A program made the position numbers and the translations under genes. From positions 62,001-126,000 of the forward strand of contig CP137877.1 of assembly GCA_034406715.1 (NCBI GenBank): a DNA stretch of 64,000 nucleotides, written 5' to 3'. The notes beneath the pieces were generated by a model. The model ran no database searches, was not told where the DNA came from, and worked only from the letters and a program-made list of their open reading frames with translations. Below are positions 1 to 64,000 of this stretch, one piece after another. Each line of letters opens with the position of its first letter. Positions within the stretch are counted from its first letter, which is position 1. The stretch is from Rhodotorula mucilaginosa. Taxonomy: Eukaryota > Basidiomycota > Microbotryomycetes > Sporidiobolales > Sporidiobolaceae.

Positions 1-1266
1 CCGGCTCTCGTTCCAGGGATCGAAACCCTCCTGATAGATCACCACTTGAGCGATACCTTCCCCTCGGGTCCGATCACCGTCCTCTCGGCGTGTCACTCCC
101 TCCCCGTCGCCACCACCTCCCTGCTCGTGTACGAACTCTCTTCGACCCTGGTTCCCACTCTGAGGGGTTCAGGGCCAACGGGACTCGCAGCTTTGATCGG
201 CGCGTATGGCGACCTCGGAGCTGGGAAACTCAAATTCGGAGGAGGAGGCGACGACGAACCGTGGCCTGCTTCGCTCGCCCCGATCGAGAAACAGTTGACC
301 AAATCCGCCCTCTCGAAAGCCGTCGCCCTCTTGAACGCCCCTCGTCGCACTCCCGAATTCAAAGTCGCAGACGCCTATTCCGCCCTCGTCGCCGCCGCCG
401 CCGCCGCCGCAACAGCTCAAGCCGATGGACTCTCGTCAAAAGTGCTCAAGGGGATCCTGGATGACGACAAGTTGATCGAGGCCAAGGAGAGGACGAGTGC
501 GGAAACGGCGAGGTGGCAAGCGGCACCGCCGGTGTTTACGAAAGATGGCAAGATCGCAGTCGTCACCATCGATTCGGGCTACCAGAGTGAGTCTTCGGCG
601 ATTCTGCTAACGCTCATGTCGAGTTTGAAAGGAGTCCTGATCCTGTTTGTCCTCGCTCCCTCGCTCGGCAGTTCATCCGGTGATTGCGACTCGCTGGACG
701 GGCACGCTCCGAAAAGCGAAAACCCTCGTCTGCGTCATGGTGCGTCTTTCACTTACTCGCTTTTGCTCTACCTCTTTCCCTTTCCAAGTCCTCCAATCTT
801 CGAAAACGGACAGACTCTAGAAACTTGGGGTACTGACGGTCTCTCTTTCTTTGAATTCGTCGGCGGGCAACAGTGCGCCAATACAGGTTACACGCCGGGC
901 TTTGTCCATTTCTCCTGCCGCGCCCCCCGCAGAGGCACTCAGGACTCGTCCGCCCCTCCCGTCGTCGACCTGATCGCCTTCCTCCGCTCGCTCGCTCCCC
1001 TCTGCGAACAACTCGCGCCGGGGTGGACGTCCCGCGTCGGAGAGGATTGGGCTCGCGGACATCGGGAAGCGACGGGGGGCATTGTCAAGGTGGAAGAGTT
1101 CCGGGTGTTGATGGAGGCTTGTCAAGTCGGGGTCAAGAAGGACAAGGACGAGAAGAAGAGCAACGGCGGCGCGGCGAAGAAGGTGATTGATCCGGGACAA
1201 AAGACGACGTTGGATGGGTTCTTCAAGATTAGTCCGGCGAAAAAAGTGAAGGGGGAGAAGGTCTAA
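1..1266 (+). CDS. DHH/DHHA1-family phosphoesterase (RecJ-like), 3' part
   Basis: The gene enters from the left edge in frame 1. Exons are 1-586, 672-739 and 874-1266 (introns GTGAGT..CAG and GTGCGT..CAG). The first visible residues contain L-L-I-D-H-H-L-S-D, the metal-binding DHH motif of RecJ/PPX-type phosphoesterases (bases 37-45). After the second intron comes NTGYTPGFVHFSCR, which resembles the nucleic-acid-binding DHHA1 segment. The last 20 residues include Q-K-T-T-L-D-G-F-F-K, a match to the PCNA-interacting PIP-box pattern QxxLxxFF, followed by a Lys-rich tail. Known for the family: single-strand exonucleases and phosphodiesterases. Inference: a nuclear 5'-3' DNA exonuclease or repair factor that may bind PCNA. 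The N-terminus with the first metal motifs lies outside the window. Little doubt about the superfamily; substrate unproven. Confidence 0.8.
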   Translation, partial: PALVPGIETLLIDHHLSDTFPSGPITVLSACHSLPVATTSLLVYELSSTLVPTLRGSGPTGLAALIGAYGDLGAGKLKFGGGGDDEPWPASLAPIEKQLTKSALSKAVALLNAPRRTPEFKVADAYSALVAAAAAAATAQADGLSSKVLKGILDDDKLIEAKERTSAETARWQAAPPVFTKDGKIAVVTIDSGYQSESSAILLTLMSSLKGVLILFVLAPSLGSSSGDCDSLDGHAPKSENPRLRHGASFTYSLLLYLFPFPSPPIFENGQTLETWGTDGLSFFEFVGGQQCANTGYTPGFVHFSCRAPRRGTQDSSAPPVVDLIAFLRSLAPLCEQLAPGWTSRVGEDWARGHREATGGIVKVEEFRVLMEACQVGVKKDKDEKKSNGGAAKKVIDPGQKTTLDGFFKISPAKKVKGEKV

Positions 1267-1595
1267 TGTGAAGTGGGCAAGTATCGGAGCGTTTATTAGA
1301 CTGAGCGATTTGACGAAAGACTCCCTCTTCCCCAAGAGGCCCTTTCCGCGACGAGCAAAGAAGCATTTCCGGGAACCGAAAAAGCAGCATTGCGCCACTT
1401 CCGTAGATGTACCTCTTGCAGCTTTTGTCTCGAATCCGCCTCTCGGGGCTCACGATTGCGGGACCAGTTGGAGTCCCGAGGTTGAAGAAACGAAAGAGTC
1501 CGTAGCAGTCCAGCTCACGAGAGGCCCTGCCTGGCGGTCTCGAATCTATGTCGTTTCTTTACTCCTCCTCCTCCTCCGTCACCGCTACCTTGGTG
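1267..1595. other. convergent intergenic spacer
   Basis: Tail-to-tail spacer between the DHH gene and the dehydrogenase gene. No coding or RNA signal was seen; it presumably carries both 3' ends. Confidence 0.4.
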
Positions 1596-3887
1596 TCAGC
1601 CCTCAGCCTCAAGCTGAGCAAACCGATCCAAATCCTCCCGACTCGGCAAGATCCCCCCCCATCCTTCCACCTCGTCCCAATTACAACCACCTCTCTTCGC
1701 CGCCCAATCGCCCACCGCTCCCCCTTGTACCAAATACTCGCAGTACGGCGCCACCTCCTCCCTCCCCTTCCCCTCTCGGTCTCGGTTTCCGTCGTCATTG
1801 TCCCCACGCGCGGGGGAAAGTGTTCGGCGGAGCGAGATATCGGGAGAGGGTCCAGGGAGCGGCGCCGTAGATGGTAAGGACAGGTACAAGATCTGCAAAG
1901 GCGGTATTGTTCGCAGTAATGCCTCGAGCGCTTGTGAGTCCGAGGTCGAGGTCGAAGCCGCGGTGGTGGCGTTCGAGTCCGGTCGCGAAGGCAGAAGTGT
2001 CGAGTCCCCCTCCTCCTCCTCCTCCTCCTCCTCCTCCTCCTCCTCGTTCGGATGCAATGCGGACGGCTGCTGCTCGTCGTCTTCAGCAGCGTCGTGCGCA
2101 GCAGCAGCAGCAGCACCATCGACCATCGCGTTGCTCCGAGGAGAGGAGGCGGCGGTCAAAGTCTGTAAAGACCTCGCGATCCTCGCGGCGCCTGTGGGAG
2201 CGGGGGTGGCGGGTGTCGGTGCGGACGGCGTGTGCGATTGGAGAGAAGAGGGAGACGGAGGAGGCGATTTAGCAAAACGAGTGAGCCAATCTCGGGTTTG
2301 GGGGCGCGTTTCCACGCATGGAACACACTGCTGCGCAGCTTCTTCATGTCCTCTTTCCTCCTTTCGAGTCGGCGGTCTGGAAAAAGCCCCCGCCTTTCCC
2401 GAGGGTAGCGAGGGAAAAATGAAAGAGGTAGCTCCGGCTCTGACTATCGATTTTCTGGAAGGTAGGGGGAGGGGAAAGAAAAGAAGAGAAACGAAGAGAA
2501 GAGAGAGAGAGAAGAGAGCACACAACGCACGCACCTTCTTCCACCGAGACGGCGAACGGGAACCAACACACGACATGGCGCATCAACCACCTCACGAAGC
2601 AGTTGGAATCGCGCGAAAGGTTCGTAGCGGGGACGAAACCTGCCCGGTACGGCGACGACGATGACGACGAGAGGAGACGAGATTAGCAGGCACGGTAATC
2701 GGGGGTAGATGGACAAGACAAGGACAAGAGAGAGGGGAGGGGGAACGTATGTGTGTGTGAGGATGAGAGCGCAAAGCAAGAGCGACAACAAGGGGATGGG
2801 GGGGAACGAAAAAGAAAGAAAGAAAGAAAGAAAGAAAGAACGAACGAAGCCAGTGAACGAACCTGGCGAGACGGCCACCACATCCACTGGCCTCCTCCTC
2901 CTCCGCCTCCTCTTTGAACCGTTCCCTGAGCAACCTGCCCCCTCCTTCCCCGCCTCCTCCTCTTGCCCCTCCCGTACTACTCCTGCTCCACGCTCCGGCT
3001 CCGGCTCCGGCTCCGGCTCTTGCTCTTCTTGGTCCAGAAGGGAAAAGTGCCTCCGCCAGTAGAAAGCCGACAAGAGCTGAGCGGCTTTCGAAGCGGCGTA
3101 GCGCTGCTTGGGCGTGGGCGTGGGCGATGTCGAGGGGATTGTCGTGCTTTGCTCCTCCTCCGGCGGGGGGGACTGGTTCTCGTCATCGAAAGGGGGAGGA
3201 GGGGTTGCTGCTCGGAGGAAAAGGGGGATTTGGGCTGTTTTTTCCAGCCGAATCGGGCCGGGGGGAAAATTGGTGTGAGCTCTTACTAGTACTTTCTCGG
3301 GAAGGGGAATCGGAACGGCGAGTAGACTGCCCACCTGACTCACCGAGTGTCGAGATCGACTTGTGCAGGTTCGAAGTGGTCACGACGATCCTCGCGCGTT
3401 CAACCACCCCAGAGTCTTCGTCCGGAAGAGGAGAGGCGAGTTTTTCGGCGAGGAGGTGGACGAGATAGTGCTGGGCTGCATGCAGACGCGCGCGTGGGTC
3501 AGGAGGAGGACAGGACACATCCCCCGAGCTAGACGGTTCAAACGGACCGATGCAGTTGACGACTGCTTCTCTAGTCCACTCGGCCTGTCCGAGGTGGACG
3601 ACCCTCGGTGCGCTGTTGTCCCAGACGGCGGCATTGAGCCACAGGAGGTCGACTCGCGTCGGCGTGACTTGCTGTGCGAACCTCTTGACGGAAGCGAGCG
3701 ATTCCAGCTCGAGCGGGATCCATTCCACGTGGTGGCGGTGGTGGTCGTCCCAAATGGGCCATGGAGGCGGAGTGGGAGAGCGGTGAGCAGCATAGACGGT
3801 CCAGCGTTCGGTGGTGGCGAGGAGGAAGCGCTGGAGAGCGAGCGAGCCGAGCGAGGACGAGCAGCCGACTGCGACGAGGACCGGCAT
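1596..3887 (-). CDS. short-chain dehydrogenase/reductase, possibly 3-ketosteroid-reductase-like
   Basis: Four exons, 3887-3344, 3279-2863, 2639-2535 and 2443-1596, give about 637 aa; phases agree at every junction. The N-terminus has a Rossmann glycine-loop variant (VAVGCSSSLG), then VDLLWLNAAV (the NNAG position), a late ARIVVTTSN strand, the catalytic YAASK tetrad segment (Y-x-x-x-K) in exon 2 and the P-G motif in VAVSPGFVPATN. The protein is longer than usual SDRs (250-400 aa) because of acidic and Ser/Thr/Pro inserts, including a run of about 14 Glu. The C-terminal CNWDEVEGWG segment recalls sterol 3-ketoreductases (ERG27 type), but this is tentative. The start is the ATG just before the Rossmann strand; an in-frame ATG at 4031 also exists. 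Intron 2 holds a TTTC microsatellite (2815-2840). Confidence 0.75.
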
Positions 3888-4044
3888 CGTGGCAGAGTCC
3901 AGTACAGCAGTTATAGCTTGGGGTAAGAGAGCTGTATACGTCGAGAGCCGCGAGTTTGACTTCTCGGCCGGAAGAAGGTCATTACAAGTGTCATCTCGCT
4001 CTTTCTCCCGACTGCGAGTGCAGCCCCGCATCCAGCTCTACGGG

Positions 4045-5024
4045 ATGGCAGAACCGTCGTCGTCGTCCTCCTCCGCAAGCCCTTCGTCTGTCCTCCTGAC
4101 CTCGATCTCGCCCGTCGACCCCTCCAAGCAGCGCACCTTCGCCGCCCGCTACTACACTCAGCCTGCCTCGAGCACAGCGAGTACAGGCGCAGACCTCCCC
4201 GACTCGTACTTCCAACCGACCGCGCAAGAACTGCAGCGCGCGCACGCCCAGGCCATCTCGCACCGCGAGCACCTCGTCGACCGACCCTTGTTGACTTCCA
4301 AGTTGAGGGACCAACAACGCGCAGACAAGCAGCGCACCAAAGCCAACAAGTTCCCCAGAACCACCATCCGCATCCGCTTCCACGGCGGGCAGAGTCTGTT
4401 GGAGGGCCAGTTCAACTCGGCGACCGACAAACTCATCCACGTCTACGAGTTTGTCAAACTCGCCCTCCAACCTCGACTCCGCCACGTCCCCTTCCTCCTG
4501 TATCAATCCCCACCCCGCCAAGAATACCGCCGCGACGACCCGACCCTGCGCGGGAAATCCCTCCTCGACCTCGACTTTGCTCCCTCGACCTCGCTCTACC
4601 TCAAATTCCTCCCTCCCCCTCCTTCTTCTCAAGAAACTACTCCGGCAATCGACGTCGACACCTTGAACGCAACGTCCACCTCCCCCTCCGAGTTGCTCAT
4701 CCCCGAACTGATCCAAGCCGCGACCGAGTTGCCCCGCCCGCCTTCGTTCGACCCGACGACGACGACGGGCGACGACGAAGAGGCCACCGGACCGCCTCCG
4801 CCATCGAGCGAAGAGCAAAAGAAGAAGGACAAGGAAGAGAGGTTGAGGAAGTTGCTCGGAGGAGGAGGAGGAGGAGGAGGCAAGGGCGGTATGTTCGGCG
4901 GTGGCGGGGGCAAGAGTGAGTTTTCCCTTCCTTCCCTCCAGAGATCTTCCTCCTAGAGGAGGAGAGGAAGAGAAGTCATCTCTCTGCTGCTCCCGCAGAT
5001 GTCCCGAAAAATACGACAAGATAA
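4045..5024 (+). CDS. UBX-domain protein of the TUG/ASPSCR1 (Ubx4) type
   Basis: Two exons, 4045-4915 and 4999-5024, encode 298 aa. Residues about 115-195 form a UBX fold: R-I-R-F-H-G-G-Q-S-L-L-E-G-Q-F, a hydrophobic YEFV helix, PFLLYQSPPR and a final SLYLKF strand. It is followed by an acidic/Pro stretch, a Lys/Glu helix and a Gly-rich tail ending N-V-P-K, read from the short last exon; the same N-V-P-K ending is typical of TUG C-termini and supports the splice. Known role: UBX proteins of this class bind the AAA ATPase p97/Cdc48 and take part in membrane trafficking and Cdc48 hexamer control. Divergently placed to the dehydrogenase, with only about 160 bp between start codons, so the two promoters must overlap. 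Confidence 0.82.
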
Positions 5025-5775
5025 AAGGAAGCTGACGACAATCAAATTCTCCCCACCGCTGCTTCCCTCTCTTCTCAACTGTGTGGATGGCAATACGAAC
5101 TCCAAGAGAAAGCATGAACTCCTCCTCCTCCCCTTTCCGTTCCCTCCCGCATCCTCGCCCGTTCTGCCGTTCCCTCGGTCCCAACCCATGCTTCCCCCAT
5201 CCATCTCCGTCTCCACTTGCACTCAGACGTCCCATCTATGCCCCCGCGCCGTCCGCCGCACCCGCCCACCTTTGCGCGCGCTCTCTCTCTCGCTTCGTCC
5301 GGGCAGCGCTCTTTGCTTCGTCCGCGATTTCGTTTTCGTCACTTCATTTCCTCGCATATATGCAATGGTTTCACACGCTTTCAAAAAAACGTCCTATCCC
5401 CGTTTATGATCGCAAGCTCCACTTCTTGTCAAGAAGAAGAAGAAAGTTGCTCGAGCGCGCGCGCCGTCCAGGCCCTCGCCGAGGTATAGTACACCTCCGC
5501 GCGAACGGCCACTCGTACTCACACTCAAGTCACAGGGTCCTAGTCAATCCGGTCTCATTCAACCATCCTTCTATGAACACGATTCTTTCTTGGCAAAGCG
5601 AGATCTCTTATCTACGAAGGGGAGACTTCTATTCACAAAAACTTGTCTAAAGGAGGATGCGGAGAGAGCAAGAGAGAGAAGAGGAGGAAAAGTTGTTCTT
5701 ATGTACGAGAGGAGTAGGAGAAGGTCGCTCGTTCCTCTGCCCTCCCTCCCCCCTCCCCTCACGTGAGCTCCGTGC
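5025..5775. other. intergenic, 751 bp
   Basis: Convergent spacer between the UBX gene and the histidine phosphatase gene. It contains pyrimidine-rich tracts and a GCGCGCGC stretch near 5457. No gene is supported. Confidence 0.4.
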
Positions 5776-7219
5776 TCAGTTCCTCAAGTACTCGGAACTA
5801 GTCGGTTCCGCCTCTCCCTCCTTGACGACCGTCTCCTCCTTGCCGTCCTCCTGGGTCTTGTTGTTCTTGGTGACGAGTTCGATCTCGGTCGCGGGGACGA
5901 GCGTGGCGTGCGGGTCCGAAGCGGATTGGAAGCGGAAGGCGCGCACTTCGGCGTTGGCCCAGGGCTGGAAACAACCTCGTCAAACGAGCCGGAGGGGGGG
6001 TTGAAAGCGCAATCGAGTTCAGCCAAGTGCACGACGACGAAAAGTCTGGACGTGTGAATCATCGAGATCTGGAGACGATCCGGGAAACAAGAATGTTCGA
6101 CTAGCCGGAGGGCGCCAGCGTCCCCGGAAAAAAGAAAAGAAAGGAAAGAGAGAGGAGGTTTCCCAGGACTCACGGTCTCGTCCCCCCTCTTCCCGTACGC
6201 GATATAACGCAAGATATCCCCATGCGCAACCACCACAATCTTCTCGGCCTCGGCGCCCAACCGCGCGTGCTCATTGTGGTGGAGATGGTGGTGGTCACCG
6301 CGCAACCACTGACGAACCCACCTCGCGCGGTCTTCGACGCGGAGCGGGTCAAAGATCCCTTGTTTCGAGTTCCAAGTCGGGGCGCCGGACCAATGAGGAG
6401 GAGGCGCGTCCGCGGGGGAGGAGGAGGAGGAGGAGGAAGAGAAGGGTTCGAGGGGGGAGAAATCGAGGGAGGAGAATTCGGGGTGGGCTTCGAGGTCGGT
6501 GCGAGACTGGCGAGTTGCGGGGAGAGGGAAGTCAGTCGATTCAGTCAAATTCAATGGTGGGAGCCACTCCAAAGGGCGGTGTGTGAGGACTCACGGAACC
6601 GGTGTCGCAGGGGAGGTCGTTCACTTCTTGCAATTCGGGGAGGAGGAGCATCGGTTTCCCTTCCTTTGTCAAGCGCTCGATCAGGGGCGCGTAGCTGTCA
6701 AATTGGGAGGTTAGGAACACGAGGCAAAAAGGGGGGGGGGGGGGGGGGGGGGGGGACTGCCGATAAGAAAGCGTGAGGAGCGAAAGGAACAAACCCGACG
6801 AGGGCGGTCTGCATCGGCCTGCGAAGCTATTGGGGAGCAAGTCCCGATCCAATGTTCAGCAGTCAGTCACTTAGTGTCTTTGGTGATATTCCTCTCAATC
6901 AAAAGGTCGCGCTCCGGACGGAGGGCTTTACTTACGGGCGACGAGACGATCAAGTCTGCGTCTTTTTGGAACGTCGTTTCCGTGTCCCTCCTCAAGGCGG
7001 CGGATTGTTCCCTCCCGAGCGGGGTCAGCTCTGCGTCCCGGACTGCGACGGGGTGCGTGCGTCAATATATCATCCGAAAGTTGGTGGACCTGCGACTCTG
7101 CGAGTCAAAGGCAATCCGTTCTGGCCGAAACGAGTGAGTGGGAAGAACGGACTGGTGTAGTCGTCGGCGACGTTGTGGTACGCCTGGGCGTGACGAGTCA
7201 AGTACAGGATCTTGTCCAT
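5776..7219 (-). CDS. histidine phosphatase superfamily (phosphoglycerate-mutase-like) protein
   Basis: Six exons, 7219-7153, 7042-6936, 6826-6795, 6694-6595, 6506-6174 and 5964-5776, encode 275 aa; every phase is consistent, including one 32-nt exon. The N-terminal LYLTRHAQAYHNV carries the catalytic R-H pair (R9/H10; Ala replaces the usual Gly). Then come DAELTPLG, SSPLRRPMQTAL, the acid-bearing ELQEVNDLPCDTGS and the second catalytic His in VVVAHGDILRY (about residue 198), ending with PWANAEVR. This order matches the fungal Pmu1/YKR043C-like branch rather than glycolytic mutase. Expected to be a cytosolic small-molecule phosphatase; substrate unknown. A Ser-rich and then His-rich insert sits before the second catalytic histidine. 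Confidence 0.85.
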
Positions 7220-7803
7220 TCTGCTGTCTATCTGTACTCGGGTTATAGCTGATTCTTGTCCGAGGCGGAAGAAGAAGTTGGGAGGTTTGGCGTCAGTTTT
7301 TCGTGCTGGGAGGCCTCGACGAGACAGCACCGGCGCCCTGGAGTGGCTCACGGAGATGAAGCCCTGGCTAACGAGGCAGCGCTAACTATATGCTACCAGC
7401 GGAGAGACGAGCACTCTCGCTTGCTGCTCTGCACGTCATGCTCGCGACCCCGGGGGCGCCACGTGTTCGGGACGGAAGCGATGAGACATTTTCGAGACTG
7501 AAGACAGGAGGAAGCCCGGGTGGCCGCGCCGGTCAAGAGGCCGAGCAGTTCTCGATCATCGTGCTCAATCATGGTCTCTGAGCCCGTACAGTAGCTATCG
7601 AGACGTGCAATCGAGACGAGCGAGAGAATCAGATGACAGCCCGTGAAGTTCTGATCGGAAGCGTTCTGCTACACGAGAGAGCGTGCGAGTTCGAGAGCGA
7701 GAGGTACTGATTGGCCGACGAGAAAGGCGCCGACGTCTTGAGTTTGACGGGATTCGTTGAGCTGTGCAGCACTCGCGCACGCTAGAGGCGCGGCAAGAGG
7801 CAG
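7220..7803. promoter_or_regulatory. divergent promoter region, 584 bp
   Basis: Shared upstream region of the histidine phosphatase gene (minus) and the bZIP gene (plus). No coding signal; no specific operator could be identified by eye. Confidence 0.4.
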
Positions 7804-10477
7804 ATGCCGACTGCTTCCACCTCGAGGAGCGGCACGCCCGACCCGCAGCAGCAGCACGGCGACGCCCAGTCGAGGAAGCGCGGCCGGAAACAAGACGACT
7901 CGCTCCCACCCTCGGTCAGTCTACAGCGCTCCAGGCGGAGGGGTGGTAGAGAGAACTGACCAGCACAATGTCCCGCAGCGCTCTCGCGATATCCAGCGCG
8001 CGTTCCGGGCGAGGCGAGCCGCGTTGCTGTACAACCTCGAGGCGCGAGTTTGCTTCCTCGAACGCGAGAACTGCCAACTCCGCCTCCGCTGCGGACTGGA
8101 CCCGCACGGCGAACCCGTATCCGGACCGGAGCCAGAGTATCACCGCGTCGACGGAATCGCAGAAGGGATCGAGGGCGAGTCGAAAGCCGGGAATGGACTC
8201 GGCGCCGCCGCTGCCGGAGTCGCTGCTCCCACCGCCGACGGAACTCTGGGCACGACGGGCAAACGAGCGCGGAAACGTCAAGCGAGTAGTGTCGCTTCCT
8301 CGGAGCCTTCGCCGAACCAGAGTGCCGAACTCGACGGTCAGCGACCAGGGGGTTACCCCTTCGCCGCCGCAGCCGCCGGAGGGGCACCTTCCCCTCTCGC
8401 GACTCTAGCCCACGCAGCAGGGACGGCAGCTTCGTGGCAACTCCAACAACAACCGGGCCTCGGTTACGGTCAGCCATATCCTCAAGGCGCGTCGCCACAA
8501 CAACAGCAACAGCTGTTTGCACCCCTCAACAACGGAGGAGGGGTGCCGCCGTCGCCGAGCCAAGTCCCGTACGGGATGGCACCACAGCACCAACAGGCGC
8601 CCAACAACTACCCGAACGGAGTCGGAGCGCAACAGCAGCAGCAGCAGCAACCGAACGGCGTCGCCGTCGGGTTCTTCCACCCTCATCCTCCTCCTTCGAC
8701 GGCAGCAAACAACAACAGCCACGGCACCGGAGATTCTCCCATGTTTGCGTATCACCCGCCTCCATCCACCGACCCACAGCAGCAGCAACACGCCGCGTAC
8801 ATGTACGCCGCACAGCACGGCGGCGGCGGCGGGCCACCGCCACCACCTCCTCTCGCCTCTTATCATCAGCCGAATCAACAGATCGCGTACGCTGCTTCGA
8901 ACAACCATTATCCTCACCACCACCACCACCAACAGCAGCAGCAGCAGCCACACAATCCGCCGACGCCGATCTCGCATACGCCTTCGCCCGCTTCGGCAGC
9001 GACTTCTCCCGCTTCGAACGCTGGCGGCAGCGGCAGCGGTGGTGGTGGTGGCGGTAGTCAGCATGCGCTTGCGTCTGCTGCGCTGGGGCTCTCGTCGCTA
9101 CAGCCGGTAGTAGCAGGAGCGGGAGGGCTCGGGACCAACAATCAAAACAATACCCCGGATTCTCGCGGCACGCAGGCCTCTCAATACCCTCAACAACCCC
9201 CGCTCGTGCACGGGTACGGAGACGGAAGGACGACGACGTCGTCTCCAGCAGCAGCAGCCGGCGGCGGCGGATCCGCATCCGGATTGGCGACTTCTCCTCG
9301 CACGGCCGCTCTCGCTCCGCCTCCTCGACCGTCGTCGGTGCAGCAATATCATCAACCGCACCACCAACACCACCAGCAGCACTCTCCTCTTCCTCACCAG
9401 CATCATCATCTCTCTTTCGCCGGTGCGACATCTCCCGCAACAGCGACAGCGGGTACCGTCCCTACAGCGACCCACTCGCACTCGCACTCGCACGGCATCT
9501 CGAACCCGCATCCGCCAGCAGCAGCGTCCGCGTCAACAGTGCCCTCCTCGGCTCTCGACGCTCCGCGCGAATACCTCCTCCGCGCATGTGGTCTCTCGCC
9601 TCGGACCGTCTCTCGCGCGTTAATGGCAGCCGGAGACGGGGACGGCGTCGGCGGTGGGGGTCAGGACGAGGAACATCGGTTCGCGGCTTTTTGTGCGGCG
9701 GTGGTCGAGATTGCGCAGCGTGATAATACTGGTGCCGCGGGGACGGGGACGGGGATGGGAGGAGATGATGACGAGGATGGAAGGGGAAGGGGGAGACCGT
9801 TGATGAGGATCAAGTTGCCGAGGACGGATTCGAACGGTTCATCGTCCTCCGCAGTCACCGCCACCACCACCACCGCCGCCGCCGGTGCCACAAAAGTGGA
9901 GGAGGACAAGCCACAGGAGGAGGGACAGCGGCAATCGAACAAGTCGCTCGAGTGGAACGACGAGTTGTGCTGCGGCGGGTTGATCGATTGTTCGGCGCCT
10001 TTGTTCGACAATACGCCGAGCTATCCGACTCCGAAAGGATCAGGTTCCGGTGGCGGTGGCGGCGGCGGTGGCGGTGGTGATGGCGGCGCCGATGAGACGG
10101 AGGATCCGGCGAACCTCGACAACAACAACAACGACGATAACAACGACGATGACCAAACCGCGACGACGACGATCCCGCCGTTCCTCCCCCTCCGCGACGC
10201 CTTCTCCCGCCTCTCCCGCGCCCTCCGCAAAGCTCCCATCGAACTCGCCATCTCGCTCTCGACTTGTTCCCCTCCTCCCGGGGCCACCTCGGCTTTCGCG
10301 ATGGTGAGCGTTCCGGGAAACCGCGAAGACGGAGTGAAGGGGACTGAGGAGTTGTGGGTCGCTGAAAAGGCGGTCGAGGATGCGATCGAGACGGGGAGGA
10401 AGGCTGCGGCGGCGGCGGCGGCGGCGGCGGCGAGCAAGTTGCCGTCGACGTGCAGGCCGAAATCGGGTTGCTGCTGA
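7804..10477 (+). CDS. bZIP transcription factor with long low-complexity tail
   Basis: Exons 7804-7914 and 7979-10477 give 869 aa. The splice joins SRKRGRKQDDSLPPS to RSRDIQRAFRARRA, making the usual fungal basic region (N/Q-x3-R-A-F-R-x-R-R), followed by a short zipper with Leu/Val heptads (NLEARVCFLERENCQLRLR). Without the intron the basic region is broken, which fixes the start at 7804. The rest is rich in Gln, His, Pro, Ala and Gly (activation or condensate-like). Two islands look conserved: REYLLRACGLSPRTVSRAL near residue 600, and ELCCGGLIDCSAP near 700, a short Cys cluster. Nuclear sequence-specific regulator; target genes cannot be told from sequence. Dense CAG/CAA runs make it prone to repeat-length change. 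Confidence 0.85.
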
Positions 10478-10709
10478 AGGAAAATCGACGGGACGATCTG
10501 GTGATTATGTCTGTATCCCTCATACGAGCTCTGTACCCCCACCCTATAATGATTCGGTCGTCTGCTTCTGGAGAATCCACTCCTTGTCGTAACACCATTC
10601 TTCCCTGCCCTGCATAATCAATCTCATTTGAATCCGAACCTCGCAGCTTTCCCCTCTCTGTGCACCGAGAAGAGTCTGTACGGTTTTCATGCTGCCGAGT
10701 CCAAAGTAT

Positions 10710-13700
10710 CTACAAAGCCGACTGCAGTTCAGTTTCGGGTGCCATCTCGCTCAACTGGTGTTGTCGGATGCCCTGGAGTCGACTCTTGGCCACCTTTGCG
10801 CCATGCTTGATCCACCTGAACGTCCCTCCCTTGCGAGTCCGCGTCCCGTCCTTCCTGTCCTCAATCTCTTCGACTTGGCCTTCCTGACCCGCTTCGTCGC
10901 CGTCGTCGTCGTCTTCCCAATCCAAAGACGTCTCGCCGCCGTCATTACCATCGCTCGTCCTCGAGTCGGAAGGGGCAGCGACCCGCGGCTGCTTGGCGAG
11001 GGTACTTTCGCCTCGGTCCTTCTTGTACAGGTAGAGCTCGTACGCCGCGCGAGCCGAGGAAGAAGTGGCCATGACGAGGTCGGCGTGCGTCGTCGACATG
11101 CCCGGTCGCCAGCGCGCGTGCAACGTGAGGACAAGTTTCTCTGTGCTGCTGCTCGTAGTGCCGTCCGCAGGAGTTGTTCCGTCGTCCGGCGGAGCCTCGT
11201 CGTCGATCTGAAGTTGCGGCAAAGGATACGGGCAGGGGAGGGGAGGTGGGCCATTCCTGTGAGCGCCCCCTCAACATCAGCCAGTATGCCTAGCGCAAGT
11301 CGAGAATGTGAGACGTACCGGTCGAGCTCGATGGTGATGACGTTGTCGGTCGGATCGCGCGTGACTTGATTCAGGGTAAAGACACCTTCTGCGACCGCCT
11401 TGCGATTCGACTTGACGCTGCTCGCTCCAAAGCCGACGAGGGTGACGCGTACGGGTGTCGTGCGAGACAGGACGGGCAGAACGAGAGGTCCGGAAGTCGA
11501 AAAGTCAAAGTTGAGAGCGTCGCCGCCTTGGTCGGCTATGGGGGAAGTACGAAGATCAGTCCCAAGCCAGTCGCAAGCATGAGCGGGACAGGAATTCGAG
11601 CTCACGAGAAGTGTCTTGGCGGTCAAGCAGCGGCCGAGTACCAGATGCTCCGTCCTCGATGTTGATGCGGAGAGCGCCCGTAAAGTTGCGCTCGCCGAGA
11701 CCGGTCAAGCTGGCCGAGGTGATTTGCAGCGCGCCGACCGACCACTCGCGAAGGCCTGGACAGCATAAAGAGTTCATGTCAACACGAGGGAGTGTTGCAT
11801 AGCTTTGCTGAGCGCAGAACAACCATCGAGAACGTACTCGGGTGGAGACGAATCGCGAGGGGCTTGAAGAGCAGCGACAGGCGGAGGCGTCCGCTCCCTG
11901 CTCCGCCCGAAATCGGATACCATCTGCGGGAGTGGCAACTCGTGTGTAAGAAACAGGATCTCGAAAGGGGAGGGGACGTATGCTGCCTTACTTGGAGACT
12001 TGACTGTGCTCCTGGAAGACGTCGCGGAGATTGAGCGACGCGTAGCCGACGAGAACGTCGTGGTCTGTTTCGCCCGGTCCTAAAGTGAGCCGCAGAACGA
12101 CACAACCTGGGACGGTGTTGTTGCTTACCGCGATCGCGATAATCCATCACGGCGAACGTGACGTTCGCGAGCGTCCAGTCGCGGATGAAAGTCTCGCTAC
12201 CGCCATTGAAGTTGGGCGCTGTAGAGGGTGCGCGATACCAGCCTCAGCGCGAGAGCTTACAGTGTGAAGAAAGCGGCGCATACAATTTGAGAACTGCGCA
12301 GGAGGGGGGAAAACGTCCGGTCAGCGTCGCGAGATGAGAAAGACCGCCCGGATAGCTTGTCAAGACGCACCGGAGTCATGCGGGTCCGGTAAATACACAA
12401 GTCGTTCCAGAAAGCGCGCACATACGTGCTCGGCAGTTCCGCCTTGCGCATCACCTTGGTCTGCGAACCCGGCTTGAACCGCCTCGCGGCAGCCTTGACG
12501 GGTCCGGCGCCCTTCTCGAGATGAATGTCGGCGACAGAGTGGATCATGAACGACAAGATACCCGAGCGATGCGACAGCGGAGGCGGATGTCGACCGTCCA
12601 TCTATGGTTTTCGTTTCCTTCTGTCAGCAGTCTGTAGGTAGATGAGTGAAGAGGCGCGGCAGCTCACCATCTCCTTGATGCTGTCCATCCGTGCACCCTT
12701 GCGCTGCTCGTGCAAGTCGTCCGACTCGGTACCGCGCTGTTCAAGCACTTTGGGCGAGAATGGGTCGTCTTTGGCGTCCATGCCGCTCTCCTCGTCAGCA
12801 GACTGTTCAGGCTTCCGCTCCTGCCGGGCTTTCTCGAGCAGCGGAAAGAAGGCTGCAGCCGTAAGACCTCGTTTAGCCTGGCTTGCTCTCTGTCGCTTGC
12901 GAAAAGGTGGCCGGTACTCACCGATGCTGAAGTCGAGCGTAGCAGGTTGGACGTTCCCGTTCTCGTCGGCAGAGACGCCGTGCCGCTCCGTGGCGTCCTT
13001 GTTGATATTCAGGCGCTTCGTCTCCCTTCTCCATGTGCCCGGCGTATCGTGCAGTTCGCTGATCGACATTTCGGTATACCCGATCAAGCTGTACGAGGTG
13101 AAGGCTGGTCGTTAGCTAGGAGGCCCCCATGTCGCGCGCGAGCGAGGCACATACTCGTTGCTCTTGGCCCGGTCATGGTCCCATACCGAGAGATTCAGCC
13201 TGAGTAGGATGACGGGAGCGCGCGCAAAGTCAGCCGGTTGTTGCACGCATTCCCATTCATCCGATCACGTCTGAGAAACTCACCGCGCGTTATCCTCGAT
13301 TGGTTCCCTCGGGCAGCGGATAAAGCACATCTCCTCCCAAACGGCCTCTCCATCCTCGGGCGTGTTCCTCCTGACTTTGGTCCGGTAAAGCGAGTTGCCA
13401 ATGGCGGACCACGCGACTTGAACGTAAGGATCGGATTTGCCTCCGCGGTTGCGCAAAGTCGCGAGGCGAGGATCGGCGGCGGGGAGGTGGGACGCTTTGT
13501 GCAGAACGACGACGACCAAGCCAATGGTTCGCGTTTCTGGTTTTCGGGTGGCGGACAAGCTGTAATCAGCTCGGGAGGCTGAGCCGACGTTCGCACGGTC
13601 AAACGCCTGAACTCACTGACGGGGACATCTCCGCCGAGCATGAACTTGCGCAGGTCGAGCGCGTAATGCCGGGGGAGCACAAACTTGTTCAAAACGGCCT

Positions 13701-15353
13701 CGATCGCCGACTGAGCGTAGTTGTTGATGAGCGGAATCGACATGACATCCACCGGACCTCGGAGCGGCTGTCGAAACCCAAGGCAGGCGGTTAAGGATGG
13801 GACACACGACAACGAACAAGATTGCGAGGCAAAAGAGACGTACATAGGCATTGAGCTCGACCTGCGGTAAACCTTCGAAACCAAAGACGACCGTTTTGAC
13901 GAACGGCGGTTCCGGAATCACTTGGATACGGACCCGCGCTTTCCCGCGAACGGACTGGACGGCGAACAGGATCGGAATCGGGAAACCGGTGAGTTTCGGC
14001 TGTTCAGAGGGTCCAACCAATGTCAGTCAGTGGAAAGAGCTCGAAGAGCAGGTTCGCTCGCCGGAGAAAGACGGGAAAAGCGCACGATGCCGAGAGTAAG
14101 GTACCTGTTTTCCAAAAGGCGGACGTAAGTACGCAGTGGAGCAGAACTACGATCTCCGACGGGAGCAGAAGGAGAGCACAAAAAACTTCGAACTCACGCG
14201 ACAAAGTGAATGTTCTTGTCGGCCTCTTCCGGCCCGATCCTGTCCTCGGCGACATCGCCATCCTTATCCCCCGCCGCGTTCCTGCTGACCCCCCTCCGAT
14301 ATCCAAATTCGACCTCCATCTCGACATAAGGTCCTTGGGTCCCCTCCCCCTCTCCCTGTCCTTGGGTCCTTTCCTCCCCCGTCCGCTGTTCATCCTGATC
14401 AGCCGCGAACGGCGCTGGCTGTGGGATGGACGGATCCGCCCAGGACGAGAAAGTGGCGGCGCCACCGCCGGTTTGGTCTGCGCGGGAGCCGTCGGAATGG
14501 TCCGGACCGGACGAGGCGGGAGGCGGAACGAAGGAAGATTGGGTGGCTGAGGAGGGGAGGATTCGCATTCCGAGGACGCGGACGGGGTGAGCGCCCTGTT
14601 CGAGGGACGTGACGCGGACCATTTGCTGTAGGTGTTCCACTGGCGTCAGCGAACAAGGTCGCGCGGATGCACGCGTATTTTCTTTTTCGCGGAGGGAGGA
14701 CTGTCAGAAAGAACCTACCACGATGCCGGGCGTCATGGCCTTCATCTCGTCCTCGATTAAGTCCATCGCCGTCGCAAAGAGCTGTTGATCAATCACGGGC
14801 CATGCGACGTCCAACAAGCCGTTGAGCCATTCTGCGCCCTCGAAGGTCGTCGACGGCTCCTTCGAACCGGCTTGGCCGATGGGTGGGTGGAGAAGAGGGG
14901 TGCGGCGTTGCTCGGAGATGTACCACGAGAAATCTTGGGAGGTGTCGAAGAGGGCGCCGCGGAGGAAATAGCCGAGGAGGACTGCGATGGCATCGTTCAA
15001 GAGGGCATGAGCGAAAAAGTTGAGAGAAATCACAAATTTCGGGGGCGACCTACCGGTCGAGACGATGCTGAGCGTGGTCCGCAGCGTCCATGAGATGATG
15101 AGCGTATTGAGGCACACGAGGGCGATCAACCCGCACCCCGCATAGGTGAAAGCCTGTGCAAAGAACGAGAGTCTCAACGATTTGATTCGTTTCGAGGGGC
15201 CAGGAGGAAGCGAAAACGCACCTTGTTCCGAATCTTGCGGGCATACTCCTCGTGGATCTCTTTCTCTCCATCAAGTGCCGCACCGGGCGAGCCTTTCGTC
15301 GTGCGTTGGTTGACCGTAGTGGTCGAAGCGTGACCTTGTGTCGACGAAGCCAT
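10710..15353 (-). CDS. tricalbin-like SMP/C2 membrane tether
   Basis: Nineteen exons, about 1119 aa: 15353-15222, 15153-15054, 14981-14719, 14625-14198, 14146-14086, 13999-13844, 13767-13617, 13536-13284, 13199-13155, 13088-12922, 12852-12668, 12601-12371, 12292-12283, 12218-12129, 12079-11992, 11923-11838, 11755-11606, 11535-11319, 11256-10710. The total is a whole number of codons. A hydrophobic hairpin lies at residues 45-80. The SMP lipid-transfer domain follows (EWLNGLLDVAWPVID, TPGIV, PIPILFAVQ, VIPEPPFVK, FEGLPQVELNAY). C2 domains follow: IGLVVVVLHKASHL/KSDPYVQV, then ILSFMIHSVADIHL/YVRAFWND/GGSETFIRDW, then a weaker third. Known role: ER-plasma membrane contact and lipid transfer. Exon 13 is only 10 nt (see findings). 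Family members reach about 1200-1500 aa, so the length is reasonable. Confidence 0.85.
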
Positions 15354-15530
15354 CCTGGGGTCGGCTGAAACAGCGGGTTTCGTATTGCCGAGCGGGCGTC
15401 GAGTGAGTTCAAGCTTCAGCAGTGAGCAAGCGAGAAGAGCGGCCTTATAGCAGCATCACCTCGTACAGGTGAGAGCGCACGAGGGAGAAGAAGTTGCCGC
15501 ATCGCCTCCCGAACCGACGCTTGATCGATC

Positions 15531-15564
15531 ACAAAAAGTCGCTCACTGAAATCGGCCGATTCCG
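15531..15564 (+). repeat. left terminal inverted repeat of the CACTA-like element
   Basis: Starts ACAAAAAGTCGCTCACTGAA and continues to TCCG. It pairs with the reverse complement of 22961-22994 with three transition-type differences. Imperfect GGAATTCC/CCGATTCCGAC words continue inward to about 15790. Confidence 0.88.
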
Positions 15565-15997
15565 ACTGATTTTGGCGGAATTTGGGCCATTCGATGGAAT
15601 TCCGTCAGCTCTGGTCACCTCGCCCGGTCTCGCACTTCCGACGGAATTCGATGGGGTCTCCGTGGCCAAATCCACGGAATCCGACCGACTTTCGGTGAAC
15701 TGCTGCTAATTGACGATGGGAAATGCACGAAGCTCGCTGAACATGGTGGAACTCCATCGGCTTCGACCGATTCCGACGGGATTCGACCGCGCTTCCCAGG
15801 CTATCCGGTCGCTCTCGGATCCCCTTCCCCCTCCTCCTCGCCCACGCTCCAAAGTCCAGGTCCGACGACCCAGACCCGAAGCAGGGCAAGGAGGAGGGCA
15901 GAATGGGTACACAGGCCATCGGGAAAGCGTGAAAGCAATATAGAAAATGCACGAGGAGCTCACTTCAAGCGTGACAATCCCAAGCCCTCGCAGGTCC

Positions 15998-18506
15998 CTA
16001 TTCCGCCTCTCCACCAGCCTCTGCCGCATTGACTGATGGCGGTACCACGAGGGTGGCGGCGAACTCGTCGCGGAGCTTTTCGTACTCTTCGTCCTGTGTA
16101 GACAGCGTGCAAGACTAGAATCAGCTCGTGCCCGACCATCCCCGCAGGAAAGAGGGACTCACGCCGAGCCATTGTCTGAAGGCAGATACCCTTGAGCGGT
16201 TACTGGCCATGAGGTTTTTGCTGCTGAGGAACGCCCGGAAAGCTTGAGCGTTGCCGCCTGCCCTCCCGCCGATGAACTTGATCAGCAAGCAGTGGGACAT
16301 GAGCGACGAGCAGTGGTACGATAGAAGACGTACCGGGGAGCTGCTCATCCGAAGCTGTGCGCGTGAGGAATACCGGAATAGGTCAGCTCCACACTGTCAG
16401 CGGAACGGGCGAGGCAGCTGCGCTCTCAGGCTCGTCAGGCGGGTACCGGAGAGAGACATACCTCTCGACACCCTGATGACACTGCCTTTCCCCTTTCCCT
16501 TTGCCTTGGCTTGCTGCTGCTGCTGTTGTTGTTGCTGTTGTTGCTGTTGAACGGCGGCTTGAAGCTGAGCGTCTTTCTTCCTTTGAGCGTCGGCAGACAT
16601 CTCTGGTGCCGCGTTCTTGGCCAACAACCCGGCGAGTGGGTCGGTCGGAGTCTTGTCGGCGATCACACTCTTGGGCGCGGGCGCGGGCGGCAGTTCCTCG
16701 CTCTCTTTGGCGGGAGGGAGAGCGTCGGGCAATGCGGACAAGGTGGTGTCAGTCGGTTGCGGAACTGAAGCGACGGCCCGATCGCGCTCACGCTTGTCCA
16801 TGTCGTCCCTGTTCTCTTCCTGCGTCGAGGCGTGGTTGTTAGCGTTGGTCAAATTCTCCGGCACGGGAAATGCATCTTCGATGTCATCGTCCGCCGTCGC
16901 CGCCGTCGCCGTCGCCGCCACCGCCGCGGGCGCTGGGGCCCACTCGAATCCCGTAAGGGTAGACTTTGCACGCTTGATAGCGAGAGGGGAAGCAAGGAAC
17001 AGAGCGAGACGAGTCAGCGGCGTCCGCGGCGAAGGACAGAAAGAACGCGACCTCACTTCGATTGCCGCGGGGTGTACTGCCGCCGCAGCCTTTGCGTCGT
17101 TCTGCCTTTTCACTCGCTCCGCATTTCGGGCAGCCTGCTGCTGCATGGCAGCATTGGCATCATTCGCTGCCGGCACGGGACATGGAAGGGTCAGCTGAAT
17201 GAGCCTTCGCTCGCGAACGAGAGTACTGGCAGCGCACTTACGCTTCGACCTGAGGGATCCAAGCCCCGAAAATGCGTCCTGAGCAGTCTCGCTGTCGTGA
17301 CCGTCTCGCTCTTCCGACGTGAGCTCCTCTTCTTCTTCTTCGAACTTGAACCTTACGCCGTTGGCCGCCAGCTTGTGCCTGTTCTCGAGGATGGAGCTGA
17401 GCAGACGGTCGGCTTTGTCATAACCACTGCACCAGCGCGCCTCCTCCACGCTCAGTTCGAGAGCGTAGCGCATCGCTGACTGCGCCTCCTTACTCTGCCG
17501 CCCCCACGTTTGGTTGAGATCAGCGAAGCGCGTCACGATACGCTCCGCAGTATCGCGGGTGGCAGTCCAGGCGGCCTTCTTTTCTCGGACCGCTTCGTAG
17601 TCGTCTCCAGTCGAGTTGGCCTTGGTCGAGGGAGCGAGGTAGATGACAGCTCCGTTGCGGTCGGTGAAGTTGGCTGCGAGGCTCGCACGGGTGGTCTTCG
17701 ACCATGTTGCAGCGTTGGCGGCCTTAATCTGCTCGAACGCCTCGGCACTGCCAGCCTGGCGGTACGGGTCGTTGCGGTACTGCTTGACCCGTGAAGTGGA
17801 AAGGAAAGCCGCAATGTCGCGCGAGCGCTCACGCGTCGATGACTCCTCGAGTTCGGGTGTGGCGCTGAATTCCCCGTATGACAACCGCGACGCAGACGAG
17901 GTCGAGATCGATGTGACCGAGCTGCCCTCTCGCCGGCGCTTGCGAGAACTGGTTCCTGTTCCGCCTGCGAGGGTGGAAAAACTGGTCAGAAATAGACGCA
18001 ACTCATCTCACGGAGAAGAAAGGGCACGCACTTTCCGTGGTCAGCACAAGGCTGGCGGCGTATGCTGGATCGGACAGGATGCGGTCGGGCTCAAAGCCGC
18101 GGCGGAAAAAGAACTCGCGGTAGCGAGCAAGGTCGTTGTGCTGTGCAAAGATCTGTGCGTAGAACGAAGGGTCGGCTGGACCGTGCCATCCGCCGGCGGT
18201 GTGCTGAGGGGGTGGGCCGTTCAAGGGTTGCATTGGTGAGGGCGACGAGTACTGGCCGTGCCACTGTGCAGGGGCGGGCGGCGGCGGCGGTGGCAGACTG
18301 TACGACGCTGAATTCTGGAACGACGGGTACGGGTGCTGTGGGCCAGCAAGCGATCTGCGAGCGGTCGCGGCGGAGGTTGGACGCGTCACCATCTGCGACG
18401 TGGAGGGCAAGGGAGCGAGGTCGTCCGCATCCTCCTCGGGCGCGTCTGAGCTGTGCCACGCCTGCCCGGAGAAGTTCGGCGCCTCGCTAAACTGGTACCC
18501 GTCCAT
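15998..18506 (-). CDS. transposon accessory protein, function unknown
   Basis: Seven exons, 18506-18032, 17964-17242, 17166-17057, 16972-16462, 16354-16334, 16257-16163 and 16093-15998, give 676 aa with consistent phases. I recognise no domain. Visible features: a Pro/Gln/Ser-rich N-terminus; a possible short helix module HNDLARYREFFFRRGFEPDR near residue 130; Arg/Lys-rich SSRKRRRE (possible nuclear signal) at the second exon; a helical stretch with NQTWGRQSKEAQSAMRYALE; an acidic E-rich patch; a Gln run near the end of exon 4 followed by KAKGKGKG; and a C-terminal basic/Ser helix. It lies inside the inverted repeats and diverges from the transposase, so it is probably the element's second gene, by analogy with the end-binding TnpA-like proteins of plant CACTA elements. 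That role is inference. Confidence 0.6.
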
Positions 18507-18909
18507 GGCGGTCTGCGCCGATTTACGAGAATGTTGGAGGAGAGACAGACGTCTCAAAGTCGAAGTTTAGAGCCCCAAAATATACTGCCGCTGTAATATT
18601 ACGATTACCAAATTTGTATTCCCGTTGCCACTTTCCTACCACACCTGCATAGTGCCTTTGAGATGACGTTTCCCCCACATTTCAACCGTCTGACTTCCTG
18701 ATTGACCAGGTCTGAAGGTACCGGCATGCCTGTAGAGTCCCGGAGACCTTGGTTGACTTTGCCTTTTGTATTCTGATTACGAAAAATTGGTAATTATTGT
18801 AATGTAACATCCTTCGCCCCACTTCTTCTCAGCTTCTCACGTATCTCAGCGCTCAGCTCGTACACTATTCGATGAGCGCTCTGCCGTGCTGTTTTCTGAG
18901 CTCAACAGT
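18507..18909. promoter_or_regulatory. bidirectional promoter of the transposon
   Basis: 403 bp between the two divergent transposon genes. It is clearly more AT-rich than its surroundings, with stretches such as AATATTACGATTACCAAATT and GAAAAATTGGTAATTATTGT, which form a loose inverted pair around 18595-18800. No other gene is present. Confidence 0.5.
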
Positions 18910-21900
18910 ATGCCCGAAGCGCTAAAGATCGACTACGATTCGCTGTGCGCGTACGATGCGATTCCGCCGGACCAGAGACACCTCTACTCCCCCGCCTATT
19001 TCTGCACCTGCACGCTCTGCAGCAAGCGACCTTACGCATCCAACGGTGGCGTCTATGTCTCCGACAGAACCTACCGAAGCCACAAGCGAGACCGAGCCGT
19101 CGAAGACAACCTGCCGCTGGTTCTTTACGCCCGAAGGGTGGCAAAGAAGGGCGCAAAACTCGCAGGTATGGGCTCGTTTGCGCTGTGCCCGTGCTGCAAA
19201 CGATTGCTGACCGTCGAATACAGCTACCGAAAGTCCGCCTTTGCCACACGCGAGTGTCAACGGTGCGGCGGATGGGAACGAGTACGTCGCATGCCTCTGC
19301 ATCACTCTCTCTCGGCGTGGCGCAAGCTTACCATTGCAATCTATTGACAGTGCCCACGGCGGCGAAGGATACGGCGGCGAAGGAGACGGCGGCGAAGGAG
19401 ACGGCGGCGAAGGAGACGGCGGCGAAGGATACGGCGGGGAAGGATACGGCGGCGACGGATACGGCGGCGAAGGATACGGCGGCGAAGGATACGGCGGCGA
19501 TGGGCAGGGATTTGACTACGCTGCGCTGGGCGGCACAGAGTCGGATCCCGAATCTGGCGACGACCAGCGCATGGGCAGTCCGGAGAACGAGTCCGGCAAT
19601 CGCGTCGCCTCCGACGAAGAAGAGGAGGACGCCGATCTCGAAGCACTGCGGCGGCGCGATGAGGCACGCGCCGCCGACGAGTACGACGGCGACGGCGACG
19701 GTCCTGCCCGTCTTCATGACGAAGAGGACGAGGAAGGCGCAGACGGCGCGAACGGCGAAGACTACGGAGATGCGAATGGCGAGGCCTGGTCCTACGCTGC
19801 TCGTGTGCAGGAGATGCTCAGAGAGCCTGGTGCGTCTCTCTCTCGATCCCACTCGCAGCGGGAAGGCCGACTTACCCTCCACCTTGTAGCTCCAGAGTCA
19901 GCCAACGACCGAGAACTCGACGAGGAGACGAGATGTCGAATGGAATTCTACGCCGCCTTTCTTCGCTTTCGTGTCTCGGCCCTCTGCATAGCAGAGCTGA
20001 AGCGCTTGTTCAAGCTCTACTTCGACTTCAACCTGCCGAGTCTCCACTGCCTGCGCTCCGAGTGCCAAGATCTCGCCACCGCAAAATTCGCCGAAATGCA
20101 CGTTTGCCCGAACAGCTGTCAAGCGTTCGTCGCAACCGGCCCCGCTCAATACACCGAGAAGTGCAGCTACTGTGGTGCGCCGCGGTACAAAATCGACAGC
20201 CGTCGTCGTCGCATCCCGACGCACACTATCGACTATCGGACTCCGAAAGCCTTTGCGCACGCCCTCCACGCCGACCCCGCAACGTCAAAAGCAATCCTCG
20301 AAACGAACGCGCGCCTGCTCGACGCCGCGAAGAATCCACCCGACCTCATCACCGATATCGTCGACGCCGACTTCGCCAGCGAACTCGTCCGAGTCGTCCC
20401 CGACTTGAAATGCTACGACGTCGTCCTGACCCTCTTTTCGGACTCGGCCGACCTCATTCCCGACAAGCGGAAGGACGAAAAAGTCTTCAATGATTTCATC
20501 TTTGTCTCCCCCATCAGCCTGCCGCCGCACATGCGGAACAAGGAGCGGTTCCAGTATTCGCTCCTCGACATCGGGCCAAAGAAGCCCCTCGACAAGGCGT
20601 CATACACGCAGTACCTCGTCAGCGACTTCAAGGTCCTCGCTCAGGGCACCAAGATGTACGTCGCGTCCCTGCAGAGGGTCGAGACGGTCCGCATCTTTGT
20701 CGCGCAATACCGCGGAGACACGCTCGAACTCGCGGTCGACAACGGCATGACCGGCGCCACCGGCGGGATCTCCTGTCTCTGGTGCATCTTTCCCGGGACC
20801 GCCGTCCAGGGAACGTCGACGTATTACCCCGCCCACTACGCACCGTTCAAGCCAGACGGGAGTCTCCTGCGCGGGGATTCGGACGCGGTGGTTCCGGCAA
20901 CCTCCGTCATGCCCGCTTACGGTTCGCAACTCGCGACGATCCCGTCCCATCTCCGAGCGATTGAGCACTACGAGCTCGTCCTGCCAGTTCTCGAGAACGA
21001 CGACGTCTCGAACAAGGACAAGAGCCAGGCTCGTCTCCAAAGCGGCATCTCCGGACGACCTCTCTACTACGACGCACCACTCTACCGTGACCTCTTTCCT
21101 TGGAACCTGAGCTACGACTCCATGCATGGCGGTGAGTCTGGATTGCACAAATGCGCACACATGCTCGCAAGAATCCCACACGACCGAGCCGCGAAGTGAC
21201 CGCTCGGGCCACGTCGTGCCGCGGCTTGTCGTTTACGGCACTGACGAGATTCTTTCCCCAACCAGACTATATCAATACTACTTCGGATCTCTGGAAGCGC
21301 GCGACAGGCGTCAAGCCGTCCGGCCTCGGCCGCCTCTTCGACGAGCAGCAGGTCGACCAGATCGACCGCTCGATTCGCCTTTCGCAGAAATACGCTTCGA
21401 CCAACATTGTCAATTATGTCCGCTCGATTGCCGAGAAGGCAGGTCGCTACAAGGTTTACGAGTGGGAGGCACTTGCGAACCACTACCTCCTCCCTGCAAC
21501 ATTCGGGTTCGATTTCCGCGACGTCCTCTTTCCCGCCTTGATCAAGGTGCACGCGAAGCTCTCCCGGCTCTCGCAGCGTTCTACGCTCTCGAGAACTGCG
21601 CCGGATGAAGGCCTCGATGTCGACCTGACGACAATGCAACGTGACGGCGCCTTTATCGCGAGTCTCGCCACCATTGCGAGCTTGCAGAAGGCTTTCGTCT
21701 CCCTGCGCGAGGCGACCTTCTACCGACGCTCGCCCGAATTCCTCTCGGCGTGTACGGCTACAGTCGCCCGTGGCGACCATCGCCAGAAATTCCTGCAATA
21801 CGGCGGCCCGCACTACCAGCTGTCGTGTTGGATCCCCGAAACAACAATCTCGTGGGCAAAGCACGCCGCCGGATCGAAAAGCCATCTCGCTAAAGAGATC

Positions 21901-22718
21901 AGCAACAACCACTCGAGGGACGCCGAGCTGCACATCATGCAGGCCAAGTTCGACTTTTCGGCTCCGCCGGCGCAGCCAGACGAGGATGACGACCGCGAGA
22001 CAAAGGTCCTGGGGCATCCACAGCTTCGGAAGACGACCCTTCACCATCCACATGTGGAGGTCCTGCAGCTCTCGCTCGAGCAGCGAAGACTCCTCGTCGA
22101 GTACTGCCACAAACACAGCGTCGAGCTGCAAGGCAACCGCGCAATCAGTGGGTATGGTCGGATTCAACTCTCGAACGGAGACCAGATCCGCTCCGTCGCC
22201 TCGGATTCCGGAGTGCAGCTGCAAGGGACGGAGCTGGAACAAAAGGCGCATGAGGCTGTTCTGCGGCGCAAGATTGCACATGGAGCACGGTTCGTCAGGG
22301 TAAGCCTTTCGCGTTCCCTTTATCACTCTCCCCGACCAAATAATTCAGCTGCTCTCGTGTTCTGACTCGCCTTCCACAATCACAGTGCACCGACAGTGAC
22401 GGTTCTGACTACTACGCCGAGGTCATCACTTTCATTGCCTTCCCAGCTCGCTCGCATGGTCAAGACGAGCCCAACAAACGTCTACTTGCCCACCTCTCCC
22501 TCTTCACCATCGACCTCGTCATCGAGAACACCTTCCCCTCTTTCCTGCGCAATGCGCCGCGTCGCGAGGTGATTGTCGGTGTCGAAGAGCTTCGGTTGGC
22601 GGTCTGTCTGGTGGGAGTAGCGAAGCAAGCAGTGGATGGTGAAGCCGAACGGATGGCTATTAGCTGGGACCCACGGGGCGTCGGCACTCCTTTCCGCAGT
22701 GACATGGTTTTTGCATAG
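18910..22718 (+). CDS. Tnp2-type (Transposase_21-like) CACTA transposase
   Basis: Six exons, 18910-19165, 19224-19281, 19351-19829, 19890-21131, 21266-22299 and 22386-22718, encode about 1133 aa. Two of the introns (69 and 60 nt) keep the frame and could be retained. Conserved pieces: the zinc-knuckle-like MHVCPNSCQAF..EKCSYCGAPRY; FSDSADLIPDKR; SLPPHMRNKERF; then VDNGMTGATGGISCLWC, matching the D-G-P-x-M..G-x-x-G-C-x-x-C region of Tnp2 with a catalytic-type Asp; and DSMHG before the third part. These follow the order seen in basidiomycete Tnp2 proteins. The N-terminal third has two CxxC pairs and a GGEGY/GGEGD repeat. Likely catalyses excision and insertion of the element. No stop or frameshift was seen. 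Confidence 0.82.
19358..19507 (+). repeat. 15-bp coding minisatellite, 10 units
   Basis: Ten tandem 15-bp units of the type GGCGGCGAAGGATAC encode Gly-Gly-Glu/Asp-Gly-Tyr/Asp/Gln pentapeptides inside the transposase. Units differ by one or two bases. It begins at the acceptor of the second intron. Confidence 0.92.
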
Positions 22719-22960
22719 AGTTGTTATCCTATGGCAACGGACCCTGCAGCCAAATGGATGTGACAGATGCTACACAAGCCTGAACGACGCGCCGCGCAGC
22801 CGATTTGCCCGAGTCAGGCGTGCCTCCCTTGGAGGAGCGCCTGGGCCGGCGAAGTCAGGCAGTCACGGTCGGTTTCGACGGAATTTGGCCGAATCCGGTC
22901 GGACTTCGGTCGGACGCTCGAGAGCCAGTCGAGAGAGGGTCGGTTCCGATGGAAACCGAC

Positions 22961-22994
22961 CGAAACCGGCCGATTTCAATGAGCGACTTTTTGT
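22961..22994 (-). repeat. right terminal inverted repeat of the CACTA-like element
   Basis: Ends GAGCGACTTTTTGT, the inverse of the left end. The interior 22860-22960 holds subterminal words GGTCGGTTTCGACGGAAT and CGGTTCCGATGGAAACCGAC related to those at the left end. Confidence 0.88.
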
Positions 22995-23717
22995 AGAGCT
23001 AGCTTGATCGAGCAAATTAGAATGGCCGCCGTGGTTTCAACGCAGCCGGTTTCGGCATCGGGGCCAGGCCGCGCGTTAACGCAGCGGTTGCAGTTTCGAC
23101 GCGCGCGGTCATCGCGCGAGAGGGAAATTGCAGGAAAAGTGCGGAGAGCGGACGCATGACGCATGCACGCTCTCGCGACTGCGGAATTCTCTCAACAACC
23201 TCCCGAGCGGGGCGCTCTACTTTCTATGTATAGAGCCACATTCTGCGTCCGCGAATATCCCGTTATCGGTTGCTCCGGAGGGAAGCCGGAGCCTCACTGC
23301 CTTGTAGAAAGTCGGAGAAAGAGTCTGCGCGAGCTGGGAGAAGCCGAAAAACACCGTTCTGGCATCCGGAATGGAGTGGTATCTGTAGTGGCCGATCAAA
23401 GGTATCGACTTGGCGATAAGCCAGCGCTCTCCGAGTCTGTGCGTAGTGTTGAGAGCGTACGCGAGCGGTCCGCTTGTTCTCTCGGTCGAGACGAGTTTGC
23501 CTCTCATCCGGTCGCTTCTTGCTCTGCGACTATACACTCGGACTCGATCGGTCAGCTCTAGAGGGCTATCTTTGAGCGTACTCTACACGCTGCATCAACT
23601 CCCGACCGCTGCGACACCTCGGAACGCCTCATCGTCCCCACCTCCGCGAACTCGCCATCAAACACCCTCCGGTTTCTTCTCGGTTCACTTGGCACGGACA
23701 ACGACCACGAACACGCG
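22995..23717. other. intergenic, 723 bp, right of the transposon
   Basis: Lies between the transposon and the hydrolase gene. The first part has CG-rich words (GCGCGCGG, CGCGCGAG); the last 150 bp, pyrimidine-rich, is the likely promoter and leader of the hydrolase gene. No gene was recognised. Confidence 0.4.
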
Positions 23718-25080
23718 ATGACGAGCACTTCGAGCTGGGCTGGGACTGCGCCTCTCTCGACTCCCGAGCGGCTCACAGTCGGTGGGATCCCGCTCGCCGT
23801 GTACGGCCTTCCGGCTCTCTCGGTGCCCGCTTCGTCCTCGTCCGGACTCGCAGTCCTGTTTCTCCTTCACGGCAGGGGAGAAGATTCCCAAATCGCCTAC
23901 ATCACCCAACTCGCCACCAAATTGGTCGAATCCGCGCGGGACAAACGCGCTCACGTCTCACCCATCGGCGCATCGGCGGGAGCGGCGGCGAAACGCGCCA
24001 AAGATTTGCTCGTCGTCACGTTCGACCAACGTAACCATGGACATCGGCTCGTCGATCCGGAGCGGAACATGAGCTGGATGGAGGCGGGGAGGAGGCGCGC
24101 CAAGGTCCGGCAGGAAAGGGGGATGGCGCCGCACGATCTCGACAACGAGAACCACGCCTTTGACATGTTTGCCATGCAGAGTGAGTCCAGTCAGACGGGA
24201 TACTTTTGTTCAATCGGTGCAGCAGCGGCGTCGGCTGACGCGATGAGACTTTTGACATCCAATGATCGGACTCACAGCTGGCACGGCCCGCGACGTCTCC
24301 TTTCTGATCGACTTTCTCGCGCCTTCCTTGTTCCGCCACGACGAGCGCACCATTACCGACTGGTACTGCGCCGGAATCTCCCTCGGCGGACACGCGACGT
24401 GGCTCGCTCTCGCTCATGGTGCGTGCCCCCCTCTCATTTTTCTACCGAGCCTTTTTTTTCCCCGTGCTGATTGGGGAAGACGGGCATTACAGACCCTCGC
24501 ATCACCCTTGGTGTACCCATTATCGGTTCTCCTTCTACGTTCGAGCTCCTCTCCCATCGCGCGAAGAACCTTCCCGCACCCGCCGGTCCCCTCCCCCTCT
24601 CCGCTCCCTTCTTCCCCCGCTCGCTCCTCACCGCGTTTGACAAACTCGATCCCGCTTCCCCTTCGCTCAGTCTCGATCGGTGGGAAGGGAAACAGATCCT
24701 CGTGTTGAGTGGGGAGGAGGATCAGCTGGTGAATTTCGTGCATGGTAAGAGTGGCGAATTTGTCGAGAGGTTGAAGGCAAAGGTCCGGAGCTGCCACGTC
24801 GAGGCTTGGGTTCAACCCGGAACGTGAGTCTGACTTTCTCTCACTCTCGTACCGTGGACTCGAGATGAAGGAACTGAGTCTTGGACCCCTCTCGCTCTCC
24901 CACTCCTTCTTTATGGGCATGACCCGCTTTTCGCCTTTCGCCCTCGCCCCATCTAGTGGCCACCTCTGCTCGGTCGAGATGATGGACCGCGCCTGCGACT
25001 TTGTTTGGACTCGAGGACTCAACGTCGACACGCGCGCCGCCGGCGGCGTCAAGGCGCAATCTACGGCCGGCAAACTCTGA
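23718..25080 (+). CDS. alpha/beta-hydrolase-fold protein
   Basis: Four exons, 23718-24180, 24278-24418, 24493-24823 and 24957-25080, encode 352 aa with consistent phases. LFLLHGRGEDS is the oxyanion-hole strand (HG motif); DLLVVTFDQRNHGHR is the next strand; WYCAGISLGGHAT carries the nucleophile elbow G-x-S-x-G-G; EEDQLVNF supplies the likely acid region; and GTGHLCSVEMM the late catalytic His. The order fits a serine hydrolase of the fungal prolyl-oligopeptidase-like or esterase branch; no signal peptide was seen, so probably cytosolic. Substrate unknown. It is the last ordinary gene before the Myb-like array. Confidence 0.8.
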
Positions 25081-25506
25081 GTTCGATTCGCTCGTCGCGT
25101 CGATCGGATACTCTCGCAGTCTGATGGAGAAGGGCGGGGACGGTAGCGGCTGGAACATGCCGCCCATTGCAAGGCTGTAGCGGGAAAGGGTCTTACGAGT
25201 CTCACTAGAGATGTTTCTTTTTTTCGTTTCTGTCCTTTCGTCGTTTCCGGGCTTCCGTTTCCTCTCGATTGCATTTCGTCTCGAGAGGAAAGAGACTGCG
25301 TGCGTAGAACCCGGAAGTAGCTCCTCGCTATAGCTTTGAGGTTGAAGAAGAGGAGACGGTTCCGACGTTCTGTCGCTCCTCCTCAGGCTTCTCTCGCTCC
25401 TGCAACTCGCTTGCAAAGGCTGCAACTCGTTTGCAAAGGCACTAGCTCTGCCTACGCTCCACTTTACCGGCCTCTGCTGCCCGCTCTCGCTCTTACGGGC
25501 AGCTCC
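25081..25506. promoter_or_regulatory. upstream region of array gene C1
   Basis: 426 bp. It contains CGCTATAGC at about 25328 and a perfect-spacing tandem 20-mer, TGCAACTCGCTTGCAAAGGC at 25401-25420 and again at 25421-25440 with one change. Confidence 0.5.
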
Positions 25507-26867
25507 ATGCCTCGCCTGGAGGCATCCGACGCGCCGAATGCTGAAACGCGAGAGAATGCATCAGCCTCTACCTCACCGCCGGCACCGTCGCCCGTGCGCT
25601 TGATAGGACCACTCGTGCAGACAAGAACAACGGCCACGGCTGCAGCGTCAGGTGCGGCTCGCTGCTCGTGTGCCGTCGTGTCCGCGTGAACCTCAGTTCT
25701 TTCAACATCTCCCCTGACCTTTGTCGAGGTCTTCTTCAAGCAGGTGCAGGTGCAGGTGCAGGTGCAGACAGCAGCAATAGCCGGCCGATTCCGATACCGC
25801 AAGCGCCTACGGGACGGCTGCGGACTTCTGCCCTCGCCGAACTCGTTGCGCCCACCCCTCCTCGTCGTTGGACAGCCATTGGCAGCGCAAAAGCCAAGTC
25901 CAGGTCGCTCGACGCGACTCACGGCCAGATCGCAAAGTCTTCTGTTGCTGGCGATGCTACGGAAACCGAGGCACCGACGTTCACGCGCGGCGACGAACGG
26001 GCCTCGAAGAAGCGCAAACTGGACCTTCAAGCGGACACGCTCCGCGCTCAGAACTCCGCTATCGAGCAAGATGCCTCTACCAAACCGACAGCTACAGACC
26101 TTCGGCAAGCAGCTCGCGAAACCTCGGGTCAAATCAATGCGCAGAAACGTACGTAAAAGGGCGAAAGACGGCACGGGATTTTCCCTCCGGCGACAACTGA
26201 TGAGGTCCGGCCACCTTTGCACAGCCTACGACTTTACGCTTGCAGAAGATGCTCTGCTTCTCGCCCTTTACGATCAAGCCTGTGACGCGTCTGCTCAATC
26301 TCCCAGCTTCACCGTCAACAGCGAACCTCCCGCTCTGAACTGGAAGGAGCTCGCCCGCGATCATTTCAGTCATCCGAACCGCTCGCAAAAGAAGCTTGCC
26401 AACAGCATTCTGCCAGAGCGCTTGGATCACTTGAAGGGACGGAGGTGGTGGCTCGCTGAGAGGGCGAGAGCCTATGCCATGTTGGAGGAATCGGTCGCTG
26501 CTGCTCGCGAACGGCTTTCAGCTGCCGGAGCTTCTGCATCAGAGGTGGGCACGAACCAACAGGTACGCCTTATTCCCATCCGACGCCTGAATTGATGGAG
26601 GAGAGTGACGTGCCCCCAACTCGCGAGCAGGAGACCTCCTTGCCTCGCGAGACGGTCTCGCCATCGCCGAAGCCTGCGATTGCAACCTCGGCAGATCCTA
26701 CCGATTCCTCGATGACTACGACGCTGCTCTCGACGCACCAAATTGCTATCCAGCCTCTCGACCCGTCAAGCATGATCGACTATTGCGAGGAGATGAAAGC
26801 TATCGCCGCGCGCTTGAAAAGCAGGAACATGAAGAAGCGCTCGAACTCTGCTGCCGGCGAAGAGTAG
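25507..26867 (+). CDS. array gene C1: Myb/SANT-like protein
   Basis: Exons 25507-25651, 25741-26148, 26225-26562 and 26631-26867 encode 375 aa. The start, all three junction phases (1, 1, 0) and the stop match paralogue C2. Exon 3 holds the best domain: YDFTLAEDALLLALYDQ, then LNWKELARDHF, then ERLDHLKGRRWWLAERARA, a three-helix Myb/SANT-like or trihelix-like layout with F/W core residues. Exon 2 is Ala/Gly-rich, then basic with RASKKRKLDL (possible nuclear signal). The C-terminal exon ends LLSTHQIAIQPLDP..MKAIAARLKS. Likely nuclear DNA-binding protein; target unknown. I cannot place it in a named family. Confidence 0.68.
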
Positions 26868-27236
26868 CGCACGCTGGAGGACAACACGCTTGAGCTTGAC
26901 GGTAATGCTTGATCATGTGTAGAATGTCGTCTCTTCTTATCCCGCTTTGCTATGCACATGCAGTGTTGTCGTTTCGTCGGTTCCAGAGCGATCCGCTCCT
27001 CGCAGGAAGCTGATCGAGCCTTTTCTCTTGTTCTCGCTTGTGTCTAGCTCGGATGCGATCTTTGCTCGCTCCGATTGCATCAACCGAGCTTTCGACTCGT
27101 CGCTGCAGTCTCCAAGCCTGGGCAGAAAAGGCGTCTGGTTCTGCTTCTTCTCTTTCTCCGACCTCGACTTTCAGACTTGCGACTAGTCTCCGTCGTGAGC
27201 AGCAGAGACTTGCTTTGGCGCATTCTACTCGATCTC
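26868..27236. other. C1-C2 spacer
   Basis: 369 bp. The first part resembles the 3' flank of C2 (ACGCTGG, GCTTGA, ATGCAGTGTTGT words in the same order at 28630-28735), so the 3' flank was duplicated with the gene. Confidence 0.5.
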
Positions 27237-28628
27237 ATGAGCAGGTCATTCCAGCTCCCTCCGAAGGCACAAGTCGGCGCGCACCCTGCTGGAGATGACA
27301 CCGCATCGGCATCGGCGTCGACCTCGACGCATGTCACGCCGCTGATGCGCCTCATAGGATCAGCAGCGATGCCTGATCCGTCCCTGATACGCTTGGCCGG
27401 GCCACTCGTGCAGGCGGGAATACCGACTTCCGTCGCAGCGCCAGGTCCGTCCGTCCGTCTCGCGTGCACGGTTCGGTCGACATCTCTCTGACTTTCCATC
27501 TGCGCGAAAGCTACTGTCGACAAGCGGTCATCACCGAATTTGACTGTATCTCCAAGACCGTCCACCTCCGCTGGACCAGAGCCGTCATTGGCACTTTCAG
27601 CAGCGCGTGGTGACGGCCCGAAACGGCGCAAAATCAAGTTGGTGTACGACTTGATCGCCAAGGCTAGCTTGAGCAGGATCCCACTCGTGAAAGAGAAGCA
27701 GCAGGTCGTAAAGCCAGCTGCTTCGACAGACAAGGGGGCAACGAAGCCTTCCCCGAAAGAGTCAAGCGACGACGGCCAGGTGCCGAATCCAAACAAACGG
27801 CGCCGGACCAACCCGCAACCCGCTCAGAGTGTCGCTGAAGGAGAAGACCGCAGCAACGAGTCCAGCGCAGTGACAGCTACTCGGCCGAAAGATCCCGCAA
27901 CTGCGCGCGGCGAGAAGAAAGGTGCGTAGTGGATCATGACAGTCGAGGATTCGCCTCTCGGGAACTGATTCAAACCGTATCCAATTGCACAGCCTACGAG
28001 TCCGCTCCTGCCGATGCTGCTCGACTCCTCGCAGTGTCAAATCAAGCTTGCGCTGCATCTGCGGACCCTTCGAGCTCGACCGGCGACAACGCCACTGTTT
28101 CCCTCGACTCGCCCGAAATCGCTCACGATCGTTTCCGACAAGCAAACAGTCTTCAAAATGGGCTGACCGATGTCGAATTGCAAGAGCGCTTGAATCATCT
28201 GAAGGGGCGCAGGCTCTGGGTAGCCAAACGGGCGAAATCGCACGCCGAGCTCGATGAATCGACAGCGGCGGCGCGCGCGGGGCGTGAGAAGGACGGAGCT
28301 TCGGCAGCACTGGAGGGTACAGACGAACAGGTGCGTCACATCCAAGGCCAAGTCTTGACCCAGCGGGGTAGTGACGCATCCGCATTGCGAGCAGAAAATC
28401 CTGCCTCCGGAGACGCTGCCGCCACCGTCAAAGCCGGCGATTACACTCTCCGCAGAAGCTACCGCCGAGTCTGCAACGACCATGCTGCTCTCGACGCACC
28501 AGATTGCTGTCCAGCCTCTCGACCCGAAGTGCGTGATCAACTCTTGCGAACAGATGAATGCCATCGCCGCGCGCTTGACGAGCAGTAAGAAGAAGAAGCG
28601 CCCAATCTCTACTGTCGAGGAGCAGTAG
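27237..28628 (+). CDS. array gene C2: paralogue of C1
   Basis: Exons 27237-27444, 27511-27921, 27993-28330 and 28395-28628 encode 396 aa. Exon 3 is exactly 338 nt in both C1 and C2. Exon 1 shares the R-L-x-G-P-L-V-Q segment with C1. Exon 2 is divergent and basic (DGPKRRKIKLVYDLIAKASL, NPNKRRRTN). In exon 3 the first helix has decayed relative to C1 (YESAPADAARLLAVSNQ instead of YDFTLAEDALLLALYDQ), while the last helix LQERLNHLKGRRLWVAKRAK is kept. Exon 4 is closely similar (LLSTHQIAVQPLDP..MNAIAARLTS, then a poly-Lys tail). A tandem duplicate under fast divergence; DNA binding by the changed module is uncertain. Confidence 0.66.
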
Positions 28629-29279
28629 CGCCACGCTGGGGTACAATACGCTGATGACAGTAGTGCTTGAGCATGGGTAGAGTGTTGTCCTGTCATCGTC
28701 TTTTCGCTATGCAAGATGCAGTGTTGTTTTCCGAACGGATCCAAGAGTTCGGTCGAGTACGGCAATTGCAAAAGTCCGTTCTCCCTCGCAGCGCAGCTCT
28801 CACAAGTAAGCGCATGTTTTGTATGCCCAGCTCCGATAAAAGCCACTCTACCTGGTGCAGCTATTCGGCCTTTGCAGCTGGTGCACTTCCCGCGCCGCCG
28901 CGCTAGGCAAAAGAAGTGGCGGGTGGACACTCGGTGATGGTACTTGAGCTTCTATATATATTCAAGTAGCTCACGGTGCCTAAAGTAAGCTCGCCCGAGC
29001 CGTCCCGGATAACAAGTCCGAGCGAGAGAGAGTGACCGCTTCCTTTCTTCTTCGGGTTCTCTTGCTCGCCTCTCACTCTTTCCTCCTCTCCGTACCACTC
29101 GGAAAGGACTCGAGAGCTCGTTTCCAGACTGTAGGTTCATCAGATTCTCACGCTTGCGCTTGCTCAGACTCGACCGAGCCTCGTCAAACTCACTGACAGG
29201 GCTTGTCGCGCTCTTATCCCTTTGCAGCACCACAACTCGCTCTACTGCTTTCCCGACAGCTCGCAAGCAAGAGCACGCC
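28629..29279. other. C2-D1 spacer, 651 bp
   Basis: Contains a TATATATATTCAAG stretch near 28954 and pyrimidine-rich sequence up to the D1 start. No gene was recognised. The D1-proximal 200 bp resembles the D2 upstream region (a TGTAGGTTCATCAGATTCTCACGC-like segment at both). Confidence 0.4.
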
Positions 29280-30093
29280 ATGAGCAATATTAGCACGGCG
29301 GGATCCGACTCGGAGGTTAACGACTCCGGTGCGTTCTGGTCCGACTTGGTTCTACTTGCTGGGCGGTGGCGCATACCACCGCGTACCATACTCGGACGAC
29401 CTCGGACTGACTTGGAGACACTTGTCGGACATACCAGATGTCGAGATCGTCAGTCAGTCGAAACCGAGAAGCGTAAGCGGAGCGAGGTGGACCGAAGCGG
29501 AAGAAAAAGCTCTGGTCGGGCTGGCGAAGAACCGCGACTTGGACTGGCAAGAACGCGCTGAGGGCCTCGGCAAGCTCGGATACGGGTTGAGGACCGCGCG
29601 TGCGCTGCAGGACCGCTTCCGACTCATTCAAGCTCGCGAATCGGACGACGAGGACCAGGATGGGGAAGGACAGAACGCTCGTAACCAGGCGGTCCAGAAG
29701 CACAGTGAGTGCATTTACAAGCTGATTCAGTTGGATCTCAGAGCGTGAGGGCTAAAGCAGTCGACTTTGTCTTCCATAGAGGGAAGGCGCGGCCGGAAGA
29801 GTCGTCCCTTCACCGCCAGCGAGGACGGCGCTCTGCTCGCCATCTTCAACTCGGTCGCCGAGCACGCCGCCGCGCACCGCTACGCGAAGCAGTGCATGGA
29901 CTGGCCTCAGATCAAGGACACGCTTGATGAGGTCGCAGAATCGGAAGGGGAGGGGGAGGCGCACAGCAAGGCGCAGCTTCAGGCGAGGCTCGGGCAGTTG
30001 AAGAAGGAGAAGAAGCGGTTCAAGGAGCGGATCGAGCTCTGGAAGGAGAGTGGGGAGAGCCAGGAGCAGATGAGGGAGAAGCTGGGCTTGTAA
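29280..30093 (+). CDS. array gene D1: two-module Myb-like protein
   Basis: Exons 29280-29328, 29438-29704 and 29780-30093 encode 209 aa, both introns in phase 1. Exon 2 encodes a Myb/SANT-like module beginning ARWTEAEEKALVGLAKNRDL and ending LQDRFRLIQ (W..E-E..L, then a recognition-helix-like ARALQDRF). Exon 3 encodes a second, longer module: SRPFTASEDGALLAIFNSV, CMDWPQIKDTLDEV, then a charged helix LQARLGQLKKEKKRFKERIE. The second module has the same plan as exon 3 of C1/C2, linking families C and D. Probably a small nuclear DNA-binding protein. Confidence 0.68.
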
Positions 30094-30882
30094 GCAGCGA
30101 ACTGGCAGCAGGAGGCGTCGAGGAAGAAGAAGAACGGTGGCAATGCGCTTGATGGCGGGTGCTTCTCGGGGTTGACGGGCTTGTTCTCGGTTCTCAAACT
30201 CTCTCTTGATTTTGTTTGCTGTTGTACTGCATGGTAATGCTTCTTCCTGTACGTACGCGCAGCCGAAGGCGAGCGACAGCACTTTGGGAAGGCCGAAAAA
30301 GATTCATCGTCGGTGTTGAAGTGGATGGATGCTCTCTTCCAGTCAGTCACAGCATTTGGTCGGCTGCTTGGCACGCTGTGTGCTCGACTGCGGCTAATGC
30401 AAGCAGAGCAAGCAACTTCTTGCTCTCCGTTGTCGATATGGACGAGCAGAGTACCCGAGAAAACCCAAATAGATCCGCCGCTTTCAGCTCGTGCGCTTTC
30501 CGTGCCAAGCTAGAACAATAGCCAGTGAGCGCAGCGACTCTTCCCTCTTCCAATTCACTGTATGCCGCGCTATACTAGCCCCTGAAAAGTGTGCCAAAGG
30601 TGTTGCGAGCGGATGACGAGGCGAGCGGTGCCGCCGCTTCCCCTTTCTCCTCTCGCTCTTCCTTCTCTCGTCGCACACAGCTCTCGCGTCTCTCTCGCGC
30701 TCGCAGTGCTCTTTCAAGCCCTTTATCAGACTGTAGGTCTCTCAAACTCTCACGCTAGCCCTTCCCCACGCTCGACCGAGCCCGTGCAAGCCCGTTGACG
30801 TGCGTCCCCTCCTTTGCCTTTCCTTGCAGCAGTTACACCCTCAACCGCCTCGGACGCAACTGCTTCCACCACGGACACAACT
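30094..30882. other. D1-D2 spacer, 789 bp
   Basis: The 3' flank of D1 (about 30180-30420) is related to that of D2 (31970-32215): a GTACTGCATG..TAATGCTTC..CTGTAC block followed by GGCCGAAGGCGAGC. The remainder is pyrimidine-rich promoter sequence of D2. Confidence 0.5.
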
Positions 30883-31884
30883 ATGAGCGACGCTCGCAGG
30901 TCTTCCAAGCGGGCCCATCCCGAGAGTGACGAGGAAGACAGCGATACCGGTACGTTCTTGCCTCGATCCCGATCACTTCTCGTCAACTTGTCTATTTCAC
31001 GGTGTTCCAACACCCGGACGAGCTCGGACTGATGCGGACCCGCTTACTTGAGGTTATAGAAATCGAGATCGTCCAGCCCAAGAAGCAGCCTGGTGCGCGG
31101 CAGATGTGGACCCTCGCGGAGGACAAGGCACTTTCGGCGCTCATGGAAGACAAGGAGCTGGACATGGACGACCGCGCCGACGCTATGGCTGCTCAGGGCT
31201 TCGTACAACGGTCGGGGCATGCCTTGGGGCAACGATGGTCCAAAATCAAACGTCGCAAGCTCACACCAGAGCAGGAGAAGAAGATCGAGGCCAAGGAGCG
31301 CAAGGCGGCCGCGAAAAAGGCCAAGAAGAACAGTGGTGAGTAGGCCATGGTCCTCCCTTCGCCCATTCTTGACTTTTGCATGTGGCTGACAGCCATGTAT
31401 CTTGTGTGTACCAGAGAAGGAGAAGAAGGTGGCGGCCAAAGAGCGCGACGCGGCCAAGGACAAGGCGAAGAAGAACAGTGGTGAGTCGGCTGTAGTCCTT
31501 GGTTGGCCCATTCTTGGCTTCTGAATGTGGCCAACAGCCCTGTATCTCATGTATACAGGTCCGGCGAACGGCAACAAGGACGCTACGAGTCCTTTCACTC
31601 TCGAGGAGGAAGGCGCTCTCGTCGCCATCCACAACAACGTCGTCGAGAAGGCCTCGCAGAGTCCGTACGGCAAGCCGGACTACGACTGGGACAAGATCGA
31701 GGTCGCGATGGCCGAGATGGCGGCGGAAACGGGGAAGGGCAGCCCTCGCTCGAAGGAAGTCCTCCAGCGCGAGATGGCCCGCCTCGTGGGGAGGAAGGTC
31801 GAACTCGGTCGAGCGCAGGAGCGCTTGAAGCAGGTCGAAAAGAAGGCGGAGGACAAGGACTTGATGAAGAAGCTTGGCATCTAG
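30883..31884 (+). CDS. array gene D2: Myb-like protein with a duplicated linker exon
   Basis: Exons 30883-30949, 31060-31335, 31415-31480 and 31559-31884 encode 244 aa, all introns in phase 1. Exon 2 starts with the first module (ARQMWTLAEDKALSALMEDK..GHALGQRWSKIKRRKL) and ends with a Lys/Glu/Ala helix AKERKAAAKKAKKNS. Exon 3 (66 nt) repeats that helix as AKERDAAKDKAKKNS, and the introns after exons 2 and 3 are themselves related. Exon 4 holds the second module: SPFTLEEEGALVAIHNNVV, YDWDKIEVAMAEM, LQREMARLVGRKVELGRAQE. Same layout as D1. Likely nuclear. Confidence 0.7.
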
Positions 31885-32885
31885 GAGACGCAATGCGAGC
31901 TTGGCGGGAGGGTGCAGGATGGGAAGAGGAGCAGTTGGCGGGCTTGCATGGCTTGGGGGCTTTCGGGCGATGATCGACGGGCTTGTTCTCGGATTCCTTA
32001 CTCTCTCATTTGTCTCTGTTGTGGTACTGCATGTGTAATGCTTCTCCCTGTACGAGCGGGAGCGGCCGAAGGCGAGCAACATCATCTTCACTTGGGAAGG
32101 CCGGAAAAGCTCCGCCAATGCGAGAAGTCGAGCGTTTTCTCTCGGGCGGCTTCGGGGCACTTGATTGTCTGCAGGGCACTGTGCGCTCAACCACGGCTTA
32201 ATCAGAAGCAGGAATGGGATCTCTAGGGAAGTGGGACGACCTTGGGCCTCGATCGCCGACGGAGTGGGCATGCGGCAAGGGGGGAGGAGCGAATGCTAGT
32301 CGGCGGCGACGCCAACACTTTTAGATCGACCGACATGTTCTCCTTCTCTGATCTCGTACTCTCTCATGTCAGGTTCTTGTTGTACTGCATTGTAACGGCT
32401 TTCTTGTATACAGGTCGAGCGGGGGGCGAGGATTCCGAAACAAGGGCCTCTTCTGAAAGCCACCTGGGACGAGGAATCCAATCTATTATTTCTTTCTTGC
32501 TGTCCTGATCTGTGGCAAAAGGCTCTGATACTGGTTTGGAGCTACACTATCCCCGAGTAGGAGAAGGCTGGGGCAGTGTCTGCAAGACTGTAGCGAGGCG
32601 GTCGAGACAGCTCTGCAGCGGGCGTCGTCCGGAAAGGAATCTGAAGCGAGGTACGGCCCGGATGGCGGATTTTCTTCCCCGCGACAAGAGTACACTACGA
32701 CACAGTCCTTTCGAGACTGGCCCGGCTCCATCCCGAGGCTGTAAGTGCTTGAACAGCTCACCGAGGCTTCCGCAGAGATGGCCTTCTCTGCCGCCGAGAA
32801 GGAGGAGTTGCGCCTCCCCTCGAGCACTCGGCACGGGACCGCCTCGTCACCGCGCCGGAAGTTGACCAGCTCTAGACTCGCAAAG
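31885..32885. other. D2 to IRC22 spacer, 1.0 kb, with a D-family relic
   Basis: Begins with the D2 3' flank, continues with a third diverged copy of that flank (separate entry) and ends with the promoter/leader of the IRC22-like gene. No intact gene was seen. Confidence 0.5.
32236..32460 (+). pseudogene. relic of a third D-family gene (3' flank only)
   Basis: CTCGTACTCTCTCATGTC, then TTGTTGTACTGCATTGTAA and CTTGTATACAGGTCGAGCGG follow the same order as the flanks of D1 and D2. No coding module is left. Seen by eye; an alignment would decide. Confidence 0.45.
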
Positions 32886-34071
32886 ATGCTGCTCAAGTCG
32901 TTCCTAGGTGCGTTCGGAACAGTCACCCGCTCCTGACCCCCTCGGACTGACCCGCCCACATCCCGCCAGTCCCGCTCGCGGCGTTGCTGCTCTCGTCCTC
33001 GACGACGACGTCGGTCCTCGCCCGCCCAACTGCGAGCCCGACGCCCGACGTCGAAGCGCACATCAAGTTCCCAGACTCGAACCCCTTTGGACGTGCGTCT
33101 CCCTCCCGCTTTCCCCGGTCTCGTCTCGACGTGGTGCTGACTTCGGAGAGAGCGCCCCGCAGGTGTGACGAACGGCAACTCGAACAACTTGCTGCATGTC
33201 CGCGTGCAGAACCATGCCGATCACCCGATCACCATCTTGCGCGTGAGGGGTCAGTTCAGGGAAGCGACCGGCAAGGAGAGACCCCTCCGAGAGGTGCGTC
33301 AACGCCCTTGCTTCCTCCCTCCCTCCCTCCTTAAGCCCCGCGTTGACCGCGACACACGCATAGACCACGACGATGCGACTCGGCATGCCCGTCTCTCCGA
33401 AATCGAAATCGCCGTTGATCCCGTACCGCTTCCACTCGGAGAACAAGATCGGTGACGTCGGCCTCCGCGTCTGGGTCGACTACAACGATGCCGTAAGACA
33501 GGTAGTATTCCCTTGCTTCTGGGATACATTCCGTGGCTGACTTTGTTGGTGCCCTCCCCCGCAGAACAACAACTTGCACTCGGTATTGGGTTACGACTCG
33601 ACCGTCACGGTCGGTGAACCCAAGTCGTCGTGGTTCGACCTCGAGCTGTGAGTTTCCCTGCGCTCTTTTATCCCGGTGCCTCTCTTCTGCGTGTCCACGT
33701 TGGCTGATCTAAACATGTCGACGCCCAGCCTGTTCCTCTACGTCCTCCTCGGCGGTCTCTTTGCCGGCGTCGCCTACTTTGTCTACACCACCTACTTTGA
33801 CCCCTCCCTCTCGCTCTCCCCCTCCTCTTCCAAGAGCGGCAAGAAGGCTTCATCCGCGTCCGGATCTGGCCGCCCGAGCGCCGTGACTGCCAAGTCGTCG
33901 TCGATCGTCGACAACGTCACGGGCGAGAAGAGCAAGGTCGATGAGAGTTGGGTGCCGGAACATCACCTCCGTACGAGGGGCAAGAAGGGCCCTGGAGGGT
34001 ACGCGAGCGCGGGCGCGACGAGTGGAGAGGAGAGTGAGGGTGGGAGGGGGAAGAAGGGGAGGAGGCAGTGA
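32886..34071 (+). CDS. IRC22: IRC22 / TRAP-alpha-like ER membrane protein
   Basis: Six exons, 32886-32907, 32970-33092, 33163-33293, 33364-33492, 33565-33647 and 33729-34071, encode 276 aa. The N-terminal MLLKSFLVPLAALLLSSSTT is a signal peptide, with likely cleavage after VLA. The lumenal beta domain has LLHVRVQNHADHPITILRVRG, IPYRFHSENKIGDVGLRVWV and STVTVGEPKSSWFD. One membrane span (LFLYVLLGGLFAGVAYFVY) precedes a Lys/Ser-rich cytosolic tail. This is the plan of translocon-associated protein subunit alpha and yeast Irc22, which sit at the ER membrane. A single-copy gene unrelated to its neighbours, lying between array families D and A on the same strand. Confidence 0.85.
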
Positions 34072-34483
34072 GCGGGCGCCGCGCGAGTGGGTGTGACCGC
34101 GCCCTCGACGTGACTCCGGCCAGGAGGAGGAGGAAAAGGAGGAGGATGGGATTGGCCAATCATCAGCTGCGAACTTGATGTTCGAGAGAGAGCCTTTTGA
34201 GATCGCGGACAGGAGGAGTTGGTGCTTCGCGAGGCGACGCTCGCCGCGGAGGGGAGCAGTAAAAAAAGAAAGGAAGACGTCTATTCCGTGTAGATGTTCC
34301 TCAGTTGTCAATCTATACAAAGTGAACCCAAGGGCGGAGCTGTCTACTACAAAGCGTTCCGAACGGTAATGTGTCTTCTGTAATCGCGCATTACAACTCT
34401 TGAGTCTGTTGCCTCATCACAACTTTGTCCTCCCGGACCTCGTTCTGCTGCTGCATAAAGAGATTCGAGCCTACTACAGCGGA
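34072..34483. other. IRC22-pICln spacer, 412 bp
   Basis: 3' end of the IRC22-like gene and promoter of the pICln-like gene; has AAAAAAAGAAAGGAAG near 34260 and an AT-richer stretch at 34300-34400. No gene seen. Confidence 0.4.
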
Positions 34484-35512
34484 ATGACCATCACGTTGCT
34501 GTCTGGTCCTCCGACGGCCCTCTCGCGGGAAGAGTTGGCGTCCATCTCGACTTTTACTCCTTCGACGTTTGAAGGGATCGCGCCCTTGACGCGGCACCAC
34601 GAACCGAACGGAGTCAAACTCAGGCTCGAGCCTGCTTTTGAAGGATTCAATGGCCAAGGGCTCGAAGGAGGACTGTGGATCACCGAGGGGTGAGTTTCGT
34701 CCGTCCGTCTTTCCTCCTCACCGAGTCTGTCCGCCAAACTGATCTAGGTTAACGACTCATGTCCGCCAGCGCCCTGTCCTTCTATTCTGAATCAACCAAC
34801 AAGGGAATCTCGCTCCCCTACCCGCATATAACCCTACACGCCATCTCGCGAGACGCACCACCTCCCTCACCCGCGCGCTCTTCAGCAAACGGAGGAGGAG
34901 AAGCAACGACGTCAACAACAACGGCGGCGTGCATTTATTGTCAGATTGAAGAGAGTGAAGGTGAATTGGAGGATACGGAGGGGATGGAAGAGAGCGGGAC
35001 GAGGGAGATGTGGATCACGCCGAGCGATCCGGAGAGTGGTGAGTTCTGCTTTTACTCAACAAGGGGGGGGGGATCCTCCATCTCCTTAGTCGGCCGGAAA
35101 TCAGTCCTCTAGCAGGGCGCTCCCCCCCTACAAGATCGAGGAAAGGATTACATCAATACTCACCGAATGGCCTTTTCTCTCTCTCGCAGTGGAAAAGATC
35201 TTTTCCATGTTGTCCTACTGCGCCTCGCTCCACCCGGCCGAAACCGACCCCACTCCCTCATTCATGAACGCCAACGCCGACGGGGACGGCGACCCTCAAG
35301 CCTCCCTCTTTGCCTCGATGGGACTCGACCCTTCCTCGATGGTCTTCTCCAACCCGGACGGCTCGCTCGGAGGACCGGGATTGGCAGCCATGATGGAGCA
35401 GTTTGAGAATGGCGCAGAAGGAGGACAGGAGGAGGAGGCGGTGGTGAGCAGCGCGGGGAGGCAGAGGAGCGATTTCGTCAATGAGGGGAGGGCGCGCGGC
35501 GCACCGTATTGA
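34484..35512 (+). CDS. pICln (methylosome subunit, CLNS1A/Lot5-like)
   Basis: Exons 34484-34689, 34770-35038 and 35190-35512 encode 265 aa with consistent phases. The PH-like fold of pICln is visible as WITEG/ALSFYS, ISLPYPHITLHAISRD, CIYCQI, then REMWITPSD and VEKIFSMLSYCASLHP, followed by an acidic/Gly C-terminal region. Known role: Sm-protein chaperone that presents substrates to the PRMT5 methylosome during snRNP assembly. The family is usually single copy. Like the IRC22-like gene it is embedded in the array without being part of it. Confidence 0.8.
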
Positions 35513-35880
35513 GGCCACGGTTCCGGTCGGTCGAGGGGAGCGGACTCGTAGAGTTGAGTGGTAATATAACTATCGTCATGATCTTTGAAGGTAGTCCTGA
35601 GGAGAACTATCTGCAGTGAGTTCAGTCTTTTCTCCCTTCTTGACCTGCCTCCTGCTTTCCGGAGAATTCAGACCTGACCTAATCGTATTCTCTCTCAGAT
35701 CACACTCCTAAAGGTTGAACTGGTCTCGAGCGCAAGTAGCTATAGATCGCGTACGGGCTTGTGACAGGAAACTCCGAACGAGTCCGCGGCGACGTCTCTC
35801 GGCGAGACTCCTGTTTCCTCCTCCACCTTGCTCTCGCCTTTCAAGCTACCGACTGAAGTGCGACGAGGAAGTCAGGAAGT
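35513..35880 (+). promoter_or_regulatory. A1 leader region with putative leader intron and conserved box
   Basis: Possible leader intron 35616-35698 (GTGAGT, CTGACCTAAT branch, CTCAG). TATAG at 35741. Conserved box GGAAACTCCGAACGAGTCCG at 35767-35786. The same three parts precede A2, A3 and A4. Confidence 0.55.
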
Positions 35881-38800
35881 ATGGACTGGCTCGAGACCTG
35901 GCGCGATTCCTGGTCGACGGGTAGCGCCACCGCTGCTTCTTCGTCGTCGTCGCCGCCGTCGTCAGAAGGAGCGCCGAACGCGAACGACGACACTCGCGCC
36001 GCCGCTCCAGAGAATGGTGCGTACTCGGCCCCGCCCGCAGGAATCAACTGTGTCAGTGTCACTGACCCCTGCTTGCCGAGGTCGCAGGGAAGAAGCGCAA
36101 GCACAAAATCGCCACCGCCGCATCATCGCCGTCGGAAGAACCGAGGCGTACGAAGAGGGTCCGCAAGCCGACTGCAGGTACGATAGACTGCTATAGGTTT
36201 GCGCGCACCGCGGCGCCGCTTTCGCTCATTCGCGCCGTTTGCCCGTGCGTCAGCTCTCGCCGAGTTTCGGATCGAGCTCAGCACGCGTCGAAACCGCACT
36301 GGTCTGCGTCCCGACGACGACGCGGGTAAGCAGACTGCCAATGGTCTTTCTCGACGTGTCACCGAAGATGGGCTGATCAAGGCTCCCCGGTCCGACAGGC
36401 GGCGACTCTGAACAGCTTCTCATCCCAACGAGGCGTGCCCGTACTCGTGTCCGCCAAAGCACTGTCTCCGGCGACGAACTCAGCACGACAACTGCCGAGT
36501 ACGCTTTGAACCGGTACTCGACGAGGACAAATCCTGCACTCGTCGGCGACGACGTCGTTTTCGGGACGAGCGAGAGCGGGAACACGATGCTGCAAGTCGA
36601 GGAGACGGCGGTGGGAACCTTGAACCAGCGGAAGCAGCGAAGTAAGTTCATTGCCGTCATCAGGCCTACGCCACTGTGCACCTCAAGCTGACTTGACCGA
36701 GTTTCAACTACATGGGAAAGTTCTCTGGACGCCGGCCGAAGACGCCCGACTCCGCACTGCCATACTCACCTTCGCTGGACTCGACCCCACCACCACCGAT
36801 ATCAGCGTCGGCCACGTCAAGGTGAAAACCTCCGAGTGGCCCGAGGTGAAGCGGATCTTCGACGCTCTCGCTCCTCCAGAATCAGCGGCGTCCGGCCCGC
36901 CCCGATCGGTGCATTCGCTCCAAGGCCACTTCTACACGGCGCTGTTGCGTCGAAGTCAGCGAGCCCCTCCCGTCACTGTACCGGCCGAAGCTGGACCGTC
37001 ACCATCCGGCTCGCACTCGCCCGTCTCGCCCGCACCGTCTTTGAGCGCTGTCGGTAGCTCGTCGGCCACACCCGGCACCAACCTCGTCGAGGAGGCTCCT
37101 CAGCGCGCGGATCGCTCGGCGACCGACTCTGGCCAAGATGAGAGGCGCGAGGAGTCTGCACCGCCGAACCAAGCAGTCGCGGTCGAATCGTTCGACTCCG
37201 CCGCTGCCACTGCTTTCTTTCCTGGGTCAGATGTTCCGATGAGCGGCTCGTTGAGGCTCGAAGACGTGCTCACTGCTTTGACGACTGCCGGTTCGGCGAC
37301 CGCGCCGGCGACCACGTCGTCTCTGGATGCTGCAGCAGCGCAACCGGGCAATCTGGACAGCTCGACGCCGCGTCCCGGACATTCGGACGCAACGCTGTCA
37401 CCGGAGGAGCATGGCCATCTTACTGGACATATCCCCGGCGCAGAAGGTTCCCCCGAAGCAGCGGATGGTACGAACTTCGGCAGATCGCAGGAGCCGAATC
37501 CGACGAGCGAGGCGGGTGGGACGCCCGAGGCTGGCACCAGTGGAGCGGTGGGGACAGGTCTCACTCCTCGTAAGCACGCTTTTCCTGCGACGGACTTGAG
37601 AAAGAGAACACAAAAGCTGATGGCGTCAATGCCCTTTTTCACTCGAAGCCGGAAATGTCAACTCCGCTTCGAGTGCGTCCGCGGGCAGTGGAGCACAGCC
37701 TGCAGGCACTGGAGGGAAAGCGACTGGGTGAGCTCCGAGGGTGGGAGCCTCGCGACAAGGCCCAACCGGTCAAAACCAACTCACGTCGGTCGACTTGCTC
37801 TTCGCTTCCGCAGGTGCTTTACCGCGGCCGAAGACGCCCGTATCATCGAGCTTTTCGACTTGGGAACGCCCCAGATACATATCGCTAGGGCTCTCAACCG
37901 GACGTCTTACTCGCTTTACGGGCGAGTCGCAATCTTACGCCAGCACGGATTGCTCTCGAAACCGCAGCCTCGGAAACAGCCTGCCCTTGGCGCCAGCGTC
38001 CCCTCGACCGATCCATCTCCGAGCGCTGTGACGAAGAACGCGCAACAGGCCGTCGCAGGCTCGAACCACTCGGCGATGATTCCCGCCTCGAGCTCGAGCA
38101 TGATAGTCCCGAGCAGCCAGGCGCGTGTCGACGACCCGCCGGTCGGACCCAGCTCCACAAAACCCAACCCTGCCGCGCCGAAGAACGGCCCGGACAAGAA
38201 GGCAACGGCACCCAGTAAGTTTTCGCCCGCCCGAACTTTCCCAACGAGTTGAACGAGCCGAGCTGACAACCTGCGCCCCTTGTCCAGAGCGCTTCTCGGC
38301 AGAGGAAGATCAACAAATCGTCGAGCTCAGAGCAAGCGGGATTGATTGGCAGATGATTGACTCCCGCCTCCAGCGGACGAAGGCGGCTTGCAGGCAACGT
38401 TACGCTCGCTTGAAAGAAAAGGCCCAACTTGCAGGAAGTGAGCCCATTTCAGTTTTTGAACGTTCTAATCGCTTACAGGTATTGACTCACACAAGCTTCG
38501 TAACGCAGAAGATCTGTCCTCTTTTGTACAATTGCCGAAACCAGTAGCAGCGGGAGGTCAGGCCGGCGAAGCCTTCACCGCGCCGCCTCCGATTTCTTCC
38601 TCCGGCCCAGCAGCCCACCGCCACCACCGCTCCTCTTCCTCCGTACACGGTCGAGGACGACTCCATCATCCTGCGCATGTACTTGCAGGGTAACTCGGCG
38701 GAGCGGATCGGCGTCGCGATCAAGCGCTCTGGGTTCAGCGTTCATCGCCGTTGGAACAAGAAGAAAGATGGGTGGATCGCTGCGGGTGCGTTGCTGATCT

Positions 38801-39386
38801 TTCTCCGGGCTGGTTATAGCCGAAGTCTAACAAGTAGTCGCTCCCACGCGCAGGTCTTCTCACCGCCGGAAGTCGTCTCAAGCTCCACGATGACCCTCCC
38901 GACCAGCCCATCGTCTCGGCCGCTACCAAGTCTCCCGTCGACCCTTTCGCGGATCTGCGCGCCCCGCCTACGAGTTCAACCAGCGTCCAGCAGGAGAAGT
39001 GTGGCCCGATCGGCTCGTCTGCGTCGTGTACGCCGACGTTGGAAACCGAAACAGCAGCCGAAAACGACTTGGGCGGTTTCGATGCCTCGTTCTGGTCGAA
39101 CGACGACATGGCCATCGATCCTGCCCTCCTTAACATCGGTGCCGACTGGCCTTCCGGTCCAGCCAGCAAAGCGGCGTATTCGCAGCCGCAGGATCCGGCG
39201 GTCGCTAGCCTCGGAATCCGTCAACAATCGCCGCTCGTTCCGACAGCCTCGAAGCAGGACTCGTCGACCCCCGAGATGGCGGCGGAGAAGATGCTCGCCG
39301 GAGCTATGCCGCACTACGACTCGGGCATGCAAGGCTTGAATCGGTTCCTGCGTCTGGTCGACAGCGGCGGGAAGAAGAAGTGCTGA
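35881..39386 (+). CDS. array gene A1: four-module Myb/HTH-like protein (one frame inconsistency)
   Basis: Ten exons, 35881-36016, 36088-36177, 36254-36325, 36399-36641, 36688-37569, 37649-37727, 37814-38214, 38288-38437, 38479-38785 and 38854-39386, about 963 aa. Modules: M1 VLWTPAEDARLRTAIL..SEWPEVKRIFDAL (about residue 190); M2 CFTAAEDARIIELFDLG..RTSYSLYGRVAILR (about 501); M3 RFSAEEDQQIVELRASG..KAACRQRYARLKE (about 635); M4 YTVEDDSIILRMYLQG..SGFSVHRRWNKK (about 735). The tail has NDLGGFDASFW and ends MPHYDSGMQGLNRFLRLV. Between M3 and M4 the frame fails by one base (exon 9 is 307 nt where 306 fits): a recent frameshift, a sequence error or a missed intron. Nuclear DNA binding is inferred. 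Confidence 0.62.
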
Positions 39387-39787
39387 GCAGAGAGGAGGGG
39401 GGTCGTGCAGGAGGAGGCGCTTGGCTTGAGCGGGGGATTAGTTGAGTGGTGGTCGTTGGTGGGTGTAATCGCTTGTGCTTGAAGCTGATGTTTGAAGCCG
39501 TTTGAATGATGCAGTGAGTCTTTCCCCGTTTTCCTCCCTTTTCGACGATCCGCAACCTGACCAAAGGCATGTACCTTCGCTTGCAGATTACGCTTTGAAC
39601 ATGACTTTGCCGGCTTGGAGGATATCGCTATAGGCCGAAAGACCGCCTACGGTTTCTGCCGGAAACTCCGGAAGAGTCCGCGGAGCCGTCTCATCAAGAC
39701 TCCTTTTCCTTCTCCATCGGCGGAATCGACTCGGTCTCTCCTTGCTACTGACGGAAAGGACACGCTGACCCCAACGGGTCACGTCCC
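39387..39787 (+). promoter_or_regulatory. A1-A2 spacer with A2 leader elements
   Basis: 3' flank words GGCGCTTGGCTTGAGCGGGG are shared with the A2 3' flank. Putative leader intron 39514-39586. TATAG at 39629. Box GGAAACTCCGGAAGAGTCCG at 39661-39680. Confidence 0.55.
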
Positions 39788-42073
39788 ATGGACTGGCTCC
39801 AGAGCTGGCGCGGCCACACCTCGATGGATAACGCCACCTCATCCTCGCTCGGAGGAGCCCACCGAATGGTCGAACAAGACAATGCCGACGTGCGCACCGC
39901 TACGGGGAACGGTGCGCTTGCCGGGGCCATTGCTTCCGCGAGGGTCGGCTTGACTGACCTGCTTCCGAGACCCGTTCACAGCCCAGACCCAGCCATCCTC
40001 ACAGAGCGTCCAAAGCGGAAACGTCGGGCGGGACGAACCGAGGCGCACGCCAAGGGTTCGGACGAGCGTCCGCACACCACCACCGACAAGTAGGTAGCTT
40101 CACAAAGACTCGCGCCTCCACGCGGGATCAGTCTCTTATCTGCGTCGCTCTCGCCCTTGCGCAGCTCCTACGGAATTCCGAGTCGAACTTGCCACGCAAC
40201 CGGGCCGTAACGATCAGCCAAAGGACGACAATACGAGTGAGCAGGCTTGATCTCCTTTGCTCTGACTGCTCTCTGACTCGCTTCTCTAGCTTCAGGCCCA
40301 ACTGGAGCCGACGAGCAGCTTCCGAAGCCCAAACGCATCCGTCTCCGCTTCCGCGACAGCACTCTGCCTGTCGGCGAAACGAGCTCGACTCGCGAGCGCC
40401 TTTCTCACGGAAACCCAGCGACGACGAGCCCTCCAAGAGACGATCGCCTTGTTTCTTCCACGCCGTCCTCGAGCACGGTTGGAAGACTGTCCGCCAATCC
40501 GCGCGCCTCCGACCTTTCCGGCAAGGAACCCGCGCAGCCTGAGACGACCGGGGAGCAAGAATCTGACCGTGCTCAGAGCTCGACCACGCTCCCGGTCCAG
40601 TCTGTGCAGACTCGAGGCTCGCGCCAAGATCTACCGCCGCCGGAATCGAACGCGCTTGAAGTTTTCATTCCGACTTCGCCGGTCTCCGTCGCCTCGTTCG
40701 TCTCAGCAGTAGCCGCTGCGTTTGCTCCGGGCTCCTACGATCATACGAGCGGATCCCCAAGCCTCAGAAGCGCAACCGGCTCGGCGGCTGCGCAAATGGT
40801 CGAACCGTCTCAGCATTCTGCCGCAGCGGATGCCGCCAATCTTGACGAGTCCAATGTGGGCCCTGGAGCGAAACACAACGAACCCCCGAATTACAAGAGT
40901 AAGTCTCTTAAAGACAACGCACTGGCTCTCTTTGGCTCGCTCACACTAATTTTGCGTTTCCAGAGCGCTTCGTACCAGAGGAAGATGCCAAACTCGTCGC
41001 TCTTAAGAAAAGCGGTCTGACATGGCGAGCCATTGCCACGCACCTCGGCCGGACCAAGTCTGGCTGTGAGACGCGGTTCCGGCTTCTTCGCGAAAAGGGC
41101 AAACTCGCAGAACGTGAGTTGGCGGCTGGGCACCTCTCTCATTCATCAATAAGTGATGACTGACCGTAGTCCCCCGGAAATTTTGTGCACTCAGCGGAGC
41201 CATCGAATTCGACCGCTCCGACGACGACAACCTCGCCCGCCGCCACTGCAAGCACGGCAGCTGGACCAGCGCCAGCTTCCAGCTCTTCGGCGCACGTTTT
41301 GACCGCACCCGCCCCGCTGGCTCTTTACACGGCCGACGAAGACGTTTCTATCTTGCGTATGTGCTTGCAGGGTGCGTCAGCGGAAGGGATCGGTACCGCA
41401 ATCGACCGCTCTACGCTCAGCGTTCATCGCCGCTGGACCGAGAAGCGAAACGAGTGGATCGCCGCCGGTGTGTCGCAACATACTCGCTGCTCGAGACAAT
41501 AAGAGACTGATGGCGGTGCATACAGGCCTTCTTGCCGTCGGGAGTCATCTCAAGCTTCATGACGACGAACTGCCGTCCCTTCCCATCGTTTCAGCCGCGA
41601 CCGAATCTCTCCCCGACCCTTTCGCGGAGCTGCACGCTTCCTCCCCCGGCCTCGCTGGCGCCCAGCAAGTCGCACAGGCCCGGTCTGGCTGTGATGGAAC
41701 CGACGAACCTCTGCCGGAGCCCGAAACAACGGACAACCACGGCGGCTTCGACGCTTCTTTCTACGTCAACGAGGACCCGCGCATCGAATCGACCTTTCCC
41801 GATGTCAGCGCCGATTCCACACTGGGTACAGCAACCGACGTGCCGCATCCGCCGCCGCAGATCCAACATCCGCCGCAAGAATCGGTAGCCGGAAGTCTCG
41901 GATCGCGTCAAGAATCTCCACTCGTCCCGCCCGCTGCAGAGCACAACTTTTCGACACCCGGGATGGCGGCGGAGAGACTGCTCGCCGGGGTTATGCCGCA
42001 TTACGATTCCGGCATGCATGGATTGAACCGGTTCCTGCGCCTCGTCAACCGCGACGGGAAGAAAAAGCGCTGA
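39788..42073 (+). CDS. array gene A2: two-module HTH-like protein, intact
   Basis: Seven exons, 39788-39911, 39982-40089, 40165-40236, 40290-40898, 40964-41113, 41195-41467 and 41526-42073, encode 627 aa; every intron is phase 1. The start MDWLQSWR matches A1 (MDWLETWR). Exons 2-4 have basic DEPRRTPRVRT, TEFRVELAT and DEQLPKPKRIRLRFRDSTL, all with A1 counterparts. M1 and M2 of A1 are absent. M3 remains (RFVPEEDAKLVALKKSG..KSGCETRFRLLREKG, a 150-nt exon as in A1) and so does M4 (YTADEDVSILRMCLQG..STLSVHRRWTEKR). The tail has HGGFDASFYVNED and ends MPHYDSGMHGLNRFLRLV. No lesion seen; the best A-family representative. Confidence 0.72.
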
Positions 42074-42462
42074 GTGGAAAGAAAGAAGAGGTCGCGGAGA
42101 TGGAGGCGCTTGGCTTGAGCGGGGGCTTAGCTGGATGATTGGTGGCTGTTGTTGCTTGTGCTTGATGTTGTCGTTGCGAAGAAGGCTGATGGAATCATGC
42201 AGTGGGTCTTCCGCTGTTCTCTCTTTTCAAGCAATGACAATTTGACAAAGACTGTACCACTCCTTGCAGATTACACTTCTAACGGACCTTGGCCAGCTTG
42301 ACGCACATCGCTATAGACAAAAAGACCGCGCACGGTCCGTGCCGGAAACTCCGGAAAGGTCCGCGGATCCATTGCCTCGTCGAAACTCCTGTGCTTCTTG
42401 TTCCGAGTTTCAGTCTCCTCCACCGCGCCGAAAGCCAGCTCGCTCTCCCTGCGCACGACAAC
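42074..42462 (+). promoter_or_regulatory. A2-A3 spacer with A3 leader elements
   Basis: 3' flank shared with A1. Putative leader intron 42202-42269. TATAG at 42312. Box GGAAACTCCGGAAAGGTCCG at 42343-42362. Confidence 0.55.
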
Positions 42463-43311
42463 ATGGCAAAGAAACGCACCGCAGAAGAGCGTGCCGCTCA
42501 CTCCAGGCACCACGCTACCTGGAGGAAGCGAGTCCGGGCAGAGGCAGACGCGGCCAAACCAGCCGAAGAGATGTCGGAGCGACTGAAAGCGCTGTACGCG
42601 GTCGCACCGCGTATCGGGCCGGACGGCAAGCCTCTCACGGATCACACCAGGCGTGACGAAGCGACGTCAGGTACGCCGGCGAGGAGGTCACGGCTGTCGT
42701 CTGCAACTACGCCACCGACGTCGACACCGCCGCCCCCGGACCAAGCTCCTGCGACGGCAACGGCGACGGCGGGAAAGGTGAGCTTGGACGACATGGCCAA
42801 ACTAATGCTTAGAGGCGTGCTCACGCCCGAAAGTTGTCTCAAGCTTCACAGAGACGAAATTCCCAATCAGCCCGTCGCCGCAGTCACGACAGCGCCTCCT
42901 CTCGGCCCTTTCGCCGATCTGCGCACTTCGTATGCAAGTACAGCTATTGCCCAGCCAGACACGCAGATCTCGACTGGCTTGTCCGCCTCGTCCGTTCCTC
43001 TGCCGCGACCTGAAACGGCGGAAAACGACTTGGGCGGTTTCGACGCCTCGTTCTTTTTGAACGAGGACATCAATCCGACTCTGGCTGGCATCCAGACTGG
43101 CGCGGGACCCGGTAGTGCGAGCGAGGTGCCGCCTCCGCAGCCGCAGATCCAGGACTCAACGCAGGAATCGGTAGCCCCGAGTCTCGGATCGTGCCAAAAT
43201 TCGCCACTCGTCCCAACCGCTTCGGAGCAGGACTCTTCGACGCCTCTGATAACGGCTGAAGATATGCTTGCCACTGCCATGCCGCATTTCAGTCCGGCAT
43301 GCAGGGTTTAA
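42463..43311 (+). CDS. array gene A3: truncated A-family member without HTH modules
   Basis: A single open frame of 282 aa. The N-terminus MAKKRTAEERAAHSRHHATW is unlike A1/A2 and strongly basic and helical. From LTPESCLKLHRDE onward it follows the last exon of A1/A2, including NDLGGFDASFFLNED and QNSPLVPTASEQDSSTP. The C-terminal motif is disturbed: after AMPHF the frame is shifted by one base relative to the paralogues and ends at PACRV, so the GMxGLxRFLRLV motif is read only in another frame. No Myb-like module is present. It could make a dominant-interfering short protein or be a decaying copy. Confidence 0.5.
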   Translation: MAKKRTAEERAAHSRHHATWRKRVRAEADAAKPAEEMSERLKALYAVAPRIGPDGKPLTDHTRRDEATSGTPARRSRLSSATTPPTSTPPPPDQAPATATATAGKVSLDDMAKLMLRGVLTPESCLKLHRDEIPNQPVAAVTTAPPLGPFADLRTSYASTAIAQPDTQISTGLSASSVPLPRPETAENDLGGFDASFFLNEDINPTLAGIQTGAGPGSASEVPPPQPQIQDSTQESVAPSLGSCQNSPLVPTASEQDSSTPLITAEDMLATAMPHFSPACRV

Positions 43312-43608
43312 GCCGGTTCCTGCGCCTCGTCAACGACGGCCGACGGAGGAACCGATGAGCGCAGGAGGGGCGGAGATCTCGAAAACGCTTGGCTTGGGCA
43401 GAGGCGGCAAGGGCGAGAGGTATGTGTTGATGAAACGCTCTTTTCCCCTCCGTTCTCGTTCGAGAATTCGCTGCACGTGCCGCAAATGATGAAGACGGTC
43501 CGACGAGGCCGGACAGAGCGAGATCACCTATAAACACACTCTGCCTGCATCGTATAGCTCAACAGCCGCGGAGCAAAGCTCCATCGCTCCTCTCGAGCTG
43601 CTCAAGCC
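43312..43608 (+). promoter_or_regulatory. A3-B1 spacer and B1 promoter
   Basis: Closely similar to 48345-48623 between A4 and B2 (shared GAATTCGCTGCACGTGCCGC and GCAAATGATGAAGAC), which shows that A-B pairs were duplicated as a unit. TATAGCT lies about 57 bp before the B1 ATG. Confidence 0.6.
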
Positions 43609-45218
43609 ATGTCCTCGAGGGCTTCGCCCGCTGTGCTGCCGGATCCGAAACGCCCTCGCTTGCTTGCTTCCGGCGATGAAACTTCCTCGACGCCTGCCGT
43701 CCCTTCTGCCGCGCCGAGTAGTTCTAGTGCCAACTATCCCAACCTCGTCCCCACCCCGATTCAAGCAGTCGCGACTCACGGGCGCAGTGAGTGGCAAGCA
43801 ACTCCCAGAACCCCTCCCCCGCAACATCGCACGCAGCTGATGATGACAAACATTTCCGCATCTAGTCTCGCACCTGGCCATGCAGACGGCGTCGAGCAGC
43901 TCATCACCACCGAAAGAAGCGCGACCACACGCAGATCCGGCTGCGCAAACTTCGTACCCTCCCTCGTCGTCAACCAGCTCAAGCCTGCCTCCGCGACCCG
44001 AGTCGGGGCCCCGAGTGACCGACGCAGATCGCAGAGGCATCATTGCATGCCTTCGAGCAGTCATGCCGGACATCGTCATTGCTGCATCGTTGGATCGTAC
44101 ACCCCGGGAGATCCAAAACGAGATCTTCGACTTGGTGCGCGCGCACGAACACGGTCAATCGAACCACAAGCTTTGACCATCATGACGAGGCCGACTGATT
44201 CTCCTATCAACAACAGATATGGCCACTGGCCCGCAAACGCTACCCTCATACACGCCGGAGGATTACAGGCAACTCCTGAAAATGCATCGCCGCGGCGAAA
44301 GTGCCGAGAGAATCGCACTTGTCCTACATCGGACCACTAGCAGTATACTCAATCATTTTGCGAAACAAAAACCCATTTGGCAGGCCGCCGGTCAGTGGAG
44401 AAACCGACAGATCACAGATCAGGTCGTGGCCTCACCGCGTGCTGACGACTCCAAAAATTGCAGGCGAATGGGTCAAGCCACCAGCGCTTCGGCGCGACTA
44501 CCAGATCGACTACGACGAACGAATCAAGAAAGAGCTTGCGGGTCCAGCAAAAGAACAGGCTGCAGCGACCGCACAAGCTCGCCTCGCCGCCGTAGGGCGA
44601 CCCGCCAAAGTGAATCTTCTGTCAAAGTTCGGACGCTCGACCTCAGCGAGGGTCGTCGACTCGCGGACCAACCTGCCGACGGCCGCTCAGACCGTCGTCA
44701 TCTCCCCTCCGGTCCCTTCTAGTACGGGCTTCTCAGCATACTCGACAGCGGCGTCGCTCGTCCCGATCGCCTCCATCTCGTCCTTCTCGCCTGCACCTTT
44801 GCTCGTGACCAAGCCCGTTCCGACGAACGCGCCTCTGCCGTTGAGCGGCATTGAATCTCTCCCGATGAGCACGCCTTTGCCGGTCGCCGTCGGTCCGCCG
44901 CCGTTCGTGAAGCCGGTTCATCCGGCCGCCGAGCAGGCAGCAAGCTCGTCTCCTCCTCCAACACCCGCACCTGTACCGACAACTACAACTACCGCCGATA
45001 GTCTCGATCCGGACGTGTCCCCTCTCTCGCCATTGAGTGACGACTCGCCTCCCTCTCTCCCGCCAAGACTTCCCAACCCCGTCCCTCATCACGCACCGCA
45101 TATCCCGCTCTTACCTTTATGGTCTGATGCGCGCTACGAGCAGGGAATGTCGGGCTTGAAGCGGTTCCGGCAATTGATGGAGAACTCGCGGAGCAGCACA
45201 CGAGCCGCAGCTTCCTGA
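43609..45218 (+). CDS. array gene B1: two-module HTH-like protein
   Basis: Exons 43609-43786, 43866-44153, 44217-44390 and 44464-45218 encode 464 aa; all introns are phase 1. The N-terminus ASPAVLPDPKRPRLL is nearly identical in B1-B3 and carries a P-x-x-K-R-P-R nuclear-signal-like patch. Exon 2 ends with module 1 (VTDADRRGIIACLRAVMPDIVIAASL..RTPREIQNEIFDL). Exon 3, 174 nt in all B genes, is module 2 (YTPEDYRQLLKMHRRGESAERIALVL..TTSSILNHFAKQK), clearly related to M4 of the A family. Exon 4 starts with a charged helix (RRDYQIDYDERIKKELAGPA), has one copy of the PAKVNLLSKFGRSTS repeat unit and ends YEQGMSGLKRFRQLM. Confidence 0.72.
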
Positions 45219-45602
45219 GCCGTGCAAGGGCAGCGCTGGCTTTCTCTCTCCTCTCCTCCTTTATTATATGTCGTTGTATGCGTTGAAAATCTGTTGCCAA
45301 TCAATGTTCCTGAGCAAAGGAGTGCATGGGTCTCGGTAAGGACGTGACTTCTTCCCTTGCCGGCTTGTTGCCCTCTTTCTCTTCGGAATTATCCAAACCT
45401 GACTGTACTTTTACTTTCCGTCCAGGTTCCAGTACTCGACCTAGTCGACCTCCCGACTTGCTATAGACCGTGTGAATCACGTGCAATCTTGGACAGGAAA
45501 CTCCGGAAGAGTCCGCGGAGGTCGTCGCACCGAGACTCGACTCCTGTTCTTCGCCAGCACTTGCTCTTTCGCTCCCTGTGGAGCTACGCTTGTCCGAGCG
45601 AC
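45219..45602 (+). promoter_or_regulatory. B1-A4 spacer with A4 leader elements
   Basis: Putative leader intron 45336-45425. TATAG at 45462. Box GGAAACTCCGGAAGAGTCCG at 45496-45515, identical over these 20 bases to the A2 box. Confidence 0.55.
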
Positions 45603-48336
45603 ATGGACCCGCTCGAGATTGGCCGCGTCTCCACTTCGCTGCCCAACGCCGCCTCGCTGTCGTCGCCAGCGAGCGACGAGATGCTCGACCACGACGACGC
45701 CGATGGTGGCACCCGCGCGACTCGCACGAGCACCGCTGCTACACACAACGGTGCGCTTGCTGAGCCACATATGCTCAAGAGCTTCGACCTGGCTGACCCG
45801 CTGGCCAACCGCAGGCAAAAAGCGCAAGCTGCAGGCGGTCCAAGCCGAAGACGGCGGCGAAGAGAACGGACCACGGCGGATGGCGAGAGCCCGCAAACCT
45901 ACTGCCGCGAAGCAGAATGAGGGAACGGCCGGTCCTTCAAAGTCAGGCAGTGCGTTACCAGCCACTGCGTTGCTGTCCCCGTCTCCGATTTCGAGCTGAG
46001 GGTCCTGCATTCGTCCGCAGAGAATGTCCGGTGGTCGCCGGCGGAGGATGCGCGACTTCGCGCTGCAGTCTTTGCCTGCTCTGGAATCGGTCCCGCCACC
46101 AACAGCTCTGTGCCCATCAACCTGGGCACCTCCGAGTGGCCCGTGGTCAAGCGGGTCTTCGACAGCCTCGCCCTCACAGAATTTGCAGCGACGGCGACCC
46201 CCCGCTCCGTCGCCGCCCTTCGAGCTCACTTCGACTCGGTGCTGTCGCCTAAGATCAACAAGCCGCTCACGTCACCGCGCCGTCTGGACCTGGATCAGGC
46301 TCGTCCCTGTCCGCTTCGGGATCACCGATCTCGCTCACGCCGTCTCGGACGAGCGCTGCCGGCATGGTCGCGTTCGCGACTTTTGTTCCAGGTTTTCCAG
46401 TCTCGACCGCCTCGACCGAAGCTGAAGTTGCAGCAACGGCAGCATCGATTCAGCGGCCTCTTTCGCAAGTCGCAGCCGGCGTAGGAGGTTCCCCCGAAGC
46501 AGACGTGGGCAGGAGTTCCGGGAGACTGGATGGTTCGAAGGCGACGAGCGAGACAACCGACGCCCAAGAACCGGGCATTGTCGGGTCGGCGGCGGCTTCG
46601 AATGGCATCTCCGGTGAGAAGGCTTGCATCGTCCCCCGCGCAAGTCGGAAGAAAATCCGGACCTGACAGCTGAAAATGTCCCTTTCCGCTCAAAGCCGAC
46701 GCCTCCGGGTCCACTTCGACTACGCTCGTGGCAGGCGGAGCGCAGCCTGCAGACTCTACACCTCGAGTGACTGGGTAAGCCAGAAAGGGTCGCAAATCCA
46801 ACCAAGGTCCAGAAGTCTGATGTCCGCTCTGCAGAGCTTATTCGGCGACGGAAGACGCCCGGATCATCGAGCTCTTGAAATCGGGAATGCCCCAAACACA
46901 TGCCGCCAAAGCTCTCAACCGCTCCTCCACCTCGGTCCATCAGCGAGTCGGCATCTTACGCGATCGCGGACTCATCTCGCGGCCGCTTCCTGCTCCTTCT
47001 CTCGTTGCTGCGCTCCAGAATGCGCAACAGACCCTTACCAGCGCGAGTCAATCTCCGTTCGAGCGCTTCTCGAGCGTGGCGGTACCCAGCACTCAGGCTG
47101 CTGTCGACCACCTGCAAGCTGGGGCGAGCTCCGCGGCAGCCACTGCTCCGCAACCGAAGTTTCAGGACCTCGAGGCGGCGAAGCACAGTAAGTTGTTTCT
47201 CCACTTGCCTCCATGGCCGACACGCGAGCTAAAGAGTTTTGTCTGTATGAAGAGCGCTTCTCGCCGGCGCAAGATCGGCAGCTGGTTGCGCTCAGAGCGA
47301 GCGGACTCTCGTGGGACGGAATCGCTTCTCGCGTCAATCGGACGAAGCAGAGCTGCAAGTCACGCTACTCGAATCTCCGAAGGCAGGCCAAACCCGCAGG
47401 AAGTGAGCCGGCTTTCGTCTCCGTTGCTTGCATCGCTTCATATTAACTCGGACAAATAGCTGCAGGAGATTCGTCATCGACCACGCAACCGAAAGCTGCA
47501 GTAGTGGGAGGTCCAGCATTCAGCTCGCCACCTCCGACTGTCTCTACTCCGGTCCAGTCTGCCGGCATGATTGCTGCTCCACCTCCGTACACGGCCCATG
47601 ACGACGCCATCATGCTTGGAATGTACCTGCAGGGTAACTCGGCAGAGCAGATCGGTACCGTGCTCAACCGCTCTACTTACAGCGTGCAGCGCCGGTGGAC
47701 CCAGAAGCGAGACGACTGGATTGCTGCGGGTGCGCCGCCACACTCTTGCGCTCGAAGCGTAAAAGACTGACTTACCTTGCTTGAAGGCGTTCTTACCGCC
47801 GAATGTCGTCTCAAGCTTCACAGCGACCAAGCCCCGGTTCAGCCCGCCGTCTGAGCCACGACCGCGCCTCCTTTCGACCCTTTCGCCGATCTCCGCGCTG
47901 CGTCAACCGTTCTCACGACCACCCAGCACAATGTGCAGAGTTCGACTGGCCCGTCTGCTTCAAATCTGCCTCTGCCGGAACTCGAACAGGCGGAAAACAA
48001 CCTGGGCGGCTTCGACGCTTCTTTTTTCTTCAACGAGGACCCGCCATCGAATCGACCCTCCCCGATGTCAGCGCCGAGTCAACACTCGGTACAGCAACTG
48101 AGGTGCCGCCTCCGCGGCCGCAGATCCAGGTGCCGCCGCAGGAATCGCTAGCCGCCACTTTGGGCTCGTGTCAAGAGTCGCCACTCGTCCCGTCCGCTTC
48201 GGAGCACGACGCGTCAACACCCGAGATGGCGACTGAAAGGATGCTCGCCGAAGCCATGCCGCATTACGATTCCGGCATGCAAGCTTTGAACCGTTTCCTG
48301 CGTCTCGTTACAGACGGGGGTCAGAAGAAGCGGTGA
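45603..48336 (+). pseudogene. array gene A4: four-module A-family copy, decayed
   Basis: The A1 plan is recognisable throughout: first exons 45603-45750 and 45815-45949 (GKKRKLQAV..ARARKPTA), M1 VRWSPAEDARLRAAVFAC..SEWPVVKRVFDSL, M2 YSATEDARIIELLKSGMPQ..RVGILRDRG, M3 RFSPAQDRQLVALRASGLSW..SCKSRYSNLRR, M4 YTAHDDAIMLGMYLQG..STYSVQRRWTQKR and the tail ending MPHYDSGMQALNRFLRLV. Compared with A1 and A2 it has a frame break after M1, an in-frame stop early in the last exon (after QAPVQPAV) and another frame break after FFFNED. It is therefore most likely dead, although the HTH region downstream of M1 is still open. It pairs with B2 as the second A-B duplication unit. Confidence 0.65.
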
Positions 48337-48623
48337 GCGCAGAAGGGGGCGGCGATCTCGGAAACGCTTGGCTTGGGCAGAGGCGGCGAGGGCGAGGGGT
48401 ATGTGCCTGAGTTTCGCTTGTGCTTGCAGCTGTTAAGTTGCGATGAAACGCTTTTTTCCCCCGTCGAAATTCCCGTTCGAGAATTCGCTGCACGTGCCGC
48501 AAATGATGAAGACAATGGCCGGGAACTTGAGCAAGAGCTTACACCACGCAACCAACGTTACCAGCACTGTATAGCTTCACAGCTGCGGGGCAAATTCATC
48601 GCTCCCCCTCGGACTGCTCGGCC
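48337..48623 (+). promoter_or_regulatory. A4-B2 spacer and B2 promoter
   Basis: Near-copy of the A3-B1 spacer. TATAGCT lies about 54 bp before the B2 ATG. Confidence 0.55.
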
Positions 48624-50990
48624 ATGTCCTCGAGGACTTCACCCGCTGTGCTTCCAGATCCGAAACGCCCTCGCTTGCTCGCTCCCGGCGATGCAATTCC
48701 CTCGACGCCCGCCGTTCCTTCAAGCGCGCCCAACGCCCTCGCTCATGCCAACTACACCGGTCGTGTCCCCGCCCCGACTCAGGCGGTCGCCTCTTGCGAG
48801 CGTAGTGAGTAGCGATCCAAGTCAGGAAGTTCCGCTCCTGGGGAAAACTGATCATGACAAGCATTGCCGCCTACAGCTTCGTACCCGGCCACGCAGAAAG
48901 TAACGGCTAGTTCGGCGCAGTCCTCGTCAGATTTGAGACCGCACGCTGCGGGAACGTCGTACCCGTCGTCCTCATCGTCCAACTCCGTCCAGGCTCGGCC
49001 GAGCAGGTCGGGCCTCTATTTCACGGACGCGGACGACAACAATCTCATCACTTTCCTTGGAAGGGGACTGCCGGACATCGTCATCGCTGCATTATTGGAC
49101 CGAACGCCCCAGGAGGTACAGAGGGAAATTCGGTGTCGGATGTTCTGGCACGATGGGGGTCAGTCACTCCACGTGCTCGGACCGATTCCACGCGACCTGC
49201 TGACTCCTTTACTGGCAACAGATATGGCAGACGGTCCGCAAGTGCGACCCGCATATACGCCGGAGGATTACAGGCGACTTCTCAAAATGCACCGCTGCGG
49301 CGAGAGTGCAGAGAGAATCGCACTTGTCCTCGGCCGGAGTACGAGCAGCGTCATCAATCACTTTCGGAAGCGCAAACCTATCTGGCTTGAAGCAGGTGAG
49401 TGAAGATAACGGCGGCTCGACTAGTGTGGCGTGCGCTCACCCTCTGGCACCGTCGCAGGCGAGCAAGTGGAGCCAGAATGGATTTTACGTGACAAGGACA
49501 TCGACTACGACGACCGGATCCAGAGAGAGCTCGCGAGCTCAGCCGCAGACACGGTTGCCAAGATCGCAAAATCTCACCTTTACGTTGTCCCGCGACCCGC
49601 TCCGTCGATTCCGAGCGGATCTCCGTCGACGAGCGGAAGTTCGCTCCAGGCGGGGACCGCAAAGTCTGCGGAAAATTCGGGAACCACAATCGCCAAGCCG
49701 CTCTTGCCGGATTTCAAGTTTGGCAAAGATGCGCCAGCTCCCCGCTCAACTGCGTCATCGAAACCCTCTCGACCGCCACCTGCCATGCCGCTCTCGCCGC
49801 AGTTCAGATTTGGCAACGATGCGCCAGCTCCTCCCCGCTCGAGCGCGACCGTTCCGACCCCGACCCCGACCACCGCTGCCGCTGCCGGACCGCCTAAAGT
49901 GAACCTCCGCACGAAGCTCCGACTATCAACCTCAACAAGCGTTGTCGACTCGGCGGCGAACCTTCCAGCTGGCGCTCACGATGCCGCCTCTGCACCCGCG
50001 CCACCCTGCAGTACGGGGTTCTTGACCAACTCGACCCGCGCTACCGTTCCGCCCAAAGTGAATCTCCACTTCAAGCTCGGACAAGCAACCCCTACGAGCG
50101 TCGTCGACCCGCCGATCACACTCCCAGCTCCGGCTCGCACCGCCACCACCCCCTTTGCACCTGCGCCCGTGCCTTCGAGTATTGGGTTCTCAGCCTACTC
50201 GACCGCAGCTGCCGCCCCGCCTAAAGTGGATCTCCGCGCGAAGCTCGGACGACTGAACTCGACAAGCGTTGTCGACACGCAGAAAGACCTCCCGGCTCCG
50301 GCTCGCACCGTCGCGACCTCCTCTGCATCCGCGCCCGCCAGTACAGGATTCTTGGCCAACTCGACCTGCGCTGCGGCACCGGCCCCGACCGCTGCCGCAC
50401 CGCCGAAAGTGAAACTCCTCACGAAGTTCCGACCACCAAGCTCGACGAGCATCGTTGAGCCGCGGAAAGAGCTCCCAGCTGCCGCGCGCACCGTCGCCGC
50501 CTCTCCTGCAACCGCGCCCGCGCCCTCCAGTATAGGGTTCTCAGCATACTCGACTGCAGCGTCGCTCGTCCCCATCGCCTTCAACTCGTCCCTCCCACCT
50601 GCACCCTCGCTCGTGACCAAGCCCGTTCCGACGAGCGCGCCTTGGCCGACTGCCGCCGCTCCTGCGCCGTCGCCCGTGAAGCCGGTTCTTCAGGACGTCA
50701 AGCCGGCAGCGCATCCGGCTCCTCCACCAGCACCGACATCTGCACCTATACCAACAATTCCTGCCGACCCGGACGCGTCCTCTCTCTCGCCAATGAGCGA
50801 CGACGATTCGCCTCCCTCCCTCTCGCAAAGACTTCCCAACCCCGTTCCGCATCACGCACCGCATCTCCCGCTCTTACCTCTATGGTGTGACGGACACTAC
50901 GAACAGGGGATGTCTGGCTTGAAGCGATTTCTGCAGCTGGTCGAGGGATCGCGAAAAAGCAGGACAAGAGCGTCGACATCGTCTTCCTGA
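48624..50990 (+). CDS. array gene B2: HTH-like protein with expanded tail repeats
   Basis: Exons 48624-48804, 48877-49158, 49222-49395 and 49459-50990 encode 722 aa, all introns phase 1. Module 1 is FTDADDNNLITFLGRGLPDIVIAALL..RTPQEVQREI (about residues 105-150); module 2 is YTPEDYRRLLKMHRCGESAERIALVL..STSSVINHFRKRK (155-212). The last exon begins ILRDKDIDYDDRIQRELASSA, has two copies of an F-K/R-F-G-K/N-D-A-P-A-P unit near residue 300, then four repeats of about 55-60 aa beginning P-P-K-V-N/D/K-L (356-585), against one in B1 and none in B3. It ends HYEQGMSGLKRFLQLVEGS. The tail is Ala/Pro/Ser/Thr-rich and probably disordered. No lesion seen. Confidence 0.72.
49890..50570 (+). repeat. four intragenic repeats of about 160-183 bp in B2
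   Basis: Units start near 49890, 50050, 50217 and 50400 with CCGCC(T/G/C)AAAGTG. Each encodes PPKV-x-L..KL/KF..TSxVxx..LPAxA..GF(L/S)xxST. Unit boundaries are approximate. Confidence 0.8.
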
Positions 50991-51234
50991 CCCGGGGACC
51001 AGGAGCGCTGGCGTTCTCTCCTCCCTTTTCTATATGTCGTTGTATATGTTACAAGCTTATTGCAATCATTCCTGTCAAACGAGCTTGCGGTTTCGGAACG
51101 GAACTTTTTTTGCCCACGACGACGACGATGGACGACTCCGAGAGCTCTCGATACTTGTACCACGACTACAACCTTTGCTTGTCCCCGGATAGCTTGACAC
51201 TCCAAGAAGCTGCTCGCTCTCGAACTGCCTGACC

Positions 51235-52625
51235 ATGTCCTCAAAGGCTTCGCCCGCTGTGCTCCCGGATCCGAAACGCCCTCGCTTGCTTGCTCCCGGC
51301 GATGAAAGTTCTCCTACGCCTTCCGTGCCTTCCGTCGCGTCGAATGGCCTCGCGCGTGCAAACTACACTGGTCGCGCCCCCGCTCACGCCCCTGCCCCGA
51401 GTCGAGTACCCGCAAGATACGAACGAGGTGAGCGACAACTCGAGTTTTCCGAGCAGAGCTAACACTGATAATAAGCTTCCTCGTCCATAGCCTCATATCC
51501 AGCTACGCAAAGGGATCCAGCTTCTCAGAGGGTACAAGGCAGCTTGGCGCAATCTTCATCAGCGTCACGCACACCGACAACTTCTACCGCGACGTTTCCT
51601 CCTCCGCCGTCATCTTCGACCAGCTCCAGTGCCCTGCCTCCGGCACGCAAGTCAGGCCTGCCTTTTACCGACATGGACGACATAGAGATCGCGACTTACC
51701 TTCGTGCAGCTCTTCCGGACACCGTCATCGCTGCGTTGATGGAGCGGACGCCTCAGGAGATTCAGACTCGGATCTCTCTCCTGATACGGAGGCACGAACA
51801 CGGTCAGTTGCGTTTGCACGCTCTGACCCGAAAATGAAGCAGGACCGCTCAGTCCTCTGTTACCCCTAGGTATGGCTAAGGGTCCGCAAATGCGACCTCC
51901 TTACACGGCAGAGGATTACGAGCAACTTTTGAGAATGCACCGCAACGGCGCAAGCGCCGAGAGGATCGCACTCGTCCTCGATCGAAGTACCAGCAGTGTC
52001 ATGAGTCACTTCATGAAGTACAAGCCCATCTGGAACGCAGCCGGTGAGTCGCAACGGCGCGAAAGAATGCGTTCTCGAGATGAATCTCTTTTCCTCACCG
52101 CTTCACTGTCATCTTGGTCACACAGGCGAACGAGTCGAAGCACCCACGCTCTTGCGTGACAACAAGATTGACCACGATGAACGCATCAGGACAGAGCTTG
52201 CAGGACCAGCGGCGGCTCTGGCTGCCCAGATTGCGCAGGCTCGCCTCGTTTCGGACGCAACCCGACCTCCGCCGCCGCCGACGCAGAGCAAACTGCCAAC
52301 AGCGTGCGCCAATCCGCCACTCGCGGAAACGACAAAGCCTGCAGGTATGCCGACACCACCGCTTGCGCAAGTGTCTCTTGCCCAGCCGCCGCTCGCGTCC
52401 GACGCTTCCGGTATTCCGAATGTGCCCGCCGTCTTGCCATCGAGGAGCGACAACTCGACACGAAGTGTGCCCGACAGCCTCGTCCCTCACCATGCAGGCC
52501 ATCTCGATCACTTGCCTCCATGGCATGACGAGCACTACGAGCAGGCAATGTCTGGTTTGAAGCGGTTCCTGCGCTTGGTCAAGGGTTCGCGGTCGAGCAG
52601 GACACGGTCAGCCTACGATACCTGA
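51235..52625 (+). CDS. array gene B3: HTH-like protein without tail repeats
   Basis: Exons 51235-51427, 51491-51802, 51870-52043 and 52126-52625 encode 392 aa, all introns phase 1. It has the same N-terminus ASPAVLPDPKRPRLL as B1/B2. Module 1: FTDMDDIEIATYLRAALPDTVIAALM..RTPQEIQTRI. Module 2 (174-nt exon): YTAEDYEQLLRMHRNGASAERIALVL..STSSVMSHFMKYK. The final exon begins LLRDNKIDHDERIRTELAGPA and passes directly to a short Pro-rich linker without the repeat units, ending HYEQAMSGLKRFLRLVKGS. Intact; the smallest B gene and possibly closest to the ancestral form. Confidence 0.72.
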
Positions 52626-53513
52626 TCCGTTCGAGAGTAAATAGCGCTTGCCTTGTTTCTTGTAGCTCTCTGTGTTGTCGTGTATGCTATTGCAATCGTT
52701 TTTGAGCGAATGAGCTGCGTCTGCCGCGCTGAGAGACCGAGAAAAGATGACCTTATAGCCTGACGCGCCCTGCTTGCGTTGCTTGGTTACGCATAATCAG
52801 CTCTGCGTCTGATCAAGGAGTCCGTAGCCACTCTTTGGCCTCAGGGTCGCGCATAGCGAGTTTCTCCGAACAAGTCCGCAGCGACGTTCGGAGAATCAGG
52901 CGGAAAATTCGACGGGCTGTCCCGCTCGACGTGATCGTGCTCGTGGACCTGCTAGAGGGAATTGTTATGTCTTTGTACAGGTGCCCAAACCGGCGCCATG
53001 CTCGATCGGGGCGATGGAGCGAATGCGAAAACTGATCAAATCTAATCAGCCCCGGAAGAGAGAGCGCACGCCCTCGCAACGTCCGCACCCACTCGCCCTC
53101 GCCGCACACGCTTCCCGGCCGAGTCTGCTATAGTCAGGGAGCTGATCAGGTACTAGCTGAGACCTAAGAGCCAACCGCGCACCTCCCGCGAGTGCGTACG
53201 CGCTGCAACCGCCAAGCACTCGACTTTTTGGGCGTCCGAAGTTGGCCGGCTCTTCTCGCCGACGCTGCATCGCCATCGCGGGGCGGGAGAGGCATCAAGA
53301 GGCTAGCTTTTAGGCCCGTCGACGATCGTACAGGGGACCGGACTTGGAGCGGCGAGTCGTGGGTGAGTCGGGCTCGAGTGCGACTCTCTCCTGAGGCGAG
53401 GAAAATCCTGCTGCGGTTCCGCGGCTGCACACTCGCTGGACAGGCACGCATCGTATGTGCGCCAAGCTGACTCTACATGACGCAGCTGCAGTACCGACAG
53501 AGCGCCGACCACC
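52626..53513. other. array right border, 888 bp, with A-type leader relic
   Basis: No gene seen. At 52864-52885 CTCCGAACAAGTCCGCAGCG matches the A1 leader box (CTCCGAACGAGTCCGCGGCG at 35772-35791) at 18 of 20 positions. CTATAG occurs again near 53129. The last 150 bp are the likely leader of the zinc-cluster gene. Confidence 0.5.
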
Positions 53514-56500
53514 ATGTCGCAAACTTCGTCGCCTCCGGCGGGCCAAACCGAAACCACCAGAGGAACGCCCGCTTCCTCTGCCACACCGACAACCACAACG
53601 ACCTCGAACGGCGCCGGCACCAAACGCAAGAGGTTACCCGCATGCGACTGCTGCAAGATGCGCAGACTCAAGTGCGAACCGGTCCCCCCGCCGGGAAGTT
53701 GTCCGAGGTGTAAAGCGACCGGAGTCGTTTGCTGCACGACCCCCACCGTCAGGAAAAAGGCGGCGCCGCGGAGTGGAAAGCGCATCGAAGAGGCAAAGTG
53801 AGTGCTACTCTTTGACCTCTTATTCACTAAAAGCGGGGCTAACGCTCTACACCTCGTCACGACAGAGCAACTTTCGGAGCGGCAGATCCAGACGCTCCCG
53901 ATTTCATGGGCGCTTCCAACACGCCTTGGCTCCCTTTGCCGAATCCTTCGCATCTCTCCAACGGCATGGTCGCCCCTTCCATGTCTCCGACCGATAGTGA
54001 ACAACGCATGATCGGTCGCGAACTCGACGCTGCGCTCGTCGCTCACCTGCTCGACTGTGCGTTTTCGTGCCATGACCGCGCCGGTAGTCAAGGTACTGAC
54101 ATACGCTTCTCTTGCGAACGCAGTGTATCAGGCTCTGCCGCAGTCCTGGTTGCCGATAGGCACGCGAGGGCAGCTGCAGCAACAGTTTGAAGCCGCCGGC
54201 CGGAGGCTCGACGCGCTCAATCCGCAAACCGAGGTGCGCTGACCACGTTTCCCTTCTCCATGCCGTGCCTAGACTGACCATTGAGGCTGCAAAGGTCCTC
54301 GCGCGCGTCACCGTCGCTCTCACTGCTCGCCTCTCCTCCCATTCCGCGCTCTTCTCCCCCGGCGGTCCGATCCCTCCGTACGACTCTCTTACGACCTCGT
54401 ACCTCGACACCTACCCCGACTTGCGAGAGTTTGGTCAGAGGCGTGAGCAGATCTGCGAACAGCTCCGGAGGGATGCGGTCGAGTTGGCTTGGGCGCGGGG
54501 GACTTTGGTCCATACGTGCGAGGACAGCATGGCGAGTTGCTACTTGCTCGAGATGCTCGAAGGACGTGAGTTCTTGCTCTCAGCTTGGCCATCATCTTGA
54601 CGTCGTCAAAGCTGACTCGTGCGTTTCGCCTTGATCAGGGAACGATCCCGTCGCTGGCAAGCCGTACGGAAGCGCTTTCGTTTCTCACCTGCAGACGATC
54701 CTCAACGGTCAAGATCGACCGGACGCACAGATGAAGGTGGTCAACATGAGTCTGGGCTGGAGTGCTTTGATTGTACGCAGACCAGTTCCTTTCCTAGACT
54801 TGCCACTTCTGACCACCTCCTGATTTTTCAACAGATGCGCGAAGCGCTGTTCGCGGCCAATGCCGGCCGCACCTCTCACTTCACCGCGACGGACGACCTA
54901 CTCCTGTGCGGCGAAGTACCCCGGTCGATCGAGGATTCGCTGCTCGACTCGGCCGACGACGTTGACGTGCGCGATTCGGTCCGACTGTTCTTTGCGCCGA
55001 TGCGTCCGTATACGTACCACTGCGCACGGCTGGCGCGAGAATGCGGCGAAAAGATCAGCGGCAGTGCGTCTCGGTGTCGGTATCCGGCCGAGGCCTTTTT
55101 CGGTACCTGTTGACACCGAATCATTTCTGCACGCAGCTGCGGCACGACGACAGCCGTGTTCGGAACAGTTCATCACCAAGTATCTCACGCAGCTTGACCA
55201 CCTCCTGCACCTCTTTGCCCTGCTCGAGGCGCGGATCGCGTTCGTGTTGTCCCCCGCCGCGACGTCCGCTCACTCGCTCCCAGCGCCGTTCGAAACCGAA
55301 CGTCAATTCATCATGCGCGCGTGCTTGCACACCCTCGGACTCGCATGGTCGTCTCTTTCTTTGCCCGTCTACCTTGAGCTGAAGCGCCGCATCTCCGAGC
55401 TGCGGAATCCGCCACACCTCAACAGCGCGGACCAACAACCGCACCTGCAAGCCGACCGTCAACGCACCCTCGAACGCCTCGATCTCCTCTTCCGTCAAGT
55501 GGGTCAGACGACCCTCAAAGCGGCGCGGTTGGTCGCGCAATGCGTGCACGAGGCGCCGAGTTTGGCCTTCTTGACGCAGTTGCAGAGCGAGAACCTCGAC
55601 AAGTGGGTCGAGATCTTGCGGAGTGCTCGGACCGTTGAGGAGGGCGGCGAAGGCATCACGCGTGCAGAGCGGGAGAGTGACCTTCGGTGGTACGTTGTCG
55701 TATTTCCCTTCGTGCTGGTCCTCCGGGGACAGCGACGCATGCTAATCTCGCCCTTGCCCTCTCAGGATTTTGGCAGGACTCAAGACGATGGGATGGTCCT
55801 GGACGGACGGCGCCCCCGTCATCAAGACTATCGAGTACGCGCTGCAGGATCTGTCGCGTCGCAACTCGACTCAGTTCGGACCCAACTCGCCCTCGACGTT
55901 CGCCATGGGGGGTTCCGGCAGCTTCACCCCCAATCCCTCCTCCTCGTATCATCACGAGCCCGCTTTTCTCGCCCAGTCGCACGCGATGCGGAACAGCGGA
56001 CATCCGTTCCCCCCGTCGTCGTCGGCGTCGTCTGCGGCCCCTCCGCCGGCGCCTATACCGAGCTTTGCCGCCGCAGCAACAGGAGGGACGAATACCGCCG
56101 TGCCTCTGCACCAGAGTCCGTTCGGGCAACTCCAATCGGGACAAACGGCGGCGGAACTCGCTTCCATCTTCTCTGCTCTCACGGGAGCCTCGGCTCCATC
56201 GACGTCAGCTGCGCCTCCGCCTCCGCATATGCAGTCGGCTCCGCCCACGTCGTCGTCACAACCTACTCAAGCTCAAGCTCAAGCTCAACCTCATTTTCAC
56301 GCACCTCCCCACGCACCACCTCACTCCCAGCAACCTGCTCCGCATCCGCCACCGCCACCTCCCAACGCGCTCCCAGACCTCTCGACCCTCGTCTCGTTAT
56401 ATCAAACCGGAGCGCACGACCCCGTCCTGTCCTCCCTCGGCGGGACGGACGTCTCGATCCTCGCGAGTCAATACTTTGGCGGCACGCTCGATTTCCCTTC

Positions 56501-56735
56501 CCTCGTCGGCGCAACGCCGTCCTCGTTCAACGCGTCATTACCGCCTCGTCCGCCGTCTGTACCCCCTCCGTCGGCTCACATGGACGGCAACGGGAGCGCC
56601 AACGGGAACGGGAATGGGAACAATGGCTTGGCTGGGACCACGTCCGAATTCGACTTGGCCAAGTTTCTCGCCGACCCGCCGTTCGGATTCAGTCCCGACG
56701 AGGTCAAGACTTCTGTAACATCTCCCGCACAATAG
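53514..56735 (+). CDS. Zn2Cys6 zinc-cluster transcription factor
   Basis: Eight exons, 53514-53797, 53866-54083, 54124-54233, 54286-54565, 54639-54772, 54835-55063, 55137-55689 and 55766-56735, encode about 925 aa. The cluster ACDCCKMRRLKC..CPRCKATGVVC has Cys at 44, 47, 54, 63, 66 and 73 in the C-x2-C-x6-C..C-x2-C-x6-C pattern, preceded by basic KRKR. The middle (residues 130-600) looks like the fungal transcription-factor regulatory domain (LDAALVAHLLDCAF, MKVVNMSLGWSALI, FIMRACLHTLGLAWSSLSLP). The C-terminus is Pro/Gln/Ser-rich. Intron 2 is only 40 nt and its donor is uncertain; without an intron there the frame is lost. Nuclear activator or repressor; regulated genes unknown. Confidence 0.82.
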
Positions 56736-57063
56736 AAAGACCCCCTCCCCCCCCCCCCATTCATATACATGCAGTCCGGAAAAGTAATAACAAGTCGTTC
56801 TCCGAATCGTGCTTCGGAGCGCATGAAAGATGGCGACAGGGTATTGATTACACGATTTTCAAGCGAAGAAAAAAAGCAGCTCGTAACAAGAGCGATTGAG
56901 GGAGGGGGAATGAACGAAACAGATATGTATGGAGGGGGGTTTAAAGAGAGAGAGAAATAGACGAAAAGAAGGGAAAAAACAAACACAAGCGAGGCGACGT
57001 CCCCTAATTCGATTCAAGCGCAAGCACAAGCACACACCACCGACCGCCGACCGACCGCCGACC
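56736..57063. other. convergent spacer, 328 bp
   Basis: Tail-to-tail spacer between the zinc-cluster and TEA genes; purine-rich AGAGAGAGAAATAGACG stretch. No gene. Confidence 0.4.
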
Positions 57064-59851
57064 TCAGTACCCGACGAGGCGCATAAAGCCCTTTTTGACT
57101 CCGCTGAGCCACTTCTTGCCCGTCTCGTCGTCGTACTCTCCTTCTTCGTCTCCTTCCTCTTCTTCACCCTCCTCCTCGTCCTCCTCCTCATTCTCCATCG
57201 TCAACCCTTCCCCCGCAGTAGACGGCCTGCGCCGCCTCCTGCGCCGCTTTGGCGGCGTCGTCGGAGCCTCCTCCTCACCACCACCACCACCGCCTTCCTC
57301 GTGTTTCTCCTCTTCGCCTTTGACGTCGGCAGTAACGGCGGCGGCGGGAGGTTTGCTCTTCTTGGCTTTAGGAACCGCCGGACGACCTTTTCCCGGCGAC
57401 GCTGCCGCCACGGGCGGAGGAGAAGGCAAACGAGGCGCCGAAGTCGCAGCCGCCACCGCCGCCGCTTTCCCTTTCCCCCCTTTTCCCGTCCCCGGTCCCT
57501 TGCCGCCTTTGCTCGTCGTCGTCGTCGCGTGAGAAGAAAGAACAGCCGCGTGCTTCTTCTCGTCGTCGTCGTTGTTGTTGTCTTCTTCTTCAAGCTGGTC
57601 CTCCTGCTCCGCGTCGGTGGCAGGGGCGACTTTACTCGCAGAGGAGGAGGAGGAGGAGGCAAGACGAGTCGCGTCCCTCGATCCGGTCCGACGAGGCGAA
57701 GTCGTCGTCGCCGTCGTCGTCGTCTTCGTCTTGGCTTTGTCATTCTTGTGCGAGGCGGGCGTCATCGTCGTCGTCGAGCCGTTGTTGTTGTCGAGGGGAC
57801 CGGTTCCCGCCGCCGCTTCCCCAACCTGCACATCTCCACCCTTCTCCTCCTCGCCGCCATGACCCGTCCCCGTCGTCATCGTCATCAGCATGGCATCTTC
57901 TTGTCCGGTGGCGGCGGCGGCGGCGTCGTGATGGTGGTGTTGGTGGTGGTGCCAATCCGTCGTCCCTTCCGCGCCAACTTCTTCTTCTTCAGCTCGACGT
58001 TCCGTTTCCATCTCGATCTCGATTCCCGTCGCCAGAGCCATCATCGCCGAAGCGTCGACATCGTGACCGTGCTCGTGATCGTGATCGTTCCCACCATCAA
58101 CCTGAATATCCGCCTCTTTCTGAAGGACCTTGTTCTTATGAGCAGAGCGTTTCCCACCAGCAGCGGCGGCGGCTGTCGAAGGCGTTGTCGCGTTGCGAGG
58201 ACTGAACGCCGACGAGAACGACTTTGGTCCGAATCCAACTGACGAGGAGGTGGAAGGTTGAGAAGTCACGACCGGTTGTCCCCCTTGTTGTTGGTGAGAC
58301 GGGAGGGCCAAAACGGCCGCAGCGGCCGCGGCCGCAATCGCAGCCGAGTCGGTCGAGAAACTCGCTGAAGACGAGGACGGCGCAGTCGGAGCGGTGACCG
58401 TTTTGCGAGGCCGACCCGGTCCACGACGGGCAGGAGGAGGAGGGGGAGGCACGGCTTGTTGTTGTTGAAAAGTCGGCTGATCGTGCGCGTGGACGTAGAT
58501 ATTGTTGCCGGTGCTGGTGCTGCTGGCCGCCGGACCGACGGTCGATGACCCTCCCAGAACGTTATGCAACGCGAGCGCGGCCGACGACGTGGTCGTCGTC
58601 GGAGGAGGGGGCGGGTTCGCGACTTGTTGTTGCAAGAGCGGGTCGATCGAAGGGTCGACGAGTCCTTGCTGCTGCTGCTGGTTGTTGTTGTTCGAGGCCG
58701 CAGACGAGGAAGGAGAAGAGGTGCTGACGGGCAAGCCGGCGAGGGCTTGATGCAGTTGTTGTTGCTCGAGGGCGGCAGCGGCAGCAGCCGCGACAGCCGC
58801 CACGGTCGGATGGTCAAAGTACTCGCGCGGCGGGACCGGCAACTCGAGATCGCCTCCTCCTCCTCCTCCGGCTCCGTTCGCAGCAACGCCGTTGGTACCG
58901 GACGGACCGGCGCCGGCGCCTCCGCCTCCTCCTCCATACAAGAGGTGGTTCATGGTTTGTTCAATCATGGCGGGCGAGACCATCTTGGCCTTGTTGTTCG
59001 GTCCCCTCTTGGCCTTTTTCGCCGGAGGCGGAGCCGGAGTCCCGGTCGTCCCCTCCGCTCCTCCTCCTCCTCCTCCTTCAGGGGCCCCCGCGCCGGTATC
59101 GCGACGGGCTTTCTGAGCGGCGACGACGAGGTCGCGGTGTTGCTTGACGGCGTCGTTGACGGCTTTGGCCGTCTCGCGGGTTTGCGGGTGCAGGTCGGGA
59201 CCGAGGAGTTGGGACCAATTGATGAGGGTGAACTCGTCAGGCGTGACGTCGTGACCGATCACGAGGGTGTGCACTGCCAGGGGGGTTTCTAGTGTCAGCA
59301 TCTTGAATCTCGAGTGAGAGAGAGAGAGGGGGCACAGACTGACATTCGTGGTCGTCGGGGTTGTTTTTGCGCAAGACGGCGAGGTGACTGGCGACCTGAG
59401 TGCGGTTCCTGACTTTGCCCGTCTGCCTGCGGATGTACTCTCCGAGCAAGCCATTGCGGCCGTACGACTGCTCGTCGTCTTCGAGCCAGATGGTGCGCCT
59501 CCCCATGTTGGGCAAGATGGTCATTCCCGTGCGGAGGACCTTGTCGAGTTCGGCGTCCCACAAGTCGTTGCCGGTGTCGTCCCTCTTGCCTCGCTTCGAC
59601 ACCTTGGGCGTCTTCTTGCCCGTGCCCGTGCCCGTGCCCGTGCCCGTCGTCGTGGTCGTGGGAGCGGGAGAGGGCGTGTTGGCCTGCTGGTAGCCGAGGA
59701 CGGGCAGGATGCCATCGCTCGCTTCCTGGGCGACGGCGGCGAGGGCGGAAAAGTTGCGCTTCTTCGAGGTGGACGCGGTCGCGGTCGCGGTCGGTGCTGC
59801 TACCTGCTCTGGCTCCGACTCGGCAGCCGCAGTGTCGAGGTTCGGGTCCAT
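57064..59851 (-). CDS. TEA/ATTS-domain transcription factor
   Basis: Exons 59851-59344 and 59273-57064 give about 905 aa. The TEA domain spans about residues 97-165: LWDAELDKVLRTGMTILPNM, GRRTIWLEDDEQSYGRNGLL, GEYIRRQTGKVRNRTQVASH, LAVLRKN, matching the TEC1/AbaA/TEAD pattern including the R-N-R-T-Q-V-A-S-H recognition helix. The splice resumes in HTLVIGHDVTPDEFTLINW, which may be a conserved segment after the TEA domain. The remainder has Gly, Gln, Ala and Glu runs, two AT-hook-like RRGPGRPRK/KKAKRGPNNK patches and a Lys/Glu tail. In fungi TEA factors control filamentation and development; the targets here are unknown. An extra residue run replaces the usual linker inside the TEA domain (EDDEQ). 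Confidence 0.85.
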
Positions 59852-60309
59852 GGCAGATGGCGGGGCGAGGGCGAGGGCGAGGGTGAGGGCAGCCACCCAG
59901 TCGAGTGCTGCTGCTGCTCCACCGCGGGCGCCATGCGTAAGAGGGTCAGCCACGTCTGTCCAGCGTGTGCGAGTCCATTGGCTCCGACCCACCTGGCTTT
60001 GCTGCGCGGAAGCACGCGTTGGAGGAGAAGGGACGAGAGCCCTTCCGCGGCGACAAACAAACTCGCTCGTGCTCAGAGCCACGCGCTGGGAGGGGGCGAG
60101 TAGCGGGCTACCCAGTCAGTCGCAAGTGGAGCTTGTCTCCCCAGGACTCGTCTCTCTCCCTGTGCGCGCGAGTCTCGACGAGGCGGAGGTCGTGTCACGC
60201 GGAGCGCTTCAAAGGCGTCGCTCAGCGCCGCACCGGAATTTATCATGCACTTGCAACATGTGACAATATCCCAGTAGAATATGCAACAAGACTATTAACC
60301 TATGCAAAG
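59852..60309. other. TEA gene promoter / end of Myb-like gene, 458 bp
   Basis: Upstream region of the TEA gene and 3' side of the next minus-strand gene. No coding signal was accepted here. Confidence 0.4.
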
Positions 60310-63300
60310 TCACGAGTCCAACGCCTTCTGCTTCCCACCAAACGCCCTCCGGAACTGGTCCCTCCACCTCTCCAACTCGAGTCCCAACTCTTCCGCCTCG
60401 TGCGCGTCCAACTCGTCTCGCACCACCACTTCCACCCCTTGACAAGAATCCCACCACTCGCCGGCCTCCTGCCACCGCCGCCGTGGTCGTTTCCGAGTCG
60501 AGGGGTGGCATGTGCAAGGGCAGCAAGGCGAGTCCTCGTCCTCCGGTCCCCCAGAAGGATGACGAGGACTCTGTCGCTGGTGGCGCAAAGAGGTTCCTGC
60601 GAGCTCGTCGGTCTCGTGGCTGGCAGGTCGTTTGATCGGCTTCGACTCGGTCGCAAGCACCAGTGGCGGTGGCGTCGCAGTCGCAGTCGCCGTACTGCTC
60701 TCGCCCGCCGCCGCCGCCGCCCCAGGCAAAGCCGCCGCGATCGATGCAGAGGCGGAAGCGGCGACAACGGTGGAAGTGGCAAGCGTAGGAGGAGCTCGAG
60801 GGTTCCCCGTCAAGGCAGCGAGGACCTGTTCCTCCTGGTTCCGCCTCGTCGCCTGCACCGTCCTCAAGATCAAAGCTTCCAACTCGGAAGGTTGCATCAC
60901 GATCGGCGCCGCCGTCGTCGTCGGCATCGTTGTTGTCGGTGCACTAGACTCGGCAGCACCGGCGATGGCGGAGGAGGAGGAGGAGGAGGAGGAGCCTGTT
61001 GCTGCTGCTGTAGGAGGAGGGGCTGGACTCATAGATGTAGAGGGCGAGGGTCCAGGGGACGCAAGAGCTGCGGGCGGCGGCACGGGGGGGGGGGGGGGGT
61101 AGGCGGAGCGAAAAGCGAAAGAGAAGAGGAGAGATACAGACCCATCATCCTCTCGTCAGTTCTCGTGCATCAAGACAAAGGACGTTTCGCAAATCTCCCA
61201 AAACAGAAAGAAAGAAAGAGAGACAAGAAAACGAACTCACCACCACCACCACCACCACCACCACCAAGACTCGTCCTCCTTTCCTTCTCCTTCTTGCGCA
61301 AAATCTGCAACCGGCCCGTCACGGCTCCAAAAGTCCTCTGCACGGCCTCGGCAATCGTCGCCACCCTGACTCGCTTCTCGCGCAACTCGAGGATCCGTCG
61401 GTCTTCCTCGGGAGTCCAGGGTGCCCAGTGCCGAGTGACGACGGGTGCAGGCAAGGGTGTGGGTGTGGACGTGGGCGTGGACGTGAGCGGGGGCGGGAAC
61501 CCGCTGCTTGCTGCTGCTCCGCCTCCTCCTCCTCCTCCGCCTGCCGTCGTCGTCGTCTTGGGGGTGCTGCTGCTACTGCTCGCCGCGGCGGCGGCGGCGG
61601 CGGCGGCGGCGGCACCTGGAGATTCCGGGTGCGGGTGCGGGTGCGACACCCACCGAAGAGGAGGAGGAGGTGCGGGAGCGGGAGCGGTGACGACTCCAAA
61701 AGGCAGGGAGGTGGCGGGGCCAAGGAGAAGAGGGTCGGATTTGGGTGCGAGAGCAGGAGCGGGACTGGCGGCGGAGGAGGTGGTGGTGGCGGAGGCGGAG
61801 ACGAGACTCTTCGTCGTAAGCGATGGCGGCGGTGGCGGTGGCGGTGGCGCACAGGTCCCCTGCGCTCCTCCGAGGAGAAGAATCCTCTGCTTCTGCTTCT
61901 GCTCTTCCTCCTCCTCCTCCTCCTCCGCTCGATCTTGCTCCGACACAGACCACATGACCACATCGCCGCCACCGACTTGTGCGATATCGTCGACTCGGTC
62001 TCGGCCATCGGACGACGAGGTAGCGAGGTGAAGCGGATCGGCATCCGGAGACTCGAGACGCGAAGCAGCGAGGTCCTGACCCGTCTCTTGTTCCTCCTGA
62101 CTTTTGCACAGAAGCGAGCTGTCGGGTTGTGCTGTTTCCGTTTGCAAACAGATCCGCTCGTCAGTGAAAAGGGTCACATCCCGAGCCAGTCTGGTTTGAG
62201 CGCGTGCGGGGTGCGGTGCGAGCAAGTGGACGTGGAATCGTCCTCTTGCCGGATCCCGAACCGTGCCGCGCTTGTGGAGCAGAGAGAGCACATAGAGGGG
62301 AGAAGGAACTGACGTTGCTGCTGCTGGACCGATCCCGCCTCGTCTTCATCTTGACCAACCCCAACCCCAGCGGGCGCGCTCAACCTTGCTCTCTTGGCAG
62401 CGGGAGGCGCCGGTGCTGTACTCGCGTTCGCGTCGAGTCCCGCTGAAGAGGAGGAAGACGACGCAGCGGCCGATTGCGCCTTGACCGTCGCGAGGCGCGC
62501 GTTCTCCTGCTCCTGCTTTTCTTCGCCCGCCCGACCCGGCCCCGGGACCGGCAGACCCGTATCAGCCGCTGCGCTCGTCGTCGTCGACAAGTGCATCGGC
62601 GTGTCAACATCGCGCGTCAAAGCGGCGGCCGCAGCGGCAGTAGACGCGTCGTCGTCCTTCGGCTCTTCGCCCCCCAATCCCGATCCCGACGCCGACGCCA
62701 GGAGCAGCCGCCTGCGCTGCCGTTCCACTTCGACGGCCAACGCATTATTCTTCTTGCGATGCCGTTTCGCCGCCTCTTCCGAGTTAGGGTCTGGATCTCG
62801 CGCATCGGACGAGGTGGCGAGTTCTTGATAAAGTATCTCGAGGGCGCGGTCGTCATATTGAGTCACGACGTCCTGCACAGACTCCCATGCTTTGATAGCG
62901 CTCTCAACGTCGAGGTTGGTGTAGACGGTCGCGGCGGGGGAGTTGGTCGAAGCGTTGGGAACAACGGAGGCGGGCGCTGCCGAGGAGGAGGTAGTCGGAG
63001 CAGTGGGAGCAGAGGCGGCAGGCGCCGGAGACTTGGCGGCTTCGGACCGGGGGCGAGTGTCCTGTCGGAGAGAGGGAGCACAAGAGGCCATCAGCATACA
63101 AGGATACACATACATGGCGTATGCAACCCGAATGGTGATTTTACGGAGCTGAACCGCCACTCTCTCTCACCTTGTCGAGTCTCCTTTCCGCAGTCGCTGC
63201 CGTGGCGGATCCGAAAGCAGCAGCAGAATCCAAAGCCCGACTCGTTCCTCCTCCTTCCGACGGGTCCGCAGACCCTGAAATCGCGACGGTCCTCGTGTCG

Positions 63301-64000
63301 GCTAGTAAACCCGCGCCAGCTGTCGGAGCAAGATCGTGACTTGGTTCCGTCTTGAAAGTGGTGACGGCGGGTCCAGAAGCGACCGTCGTCGACGTCGACG
63401 ACGACGTCTGAGGACAAGTCGCAGCCGCAGCCGCACTCGTCATCGTAGTCGCCGGAACCCCTTGATCCGGCCCGCTCCTCGCCGCCGCCGCCGCCAACTT
63501 CCGCCTCCGTTCCCGTTCGACTCCAAAAGCCCTCTCCATCTCTCCAAACCTTCTCGCATGCTCTGAGGCCCCCAGGGTCTCTCGAGACTTCACCACTTGC
63601 GCGTAGAGTTCGTCGAGTTCCTCGTCGGTGAAATCGGCGATGATCTCGCGCGTGGAATCCGAGGCTTGGAGGGCGCGCTTGGGATCGGAGTTGGGGGCGG
63701 GCGCGGGCGCGGGGTCCACGTTAGACGGTGAGGCAGGTCGAGAGACGGCTGAGGAGGTAGCCGGAGCGTTGAGAGGAGAGGCGGCGGGCGCCGCTGGAGG
63801 ATTGACCGACTCGGGAGGCGGGCGGGTGCGAGTGTCCTGTGAGAAAGAATGACCAAGGTGCTCAGCACACAAGAGATACGCAGCATGCGCAACCCCAATT
63901 GCAGACTTGTCATGAGTCAGCGATCTCACCTTGTCCTTGTCGGCGAGTATCCGTTCCGACGCCACCTTCGACGACGATGCGGCCCCAACAGCGGAAGTGG
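60310..64000 (-). CDS. large Myb-like protein, 3' part, runs off the right edge
   Basis: Visible exons: >64000-63930, 63836-63171, 63061-62314, 62131-61241 and 61067-60310; phases agree. Exons 63836-63171 and 63061-62314 both start at a phase-0 junction with D-T-R-x-R-P followed by Pro/Ala/Ser and then a charged helix, and both follow an exon ending L-x-x-K or similar (ILADKDK, ERRLDK): a tandem exon duplication. The 62131-61241 exon carries a Myb/SANT-like module near its end: APWTPEEDRRILELREKRVR, IAEAVQRTFGAVTGRLQILR. The last exon has a helical segment SELEALILRTVQATRRNQEE and a Cys/His patch CCPCTCH, ending ELGLELERWRDQFRRAFGG. Long Ala, Gly, Ser and Pro runs throughout. Likely nuclear; the N-terminal half is missing. 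Confidence 0.65.
61080..61100. repeat. poly-G tract
   Basis: An uninterrupted G run of about 16 inside the last intron of the large Myb-like gene. A similar run lies near 6730-6755 in an intron of the histidine phosphatase gene. On the coding strand both are C tracts near a splice acceptor. Confidence 0.8.

Follow-up and report, generated by a model that had tools for sequence, protein, structure and literature searches.

A tandem array of divergent Myb-repeat genes in Rhodotorula mucilaginosa, variable at predicted base-reading positions

In this work, we describe an array of eleven gene units, grouped in families A, B, C and D, found in a 64,000-nt window of Rhodotorula mucilaginosa contig CP137877.1 (all coordinates are positions within the window), in which short modules are divergent Myb repeats, whose helix 3 varies most at the positions equivalent to those used by c-Myb to read bases. 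The explanation which fits best, and to which we give, as a whole scheme, somewhat better than even credence, is that families A and B, possibly joined by C and D, encode lineage-restricted nuclear DNA-binding regulators built on Myb repeats, the targets of the paralogues being in the course of diverging. Such proteins would bind DNA via their short repeats, of which B and A2 have two and A1 has four, set in chains that are mostly disordered, and a conserved C-terminal helix would probably dock a partner common to the members. The array was not found described in titles and abstracts on Rhodotorula Myb proteins, tandem arrays and family expansion, or on JCM 8115, JG-1b and R. pacifica; new here are the variability pattern at the contact positions of helix 3 and a 23-bp element preceding all A copies.

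Gene models were set via splice motifs and comparison among paralogues. The spliced models place all 11 units on the + strand, from 25507 to 52625, as the sequence-only reading had it, and eight of them (C1, C2, D1, D2, A2, B1, B2 and B3) have a continuous reading frame between ATG and stop codon, all their introns being of the GT-AG type. The claim of a head-to-tail array stands as to the single strand, but the array is not continuous, because two unrelated genes, also on the + strand, interrupt it at about 32.9-35.5 kb: a TRAP-alpha gene (32887..34071, ends approximate; PF03896, E 6.1e-10 for a joined piece) and an ICln/Voldacs gene (34484..35512; PF03517, E 4.6e-23). Upstream of them lie, in this order, C1 (25507..26867; 4 exons, 374 aa), with one long SANT-like module recognized by eye, its paralogue C2 (27237..28628; 4 exons, 396 aa), found with the C1 query, D1 (29280..30093; 3 exons, 209 aa), with two Myb/SANT-like modules, and its paralogue D2 (30883..31884; 4 exons, 244 aa), found with the D1 query.

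Downstream, the order is A1-A2-Afrag-B1-A3-B2-B3. A1 (35881..39386) features four modules, m1 (36723-36962), m2 (37815-37961), m3 (38290-38436) and m4 (38644-38784), followed by the C-terminal helix (39309-39359). A2 (39788..42073; 7 exons, 627 aa) contains m3 (40966-41112), m4 (41326-41466) and the helix (41996-42046), while Afrag (42463..43311) has an A-type tail and a different N-terminus, without a Myb module. The three B genes have 4 exons each and a common organization, with two modules and a C-terminal helix: B1 (43609..45218, 464 aa; m1 44015-44146, m2 44249-44389, helix 45132-45179), B2 (48624..50990, 722 aa; m1 49020-49151, m2 49254-49394, helix 50895-50942) and B3 (51235..52625, 392 aa; m1 51664-51795, m2 51902-52042, helix 52533-52580). 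A3 (45603..48336) is a decayed copy, in which m2, m3 and m4 are still open.

Common exon lengths, duplicated flanks and dead copies beside intact ones, all noticed earlier, were recovered in the models. Exon 3 measures 174 nt in all three B genes; A1, A2 and A3 agree in having an m3 exon of 150 nt, and C1 and C2 in having a module exon of 338 nt. Alignments show the duplicated flanks, with direct repeats spaced by about 2.68 kb (A1/A2) and about 5.0 kb (Afrag-B1 / A3-B2), and the genes would have multiplied by tandem duplication of an A unit and of an A-B unit. Introns are mostly in phase 1 (32 out of 35), and single-module exons can thus be gained or lost with the frame intact. Two copies are damaged: in A3, the frame changes in exon 3, is stopped by an in-frame TGA within exon 8 and changes once more after that, and Afrag stops early relative to the JG-1b protein. 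A1 is probably damaged too, by a frameshift between m3 and m4, being open only if an additional weak intron is placed there.

The kinship of the eleven genes, as originally proposed, holds for A with B, C1 with C2 and D1 with D2, but links between groups are weak. Paralogue matches are beyond chance (E 1.9e-31 for B3 versus B2 and 4.1e-42 for A1 versus A2), the B3 query matches the m4 exons of A (E 4.2e-5 to 0.0027), and the C-terminal helices of A and B align, and are found in the genome at A, Afrag and B copies only; judged from sequence, A and B are one family, sharing a module and this helix. Hhalign comparisons between the A/B, C and D groups gave E values of 0.003-0.034 and probabilities of 1.5-10%; a relationship of C and D to A/B is suggestive at most.

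The earlier statement that the modules belong to no named family does not hold for the short ones. A profile built from A m3, A m4 and B m2 matched c-Myb (E 4.9e-11), DMTF1 (E 7.6e-8) and also B-Myb, and A1 m3 scored 29.3 bits against PF00249, above the Pfam cut-off of 24.4; the match to c-Myb and DMTF1 identifies A m3, A m4 and B m2 as divergent Myb repeats. The claim is limited to this wording because regularly spaced tryptophans define classical Myb repeats, and at most of these core positions A m3, A m4 and B m2 carry Phe, Tyr or others instead. Outside these modules, D1 reached 24.6 bits against Myb_DNA-bind_4, under the cut-off of 27, a Pfam search of C1 gave no Myb or HTH match, and the A m1, C and D modules had no significant match among solved structures. 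B m1 weakly matched the module profile by hhalign (42 columns, E 0.0009, probability 23%), with no relevant match among solved structures.

The likeness to the repeats of c-Myb, B-Myb and DMTF1 (PF00249, PF13921), seen in the sequences of A m3, A m4 and B m2, may extend to the fold, as AlphaFold models of the array family show three-helix modules: m4 of the R. pacifica A protein is predicted as three helices with pLDDT 97-98, 571 of the 849 residues of the chain falling below 50. Comparisons of fold gave weak results. Unlike those of c-Myb and DMTF1, the array modules have shorter loops and, in several cases, Phe or Tyr for Trp, and lie on separate exons within mostly disordered chains.

c-Myb contact residues are treated in PMC3240579. 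In helix 3 of the array modules, the five equivalents of the base-reading residues of c-Myb rank as the top five of 14 positions in variability (exact p 0.0005, post hoc), and variability at the contact offsets is 0.71, versus 0.39 elsewhere (p 0.0002, post hoc). Nonsynonymous change follows the same pattern (pN 0.455 in the contact set versus 0.223 in the rest) and the synonymous rate is unchanged at contact positions (pS 0.51 versus 0.54). Contact residues differ among the array paralogues, whereas c-Myb and B-Myb agree at all 10 compared. The description of the genes as fast-evolving is appropriate for linkers and DNA-reading residues, with a qualification: paralogue dS of 0.62-1.39 indicates old genes, and omega, at 0.28-0.51 for whole genes and 0.12-0.17 for B m2, indicates constraint. 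Once duplicated, the genes would have retained the Myb scaffold and altered the base-reading face of helix 3, so that the paralogues most likely read different sites.

A variable helix 3 might also be expected if the modules were SANT-like domains of chromatin factors, binding proteins or histones and having lost DNA reading. We consider this unlikely, since c-Myb and DMTF1 are the top sequence matches, helix 3 of A m4 is strongly basic, and variation lies on the reading face, rather than being spread over the whole helix.

In the 20-Mb genome, families A, B, C and D have significant matches at this locus only. Relatives in databases were sought with the A and B families; among the matches listed, the named ones come from R. 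mucilaginosa JCM8115, Rhodotorula sp. JG-1b (one fused A-Afrag model and one B) and R. pacifica (one A) only, and no one-to-one orthologues in distant basidiomycetes appear. These observations sustain the notion of a lineage-specific, probably DNA-binding family with copy turnover. m4 of A differs from its R. pacifica counterpart at 5 of 48 residues, the whole proteins being 38% identical. Between strains, B2 and JCM8115_002637 are identical at 720 of 722 residues, and the JCM8115 B1 model is without exons 2 and 3. B3 and its JCM8115 version differ at 25 of 267 residues; 14 of these differences fall inside 74 positions (Fisher p 0.0018, scan p 0.0097), and intron 3 also differs in this other version (read-through in P0006).

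A role in conflict, self-recognition or genome defence had been suggested. An arms race, with mobile elements or in self-recognition, would retarget both paralogues and strain versions, and copy turnover with damaged copies, the variable contact offsets and the divergence of B3, set against only two differences in B2, are indirect hints in this direction. However, omega at the contact set is not above 1 (pooled pN 0.455 and pS 0.51; 0.415 and 0.636 without A3), the paralogues are old, and the different intron 3 of the other B3 version fits a divergent haplotype or a conversion tract; we give this explanation a small chance of being correct.

The main known cases of quickly changing DNA-reading residues are, to our knowledge, C2H2 zinc fingers. 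KRAB zinc-finger and PRDM9-type arrays resemble the present one in tandem duplication, damaged copies and contact residues as the changing part, and contact residues changing faster than the scaffold, as observed here, are what a diversification of this kind predicts. The array differs from them in having another DNA-binding fold and no known partner domain or target, and in that no contact omega above 1 was found. Contact residues of KRAB zinc fingers are treated in PMC4351887. A system in yeast comparable to zinc-finger defence or PRDM9, but built on Myb repeats, in which phase-1 module exons are exchanged between paralogues or strain versions, the reading face is retuned and targets turn over fast under selection, is a speculative extension, to which we attach a low probability. 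If the scaffold is indeed kept while the reading face changes, the array would offer a small yeast system for studying the turnover of regulator specificity after duplication and the role of conflict in it.

The 23-bp element precedes all four A copies on the + strand, being exact before A2 (39661..39683) and A3 (45496..45518) and carrying 2 mismatches before A1 (35767..35789) and Afrag (42344..42366); the genome contains one further match with up to 3 mismatches. With this nearly identical element in common, the A genes are likely to be regulated together, and may regulate each other. Folding of the element with its downstream flank as RNA revealed no unusual stability in any of the four copies, so that an RNA element is not favoured.

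That the array is decaying and without present function, as the broken A3 and Afrag, probably A1, and the exons missing from the JCM8115 B1 model could suggest, seems very unlikely to us, given the open state of 8 of the 11 units, the low omega values of whole genes and B m2, the near identity of B2 across strains and the retained promoter element. Domesticated transposase-type HTH domains, instead of Myb repeats, are scarcely credible, as c-Myb and DMTF1 score far higher and the families are found at this locus only.

The hypothetical proteins of JCM8115, JG-1b and R. pacifica, deposited without function, are members of family A/B, and can thereby be assigned to a family and given gene models. 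A Zn2Cys6-like gene lies in the neighbourhood, and ten long open frames that surround the array yielded a single Pfam match, UBX.

The array of related genes on one strand, described in the sequence-only reading, proved to be real: spliced gene models resolve 11 units at 25507-52625, all on the + strand, with a TRAP-alpha gene and an ICln/Voldacs gene dividing the array in two. Eight of them (C1, C2, D1, D2, A2, B1, B2 and B3) are fully open, and dead copies do stand next to intact ones, A3 having decayed through two frame changes and one TGA. Afrag belongs to the A type but has no Myb module; it stops early, where its homologue from Rhodotorula JG-1b goes on to the conserved tail. To keep A1 open, a further 85-nt intron, whose donor is weak, must be admitted between helix-turn-helix-like modules m3 and m4; the gene is probably frameshifted, because its plain reading runs into stops and the JG-1b protein crosses the same linker without any. 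Phase 1 accounts for 32 of the 35 introns in the array models once A3 and the questionable A1 intron are set aside. Within exon 4 of B2 (49878-50487), a 100-nt unit is present four times, its copies being 71-75% alike and lengthening the disordered part, and the same unit occurs once in B1 (44589-44688); in D2, a 145-nt tandem duplication (31265-31547) spans both an intron and a lysine-rich piece of exon.

The window lies at 62001-126000 of contig C14, which measures 686 kb. Searches of the 20.35-Mb, 19-contig assembly with B, A, C and D queries led, among the best candidates scored, to the array locus, the exceptions being one B match (E 1.6) and one D match (E 1.7). All five genome matches to the C-terminal helix, a tail segment common to A, Afrag and B copies, fall at this locus, and ordinary Myb matches lie elsewhere. 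The protein database was searched with A and B queries: the B profile recovered 8 proteins among the best 8000 candidates by shared words (three from JCM8115, one from JG-1b and four others), the A alignment none among its best 8000, and A1 residues 615-790 matched 2 of 1085 candidates, from JG-1b and R. pacifica. JG-1b is grouped with R. mucilaginosa in PMC5691792; its protein 36011 is a B and 36012 an A fused with Afrag, and these numbers, together with contigs of equal stated size, suggest a single neighbourhood. The array represents real, lineage-restricted, divergent Myb-repeat proteins with copy turnover.

The locus had also been called fast-evolving, which fits the drifting linkers and the DNA-reading residues; the module scaffolds are constrained. 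By Nei-Gojobori estimates, dS ranges from 0.62 to 1.27 between B paralogues and is 1.08 between A1 and A2, 1.09 for the C pair and 1.39 for the D pair; paralogue omega is 0.28-0.51 over whole genes, and 0.12-0.17 in B m2. A1 shares 310 of 806 aligned positions with the R. pacifica A protein, yet differs from it at 5 of 48 residues in m4.

Change within the modules concentrates on the predicted DNA-reading face. Alignment to c-Myb fixed five helix-3 offsets, equivalent to its base-reading positions 128, 131/182, 132/183, 135/186 and 136/187. Over five module types, mean pairwise variability is 0.71 at these offsets and 0.39 elsewhere (permutation p 0.0002), and among the 14 positions of helix 3 they rank as the top five (exact p 0.0005). 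If the dead A3 is omitted, the values are 0.71 and 0.40 (p 0.0008 and 0.0005, respectively); restricting the set to the three well-assigned module types gives p values of 0.0017 and 0.0005, or 0.0059 and 0.0020 if A3 is also dropped. The excess holds against polar positions (p 0.0008) and, in whole-module comparisons of single modules, for A m3 (p 0.0003), A m2 (0.019) and A m4 (0.035), while it is not significant for B m2 (0.14) and B m1 (0.15). Equal variability is seen at three offsets that lie outside helix 3: -6, -26 and, past its end, +10. At contacts pN is 0.455 versus 0.223 elsewhere, with pS of 0.51 versus 0.54; without A3, pN is 0.415 versus 0.220 and pS 0.636 versus 0.548. One pair per module, hand-summed and rounded, gives a Fisher p of 0.0002. 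c-Myb and B-Myb, compared as a small control, have the same residue at each of the ten contact sites of R2 and R3. Using only the three residues named as key in PMC3240579 (K128, K182 and N183), p is 0.015. As the idea was drawn from the same sequences, the compared pairs share ancestry and omega at contact offsets is not above 1, this pattern shows where the changes gather, and is not evidence that selection drove them. Most probably, the array proteins are regulators that bind DNA and whose targets are diverging.

Upstream of A2 and A3 lies an exact 23-bp element, GGAAACTCCGGAAGAGTCCGCGG, present with two mismatches at A1 and Afrag. It starts 107-127 bp before the ATG and 21-29 bp after GCTATAG, and the flanking upstream regions of the four copies are much less alike. 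Only one further genome match within three mismatches was found (C11:573418-573440, three mismatches), and none appeared when the window was shuffled 100 times. Its two half-sites, ACTCCG and AGTCCG, ten bases apart, would suit a multi-module DNA binder. Upstream of B1 (43460-43496) and B2 (48478-48512), but not of B3, lie almost identical stretches, roughly 35 bp long and built around a CACGTG core, that are a candidate second regulatory element.

Comparison with proteins of R. mucilaginosa JCM8115 showed B2 identical to JCM8115_002637 at 720 of 722 residues, which makes the species R. mucilaginosa or a very near relative. For B1 the agreement is 297 of 310 positions, against a model lacking exons 2 and 3. 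B3 agrees with its JCM8115 counterpart at 242 of the 267 positions compared, and the sequenced genome is therefore that of a strain other than JCM8115. Of the B3 differences, 14 are clustered in a stretch of 74 positions that begins with m2, against 11 in the remaining 193 (Fisher p 0.0018 and scan p 0.0097); m2 carries six, with offsets +1, +5 and +7 accounting for three and contact offsets for two of these three. The JCM8115 version of B3 differs in intron 3 as well, seen as read-through in P0006, so that a divergent haplotype or a conversion tract has at least the same likelihood as point selection. A conflict reading of the array may apply.

Directly downstream of B3, a gene (53514-54056, + strand) has a cysteine pattern resembling Zn2Cys6 when judged by eye, and a Pfam search of its first 158 residues gave no match. 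Outside the array, an open frame at 3796-4953 contains a UBX domain according to Pfam (PF00789, E 5.9e-8).
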